This document shows positions 1 through 23,477 of a stretch of 23,477 nucleotides of DNA, in pieces. The position numbers and the translations under genes are program-made. Every line of letters starts with the position of its first letter. Within the stretch, counting starts at the first letter, position 1. This DNA is from a virus. The stretch lies in IMG/VR virus record IMGVR_UViG_3300034418_000523, positions 1 to 23,477 of that record. One strand, 5' to 3'. Under the pieces are notes generated by a model that was not told the DNA's origin, made no database searches, and was given only the letters and a program-made list of their open reading frames with translations.

Positions 1-102
1 CCTACAGGCACTGGCGGTGGCAACATCGGAATCGGAAATGTTCCGGTTGCAGGGGAAGATCAATTCTCTGGTACGCCTAGAGCAGTTGCCGGAGCAGGTT
101 AA
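1..102 (+). CDS. C-terminal end of an upstream CDS, probably the portal protein (partial)
   Basis: The first frame is open from the window edge to a TAA at 100-102. Its 33 visible residues are Gly-rich, including the stretch GTGGGNIGIGNVP, followed by an acidic-to-small tail ending AVAGAG. Low-complexity Gly/Pro tails are common at the C-terminus of podovirus portal proteins, and in T7-like genomes the portal gene sits directly before the scaffold and capsid genes, so portal is the expected neighbour. That assignment is inference from position, because no portal core is inside the window. The same DNA is also open in the second frame (see the 2-133 entry). The stretch looks more GC-rich than its surroundings, which would fit two overlapping coding frames. 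Confidence 0.5.
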   Translation, partial: PTGTGGGNIGIGNVPVAGEDQFSGTPRAVAGAG

Positions 103-133
103 AGAAGCAGCAAATAGAAAAGAGGAAATATGA
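2..133 (+). CDS. C-terminal end of a small helical protein overlapping the portal-like frame (partial)
   Basis: The second frame is open from the edge to a TGA at 131-133, which overlaps the next gene's ATG at 130 as ATGA, a classic translational-coupling arrangement. The visible 43 residues contain SESEMFRLQGKINSLVRLEQ and then a charged Lys/Glu end. This is an amphipathic helix with normal leucine spacing, not the skewed composition of a random frame. Small helical proteins of this kind between portal and scaffold are familiar in marine podoviruses, though I cannot name a family. Either this frame or the 1-102 frame could be the only real one. The protein-like sequence and the coupled stop make this one at least as likely, and both may be used. 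Confidence 0.55.
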   Translation, partial: LQALAVATSESEMFRLQGKINSLVRLEQLPEQVKEAANRKEEI

Positions 134-885
134 AAAAAAAGAGTTTATTAAAAGACGATAGCTTTCCAGATTTAAATAAAGACGGTGAAGTTACTTATGC
201 TGATGTATTAGAAGGCAGAGGTGCTTTTGCGGTTGGTGGTTCTCTTTTAGCAGATGATATGCCTGTAGAAGAAAACAAAATGGATGAACCTATGATGGAA
301 GAACCTATGGTTAAAGAACCTATGATGGATGAACCCATGATGGATGAGCCTGAAGAGGATATGCTTCCTGATGATGAGATGGAAGATGAATACTTAGATT
401 TTATTTTAGACGAAGCATTAGATAGCGAAGAAGAAGACTATCTAATGTCACAGTTACAAAGCAACGAACAACTTAGCGAAATATTCGACAAAGTTATAGA
501 CGTTGCACAAGAATTTGCTGGGTCTGGTCCTGTTGAAGGTCCGGGTTCAGGAGTCTCTGACAGCATACCCGCAAGGTTATCTGATGGAGAATTTGTCTTT
601 ACTGCTAAAGCTGTAGAAGAAATCGGAGCCGACAACTTAATGGCGATGATGAAAGATGCAGAAATGAAAGCAGATGATAGACAAGGTTTAGCTGAAGGTG
701 GAGAACCTGAAGAAGATACTGTTGAAATGGAGGTTGAAAAACCTGCAACTAAACAGGATATTAGAGTAGTGAAAACTACTGTAGATAATGGTGGTAAAGG
801 ATTATTAGATGAAGATGAAATATCTAAAAGTATTAAATCTAAAATGATGCTTGACAACCGAACTGGAAGACACGTCCAAAGCTAA
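130..885 (+). CDS. Acidic virion-module protein with EF-hand-like loop and SDSIPARLSDGEFV motif
   Basis: This 251-residue protein has a good ribosome site (AGAGGAAA) just before its ATG. Residues 14-25 read DLNKDGEVTYAD, matching the spacing of a calcium-binding EF-hand or dockerin loop (D14, N16, D18, E20, D25). Residues 51-74 are five Met-Glu-Pro pentapeptides. Residues 75-125 are strongly acidic and probably helical. Residues 139-175 hold GSGVSDSIPARLSDGEFVFT and a helix; Ser-Asp-x-Ile-Pro-Ala-x-Leu-Ser-Asp-Gly-Glu motifs of this type recur in phage structural proteins, but their role is not known to me. GG motifs occur at 36-37 and 190-191. It lies between the portal-like end and the scaffold, so a role in head assembly or packaging of internal proteins is plausible but unproven. 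T7 has no obvious counterpart at this place. Confidence 0.85.
   Translation: MKKKSLLKDDSFPDLNKDGEVTYADVLEGRGAFAVGGSLLADDMPVEENKMDEPMMEEPMVKEPMMDEPMMDEPEEDMLPDDEMEDEYLDFILDEALDSEEEDYLMSQLQSNEQLSEIFDKVIDVAQEFAGSGPVEGPGSGVSDSIPARLSDGEFVFTAKAVEEIGADNLMAMMKDAEMKADDRQGLAEGGEPEEDTVEMEVEKPATKQDIRVVKTTVDNGGKGLLDEDEISKSIKSKMMLDNRTGRHVQS
280..351 (+). repeat. In-frame tandem pentapeptide repeat (15-bp unit)
   Basis: This lies inside the acidic protein gene, residues 51-74. Five consecutive units follow the pattern Met-acidic-Glu-Pro-Met, with one variant unit beginning Val-Lys. The DNA copies differ at synonymous sites (for example GAACCT, GAACCC and GAGCCT), so the array is not a very recent slippage product. 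It probably forms an extended acidic, methionine-rich linker. Confidence 0.8.
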
Positions 886-896
886 ACAAACTTAAC

Positions 897-1012
897 GGTA
901 GGGCTACCTTATGTCATAAGCACCCTATCATTTTATAAACCGAAAGGCTACCTTTACATACAAGCCCTCTAGTCGACATAGAGCTACCTTGTGAACGAAG
1001 CCCCCGTAGGAG
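897..1012 (+). promoter_or_regulatory. Scaffold-gene leader with three bulged-hairpin repeats
   Basis: The 133 bases between the acidic protein gene and the scaffold hold no convincing ORF but show three copies of one unit: GCTACCTT, exactly seven bases, AAG, then a C-run. The units begin near 902, 946 and 982. Each can fold as a CTT/AAG stem with a 7-base loop, and in the first copy the stem extends to CTTATG/CATAAG. In copies 1 and 2 a GG before CTAC can pair with the following CC, leaving CTAC as a one-sided bulge. Copy 1 is preceded by GGTAG (897-901), which can pair with CTACC (904-908). Copy 3 is followed by GTAG (1006-1009), which overlaps the scaffold's Shine-Dalgarno AGGAG (1008-1012) and could pair with CTAC at 984-987. 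A regulatory RNA role is inference; the repeats themselves are directly visible. Confidence 0.6.
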
Positions 1013-1018
1013 AAGAAT

Positions 1019-1879
1019 ATGACTACAGAAGTACAAGAGGAAAATGCCAATCCTTACAACATGAACAAATCATGGCATACAGAAGATGAAGTAGGTTTTG
1101 AAGATGCAAATGGAGTTTTTTTCGAAAAGCCCAGAGCAAAAACAAAAGCTAATATAGAAGAACCTGTAGAACAGGCAGCTCAAGAGGAGACTCCAAAAGA
1201 CGAACCTTACAAGCGACCAGACTACAAGAAACGCTATGACGACTTGAAAAAACATTATGACTCTAAGTTAAATGAATTTAAGTCTAGAGAACAAGAGTTA
1301 TTAGAACAGGCTGCTGAAAACAGACCTAATTATGTAGCTCCTAAATCTCAAGAAGACTTAGAAAAGTTTAGAGAAGAGTATCCTGATGTCTACGAAGTTG
1401 TAGAAACTGTTTCTCATTTACAGGCTGAAGAGAAATCTAAAGACTTAAAAGAGAAGCTTGAAAGACTACAAGCTCGTGAGCAAGAACTACTTCGTAAAGA
1501 TGCTGAAAAGCGATTGATGGATAAGCATCCTGATTTTGAAGATATTCGCAACAGCGATGATTTTCATGGTTGGGCTAAAGAGCAGCCAAAGTCTATCCAA
1601 GATTGGGTATACAACAATGCTGACGATGCTGATCTAGCTTCAAGAGCTTTAGATTTGTTTAAGAAAGATATTGGTATGGATGTTGCACCGAAGAAGTCAC
1701 GTTCTAAACAGTCTAATAAATCTGCTGCTGATATGGTTTCCACTAAAACAACTAGTGTAGAACCACAGCAAGAGAAAATTTGGACTGAAAGGGAAATTGC
1801 AAAAATGTCTATAGCTGAATTTGACAAGCACGAAGCTGAGATAAGCCAAGCTATGCAAGAAGGCAGGATTGCAAAATAA
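1019..1879 (+). CDS. Capsid scaffold / capsid assembly protein
   Basis: This 286-residue protein is close to the length of T7 gp9 (307). It is highly charged, with no membrane segment. Residues 60-165 are Lys/Glu-rich and probably coiled coil. Residues 170-216 form a helical region starting HPDFEDIRNSDDFHGW, a pattern I associate with podovirus capsid-assembly proteins. A basic patch lies at 225-231 (KKSRSKQ), and residues 253-286 form a final helix with WTEREIAKMS. Scaffolds of tailed phages guide procapsid assembly and usually bind coat through a basic C-terminal helical region, which fits here. The gene directly precedes the major capsid gene, as in T7. Its AGGAG site sits 6 bases before the ATG, inside the repeat-bearing leader. 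Confidence 0.85.
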   Translation: MTTEVQEENANPYNMNKSWHTEDEVGFEDANGVFFEKPRAKTKANIEEPVEQAAQEETPKDEPYKRPDYKKRYDDLKKHYDSKLNEFKSREQELLEQAAENRPNYVAPKSQEDLEKFREEYPDVYEVVETVSHLQAEEKSKDLKEKLERLQAREQELLRKDAEKRLMDKHPDFEDIRNSDDFHGWAKEQPKSIQDWVYNNADDADLASRALDLFKKDIGMDVAPKKSRSKQSNKSAADMVSTKTTSVEPQQEKIWTEREIAKMSIAEFDKHEAEISQAMQEGRIAK

Positions 1880-1914
1880 TTAACTATTAACTAAAAACTT
1901 AGGAGAATATCAAC

Positions 1915-2889
1915 ATGGCTCAATATTTTGAACCCGGAACTGATACTAATGCTAACTTTGCAAACTCTGTAAGTGGACAAACTAATAGTTTCTTTTTACC
2001 TTCGGTTTACTCTAAAAAGGTTTTAAACTTTTTTAGAAAATCGTCTGTTATCGAAGCTATTACTAACACCGACTATGCCGGTGAAATCACTGCTTATGGA
2101 GACTCTGTAAAGATTATCAAAGAACCCGTTATCTCTGTGTCAGATTACACAAGAGGTAGCGATACTACTGCCACTAAACTAACAGACCAAGAAACATCTT
2201 TGGTTGTTGACAGTGCTAAAGCTTTTAAATTCATCGTAGATGATATTGAGAGCAAAATGTCACACGTCAACTTCAAAGAAGTAGCTTCAAGCTCTGCTGC
2301 ATATGCATTGAAAGATTCATATGATGCTGCTGTCTTAGCTGTTATGTTTGCTGGATTGTCTGCTTCATCACCTAACCACGTTTTAGGTTCTGACAACGCT
2401 ACTGATTTAGCTGCTGGAACTTTTGACGGTACAGGTAACCTAGACATAGGTTTTGATTCTAACGAACATGACCCTCTAGACCTTATGGGTAGAATGTCAA
2501 GACTATTAGACGAACAGAACGTACCTGAAGAAGGTCGTTGGTTTGTTGCAAGTCCTGATTTCTATGAAGTTCTAGGACAATCTAGTTCTAAATTGTTGTC
2601 AGTAGACTACAATGGTGGACAAGGTTCGATTAGAAACGGACTAGTATCAAGTGGAAAACTACGTGGATTTAGTATGTATAAATCAAACAACATTGCTGCA
2701 CCATCTAATGCTGCTGGTAAATGTTTGGCTGGACATATTTCATCTACAGCTACAGCTCAAGCTATCACTTCAACTGAGGTCCTTAGAGACCCTAGTTCTT
2801 TCGGTGATATCGTGAGAGGTCTTCATGTCTATGGTGCGAAAGTACTTAGAGATGAAGCAATTGTAGGTGCTTTCTACGGTATTGATTAA
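1915..2889 (+). CDS. Major capsid protein (T7-like)
   Basis: This 324-residue protein (T7 gp10A is 345) has the features expected of a podovirus coat protein. The N-terminal arm is rich in Asn and Ser. A segment SKKVLNFFRKSSVIEAITN is followed by a beta stretch with DSVKIIKEP (E-loop-like), then a long helix region with DDIESKMSHVNFKE. Alanine-rich central residues and a C-terminal beta segment ending LRDEAIVGAFYGID complete it. It should adopt the HK97 fold. A strong Shine-Dalgarno AGGAG precedes the ATG by 9 bases, and a strong hairpin terminator follows 10 bases after the stop, both fitting very high expression. Its position after the scaffold is diagnostic. The family call is by texture and synteny, not by an alignment. 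Confidence 0.9.
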   Translation: MAQYFEPGTDTNANFANSVSGQTNSFFLPSVYSKKVLNFFRKSSVIEAITNTDYAGEITAYGDSVKIIKEPVISVSDYTRGSDTTATKLTDQETSLVVDSAKAFKFIVDDIESKMSHVNFKEVASSSAAYALKDSYDAAVLAVMFAGLSASSPNHVLGSDNATDLAAGTFDGTGNLDIGFDSNEHDPLDLMGRMSRLLDEQNVPEEGRWFVASPDFYEVLGQSSSKLLSVDYNGGQGSIRNGLVSSGKLRGFSMYKSNNIAAPSNAAGKCLAGHISSTATAQAITSTEVLRDPSSFGDIVRGLHVYGAKVLRDEAIVGAFYGID

Positions 2890-2899
2890 TACCAACTTT

Positions 2900-2930
2900 G
2901 GGGGAGTCTTAGGACTCCTCCTCTTTTTTT
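2900..2930 (+). terminator. Rho-independent terminator after the capsid gene
   Basis: A nine-pair stem (2900-2908 with 2913-2921, including one G-T wobble) closes a four-base TTAG loop. It is followed by TCTTTTTTT at 2922-2930. It lies between the capsid stop and the next ribosome site and should reduce read-through after the most abundant transcript. Confidence 0.9.
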
Positions 2931-2959
2931 AACGCATAAATTTTACAGAGGTAAATAAT

Positions 2960-3436
2960 ATGGCAATAGTAAACATAAGAGACACTGGTCGAAACTCAGC
3001 AAGAACATCTGATGTTCGTGAGTTAGCGACTAAGGTCCAAAAACCTTCAGACACTGAAGCAATTACCGCAGCAAATACCATTACCGCAGCAGAATCTGGC
3101 ACACGTTACGTTTTAAATGTAGCAGCAGCTAAAATTCAAACTCTACCTACTCCAGCAGCAGGATTAGAGTACTGGTTTTACATTGGAGCAACAGAACCTA
3201 CTGGTACACATACCGTAGTTACAGCATCCAGTGCTAATATCATTGTGGGTAACGTATCTTCTCCGGAAGATGCAGCAGGAAGTGTAGCAACTGTTACAGA
3301 TGCAGATACAATCTCATTTGTAGCTAACAAGGCAGTACATGGCGATTTTGTTCATGTATGGTCTGATGGCACTAACTGGTATCTTGATGGACAATGTAAA
3401 GTCCAAGACGGTATAACAACAACCCAAGCAGGTTAA
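2960..3436 (+). CDS. Putative capsid decoration / head-surface protein
   Basis: This 158-residue protein is rich in Ala, Thr, Val and Ser, with no membrane segment or long helix. It has a short polar arm (1-40) and then a probable beta-sandwich in which Thr-Val-rich strands alternate with Gly/Asp turns. Near the end lies HVWSDGTNWYLDGQCKVQDG, an ending reminiscent of small head-decoration or fibre-like phage proteins. The gene sits immediately after the coat gene between two near-identical terminator hairpins, with its own AGAGG ribosome site. It is therefore a single-gene cassette whose expression is set apart from both sides, as expected of an abundant head component. I do not recognise a specific family. 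A small head-fibre or tail-adaptor role is the main alternative. Confidence 0.65.
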   Translation: MAIVNIRDTGRNSARTSDVRELATKVQKPSDTEAITAANTITAAESGTRYVLNVAAAKIQTLPTPAAGLEYWFYIGATEPTGTHTVVTASSANIIVGNVSSPEDAAGSVATVTDADTISFVANKAVHGDFVHVWSDGTNWYLDGQCKVQDGITTTQAG

Positions 3437-3471
3437 TATACAGTTTTAAGGTATTGACGAAACAGTCTAAC

Positions 3472-3500
3472 GGGGGAGTTTCCGGACTCCTCCACTTTTA
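3472..3500 (+). terminator. Second terminator-like hairpin, near-copy of the one at 2900
   Basis: A nine-pair stem (3472-3480 with 3485-3493, with two G-T wobbles) closes a TCCG loop. The outer eight pairs are identical to those of the hairpin at 2900-2921, including the first G-T wobble. The tail is ACTTTTA, a weaker U-tract, so this may be a partial terminator or an RNA-stabilising 3' end rather than a full stop. Confidence 0.65.
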
Positions 3501-3511
3501 AAGGAATAATT

Positions 3512-3691
3512 ATGAAAATGTATGGAATGAAAAGAAAACAACGTGCTTATGGTTCTACAAAACCTGAAAGAAAACAAGCTAGTATGGGTCGCATGATGTA
3601 TGGTAAAGGTGGTTATGCTAGTATTCAAGACATGGAAAAACAATGCATGACTAAAACTGATTACAACGAAAGCTTAAAAAGCAAAGATTAA
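3512..3691 (+). CDS. Small basic Met/Lys-rich protein with KGG motif (59 aa)
   Basis: The ATG at 3512 follows AAAGGA by a proper spacing, and the frame runs 59 codons to the TAA at 3689-3691. The product is Met- and Lys-rich (it starts MKMYGMKRKQRAYG) and contains MYGKGGYASIQDMEKQCMT at about residues 29-47, with a single cysteine. It has no signal peptide or membrane helix. It shares the K-G-G motif with several other genes here. The placement between decoration and tail-adaptor genes, the good ribosome site and the non-random composition support a real gene. The function is unknown to me; a minor virion component or head-tail joining helper is possible. Confidence 0.7.
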   Translation: MKMYGMKRKQRAYGSTKPERKQASMGRMMYGKGGYASIQDMEKQCMTKTDYNESLKSKD

Positions 3692-3696
3692 TTAGT

Positions 3697-3867
3697 ATGA
3701 AAGGCGTACCTCATTACAAAAGAGATGGAACTGAATGGAAAGGCAAGACTCATAAAATGCCTAACGGAGATTTACATACTAATACAAATCATACAAAAAC
3801 AAGTGTAAAACTATTTCACTTTAAAGATTTAAGTAAGAAAGCAAAACTAAAAGCTAAAGGTAAATAA
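3697..3867 (+). CDS. Small basic Lys/His-rich protein (56 aa)
   Basis: The frame starts at the ATG at 3697, five bases after the previous stop, and ends at the TAA at 3865-3867, which overlaps the next ATG as TAATG. The product has a His/Lys-rich N-terminal half with KRDGTEWKGKTHKMPNGDL at about 8-26 and a C-terminal basic helix with LFHFKDLSKKAKLKAK. I recall this pattern from short proteins of marine phages, without known function. The ribosome site is weak, so translation may depend on coupling to the preceding gene. Nucleic-acid binding is an obvious guess from its charge, but nothing in the sequence proves it. Confidence 0.7.
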   Translation: MKGVPHYKRDGTEWKGKTHKMPNGDLHTNTNHTKTSVKLFHFKDLSKKAKLKAKGK

Positions 3868-4634
3868 TGGCAACAACATATTTAGATTTAACTAACGAAG
3901 TACTAAGAGAACTCAATGAGATACCTCTTACGTCTGCAAACTTTTCAAGTGCTGTAGGACTTCAGCAGTTTACTAAGGATGCCATCAACAAGTCTATATT
4001 CGATATAGCAAATGAAGAACCACAGTTACCATTTTTTGCAGTAGGTGAAAGTGGTGGAACTGACCCATTCTATGGAAACGTGACAGTGGCTACAGTAGCT
4101 GGTACTAGATGGTACGAGTTAAAAGCTAGTAGCTCAAGCGTTCAAGACGATTACGCTTCGATAGACTGGGACGATTTTTATTTAACCACCATTAACGTGA
4201 GTGGTGAATCATCTCCTTTTGTCTCAAGAGGATTACAGTTTTTAAACTTAGCTGATTGGAAAAGATATTACAGAGACAACGAAAACATAGACGATGCAGA
4301 TTCACAGGCTTATGGTGAGCCTTGCAGAGTTATTAAATCACCAGATGGCAGGAAGTTTGGCTTAAGTCCAATCCCTGATAAAGTTTACAACGTACACTTC
4401 TATGCGTTTGAAAAGCCTACAAAGCTTTCAGCTCATGGAGATACCGTTGTATTCCCAGAACAATACACGAATGTTATAACTGCTAAAACAAGATACTATG
4501 TATGGCAGTTCAAAGAATCTCCACAACAAGCAGCTTTTGCTATGGATGATTACAAGAAAGCATTGAGGAGCATGAAATCTAATTTGATTAATCCTACTCC
4601 TCGTACTATGACAGACGATAGAAAGTACTTTTAA
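3867..4634 (+). CDS. Tail tubular protein A-like adaptor (head-tail connector ring)
   Basis: This 255-residue protein begins MATTYLDLTNEVLRELNEI, the typical first helix of podovirus adaptor proteins (T7 gp11, 196 residues; P22 gp4 serves the same place). It continues with helices containing FTKDAINKSIFDIANEEP (residues 37-54), then a beta-rich middle (80-190), and a C-terminal helix pair with TAKTRYYVWQFKESPQQA before ending near KYF. Such proteins form a dodecameric ring that docks on the portal and carries the tail nozzle. It overlaps the upstream stop by one base, with AAAGG upstream. It is longer than T7 gp11, with the excess in the middle beta region. The assignment rests on the helix pattern and on the order before the larger tube protein. 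Confidence 0.75.
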   Translation: MATTYLDLTNEVLRELNEIPLTSANFSSAVGLQQFTKDAINKSIFDIANEEPQLPFFAVGESGGTDPFYGNVTVATVAGTRWYELKASSSSVQDDYASIDWDDFYLTTINVSGESSPFVSRGLQFLNLADWKRYYRDNENIDDADSQAYGEPCRVIKSPDGRKFGLSPIPDKVYNVHFYAFEKPTKLSAHGDTVVFPEQYTNVITAKTRYYVWQFKESPQQAAFAMDDYKKALRSMKSNLINPTPRTMTDDRKYF

Positions 4635-4646
4635 TAGGAGAAAACA

Positions 4647-4889
4647 ATGAAAAGATTTTTAAAAGGTGTAGGTAAAGCAGCGTACAATATTAAAACAGCC
4701 CCCGTAAGGGCACAAGCAAAAGTAGTAGGAGCTGTAGCTGGAGCACTTCCGGGTAAAGCTGCAAAAGCTGTTTCTAATGCTGCAATGAAAGTTGCACAAC
4801 CTTTAAACAAAGGTGGTAGAGTTGGTTTAAATAAAGGCGGACAACCATCTTACAAAAATGGCGAAATGCCAACAGCCAAACCTAATTAA
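4647..4889 (+). CDS. Small basic Ala/Lys-rich protein with doublet GGRVxxxxGG motif (80 aa)
   Basis: An AGGAG site precedes the ATG. Residues 1-50 form a basic, alanine-rich amphipathic segment (KRFLKGVGKAAYNIK, then alternating small and Lys residues), probably helical and able to touch membrane or nucleic acid. Residues 53-65 read LNKGGRVGLNKGG, followed by a polar tail. The same GGRV-four-residues-GG doublet occurs near the N-terminus of the 675-residue protein encoded from 12672. It lies between the two tail-tube genes, a place with no T7 counterpart. The function is unknown; a minor virion or ejected protein is the best guess from its relatedness to other virion genes. Confidence 0.7.
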   Translation: MKRFLKGVGKAAYNIKTAPVRAQAKVVGAVAGALPGKAAKAVSNAAMKVAQPLNKGGRVGLNKGGQPSYKNGEMPTAKPN

Positions 4890-4899
4890 AAAATAATTT

Positions 4900-6510
4900 A
4901 TGGCAACATCACAACCTTATACAGTTGCATGTGCTGGTGGTTTAGTCAAAGCTTCTAATCAGATTGACTTACTTAAAACTCCCGGTGTAGCTACAGACCT
5001 TAGTAACTTTGAAGTTTCTATCGAAGGTGGTTATAGACGTATTAATGGTTTTAGTAGACTAGGAGCTGGTAGTGCAGCTCAAGTCAGTGGTAGTACTGAT
5101 ACTATTCTTGGAGTTATACCTTACGGTGATGGAGTTATAGCTTGTGCATCGACAGGGATATTCTTTAGTCAAGATGGCACAAGTTGGTTGAACGTAAGTA
5201 GAAGTTCAGTAGCTAGTAGTGGCGATAACTATACAGCCTTTACAGGTCGTAGTACACTATCAAGAACATCACAAGGACAAGTAAGTTTTGCATTGTTTGA
5301 AGGACCAACATACGATTATGGTATGTTAATGATTGCTGATGCAAATAATTTAATATATTATTTTAGAATGGAAGGTACTGGTGCTAACATTAACACTAGA
5401 ACTTTTTTTTCAGGAACAATAGACCCAACACACTCATCTACTAAAAAAGCTCAACATGTAACAATACATGACAAGCGTTTAGTTGCAGCAGGTGTTGAAG
5501 ATAATTTAAGTACAGTATTCTATAGTTCTTTATTAGACCCGACAAGTTTTAGTGGTAGTGGTGCAGGTTCAATAACTTTATCAGACCAAATAGTAGGTAT
5601 TAGAAGTTTCCGTCAAGAACTTTTTATATTTTGTAGAAACAGTATATTCAAGCTACAAGATATAAACGGTACACCGGTGGTAGTTCCAGTGGCAAAAAAC
5701 ATTGGGTGTCTATCAGGTTACAGTATCCAAGAGATAGGTGGTGACCTTATTTTCTTAGCACCCGATGGATTAAGAACGGTTGCTGGTACTGCAAGGATTG
5801 GAGACGTTGAGTTAGGTACAGTTAGTAAAGCTATACAACCTATTATTACACAGTTAGCAGAAAACATTAACAAGTTTGTAATATCAAGTGTTGTTATTAG
5901 AGAAAAGTCTCAGTATAGATTATTTTACACAGATACTACAGTTATCAATGCACAACAAAAAGGAATTATAGGAACACTTAGACCAAACGGGTTTGAGTGG
6001 TCAGAAACAAAAGGAATAGAAGTAACCAGTATAGGAGCTGGATTTAATGATGATGGTGTTGAAAAATATTTTCACGGTGATACTGATGGCTATGTGCTTG
6101 TACACGATTCAGGTAACGACTTTAATGGGTCTAACATACTTGCTAGATACGCCACACCAGACTATGACTACGGAGACTTAGGAACTTTAAAAACTTTACA
6201 CTATGTTAGAGTTTCTTGTTCAGCCGAAGGAGTTGTAACTCCAGCACTACAAATTAAATACGACTTTAACAGTCAAGATATTCCACAACCAACAAGTGAT
6301 TTTTCTTTTGGTACAGTTAATCCACCTGCAATCTTTGGAGATGCAGTGTTTAATGCAACAGTATTTGGTGGTACTGCAGCACCGATGATAAGAATACCAG
6401 TACAAGGAAGTGGTACAAGTAATAACTTTACAGTTGTTACAGAAGATACAAAACCACCATACAAGATAAATGGTTTATATATAGATTTTATACCTTCAGG
6501 TAGGAGATAA
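4900..6510 (+). CDS. Tail tubular protein B-like / tail hub protein
   Basis: This 536-residue, strongly beta-rich protein starts with a polar segment and residues ATDLSNFEVSIEGGYRRING (about 31-50). That pattern is typical of podovirus tail nozzle or hub proteins, where a short arm is followed by a propeller-like domain of repeated strands with Gly-Asp turns. The middle contains IYYFRMEG, LFIFCRNSIFKLQDING and LFYTDTTV strands. The C-terminal third is a probable beta-sandwich ending DFIPSGRR. It is shorter than T7 gp12 (794) and nearer P22 gp10 (472). Together with the adaptor it should build the tail tube and anchor fibres. No Shine-Dalgarno is visible; the ATG sits in an A/T-only run after the preceding stop. 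Confidence 0.75.
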   Translation: MATSQPYTVACAGGLVKASNQIDLLKTPGVATDLSNFEVSIEGGYRRINGFSRLGAGSAAQVSGSTDTILGVIPYGDGVIACASTGIFFSQDGTSWLNVSRSSVASSGDNYTAFTGRSTLSRTSQGQVSFALFEGPTYDYGMLMIADANNLIYYFRMEGTGANINTRTFFSGTIDPTHSSTKKAQHVTIHDKRLVAAGVEDNLSTVFYSSLLDPTSFSGSGAGSITLSDQIVGIRSFRQELFIFCRNSIFKLQDINGTPVVVPVAKNIGCLSGYSIQEIGGDLIFLAPDGLRTVAGTARIGDVELGTVSKAIQPIITQLAENINKFVISSVVIREKSQYRLFYTDTTVINAQQKGIIGTLRPNGFEWSETKGIEVTSIGAGFNDDGVEKYFHGDTDGYVLVHDSGNDFNGSNILARYATPDYDYGDLGTLKTLHYVRVSCSAEGVVTPALQIKYDFNSQDIPQPTSDFSFGTVNPPAIFGDAVFNATVFGGTAAPMIRIPVQGSGTSNNFTVVTEDTKPPYKINGLYIDFIPSGRR

Positions 6511-6514
6511 ACAA

Positions 6515-9292
6515 ATGGCAGGGTACATAAGACAGAGTTCGTTTTCCGATGGAGACACAATAACTGCTGCACTATTCAATAACGAATACAATCAAATTTT
6601 AAATGCTTTTAGCAACACATCAGGTCACGCACATGATGGTACTGCTGCTGAAGGTCCAGTGATTGGTCTTATTGGTGATGCAGGAGAAACTGCTCCCAAT
6701 AACAAAGTATTAATTGATACAACAAATAACTATATTGAGTTTTATGTACAAGTATCTAGTAGTCCTGTACAACAGTTATACATAGCCGATGGTGCTATTG
6801 TACCTGTTACAGACAGCGATATTGACTTAGGTACAACAAGTTTAAGATTTAAAGATACCTATACCGATACAATTACCACAACCGGAAACGTAAGTGTTGG
6901 TGGTAATCTTACAGTTACAGGCACAACAACTTTTAACGGTGGTACAATCACTATGGGTGATGCAGCTACTGATAACGTAGTCTTTGGTGCTGATGTTGAT
7001 TCTAATATTATACCTGATGATGATGATACTTATGACTTAGGAAGTTCTTCACAACAATGGAGAAACTTGTATATTGATGGCACTGCTGAAATTGATACCC
7101 TTGCTATTAATGGTACAACAGTTACATCTACTGCAGCAGAACTAAACATATTAGACGGAGTAACATCTACTGCTGCTGAACTTAATATCCTTGATGGTGT
7201 AACAGCTAGTGCAGCCGATATAAACCTTATAGATGGCATAACTAATGGAACTGTTATAGCAAGTAAAGCTATTATTACAGACTCTAACAAAGATATTACT
7301 GGTGGACGAAACATCACAATCTCTGGAGAACTTGATGCTGCTACCCTAGATATTAGTGGTGATGCAGACATTGACGGAACTTTAGAAGCTGATGCAATTA
7401 CCATAGCTGGTGTAACATTAGCAGAAACAATTAGTGATACTGTAGGAGCTATGGTTGGCTCTAACACTGAAACAGGTATATCTGTAACTTACGATGATTC
7501 AGATAATACATTAGACTTTGTAATCGGTGCTGACTCTATTGTTAGTTCAATGCTTGATACTAATATAGATATTGCAGGTACGTTAGATGTTACTGGTGTT
7601 TTAACAGCAGATACTAATGCTACGATTGCAGGAACATTAGGTATTGCTGGTGGCTCTACAAATGGAGTAGCAATATCTCAAGGTGCTATAGCAATTAAAA
7701 ATGGTGGTTCTAAGTCAAGAATTGATTTATATTGTGAATCATCTAATGCTCATTATACTAGAATAGAAGCAGCAGCTCACGCAGCTTATAGTGGAAATGT
7801 TACTGTAACTTTACCTACAACAACAGGTACACTTGCATTAACTTCAAGTGACATTACAGGTACAGCAGCAGTTGCTACAGCAGTTACAGTAAGTGCTAAT
7901 AACTCTACAGACGAAACAGTTTATCCGTTATTTGTAGATGGTGCTACAGGTACTCAAGGTGCAGAAACAGATACTGGATTAAGTTATAATCCTAGCTCTG
8001 GAAACTTAACTATTGGTGGTGAATTATCAGCAGCTACATTAGATATTTCAGGAAATGTAGATGTAGATGGTACACTTGAAGCTGATGCTATTACAGTTAA
8101 TGGTACAACACTTGCTGAAACTATTTCAGATACTGTTGGTGCTATGGTTAGTTCAAATACAGAAACTGGAATAGAAGTAACCTATGATGATAGTGATAAT
8201 ACACTAGACTTTGTAATTGGTAGTGATGTTATTGTAAATTCTATGATAGCAGACGATGCTATTGATTCAGCTCAAATAGCTGACGGTAGTATTGATACAG
8301 CACATATTGCAGACGACCAAGTTACAGGTGCTAAGTTATCTAACGATGTAACCATTGCAAATGATTTAACAGTTGCAGGAAACTTAGTAGTTACTGGTAG
8401 TACAACACAAACAGGTTCAATAGTATCTAACTCTAATTTTCAATCACTAGCTAATAATAATAGTGGTAATGCTACAGACTTTGGTTTTTTTGGTAAGTAT
8501 GTAGAGTCAAGTACAACTAAATATGCAGGTTTATTTTATGATGCATCTGATGACAATACATTTAGATTATTTGTAGATACACAAACAGAGCCAAGCACTA
8601 CAGTAAATACAGGTGCAACAGGTTATGCAGTAGGTACACTCGTAGCAAACGTAACAGGTAATGTATCAGGAACAGCAGCTACCGTAACAGGTGCAGCTCA
8701 ATCAAACATTACAAGTCTTGGTACGCTTACAACTCTTACAGTTGATAATGTTATTATTAATGGTTCTACTATTGGACACACAGGAGATACAGATTTAATA
8801 ACTGTAGCTAGTGGTGTTGTTACAGTAGCAGGTGAAGTTGATGCTACAAGTTTAGATATCTCCGGAGACATAGATGTCGATGGTACTTCAAACTTAGATA
8901 ACACAGACATTGATGGTACGCTTAACACTTCAGGTGTAGTAACTTGTCAAACGTCTGCAAACATTTCTCAAGTAGCACTATCTAATGCATCAAGTGTCGC
9001 ATGGGATACTGCAGCAGCTGCAAATTCGTTTTTAGGATTAAATACAAACAGTTACTCAGGTAACGTAACTATGGCTGCGCCAAGTAATGCAGTAGAAGGT
9101 GCAATTATTTCTGTTGAAATAGCACAAGATGGTACTCCAAGAACAGTATCGTGGAATACAATATTCGAGTTCGCAGCTTCAACAGCACCTACTGTAACTG
9201 CTACAGCTAACAAGACTGATATCTTTAGTTTTAGATACAACGGTTCTGTCTGGCAAGAGATTGGCAGAGTACAGAACATGGCACAAACTTAA
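6515..9292 (+). CDS. Tail fibre protein built of beta repeats (925 aa)
   Basis: AGGAG lies in the end of the previous gene. Residues 1-60 (starting MAGYIRQSSFSDGDTITAAL) hold an attachment-like start with SNTSGHAHDGTAA, where His-Ala-His is the H-x-H pattern used by trimeric fibres to bind metal. Next come two related units with LG-x-x-x followed by FKDTYTDTI or WRNLYIDGT. Three tandem 13-residue TSTAAELNILDGV units lie at 7124-7240. A 77-residue block is present twice (7325-7555 and 8018-8248), with a third shortened relative near 8830-8920. The C-terminus (about 850-925) is a compact domain with WNTIFEFAAS and a final beta segment. It should be the trimeric, host-recognising fibre shaft. 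There is no autoproteolytic chaperone motif that I can see; the chaperone is probably encoded at 11803. Confidence 0.85.
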   Translation: MAGYIRQSSFSDGDTITAALFNNEYNQILNAFSNTSGHAHDGTAAEGPVIGLIGDAGETAPNNKVLIDTTNNYIEFYVQVSSSPVQQLYIADGAIVPVTDSDIDLGTTSLRFKDTYTDTITTTGNVSVGGNLTVTGTTTFNGGTITMGDAATDNVVFGADVDSNIIPDDDDTYDLGSSSQQWRNLYIDGTAEIDTLAINGTTVTSTAAELNILDGVTSTAAELNILDGVTASAADINLIDGITNGTVIASKAIITDSNKDITGGRNITISGELDAATLDISGDADIDGTLEADAITIAGVTLAETISDTVGAMVGSNTETGISVTYDDSDNTLDFVIGADSIVSSMLDTNIDIAGTLDVTGVLTADTNATIAGTLGIAGGSTNGVAISQGAIAIKNGGSKSRIDLYCESSNAHYTRIEAAAHAAYSGNVTVTLPTTTGTLALTSSDITGTAAVATAVTVSANNSTDETVYPLFVDGATGTQGAETDTGLSYNPSSGNLTIGGELSAATLDISGNVDVDGTLEADAITVNGTTLAETISDTVGAMVSSNTETGIEVTYDDSDNTLDFVIGSDVIVNSMIADDAIDSAQIADGSIDTAHIADDQVTGAKLSNDVTIANDLTVAGNLVVTGSTTQTGSIVSNSNFQSLANNNSGNATDFGFFGKYVESSTTKYAGLFYDASDDNTFRLFVDTQTEPSTTVNTGATGYAVGTLVANVTGNVSGTAATVTGAAQSNITSLGTLTTLTVDNVIINGSTIGHTGDTDLITVASGVVTVAGEVDATSLDISGDIDVDGTSNLDNTDIDGTLNTSGVVTCQTSANISQVALSNASSVAWDTAAAANSFLGLNTNSYSGNVTMAAPSNAVEGAIISVEIAQDGTPRTVSWNTIFEFAASTAPTVTATANKTDIFSFRYNGSVWQEIGRVQNMAQT
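7124..7240 (+). repeat. Three tandem 13-residue fibre repeats (39-bp unit)
   Basis: The units read TSTAAELNILDGV, TSTAAELNILDGV and TASAADINLIDGI. The first two are identical in protein but differ at many third codon positions, so selection keeps the protein repeat while the DNA has diverged. AELNILDG-type units are well known in marine phage fibres. Confidence 0.9.
7325..7555 (+). repeat. Fibre block repeat, copy 1
   Basis: This 77-codon block starts GELDAATLDISG and ends VSSML. By hand alignment it matches 64 of 77 residues of the block at 8018-8248, with no gap. The conserved centre includes TLAETISDTVGAMV and VTYDDSDNTLDFVIG. Synonymous sites are diverged. Confidence 0.85.
8018..8248 (+). 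repeat. Fibre block repeat, copy 2
   Basis: This is the second copy of the 77-codon block, starting GELSAATLDISG and ending VNSMI, 693 bases after copy 1 and in the same frame. Between the copies lies a non-repeated region with beta character. Confidence 0.85.
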
Positions 9293-9298
9293 TAATCT

Positions 9299-10747
9299 AT
9301 GGAAGTATTACAACGCACAGCTAATCGTGGAAGTATATCTACTGGGTCTTATGATATTGATAACTCTGTAAAGCTACAAACATCAGGAGTCAATTCAGAA
9401 TTTTTTAATTACACTATTGGAACAACAGGCAATAGAACCAAAGGCACTGTTAGTATGTGGATTAAAAGAACTTCATTTGGCACAACTCAATTTCTTTGGG
9501 AACAAGGAAACACTAACAGTGAATCAGGAAGGCTTTTTGTTAGATTTGATACAGATGATACTTTAAGAATTGCAACAGGCTCTACTGTTTTAAGAGTAAC
9601 AAACAGAGTTTTTCGTGATGCTTCTGCTTGGTACAATATAGTTGTAGCCATAGATACGACAAGTGGCACAGCCGACAACAGAACAAGATTATATGTTAAT
9701 GGTGTTGAAGAAACATCTTTTAGTACAAAAAACAATTTTTCTCAAAATGATACTACAGGGATGAATTTTGAAAAACAACACATTGGTCAATCTACTGTAG
9801 ATGAAAGCAGTTTTGCAACTTTTAATGGCTACATGGCAGAAGTTCTTATCCAAGATGGAACTGCATCAGCACCTACAGACTTTGGTGAGTTTGATGATGA
9901 TAGTGGTATTTGGAAACCTAAAGATTTAAGTGCTATATCCGTAGGAACTAATGGCACATATTTAAAATTTGAAAATGCTGCAAGCATGGGTGCAAACTCA
10001 GCAGGTAGCGGACATGGATTTTCGGTACAAAATATAAATCAAAATGACCAAGCTACGGATGTTCCAAGCAATAATTTTTGTACGCTTAATCCACTTTTTA
10101 CAGGATTTAATAGCAGCGTACAATTACCTTCAAATGGTGCAACTCAATATGGATTAAGTGGGGGCAACCAAGACCTTTCATATGCAGGAACTATGGGAGT
10201 AACAAAAGGTAAATGGTACTTTGAAAATTATATTAATGAAGTAGGAGCAACATATGGTGCAAGAATTTATGTTGGTTTTCACACATTTCAACAAGACTAT
10301 GATGGCGTACAAGTAGGAGCAAGCACCAATGGCGATGCTCTTGCTGTATGGCAACTGAATGATGGTAATTATGTTGCATGGAATGGTGGAAGCAGGTCAA
10401 TTACCTCTGGACTAGGAACTGTTGGCTCTGGTGGGGTAGGTAAGGTTGTTGGTATTGCTCTAAATTTAGATGATAACCAAATAAGTTTTTATTATGATGG
10501 CAGTGCAGTTACCAATGGAACAAATTTATCTTTGTATAACATGGGAAGTCAGACCGATGATGGCATCTTTGCTATTCCTGTTGTTCAAACTAAAGGTAGT
10601 GTCCAAACAGCAAACTTTGGTGGCTACATTCCTTCTAACTTTATATCAAGTGCAGCAACAGATGCTAATGGCTACGGAACTTTTGAATACGCACCCCCAT
10701 CAGGCTACTATGCCTTATGCACTAAAAACTTAGCGGAGTACGGATAA
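9299..10747 (+). CDS. LamG-like plus SPRY-like adhesin, tail appendage (482 aa)
   Basis: Residues about 20-215 look like a concanavalin A/LamG sandwich: SVKLQTSG, KGTVSMWIKRTSFGTTQFLW, an Arg/Asp strand, then AWYNIVVAIDTTSG and RLYVNGVEETSF, which are the typical order of strands, and FNGYMAEVLI near the end. Residues about 255-480 look like a second sandwich of SPRY type: GKWYFENYINE, GYVAWNGGS-like strands, VGIALNLDDNQISFYYDG, then NFGGYIP and the ending FEYAPPSGYYALCTKNL, which I recall from marine phage adhesins. It should bind surface glycans or proteins. The stop overlaps the next ATG (TAATG). No clear ribosome site precedes the start; upstream is AATAATCT. Confidence 0.8.
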   Translation: MEVLQRTANRGSISTGSYDIDNSVKLQTSGVNSEFFNYTIGTTGNRTKGTVSMWIKRTSFGTTQFLWEQGNTNSESGRLFVRFDTDDTLRIATGSTVLRVTNRVFRDASAWYNIVVAIDTTSGTADNRTRLYVNGVEETSFSTKNNFSQNDTTGMNFEKQHIGQSTVDESSFATFNGYMAEVLIQDGTASAPTDFGEFDDDSGIWKPKDLSAISVGTNGTYLKFENAASMGANSAGSGHGFSVQNINQNDQATDVPSNNFCTLNPLFTGFNSSVQLPSNGATQYGLSGGNQDLSYAGTMGVTKGKWYFENYINEVGATYGARIYVGFHTFQQDYDGVQVGASTNGDALAVWQLNDGNYVAWNGGSRSITSGLGTVGSGGVGKVVGIALNLDDNQISFYYDGSAVTNGTNLSLYNMGSQTDDGIFAIPVVQTKGSVQTANFGGYIPSNFISSAATDANGYGTFEYAPPSGYYALCTKNLAEYG

Positions 10748-11799
10748 TGGCTTATACAAATATAGACGACCCTTCAGCACATTTTCAAGCTAAGGCTTAT
10801 ACTGGTAATGGAGATAGTTCTGATGATACAAACGCAATTACTAATGATGGTAATAGTGATTTAAAACCTGACCTTACTTGGTTTAAAAGAAGAAATTACG
10901 ATAACCAACATTTGTTATTTGATTCAACAAGAGGAGTTACTAAATACTTAACTTCTGATAGAAATGATGCAGAGGGAACTATAGCAGATAGACTAGTTTC
11001 TTTTAATACAGATGGATTTACGGTAAAAAGTAGTTCAGGAGCTGTTAATCAACACGATGAACCTTTTATTTGTTGGCAATGGAAAGCCAATGGTGGTACG
11101 ACTAGTACCAATAATGATGGTAACCATAGTAGCGTAGTTCAAGCCAACCAAGACGCAGGGTTTAGTATTATAACTTATACAGGTACAGGAAATACATCTA
11201 CTACTATAGGACATGGACTAGGAGTAAAGCCCGACCTTATAATTTTTAAAAGAAGAGATGCTGGAACAAATAACTGGGATGTTCAAATTAAAGGCGAAGC
11301 AAGAACTACTTTAAATACTGATGGTACAGAAGCAACTAATGTTTTGTGTACATTTACCTCAACAACAACTAATCTTGGTAGCACTGCAACAGCAGAAAAA
11401 AACGCTGCTAATGCAACATATGTTGCTTATGCATTTGCTTCTAAACAAGGTTATAGCAAAATTGGTAGGTATGTCGGTAATGGAAATGCAAATGGTCCGT
11501 TTGTCTATACAGGCTTCAAACCTGCTTTTATATTAATTAAAGGTAATTCAAATTATAAATATTGGTATATTTTTGATAACAAACTAGACCCAATAAATCA
11601 AGTAGACACAGGTATCTCACCATCAAATGTTTTTGCTGAAAATACAAACACAAACATAGGTATAGATTTTTTAAGTAATGGATTTAAATTAAGAAATAGT
11701 GCTACAACAACAAATGAAAGCGGTACTAATACACTTTACATGGCATTTGCAGAAAATCCATTCACAACATCAACAGGAATCCCAACAACAGCGAGGTAA
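10747..11799 (+). CDS. Tail appendage protein with three related beta-sandwich units (350 aa)
   Basis: The start overlaps the previous stop by one base, with GGAG nearby. Three similar stretches are visible: AYTGNGDSSDD then LKPDLTWFKRRN (about 17-50), ITYTGTGNTSTTIGHG then VKPDLIIFKRRD (about 138-175), and GRYVGNGNANGPFVYTGFKP then AFILIKGN (about 240-265). Each is followed by a W- or F-containing strand. Motifs such as EPFICWQWKANGG and YVAYAFASKQGYSKIGRY join them. I recall the same order in marine phage proteins, often fused behind a SPRY-like domain as found in the preceding gene, so the pair is probably one functional adhesin made as two chains. The ligand is unknown. Confidence 0.8.
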   Translation: MAYTNIDDPSAHFQAKAYTGNGDSSDDTNAITNDGNSDLKPDLTWFKRRNYDNQHLLFDSTRGVTKYLTSDRNDAEGTIADRLVSFNTDGFTVKSSSGAVNQHDEPFICWQWKANGGTTSTNNDGNHSSVVQANQDAGFSIITYTGTGNTSTTIGHGLGVKPDLIIFKRRDAGTNNWDVQIKGEARTTLNTDGTEATNVLCTFTSTTTNLGSTATAEKNAANATYVAYAFASKQGYSKIGRYVGNGNANGPFVYTGFKPAFILIKGNSNYKYWYIFDNKLDPINQVDTGISPSNVFAENTNTNIGIDFLSNGFKLRNSATTTNESGTNTLYMAFAENPFTTSTGIPTTAR

Positions 11800-11802
11800 A
11801 TT

Positions 11803-12402
11803 ATGTGGGCTTTAGTAGAATCAGATAACGTAACACAGGTCTATACAAGACCTAAAGGTTTAACCATAGGTGATGTAAATTATCCTAGTAATATCTTTAT
11901 GCTTTGGACATCTTCTGAATTAGAAGCTATAGGGATTTATGAAGTTGTTATAGACAACTCAAACTTAAAAGACAAAGAGTATTACGTAAATACAAATCAG
12001 TCTTTTGCGTTTGCAGACGGTACAGTCACAGCATCTTATGGTACAGCTACAGCAAAAAATATAGCAGATACTTTATACACTGCACAAGACGAGACTGATG
12101 GTTTAGGAACTGAAGGTGAAGTTAAACAACCGGGCATCCGTCAAGGTCATATAGACAGGATAAACGCACAAGCTGCTGGTATATTACAACCTACAGACTG
12201 GATGGTTGTTAGAGCTGCAGAAGGTGGTACAGCAGTTCCTAGTTCTATTACAACTAAAAGAGCTGCAGTAAGAACCAAAGCTAACGCTATGTGTACACAG
12301 ATAACAAACGCTGCAAACGTTGATGCTTTAGCAGCTTTATACGTTTACAACGATGCAACACCACCAGTAAGACCTCTTGGCGAACTACCACAGGTAGACT
12401 AA
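11803..12402 (+). CDS. Probable tail-fibre assembly chaperone / small tail protein (199 aa)
   Basis: GAGG lies 8 bases before the ATG. The N-terminal half (1-75) has strands with MWALVESDNVTQVYTRPKGL, SNIFMLWTSSELEAIGIYEV and KDKEYYVNTNQSFAF. This is the familiar pattern of phage proteins that begin with a short beta domain describing a residue-by-residue fibre cap or chaperone. The C-terminal half is helical, with LQPTDWMVVRAAEGGTAVP, then TKRAAVRTKANAMCTQI, resembling the TDW-R-R core of tail-assembly chaperones (Phage_tail_APC-like). It lies just after the fibre and adhesins, the usual place for such a helper. The chaperone role is inference; a structural tip protein is the alternative. 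Confidence 0.65.
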   Translation: MWALVESDNVTQVYTRPKGLTIGDVNYPSNIFMLWTSSELEAIGIYEVVIDNSNLKDKEYYVNTNQSFAFADGTVTASYGTATAKNIADTLYTAQDETDGLGTEGEVKQPGIRQGHIDRINAQAAGILQPTDWMVVRAAEGGTAVPSSITTKRAAVRTKANAMCTQITNAANVDALAALYVYNDATPPVRPLGELPQVD

Positions 12403-12403
12403 C

Positions 12404-12649
12404 ATGGAAATGGTATCACCTTACATTGTTTGGAATGTTCTCATAACTTTGATACTTGCTCCAATCTGGTTTCAGATTAGAGTAAACTCTTCAGAGCTTA
12501 AAAGACAAGACATACTCATTAATAAAACACGTGAAGAGATTGCAAAAGAGTATGTCACAAAACTAGAACTAAAAGATGATTTTAATCTATTAATGGAAAG
12601 AATGGAAAAGTTACATGAAAAGGTTGACAAACTCTTTGAAGTTAAGTAA
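12404..12649 (+). CDS. Membrane-anchored coiled-coil protein, possible lysis factor (81 aa)
   Basis: The ATG follows the previous stop by one base. Residues about 8-24 (IVWNVLITLILAPIWFQ) form one hydrophobic segment without a signal-peptidase site. They are followed by a long charged heptad helix (about 28-81) with SELKRQDILINKTREEIAKE and LMERMEKLHEKVDKL. That is a short N-terminal anchor plus a coiled coil. This topology is found in i-spanins and in some small holin-like or membrane-tethered phage proteins, and the location beside the tail genes is common in marine podoviruses. No lipobox partner or second membrane helix is visible, so the lysis role is a guess. Confidence 0.65.
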   Translation: MEMVSPYIVWNVLITLILAPIWFQIRVNSSELKRQDILINKTREEIAKEYVTKLELKDDFNLLMERMEKLHEKVDKLFEVK

Positions 12650-12671
12650 AATAGGTATATAGGAAATAAGA

Positions 12672-14699
12672 ATGTCAAAAAGAAAAGATAGAAAAAGAAG
12701 TTCAGTAGAAAGACAAGACTATCGTCAAGGTGGTAGAGTACAAGCTCAAGAAGGTGGTCGTTTTGAATACGATCAAATTCGTGGTTTACAAAATCAACAA
12801 GCTTATGACCCTGTTGCAATAGCACAAGCTCAACAAGATGCTGCAGAAGCTGCTGCTAAAAAAGCAGAAGAAGAAGCTGCTGCAAAAGCTGCAGAAGAAG
12901 CTGCAAAGGCTGCAGAAGAAGCAAAGAAAGTTGAACTAAGACAATCTATTGATGATGCTGCTGCTGGTAAAGTTCCAACACAGGCTGTAGTACCAGATGC
13001 TATTCCAGTTCCAGATACTGCTCCTCAACAAGTTACAACAATGGCTGCACCTACCACAGTTCAAACAAGAACTGCACCGGGTGTTGGACAAGAACAAGTA
13101 ACTACAGTAGATCAAACTGCACAAGCTCAAACACCAGAACAAATACAAGCTGCACAGATGGCAGCAACTACAGTTGATACAGATGCACAAGTAGAAGCTG
13201 CAACTGGAGAAGTTTCTGATGAATCTATTGCTCAAGCTGCAGGTGTTGAACGTGTACCAACAATTCAAGCTGCAGATGTAGAAATACCAGAAGGTGCTTT
13301 AACTGAAAGAGTTATTGGTACATTAAGTCCTGAAGCTCAATCAACTGCTGTAATGAACGTTGGTAGTTCTCTAGCAAGAGTTACAAGGGCTAAGAAACAA
13401 TTAGCAAATGCTGGACTAAGTGATGCAGATATTACAGAGCTTGGTAACGACCCAGAAGCTTTAGAAGATAGACTAGCAGACTTTAGTGAAGCTGAAAGAG
13501 GTATTATAGCTGGATTACCAGAAGAAGCTTTAGTATCTAATCAGATAGACACATTATTAAAAGGTATTGAAGAAGGTGAGATTCCTACATGGGCTAGACC
13601 TGCTGTAGCAGCAGTAGAGTCTGTATTAGCTCAACGTGGTATGTCCGCATCCACAGTCGGAAGAGATGCCTTGCTCAATGCTATTATACAATCAGCAATG
13701 CCTATTGCTCAGTCTAATGCACAAGCAATACAAGCTAGTGTTGGACAACAAAGAACAATAGAAGCACAAGAAGCTGAAGCTAACGCAGTTAGAGGACAAC
13801 AGACAGCATTAACAAATGCAAGTAATGTCTTCCAGCTTAACATGGCTCAGTTTAGTGCTGACCAACAAACCGCATTATCTAATAGTAAGTTCTTACAAAC
13901 TGTAGGATTAACAGATGCTAGTATGGACCAACAAGGGATTATGCAAGATGCTGTAATGATGTCTCAAGCTAATCTAGCTGAAGCAGACTTTAATCAGCGT
14001 ACTCAAATACAAAATGCTCAAGCTTTTTTACAAATGGATTTAACAAACCTAAGTAATCAGCAACAAGCAAACGTATTAAGGTCTCAACAAACTCAGCAAC
14101 GTTTGTTAAGTAATCAAGCTGCTCAAAATGCTGCAGCTCAGTTTAATGCTACAAGTGAGAATCAAACTAATCAGTATATGGCTAGTTTAAATGCTCAGAT
14201 TAATCAGTTTAACGCAGCTCAACAAAATGCTACAGAACAGTTTAATGCTACACAGTCTAACGCTGCTGCAGCTAGAGATACACAAAGACAAGCTGATTTA
14301 AATAAGTTTAACACACAGTTAGCAACACAAGTAGATCAGTTTAATGCTAATCAAGACTTCGCAAGGAATCAATGGAACGCACAAAACGTTGCTGCTGTTG
14401 AAGCTTCTAACGTACAGTGGAGAAGACAAACAAACGTAGCTAACACTGCTGCTCAGAATGCAGTTAATATGCAGAATGCCCAGAATGCTTTTGCAATGTC
14501 ACAAACTGCACAATCTTTCTTATGGCAAGAACTAAGAGATCAAGCTGATTATGATTTTAGAAACTCTGAAAATGAGAAGAACAGAATTGCACAACTTGTA
14601 AACACTGCACTAGCTTCAGACCCTTCTAAATATAATTCAAGTTTAGGAAACTTAAACAGTCTGATAGGACTAATAGCCGGAGACGTAACAGGAACATAG
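12672..14699 (+). CDS. Large Ala/Gln/Asn-rich helical internal virion protein (675 aa)
   Basis: AGGAAA precedes the ATG. Residues 1-30 are very basic (KRKDRKRSSVERQ) and end in the doublet RQGGRV plus QEGGRF. Residues about 52-95 are an Ala-Glu-Lys helix resembling the TolA long helix. Residues 95-210 are Pro/Thr/Gln-rich and probably extended. Residues about 210-350 are a folded helical region with LANAGLSDADITELGNDPEA. Residues about 360-640 are Gln/Asn/Ala-rich with QFNA-type units at roughly 11-residue spacing, which would form hendecad coiled coils. The end contains MSQTAQSFLWQELRDQADYD. It heads the ejection-protein block, so it is the probable counterpart of a T7 core protein or a tape-like element. 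There is no enzymatic motif. Confidence 0.7.
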   Translation: MSKRKDRKRSSVERQDYRQGGRVQAQEGGRFEYDQIRGLQNQQAYDPVAIAQAQQDAAEAAAKKAEEEAAAKAAEEAAKAAEEAKKVELRQSIDDAAAGKVPTQAVVPDAIPVPDTAPQQVTTMAAPTTVQTRTAPGVGQEQVTTVDQTAQAQTPEQIQAAQMAATTVDTDAQVEAATGEVSDESIAQAAGVERVPTIQAADVEIPEGALTERVIGTLSPEAQSTAVMNVGSSLARVTRAKKQLANAGLSDADITELGNDPEALEDRLADFSEAERGIIAGLPEEALVSNQIDTLLKGIEEGEIPTWARPAVAAVESVLAQRGMSASTVGRDALLNAIIQSAMPIAQSNAQAIQASVGQQRTIEAQEAEANAVRGQQTALTNASNVFQLNMAQFSADQQTALSNSKFLQTVGLTDASMDQQGIMQDAVMMSQANLAEADFNQRTQIQNAQAFLQMDLTNLSNQQQANVLRSQQTQQRLLSNQAAQNAAAQFNATSENQTNQYMASLNAQINQFNAAQQNATEQFNATQSNAAAARDTQRQADLNKFNTQLATQVDQFNANQDFARNQWNAQNVAAVEASNVQWRRQTNVANTAAQNAVNMQNAQNAFAMSQTAQSFLWQELRDQADYDFRNSENEKNRIAQLVNTALASDPSKYNSSLGNLNSLIGLIAGDVTGT

Positions 14700-14700
14700 T

Positions 14701-15696
14701 ATGGGATTATTCAAATCAATTAAAAAAGCTTTTAAAAAAGTAACACGTGGAATTAAAAAAGTAGTCAAGGGTGTTGTTAAAGGAGTTAAAAAAGTAGTTA
14801 AAAAGATTAGCTCTAGTAAAATACTTAAAGCGTTAGCCATTGCTGCTGCAGTCGTAGTGACGGGAGGTGCTGCTATTGGGGCATTTGGAGGAACAGCAGC
14901 TTCGTCTACTTTTGGAAGTTGGATGGTTGGAGCTAGTAATGCTATTACTGGATTTACAGTAGCAGGTATTCCTGTTGGAGCTGTTATGAAACCGTTTCAA
15001 TATGTTGGAGCTGCTATTGGTTCAACTGCTGGTAAGCTTACAGACTTAACAGGTATAACTACTGAAGCAGGAAGAACTGGTATTACAGTTACAGCCCCTG
15101 CAGCTCCGGGTGCAGTTCCTACAGTAAGTAACACAACTGTCACTGCTCAAGCAGCTCCGGGTGCAGTGCCGGGAGTAACTGAAACAGTTGTAACTCCGGG
15201 AACAGCAGGAACAGGAGCAAGAACAGTGGGCACTCAACTAAATGCTAGTAATACAATTACCGCAAAGGGTACAGCAGCAACTACTCCTTATGTAAGCACA
15301 CCATTATCAGACCCTATTGTTGCTACAGCTACTAAAGCACCGGGAAGTATAGCTCCTATAACAAATACAGTTGTAACTCCTACAGAAGCAGCATCAACTT
15401 TTGCAACTAGAAATCCAAAGACTGCAGCTTTTTTAAAGGGAGCAGGAACGGTAGCAACTCAAGTTGGTACAAGTGTAGCTGCTGGATATGCCATGCATCA
15501 GCTAACCGCACCAGATGAAACAGGTTCAATGGGTGGTTTAAGAACTGAAGGGGCTTCAAGCTTTGACCCACTTAGAGTTTATGCTGCTGAAAGAGGTATT
15601 GCAGATTCAGACATATCTAAATACTTTACATTTGGCAACACTGCAGAAGCAGGTAACATGCCACTGTTTCAACAACAAACTATAGGAGTAGCATAA
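14701..15696 (+). CDS. Polybasic/hydrophobic probable membrane-active ejection protein (331 aa)
   Basis: AGGA precedes the ATG, one base after the previous stop. Residues 4-38 are a repeated Lys-x-x-Lys-Lys pattern with Val and Ile (KKAFKKVTRGIKKVVKG), strongly amphipathic like a membrane-active peptide. Residues 43-66 are a hydrophobic Ala/Val/Gly segment. Residues 66-115 contain further small-residue hydrophobic stretches. Residues 118-240 are Thr/Pro/Ala-rich with repeated APGAVP. Residues 240-270 form another Ala-rich helix and the end is polar. A charged helix plus hydrophobic segments fits a protein that enters the membrane during DNA delivery, as T7 gp14 does in the outer membrane, but homology is not shown. 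The C-terminus overlaps the next start (TAATG). Confidence 0.65.
   Translation: MGLFKSIKKAFKKVTRGIKKVVKGVVKGVKKVVKKISSSKILKALAIAAAVVVTGGAAIGAFGGTAASSTFGSWMVGASNAITGFTVAGIPVGAVMKPFQYVGAAIGSTAGKLTDLTGITTEAGRTGITVTAPAAPGAVPTVSNTTVTAQAAPGAVPGVTETVVTPGTAGTGARTVGTQLNASNTITAKGTAATTPYVSTPLSDPIVATATKAPGSIAPITNTVVTPTEAASTFATRNPKTAAFLKGAGTVATQVGTSVAAGYAMHQLTAPDETGSMGGLRTEGASSFDPLRVYAAERGIADSDISKYFTFGNTAEAGNMPLFQQQTIGVA
15100..15167 (+). repeat. Direct repeat GCAGCTCCGGGTGCAGT, two copies 51 bp apart
   Basis: The 17-base copies lie at 15100-15116 and 15151-15167 inside the polybasic protein gene and encode AAPGAVP in the same frame. Exact DNA identity contrasts with the diverged DNA of the fibre repeats, suggesting a younger duplication of a 17-residue unit. 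Confidence 0.75.
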
Positions 15697-16430
15697 TGGC
15701 ACAACCTACCAGAGGTCCAAGACCAATTGTTTCAGACAGTATATCTGATGTAGCTGCACAATCCGTACTAGATGGTTTAGATGCCGGGTTTACTATTGAT
15801 GAAATAGCCCCAGATAACGGTCCTAAGATACGAGGAGAAGCTAAATTTAATCAAGAAGGCTTAGATGAGGTGGTAGCTTTATCATCACAAGGCAGACCTA
15901 TACCGGGTCAAAGTCTAGTCAATGACCCATCACAACCCTACATGTGGGAACAACCACCAGAGTTTGCTAATCCAAGAGATGCATTAGACTATATGACTGG
16001 TCTTATTATGCAGCCAGATGCAATGAAAGAAATTGTAGGAGCTTTAGCAAATGGTGCAGCAGTTGCAGACATTGCAATGGTTATGCTATATACAAAGTTT
16101 ACAGAGGGTAAATTTAATCCTGATGTTTTACTTTTATTAGCAGAGCCGGTTATGTATGTAATTATGGCAATTGGTGAAGAAGCTAACATCAAATATAACA
16201 TTGAAGATAGTAACGATTTAGATGAGTTTGATGAAGACGATAACGAAGAAGAGATTGAAGGTAAGCTTAATGAGTTTAGAAATGTCTTTGAAGATATCAA
16301 AAACGGTACAACTAAAAAAGGCATAGAGCCTAGCAAAATTAAAAGTGGTGTAGTACCACAAAACATTCTAGACAAGGTTAAAGAACAAGGTCCAGAAATT
16401 AGAAGTTTATTAAGTCAAGGAGAAGAATAA
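15696..16430 (+). CDS. Virion structural protein of unknown role (244 aa)
   Basis: TAATG overlap upstream and downstream, with AGGAG in the end of the preceding gene. Residues 1-65 are polar. Residues 68-90 contain RPIPGQSLVNDPSQPYMWEQ, followed by a helical domain (93-165) with two hydrophobic helices, GALANGAAVADIAMVMLYTK and LLLLAEPVMYVIMAIGEEAN. Residues 170-190 are an acidic Asp/Glu run, and the tail is charged and helical. From memory, proteins with PG-x-SL-x-NDP, W-x-x-PP and LAEP-x-x-Y-x-I-MA elements occur as structural proteins of T4-like marine phages; if right, this family crosses phage morphotypes. The two hydrophobic helices could also be membrane-entering. The enzymatic role, if any, is not visible. 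Confidence 0.7.
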   Translation: MAQPTRGPRPIVSDSISDVAAQSVLDGLDAGFTIDEIAPDNGPKIRGEAKFNQEGLDEVVALSSQGRPIPGQSLVNDPSQPYMWEQPPEFANPRDALDYMTGLIMQPDAMKEIVGALANGAAVADIAMVMLYTKFTEGKFNPDVLLLLAEPVMYVIMAIGEEANIKYNIEDSNDLDEFDEDDNEEEIEGKLNEFRNVFEDIKNGTTKKGIEPSKIKSGVVPQNILDKVKEQGPEIRSLLSQGEE

Positions 16431-18172
16431 TGGCACAAGAAGATTATCTATCAGGTTCACAGTTTGGACAAGTTGCTGGTTCTTTATTAGCAGGTAAACG
16501 TAAAAGAGATAAGAAAGACTTTAGAAGGGCTTTATTAGCTTCAGCAATTTTTGAAGGTTTTGGAGCTTTACAAAGAAATATGAAACAAAAAATTGTTGAT
16601 GGAGTTAATGATGTTAAAGATAAGTATACAGATATTTTTCAAAACAATCAGGTGTTATATGAATTACAAGATAAAAACAGAGGAAAATATCAGTCTTATC
16701 TAGAAGATAAAGATGCTTACTTACAAAAAGAAGCTATTAGATTATTTAATGAGCATCCTAATTCACAGGCTGAAGGTATTCAGTACAGTGATATCAGAGG
16801 GTTAAATCCTGAAAGTAAAAAACATGCAATGGCTGAATACAACAGACTAAGAACAGAAGCTGAACAAAAAATTATGGCTCTTGGTAAAAATCCAGCAGTT
16901 TCTATAGCAACTCCAACTCAATACAACGCAGCAGCAAAGGCTGAATATAAAGCAGCATTAGCTCAAGTAGAAGACGACCCATACAAACAAGGACTTATTA
17001 AATCTGCTTTTGCTAAGATATTTGGAACCGGTGCAAAGACACAAGCTGACTTAGCTGATGAATTAGACAAAGCTCAAAGATTAAGAATTGCTAGAGAAGA
17101 GTTGTCTTCACCAAGTGAAAGCATTGAAGTACAAGACGATGAGGAAATTAAAGATATTATTAATGCTAACAACAAAGCAGCTACAGATATAAAAGATGGT
17201 AATCCAGATTTCTTTGACTATATAAGTACAGAAGAAGACCTTAAATTAAAACGTACTGCTTTTTCAAATAAGATTAATCAGTCTGGTTATGCATACACTT
17301 TAGATGATTTAAATATGGCAGGAGAGTTAGGTATAGATTTACCCGGACTACCCGGCTTTAATAAAGTTATGACTGAACAACGTGAAGCTCTTGTTGGTGC
17401 ATCGAAAAAAGCTAGAGAAGCTTATCAAAAAGGTATACATCCTTTTGAGGTATTAGAAGGTGAAGAAGCTGTGGTTTATGGTTTAGCAATTGGTACAAGT
17501 TTAGACACGTACAAAGGAAATAAAATTACAAGACAGCTTAATGAATTAAGATTAAATAAAATTTTAAATCCAGACGTTGAGCAGTTAGACCTTGCTGAAG
17601 TCAATGGATTAATTAATAATAAAAATAATATTGCTTTAGCAGAAAGTCAAATTTTAAGTATTGCAAGAGAAAAAGATTTAAATTTATTTAATGATGTTTC
17701 AAGAAAATTACCAGATGCAGAATTTAGTGCTATGAAAAGTAGAGTTATTATTACTGCAGAAATGCTTTTAAGAGAAAAAAGTTCGCAATATACAGGAACT
17801 GAAGCATTTAATAATGCGATAAAAGATGCTGTAGAAATTCAACTTATGGGAGTTTATACAGCACAAAATTTAATGTTTGACCCGTTCAAAAATAGAAATA
17901 ATTTAAAACATGAAATGGTAGACATTAATGATTTTAGGTTATTACAAGAAGACATAGAAACAAATGACCAAGCTCAACGACTTGTTAATCGTTTAAATAA
18001 AAAACAATATATGCAAAATCAAATAATTATGGAAGACGATAAAGAAATGACATTGGTTCCTGATGAACTAGGTAAATTTTTTACAGAAGAAAATTATCGT
18101 TTTTCTGTAATTCAAGTAGATGAAAACGACCCAACATCTTTAAGATGGTCTTGGGAAAGTATTAGTAATTAA
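16430..18172 (+). CDS. Large helical probable internal virion protein (580 aa)
   Basis: TAATG overlap with the previous gene, and AGGAG just upstream. Residues 1-60 combine a small-residue segment (QFGQVAGSLLAGKRKRDK) with a basic amphipathic helix containing LLASAIFEGFGALQRN. The rest is overwhelmingly helical and highly charged, with many Lys/Glu/Gln heptads (AEYNRLRTEAEQKIMAL, EALVGASKKAREAYQKG) and no signal peptide or catalytic motif. It ends with a short beta stretch, RFSVIQVDEND. Size, helicity and position directly before the giant lysozyme-bearing gene match T7 gp15 (747 residues), which forms the ejectosome tube with gp16. That equivalence is inferred from order and character only. 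Confidence 0.7.
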   Translation: MAQEDYLSGSQFGQVAGSLLAGKRKRDKKDFRRALLASAIFEGFGALQRNMKQKIVDGVNDVKDKYTDIFQNNQVLYELQDKNRGKYQSYLEDKDAYLQKEAIRLFNEHPNSQAEGIQYSDIRGLNPESKKHAMAEYNRLRTEAEQKIMALGKNPAVSIATPTQYNAAAKAEYKAALAQVEDDPYKQGLIKSAFAKIFGTGAKTQADLADELDKAQRLRIAREELSSPSESIEVQDDEEIKDIINANNKAATDIKDGNPDFFDYISTEEDLKLKRTAFSNKINQSGYAYTLDDLNMAGELGIDLPGLPGFNKVMTEQREALVGASKKAREAYQKGIHPFEVLEGEEAVVYGLAIGTSLDTYKGNKITRQLNELRLNKILNPDVEQLDLAEVNGLINNKNNIALAESQILSIAREKDLNLFNDVSRKLPDAEFSAMKSRVIITAEMLLREKSSQYTGTEAFNNAIKDAVEIQLMGVYTAQNLMFDPFKNRNNLKHEMVDINDFRLLQEDIETNDQAQRLVNRLNKKQYMQNQIIMEDDKEMTLVPDELGKFFTEENYRFSVIQVDENDPTSLRWSWESISN

Positions 18173-18181
18173 AAGGCTCTT

Positions 18182-21100
18182 ATGGCATTAAAAGATAAGT
18201 TGGTTAATTCTGGCATACCAACTGTACAACCCCTTACAACTCCGAAACCTAGTTATACGCTAACTGATCTTCGTAACGATGATGAGTTTACTATGCGTAG
18301 TGAAAGGTATTTGAAGTCTTTAGGTGAGGGAGATAATGTTGATGAAATGTTCCAATACTTTCGTGGTTCAGATTTAAATTTATATGATACTCACAAAGTG
18401 TATAGACAAAGTAAAAAGTTTACAGATGAGCAGAAAGACGATTATTTATATTTAAAAAATAAATTTGATAATGCTAGAGTAGGTGGTATTAAAGAAAAAT
18501 ATCAGTTAGGTGTAGATGCAGCTCAAGAAATTGTATCCGACCCTACAATTTTAGCAAGTGCGTTTTTTGTTCCATTTACAGGTGGTGCTTCTGCAGCCGG
18601 AAGACTTGCAATGGGTGCTGCAGCTAAAACAGGATTAAAATCTATGGTAGCAAGTAATATTGCTAAAGGACAAGCACTTGGTATTCCTAAAGGTGTATTA
18701 ACTGCTGGTCAAGTTTTATCTAAACCTCTTAGTAATAAAGCTACCTATGGTGTGTTAGCAGCAGAAGGAGCCTTATATGCTGGTACTTTTGATTATGTTG
18801 CTCAAGATAGACAACTTGAACTAGGCTTAATAGATAAGAAAAACCTTGTGCAAACAGGTATATCAGCTACAGTAGGGGCTATTGCAGGTCCTGCATTACT
18901 GGGTGCTGGTAGAGGACTAGCAAAAATACCTTCCAAAGTTAAACAAATTGAAGAGGTTAGAGTTTCTAACATCGACAACAATGAAAATTATAAACCTACA
19001 TTTATTGAACGTGGTAATCAAAAATTACTAGCAGGTACTTATGGTGTGTTAGGTTTAATACCTTTAAAACCTACAACAATTTTATTAAAGAAAGCAGAGA
19101 AATCTCCATACTTGTTAAGCCTTTTAAAGTTATTTAGGTACGATGCTGCACAAGGCTTTGTAGCTCCTAAGATAGGTAGTCAAGAAACACTTGCTCCTAG
19201 TTATGATGAAGTCTTTAGAGATTTAGTAGGCTCATCACAACAAAAGGTTAATGCTATTTTACGTAGTTATAAATCTTTATGGACTTACGATAAGGCTAAT
19301 GTTGCATTACCTTTTAGTGCTGGTCACTTTTTAAACCCCTTGAGAAGTAAAACTACTAGAACAAGAAAAAGTTTAAAATTTAAACAGGCTTTAACACAGG
19401 AAGCTAACGATGATCTTGCATACTATTTAAGATCAGGTAATATTTCTAGGGTGGTAGAAGTTGCACCTAATAAATTTAAACAAGTTAAATTGTCTGATGA
19501 TATTGTTAGTGCTGGAAAACAAATTAGAAAAGAACTAGACAATACTTTAAAAAGAGCAGAAAATGCTGGTATTAAAATTGGTTCAGTTAAGGGGTTCTTT
19601 CCTAGATTTTGGAGAACAGACGTTATTAAAAATAACAAAGATGAGTTTATTGAATTAATTAAAAGAGGAGAAGGTTTAAACGATGCTCAAGCTACAAAGC
19701 TCTGGGAAGAGTTGGCAACAGAAGGATCAGAAGTTGGTAGTAGTGCTGTTAATTTAAATGCACGTATTAAACAAAGCAGAAGACTAACAAAAATAAATGA
19801 TGCTAGATTTGGTAAGTTTTTAGATAACGATGTGCGTAATGTTTTAGATGATTATTTTGCAGAAGCTTCTAAACTTATTATTAGAACTGAAATGTTTGGA
19901 GAAACAGAAGGTAAGTTTACGCAAAAATGGATAAACAAAATTCAAAGACAACTAGGTAAAAACAGATTAACAAATACAGAGCTAGAGTATTTAAAAGATT
20001 TATACAATTATACAACTGGGATTAAAGGAAAGATAGATACTTCTACTCCTCTTGGTAAACTTGGACAAGGTTTTTCAGATTTCTTAACCATAACAATGCA
20101 AACTTCTATGTTAGCATTTTCTACCGTTACAAGTTTACCTGAAGTAGGAGTTAATTTATTAAGGGGAGCACCTGTTAGACCCGGTGTAAATGCAATGGTT
20201 AAGGGTATAGCAGACGGTACTTCTGAATGGTGGAAATCTCAAAAAGTTAATTATGGTCCTTACTTAAATGTAATAGGAAAAGAATTTAAACAAGAAGCAA
20301 ACTTAGATGTAAGAAGTCAAAATAGACAAGACTTAAATGAGTTTTATATCTCTACAGATTCGTTAAAAGAAGACAGGCTTATGTCTATTTATGGTCAAGC
20401 AGTGGGTAAAACAGCTACAAAAGTACAAAATGCTTTTTTTAAAACAGTTTTACTACATCAGTGGACAAGGTATGTACAGCTTGTTGGTTATGATATGGGT
20501 AAGTCTATTATATATAGAAACTTAAAACAAATTGATGATTACAATAAAGGCATAATTAAAAATACAAAAGCACAAGAAGTTAATATGCTTCGATTAAAAG
20601 ATGAATTGGCTGAGTTAGATATAGATATGGTTGGAGGGCTTGAGTGGATTAACAGGGGAGCCAAACACACTGATGATTTTTTTAATAATGTTAAGGCTGG
20701 TGCTGCAAGATATACAAATGAAGTAGTAATGAATCCAACTGCAGCTTCAGCACAGAAACCACTGATGCATTCTAGACCTATTGGTAGAGTCATTTATGGA
20801 TTAATGGGTTTTCCAACTGCATTTTCTAATACAGTTTTACGAAATGCTATGAGAAACTTAACCAGAGACGGTAAAACTTTATCTGCTGGAGGTACTAAAG
20901 TTTCTGCTGTTCATGCACTAACTGCTGCTATGTTTATGACACAAGTCGGTATGCTAAACCACACACTTAGAACAGGTGGTAGAAACTTAGAGCAATATGA
21001 AAACGGTGAATTATCTGGTCTAGACTTGGTTCTGAAAGGAGCTTCTTACTCTGGACTAATGGGTCCAATGGAAATGTACTATCGTTATGGAAAATCAAAA

Positions 21101-23477
21101 CGATACGAAAGTAATATTACTGCTGCAATCGGGTCTGCTATTGGACCAAATGTTCCAGACATTATTGATTATTTATATATGATTCAGTCTAGAGGTTCAT
21201 TAACAGAAGTTGCTTTAAGACGAGCACCCTTTTCTATGGCACTTAAAAGTTATCATCCAGATAAATATGAAGAAGTTTTAAAGAAAGCCAGAGAAATAGA
21301 TAAACAATTGTTTGCACCTGATAGAGAAAAAGAAATAGAACAAGTTCCTTTTGCAAAAGGCGGTATAGTTGAGGGAGAAGATAATGTTCCTTACACTAAA
21401 GAAGACCCAGCAGATAGAATTAATCCTTATACAGGACAACCTTACAAACGTGAACAGCGTAACATAGGTGGAAGAATTATATCGAAAGAGATTTTAAAAC
21501 TTATAGGAGACGAGCCAATTAAAAAAGTTAAAAGTGTTGGTTCACCAACTTTAGTAAAACCTGTTGATGAGGGTAAACATGCGTATGATGTTTTGGGTAT
21601 TGACGATGAGTTTTTAAAAAATTGGAAAGTTGAAAATTCAAAAGTCGTAAAGCAAAGACAAGAAGAGTTTGGGATAGATGATAAACTAAAAAGAAATAAA
21701 ACAGTTTTAAAAGCTTTAGAAGAACTAAGTGAAAATGAAATACCTTATGGTCAATACAAAAAAATTGTAGAACGAGAAAACCCTGCTAAACTTTTTGAAG
21801 ATGTACCAGAACCACCATCTTATACTGACATCACCGCATCTTTACAAAGTAATAAAATTAAAAAGGGTATTGTTTATTTAAATAGAAACATACCAGACGG
21901 TACTATAGTAGGTGGAAGATTAGACATACCTGCTTATAAAGACCACGATGTGTGGGTGGTAAGTCTTCATTTACCAAAAGGACAAGGAACTGTTTATGGT
22001 AAAACAGGATACTTTAAAGATGTAACTTTTGGTGATGCAAAGTTATCGCAAAAAAGTTTTGACATTGCTGCCGGTAAAGCCAAAAGTCCAATTGCTCAAA
22101 TGATTGGTAAATGGCAAAACCACACACCCGGTGAGTTATTTGCAAAAGCAAAAACATTATTAAATGACCCAGAATGGACACAGGTTGGATACAACCCGTT
22201 TAGGTTTGGATTTTTTTATGACAGAAAAACAATGAATCCGGTTATAGCTGCTGACGAAGCTATTCAAATTGGTCCGTTTGTTATTGCTAAGAACGTAACA
22301 ACAGCGTTACCAACTGACAAACGTTTTGAGGTTAAGTTAGACGATAAAAGATTTAACTTCGAAAAGGGTGGCACGGTTTCTACCAACGAACAAATGGATA
22401 GGTTAGGGTTTGATAAAGGTGGAGAAAATATTTTTTCTAAATTAATTGATAGTATAAAAGAAAAAGTTCCTGCACCTGCACGATTATATTATGATAAAGT
22501 TATAAGACAAGATAAAAATCCTATAACAGAAAAAGATTTCACTGAAAAAGAATATCAAAATATTAAAAATTATTTTAAACAAACTTTAATAAATGATATT
22601 AAAAGTGGAAAAATTAAATTTGATAATCAAGGTAATGCCCAATATATAAGACAAGATGAAAAAGGTAGAACTTTTACTAAACCTGTTATAAGTGGATATA
22701 GAAGTGTTGAAAAAAATTTTGAACCTTCAAGTACAACAGTATCTCAAAAAAACAAAGAAGCTCTATCTGATTTGGGTCTATTAGACTTACAAGAAAAAAT
22801 GAACAATTCTTCTGATGGTAATGTAAAAGATTTTACAAATGTGTTTGGTGAAGCATCTTATAGTTTTAAAAAAGATGGTTATGAAAACTCTACAGCAAGT
22901 ATTGATGATGTGTATGATTTTAATTTTACCTATGCTGGAGGATATAATCCAGAAAAAGAAAAAGCTGGTATTTTAAACACAGCAAACAGGAGAAAATATT
23001 TAGCTCTATTAAATCAAGAAACTTTAAGAGGTTCAAAAAATCAAAACATAATACAAAGATCACGACCTTTACTTGAACGTTATGCAGCGTTTAGACTTCC
23101 AGATAAAAAAACTGCAGAAATGTTAGAACAAGATTATCAACCAGTTAATGTAAAGGTTAATATACCAATACAAGATATTTTTACACAGGATGAGTGGTCA
23201 AATTTATTTGGTTCAGAACAAACAAGACAAGGATTACAAGAAGGTGGTCCAGTACTACCTGTTTTAACTTTTGCTGATGGAAATAGCAGAAAACTTACTC
23301 CAAAAGAATTTGATAACATGGTAGCTATAAATGAATATTTAAAAGGTAAAGGCTATAGAAAAGAAGCTAGGGCTGGAATTTTAGGTAATATACATATAGA
23401 AACTGGAGGAAGCTTTAGTCCTACTCAGATAGAAAAAGCACAAAATAAAAAATTAGGTTATGGAATTTTTCAATTAA
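18182..23477 (+). CDS. Giant multidomain ejection protein with a tail-lysozyme domain (partial, at least 1765 aa)
   Basis: I followed this frame line by line from the ATG at 18182 (AAGG upstream) to the window edge: 1765 codons with no stop, so the C-terminus lies outside. Residues about 111-250 are Ala/Gly-rich with hydrophobic segments. Residues 250-1050 are mostly helical and charged, with a hydrophobic stretch near 633-660. A KGG motif at 1059 starts a linker with EDNVPYTKEDPADRINPYTG. Residues about 1230-1385 form a folded alpha/beta domain (DHDVWVVSLHLPKGQ, GKTGYFKDVTFGD, EWTQVGYNPFRFGFFYDRKT). KGG recurs at 1395 and 1412, and EGG at 1688. Residues 1706-1765 match the phi29 gp13 lysozyme pattern: NEYLKGKGYRKEARAGILGN, IET with likely catalytic E1740, and GYGIFQ at 1759-1764. 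It is the likely T7 gp16 counterpart, with the lytic domain placed far from the N-terminus. Confidence 0.85.
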   Translation, partial: MALKDKLVNSGIPTVQPLTTPKPSYTLTDLRNDDEFTMRSERYLKSLGEGDNVDEMFQYFRGSDLNLYDTHKVYRQSKKFTDEQKDDYLYLKNKFDNARVGGIKEKYQLGVDAAQEIVSDPTILASAFFVPFTGGASAAGRLAMGAAAKTGLKSMVASNIAKGQALGIPKGVLTAGQVLSKPLSNKATYGVLAAEGALYAGTFDYVAQDRQLELGLIDKKNLVQTGISATVGAIAGPALLGAGRGLAKIPSKVKQIEEVRVSNIDNNENYKPTFIERGNQKLLAGTYGVLGLIPLKPTTILLKKAEKSPYLLSLLKLFRYDAAQGFVAPKIGSQETLAPSYDEVFRDLVGSSQQKVNAILRSYKSLWTYDKANVALPFSAGHFLNPLRSKTTRTRKSLKFKQALTQEANDDLAYYLRSGNISRVVEVAPNKFKQVKLSDDIVSAGKQIRKELDNTLKRAENAGIKIGSVKGFFPRFWRTDVIKNNKDEFIELIKRGEGLNDAQATKLWEELATEGSEVGSSAVNLNARIKQSRRLTKINDARFGKFLDNDVRNVLDDYFAEASKLIIRTEMFGETEGKFTQKWINKIQRQLGKNRLTNTELEYLKDLYNYTTGIKGKIDTSTPLGKLGQGFSDFLTITMQTSMLAFSTVTSLPEVGVNLLRGAPVRPGVNAMVKGIADGTSEWWKSQKVNYGPYLNVIGKEFKQEANLDVRSQNRQDLNEFYISTDSLKEDRLMSIYGQAVGKTATKVQNAFFKTVLLHQWTRYVQLVGYDMGKSIIYRNLKQIDDYNKGIIKNTKAQEVNMLRLKDELAELDIDMVGGLEWINRGAKHTDDFFNNVKAGAARYTNEVVMNPTAASAQKPLMHSRPIGRVIYGLMGFPTAFSNTVLRNAMRNLTRDGKTLSAGGTKVSAVHALTAAMFMTQVGMLNHTLRTGGRNLEQYENGELSGLDLVLKGASYSGLMGPMEMYYRYGKSKRYESNITAAIGSAIGPNVPDIIDYLYMIQSRGSLTEVALRRAPFSMALKSYHPDKYEEVLKKAREIDKQLFAPDREKEIEQVPFAKGGIVEGEDNVPYTKEDPADRINPYTGQPYKREQRNIGGRIISKEILKLIGDEPIKKVKSVGSPTLVKPVDEGKHAYDVLGIDDEFLKNWKVENSKVVKQRQEEFGIDDKLKRNKTVLKALEELSENEIPYGQYKKIVERENPAKLFEDVPEPPSYTDITASLQSNKIKKGIVYLNRNIPDGTIVGGRLDIPAYKDHDVWVVSLHLPKGQGTVYGKTGYFKDVTFGDAKLSQKSFDIAAGKAKSPIAQMIGKWQNHTPGELFAKAKTLLNDPEWTQVGYNPFRFGFFYDRKTMNPVIAADEAIQIGPFVIAKNVTTALPTDKRFEVKLDDKRFNFEKGGTVSTNEQMDRLGFDKGGENIFSKLIDSIKEKVPAPARLYYDKVIRQDKNPITEKDFTEKEYQNIKNYFKQTLINDIKSGKIKFDNQGNAQYIRQDEKGRTFTKPVISGYRSVEKNFEPSSTTVSQKNKEALSDLGLLDLQEKMNNSSDGNVKDFTNVFGEASYSFKKDGYENSTASIDDVYDFNFTYAGGYNPEKEKAGILNTANRRKYLALLNQETLRGSKNQNIIQRSRPLLERYAAFRLPDKKTAEMLEQDYQPVNVKVNIPIQDIFTQDEWSNLFGSEQTRQGLQEGGPVLPVLTFADGNSRKLTPKEFDNMVAINEYLKGKGYRKEARAGILGNIHIETGGSFSPTQIEKAQNKKLGYGIFQL

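Follow-up and report, generated by a model that had tools for sequence, protein, structure and literature searches.

The window, the whole stretch of DNA that was analysed, is an entire IMG/VR virus record (IMGVR_UViG_3300034418_000523) of 23,477 bp with 36.3% GC, and it carries virion genes (Table 1). It represents a structural-gene portion of the genome of a phage related to pelagiphage HTVC115P. The best annotated matches were to the pelagiphages HTVC115P, HTVC104P, and HTVC103P, all of Candidatus Pelagibacter HTCC7211, with HMO-2011 as a more distant annotated relative, while a near-DNA search of phage records with the window returned a 93-bp match in the tail as the sole hit. The clade to which the window belongs consists of marine podovirus-like phages. 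Relatives of the window phage (L095–L100) code for curli secretion proteins of the CsgG/CsgF type and for NifU_N and FecR domains.

Table 1. Genes, Pro-Gly codon pairs, and remaining GATC sites in the window
Feature	Position	Strand	Remarks
Whole window, phage structural-gene fragment	1..23477	.	CCAGG and CCTGG absent; GATC, GGCC, GCGC, and CAGCTG low
Major capsid protein gene, phrog_267	1915..2889	+	Served to place the phage; protein identity 60% to HTVC115P, 53% to HTVC104P, 51% to HTVC103P
Tail protein gene, phrog_10775	3867..4634	+	Protein identity 48% to HTVC115P, 46% to HTVC104P, 46% to HTVC103P
Large virion protein gene, C-terminal tail-lysozyme domain	18182..23476	+	Extends beyond the window end
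Pro-Gly CCGGGT, in the 130-885 gene	541..546	+	Codon-pair count; CCWGG avoided
Pro-Gly CCCGGA, in the major capsid gene	1933..1938	+	Codon-pair count
Pro-Gly CCGGGT	4749..4754	+	Codon-pair count
Pro-Gly CCCGGT	4981..4986	+	Codon-pair count
Pro-Gly CCGGGC	12130..12135	+	Codon-pair count
Pro-Gly CCGGGT	13077..13082	+	Codon-pair count
Five Pro-Gly pairs (15106, 15157, 15169, 15196, 15340), each CCG-GGN	15106..15345	+	Codon-pair count
Pro-Gly CCGGGT	15903..15908	+	Codon-pair count
Two Pro-Gly pairs (17342, 17351), CCC-GGN	17342..17356	+	Codon-pair count
Pro-Gly CCCGGT	20180..20185	+	Codon-pair count
Pro-Gly CCCGGT	22127..22132	+	Codon-pair count
GATC sites left (n = 11)	58, 1631, 12771, 13110, 14334, 14538, 18266, 19412, 19431, 19725, 23058		

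The original prediction held that CCWGG is missing from these 23.5 kb, where about 15 sites would be expected at a GC content in the mid-30s percent. Counting over the 23,477 bp confirmed this, with CCAGG and CCTGG both at 0 and an expected CCWGG count of 15.7 (independence), 17.0 (maximal-order Markov), or 16.4 ± 2.2 (synonymous-codon permutation). The permutation used the 17 window genes and 2000 shuffles that kept proteins and codon usage; the lowest count among the shuffles was 9 and zero was reached in none of the 2000, and 13.5 of the 16.4 expected sites were in-frame Pro-Gly sites. Restriction-site elimination was defined as observed/expected below 0.1 with more than 15 sites expected, and by this definition CCWGG is eliminated from the window (0 vs 16.4–17.0). 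CCSGG, counted in the same check, is above expectation (17 vs 3.8), and among all 5-bp interrupted palindromes with a W, S, or N centre, CCWGG is the lowest and CCSGG the highest relative to expectation. The predicted recoding of Pro-Gly was also exact: there are 16 such pairs, all in the genes that had been named, with 10 CCG, 6 CCC, and no CCA or CCT, against an overall proline usage dominated by CCW (CCT 120, CCA 102, CCG 24, CCC 19; 222 CCW vs 43 CCS). The observation is in fact stronger than was claimed. Besides CCWGG, other words have been purged: GATC (10 vs 54.5 expected; 11 sites in the list of Table 1), GGCC (0 vs 10), GCGC (1 vs 10.6), and CAGCTG (1 vs 20.5), all of which had been overlooked, are low as well.

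Methylated CCWGG could also be lost by mutation, either because Dcm-type 5mC decays by deamination to CTWGG/CCWAG or because very-short-patch (VSP) repair shaped the sequence. CCWGG sites that carry 5mC are known to be mutation-prone, and Dcm-like methylases occur in some Pelagibacterales, both of which would favour such a loss. However, plain 5mC deamination accumulates CTWGG/CCWAG, and these products are not raised in the window (CTWGG 22 vs 19.4 expected; CCWAG 29 vs 24.5), which excludes deamination; nor can deamination make the CCSGG that replaces CCWGG. VSP repair restores CCWGG from CTWGG mismatches and so acts in the opposite direction, adding sites. GATC, an adenine-methylation word, is purged as well, together with GGCC and GCGC. 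We regard mutational loss as having only a very slight chance of being correct.

The loss extends far beyond the window. Across 80 viral contigs of its clade (641 kb), sampled via the capsid gene from IMG/VR contigs that are redundant and mosaic, CCWGG occurs 17 times vs 471 expected, which is again elimination by the above definition, and GGCC twice vs 277, where the expected counts depend on the null chosen; after collapse of the clade to 38 clusters (95% nucleotide identity), CCWGG stands at 6 vs 232.5. Pro-Gly is written with CCC or CCG in 373 of 389 cases. By reading frame, CCWGG is found 16 times vs 329 in frame 0, 0 vs 21 in frame 1, and 1 vs 41 in frame 2, so that the out-of-frame sites are also missing (1 vs 62), showing that the target is the DNA word and not the codon pair. 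GATC is missing from many relatives and partly retained in those nearest to the window: several relatives keep about a quarter of the expected sites and most others none. The residual GATC suggests relaxed or ongoing selection. GANTC is not avoided in the clade (1762 vs 1509 expected).

Contigs near HTVC104P form a sister clade that is the mirror image of the window clade. In 699 kb, CCSGG is absent, CCGG is found 0 times vs 65 expected, and Pro-Gly is CCA or CCT in 570 of 570 cases. Across the capsid supergroup (160 contigs of ≥6 kb), 70 contigs have CCSGG and have eliminated CCWGG, 81 have CCWGG and lack CCSGG, and 9 are mixed, 8 of which hold only one or two CCWGG. The two clades therefore provide a natural experiment, in which selection on the motif can be told apart from composition. 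A codon-pair or compositional bias, whereby Pro-Gly favours CCS codons for translational reasons, would fit the fact that in-frame Pro-Gly supplies most of the expected sites. Nevertheless, it is practically negligible as an explanation, given the absence of out-of-frame sites, a sister clade of similar composition that writes only CCW before Gly, and SAR11 hosts that also write CCW before Gly (66 of 69). With these results, the part of the original prediction that read the absence as selection against an EcoRII/Dcm-type word is supported, the avoidance being lineage-wide, frame-independent, motif-specific, and mirrored in a sister clade, while the suggested VSP history fails on near-expected CTWGG and CCWAG counts. 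Another word, CASTG, is absent from HTVC115P (0 vs 46) and near elimination in the HTVC104P clade (17 vs 544).

Among isolates, CCWGG is eliminated in HTVC115P (0 vs 29), HMO-2011 (0 vs 69), and HTVC019P (0 vs 25), but not in HTVC104P, HTVC033P, or HTVC010P. On a quickly built capsid tree, the CCWGG state switched ten or more times, and recombination contributes, as seen in contig L007. This contig has 8 CCWGG vs 7.8 expected, all within its first 4.7 kb; CCWGG is absent from the remainder, the part that aligns to the window, and CCSGG is retained there, which makes a recombinant or chimera likelier than a reversal of the loss. HTVC010P has both GATC (131 vs 139) and CCWGG (30 vs 29.5) at expectation, while HTVC019P, also isolated on HTCC1062, has neither word; as the two phages differ despite a common strain, selection did not come from the host used in the laboratory. 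In HTVC010P, CTNAG (0 vs about 62) and GTSAC (0 vs 15) are missing.

That the purge follows the phage lineage rather than the laboratory host would also be expected if a phage enzyme cut host DNA at CCWGG while its own site-free genome escaped, and much of the phage gene content has no assigned function. We consider such a self-sparing nuclease improbable. In the 59 non-structural ORFs of two relatives of about 50 kb, no type II endonuclease family was found among the 25 of 27 families listed, the only nucleases among these being an endonuclease I of the T7 type and a single PDDEXK_1 protein; furthermore, since many words are purged together, equally many enzymes would be needed. The phage genomes checked contain no recognisable methylase or type II endonuclease. 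Protection by a phage-encoded C5 methylase was likewise rejected: PF00145 is found in 0 of 10 related phage records, and no methylase is among the Pfam matches of the window proteins or of the 59 ORFs. HTVC115P has an S-adenosylmethionine decarboxylase gene (PF02675; 12619–13017 in L088), which might deplete SAM and so weaken defences that depend on it, by analogy with the mode proposed for the T3 SAM hydrolase.

The avoidance goes furthest in the T7-like pelagiphage HTVC019P (Pelagivirus), from which CCNGG, GGNCC, GATC, GCGC, GGCC, CCGG, and CGCG are all absent. As Pro-Gly is encoded by CCNGGN and Gly-Pro by GGNCCN, the absence of CCNGG and GGNCC makes both dipeptides impossible, and the annotated proteome indeed has no Pro-Gly (23.4 expected) and no Gly-Pro (23.3 expected); for those next in line among the missing dipeptides, the expectation is only 4 to 5. 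Across 79 wild contigs related to this phage (785 kb), CCWGG (0 vs 499), GGNCC (0 vs 343), GATC (0 vs 1726), Pro-Gly (0 vs 453), and Gly-Pro (0 vs 458) are all missing. These contigs are redundant, but the 18 clusters to which they reduce (255 kb) still have no CCNGG (158 CCWGG expected). Thus, in this lineage, site avoidance acts through the genetic code and bans amino-acid pairs; we found no prior report of a restriction-caused dipeptide ban in the open-access literature. The same clade (L329–L408) is depleted in the non-palindromic words GGATG/CATCC (3 vs 707), GCTGG/CCAGC (0 vs 785), and GCAGC/GCTGC (4 vs 1004), and many 6-bp palindromes are likewise missing.

To the original proposal that candidate hosts be searched for CCWGG methylase and endonuclease genes, the Pelagibacterales gave a divided answer: C5 and Dcm-like methylase genes are present, and no CCWGG-cutting enzyme was identified in the 297 genomes, where the controls of the EcoRII-C search were silent. 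The set is the order of two genomes matched by what we take to be the SAR11 16S probe sequence. C5 methylase domains that pass the Pfam cut-off are found in 56 of the 297 genomes (about one-fifth), and some of these genes neighbour RE_Eco47II, RE_TdeIII, PD-(D/E)XK, and HNH genes, the first two being presumably families of GGNCC specificity. The EcoRII-C profile gave 0 of 297, but as the controls were silent as well the search is uninformative; DpnII was above cut-off in 0 of 297. SAR11 bacterial DNA shows none of the phage word depletions, its sole strong depletion being GAWTC.

At least five methylases among the best-scoring loci of the 297 genomes align to E. coli Dcm at 36–39% identity. 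PADLOC on three of these loci identified DrmA and DrmB in L413, DrmA in L411, and MzaC/D/E in L412 (DISARM gene scores: DrmA, E = 6e-217; DrmB, E = 7e-80), and a fourth locus, L415, has Z1/DUF4420/AIPR domains that match the Mza type. L411 and L413 are therefore apparent DISARM loci, and L412 and L415 appear to be Mza-type; by their gene content, they suggest CCWGG marking in Pelagibacterales. DISARM methylates CCWGG according to a review (PMC12926258), and a structural study reports it as repressed or relieved by its own methylation motif and not triggered (PMC9142583). Selection by a defence that marks CCWGG, namely class 2 DISARM or Mza, rather than by an EcoRII-type system, would be a sub-case of restriction-type selection that gains from the position of the Dcm-like methylases in such loci. 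It is unlikely, however, as only five such methylases are among the best-scoring loci and, for DISARM, a mechanism repressed by its motif predicts that CCWGG is kept (PMC9142583); DISARM alone would not select for CCWGG loss and is doubtful as the selecting agent.

Counterselection by host restriction-type defences is, in our view, the best explanation of the CCWGG loss and quite probably correct. We propose that CCWGG was lost because unmodified CCWGG DNA is destroyed by such defences in some natural hosts. The ancestors of the window clade would have been under long and strong selection for this loss, each new CCWGG being eliminated chiefly via the CCC or CCG spelling of Pro-Gly, and the same process could have purged GATC, GGCC, GCGC, and other words. 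The role of restriction as the agent is an inference, as is the identity of the hosts, which would be SAR11 or bacteria like it that carry such systems patchily. SAR11 MAGs have been reported without R-M, and the group is described as poor in the usual phage defences (PMC9516812); set beside the near-total purges in related phages, this would point to restriction that has gone unnoticed in the most abundant bacteria of the ocean. For the broader view that hidden, patchy host defences of the restriction type hold SAR11-type phages to combinatorial site-free genotypes, so that the missing words are a barcode of the defences met, we judge the chances to be about even. Lineages of the capsid supergroup have nearly all lost one of the two words, CCWGG or CCSGG, and Pelagivirus lacks both of these and GGNCC.

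The loss of restriction sites is a known phage route to escape bacterial DNA-cutting defences. By the same counting, coliphage T7 resembles the window clade in CCWGG (2 vs 56) and GATC (6 vs 140.7) but differs in that GGCC (68 vs 88) and GCGC (103 vs 112), both lost in the clade, are near expectation; in addition, the window itself retains some GATC, and T7 has a known Dcm/Dam host whereas the window does not. For prokaryotic viruses, Rusinov et al. (2018, PMC6286503) define site elimination by an observed/expected ratio under 0.1 for palindromes of the type II kind, and the window clade resembles those cases in this ratio, but here several words are lost jointly and across whole wild clades with SAR11-infecting isolated relatives. 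The CCWGG loss is unusually complete here. Site elimination itself was already known (T7; PMC6286503); the novelty lies in the lineage, the mirror-image clades, the range of words lost, and the Pelagivirus dipeptide ban. Finally, a bias in GANTC density partitions the SAR11 phage phylogeny (Seong et al. 2022, PMC9516812); here too a methylation word splits the phages, but the words are CCWGG, GATC, GGCC, and GCGC, and the loss is near-total.
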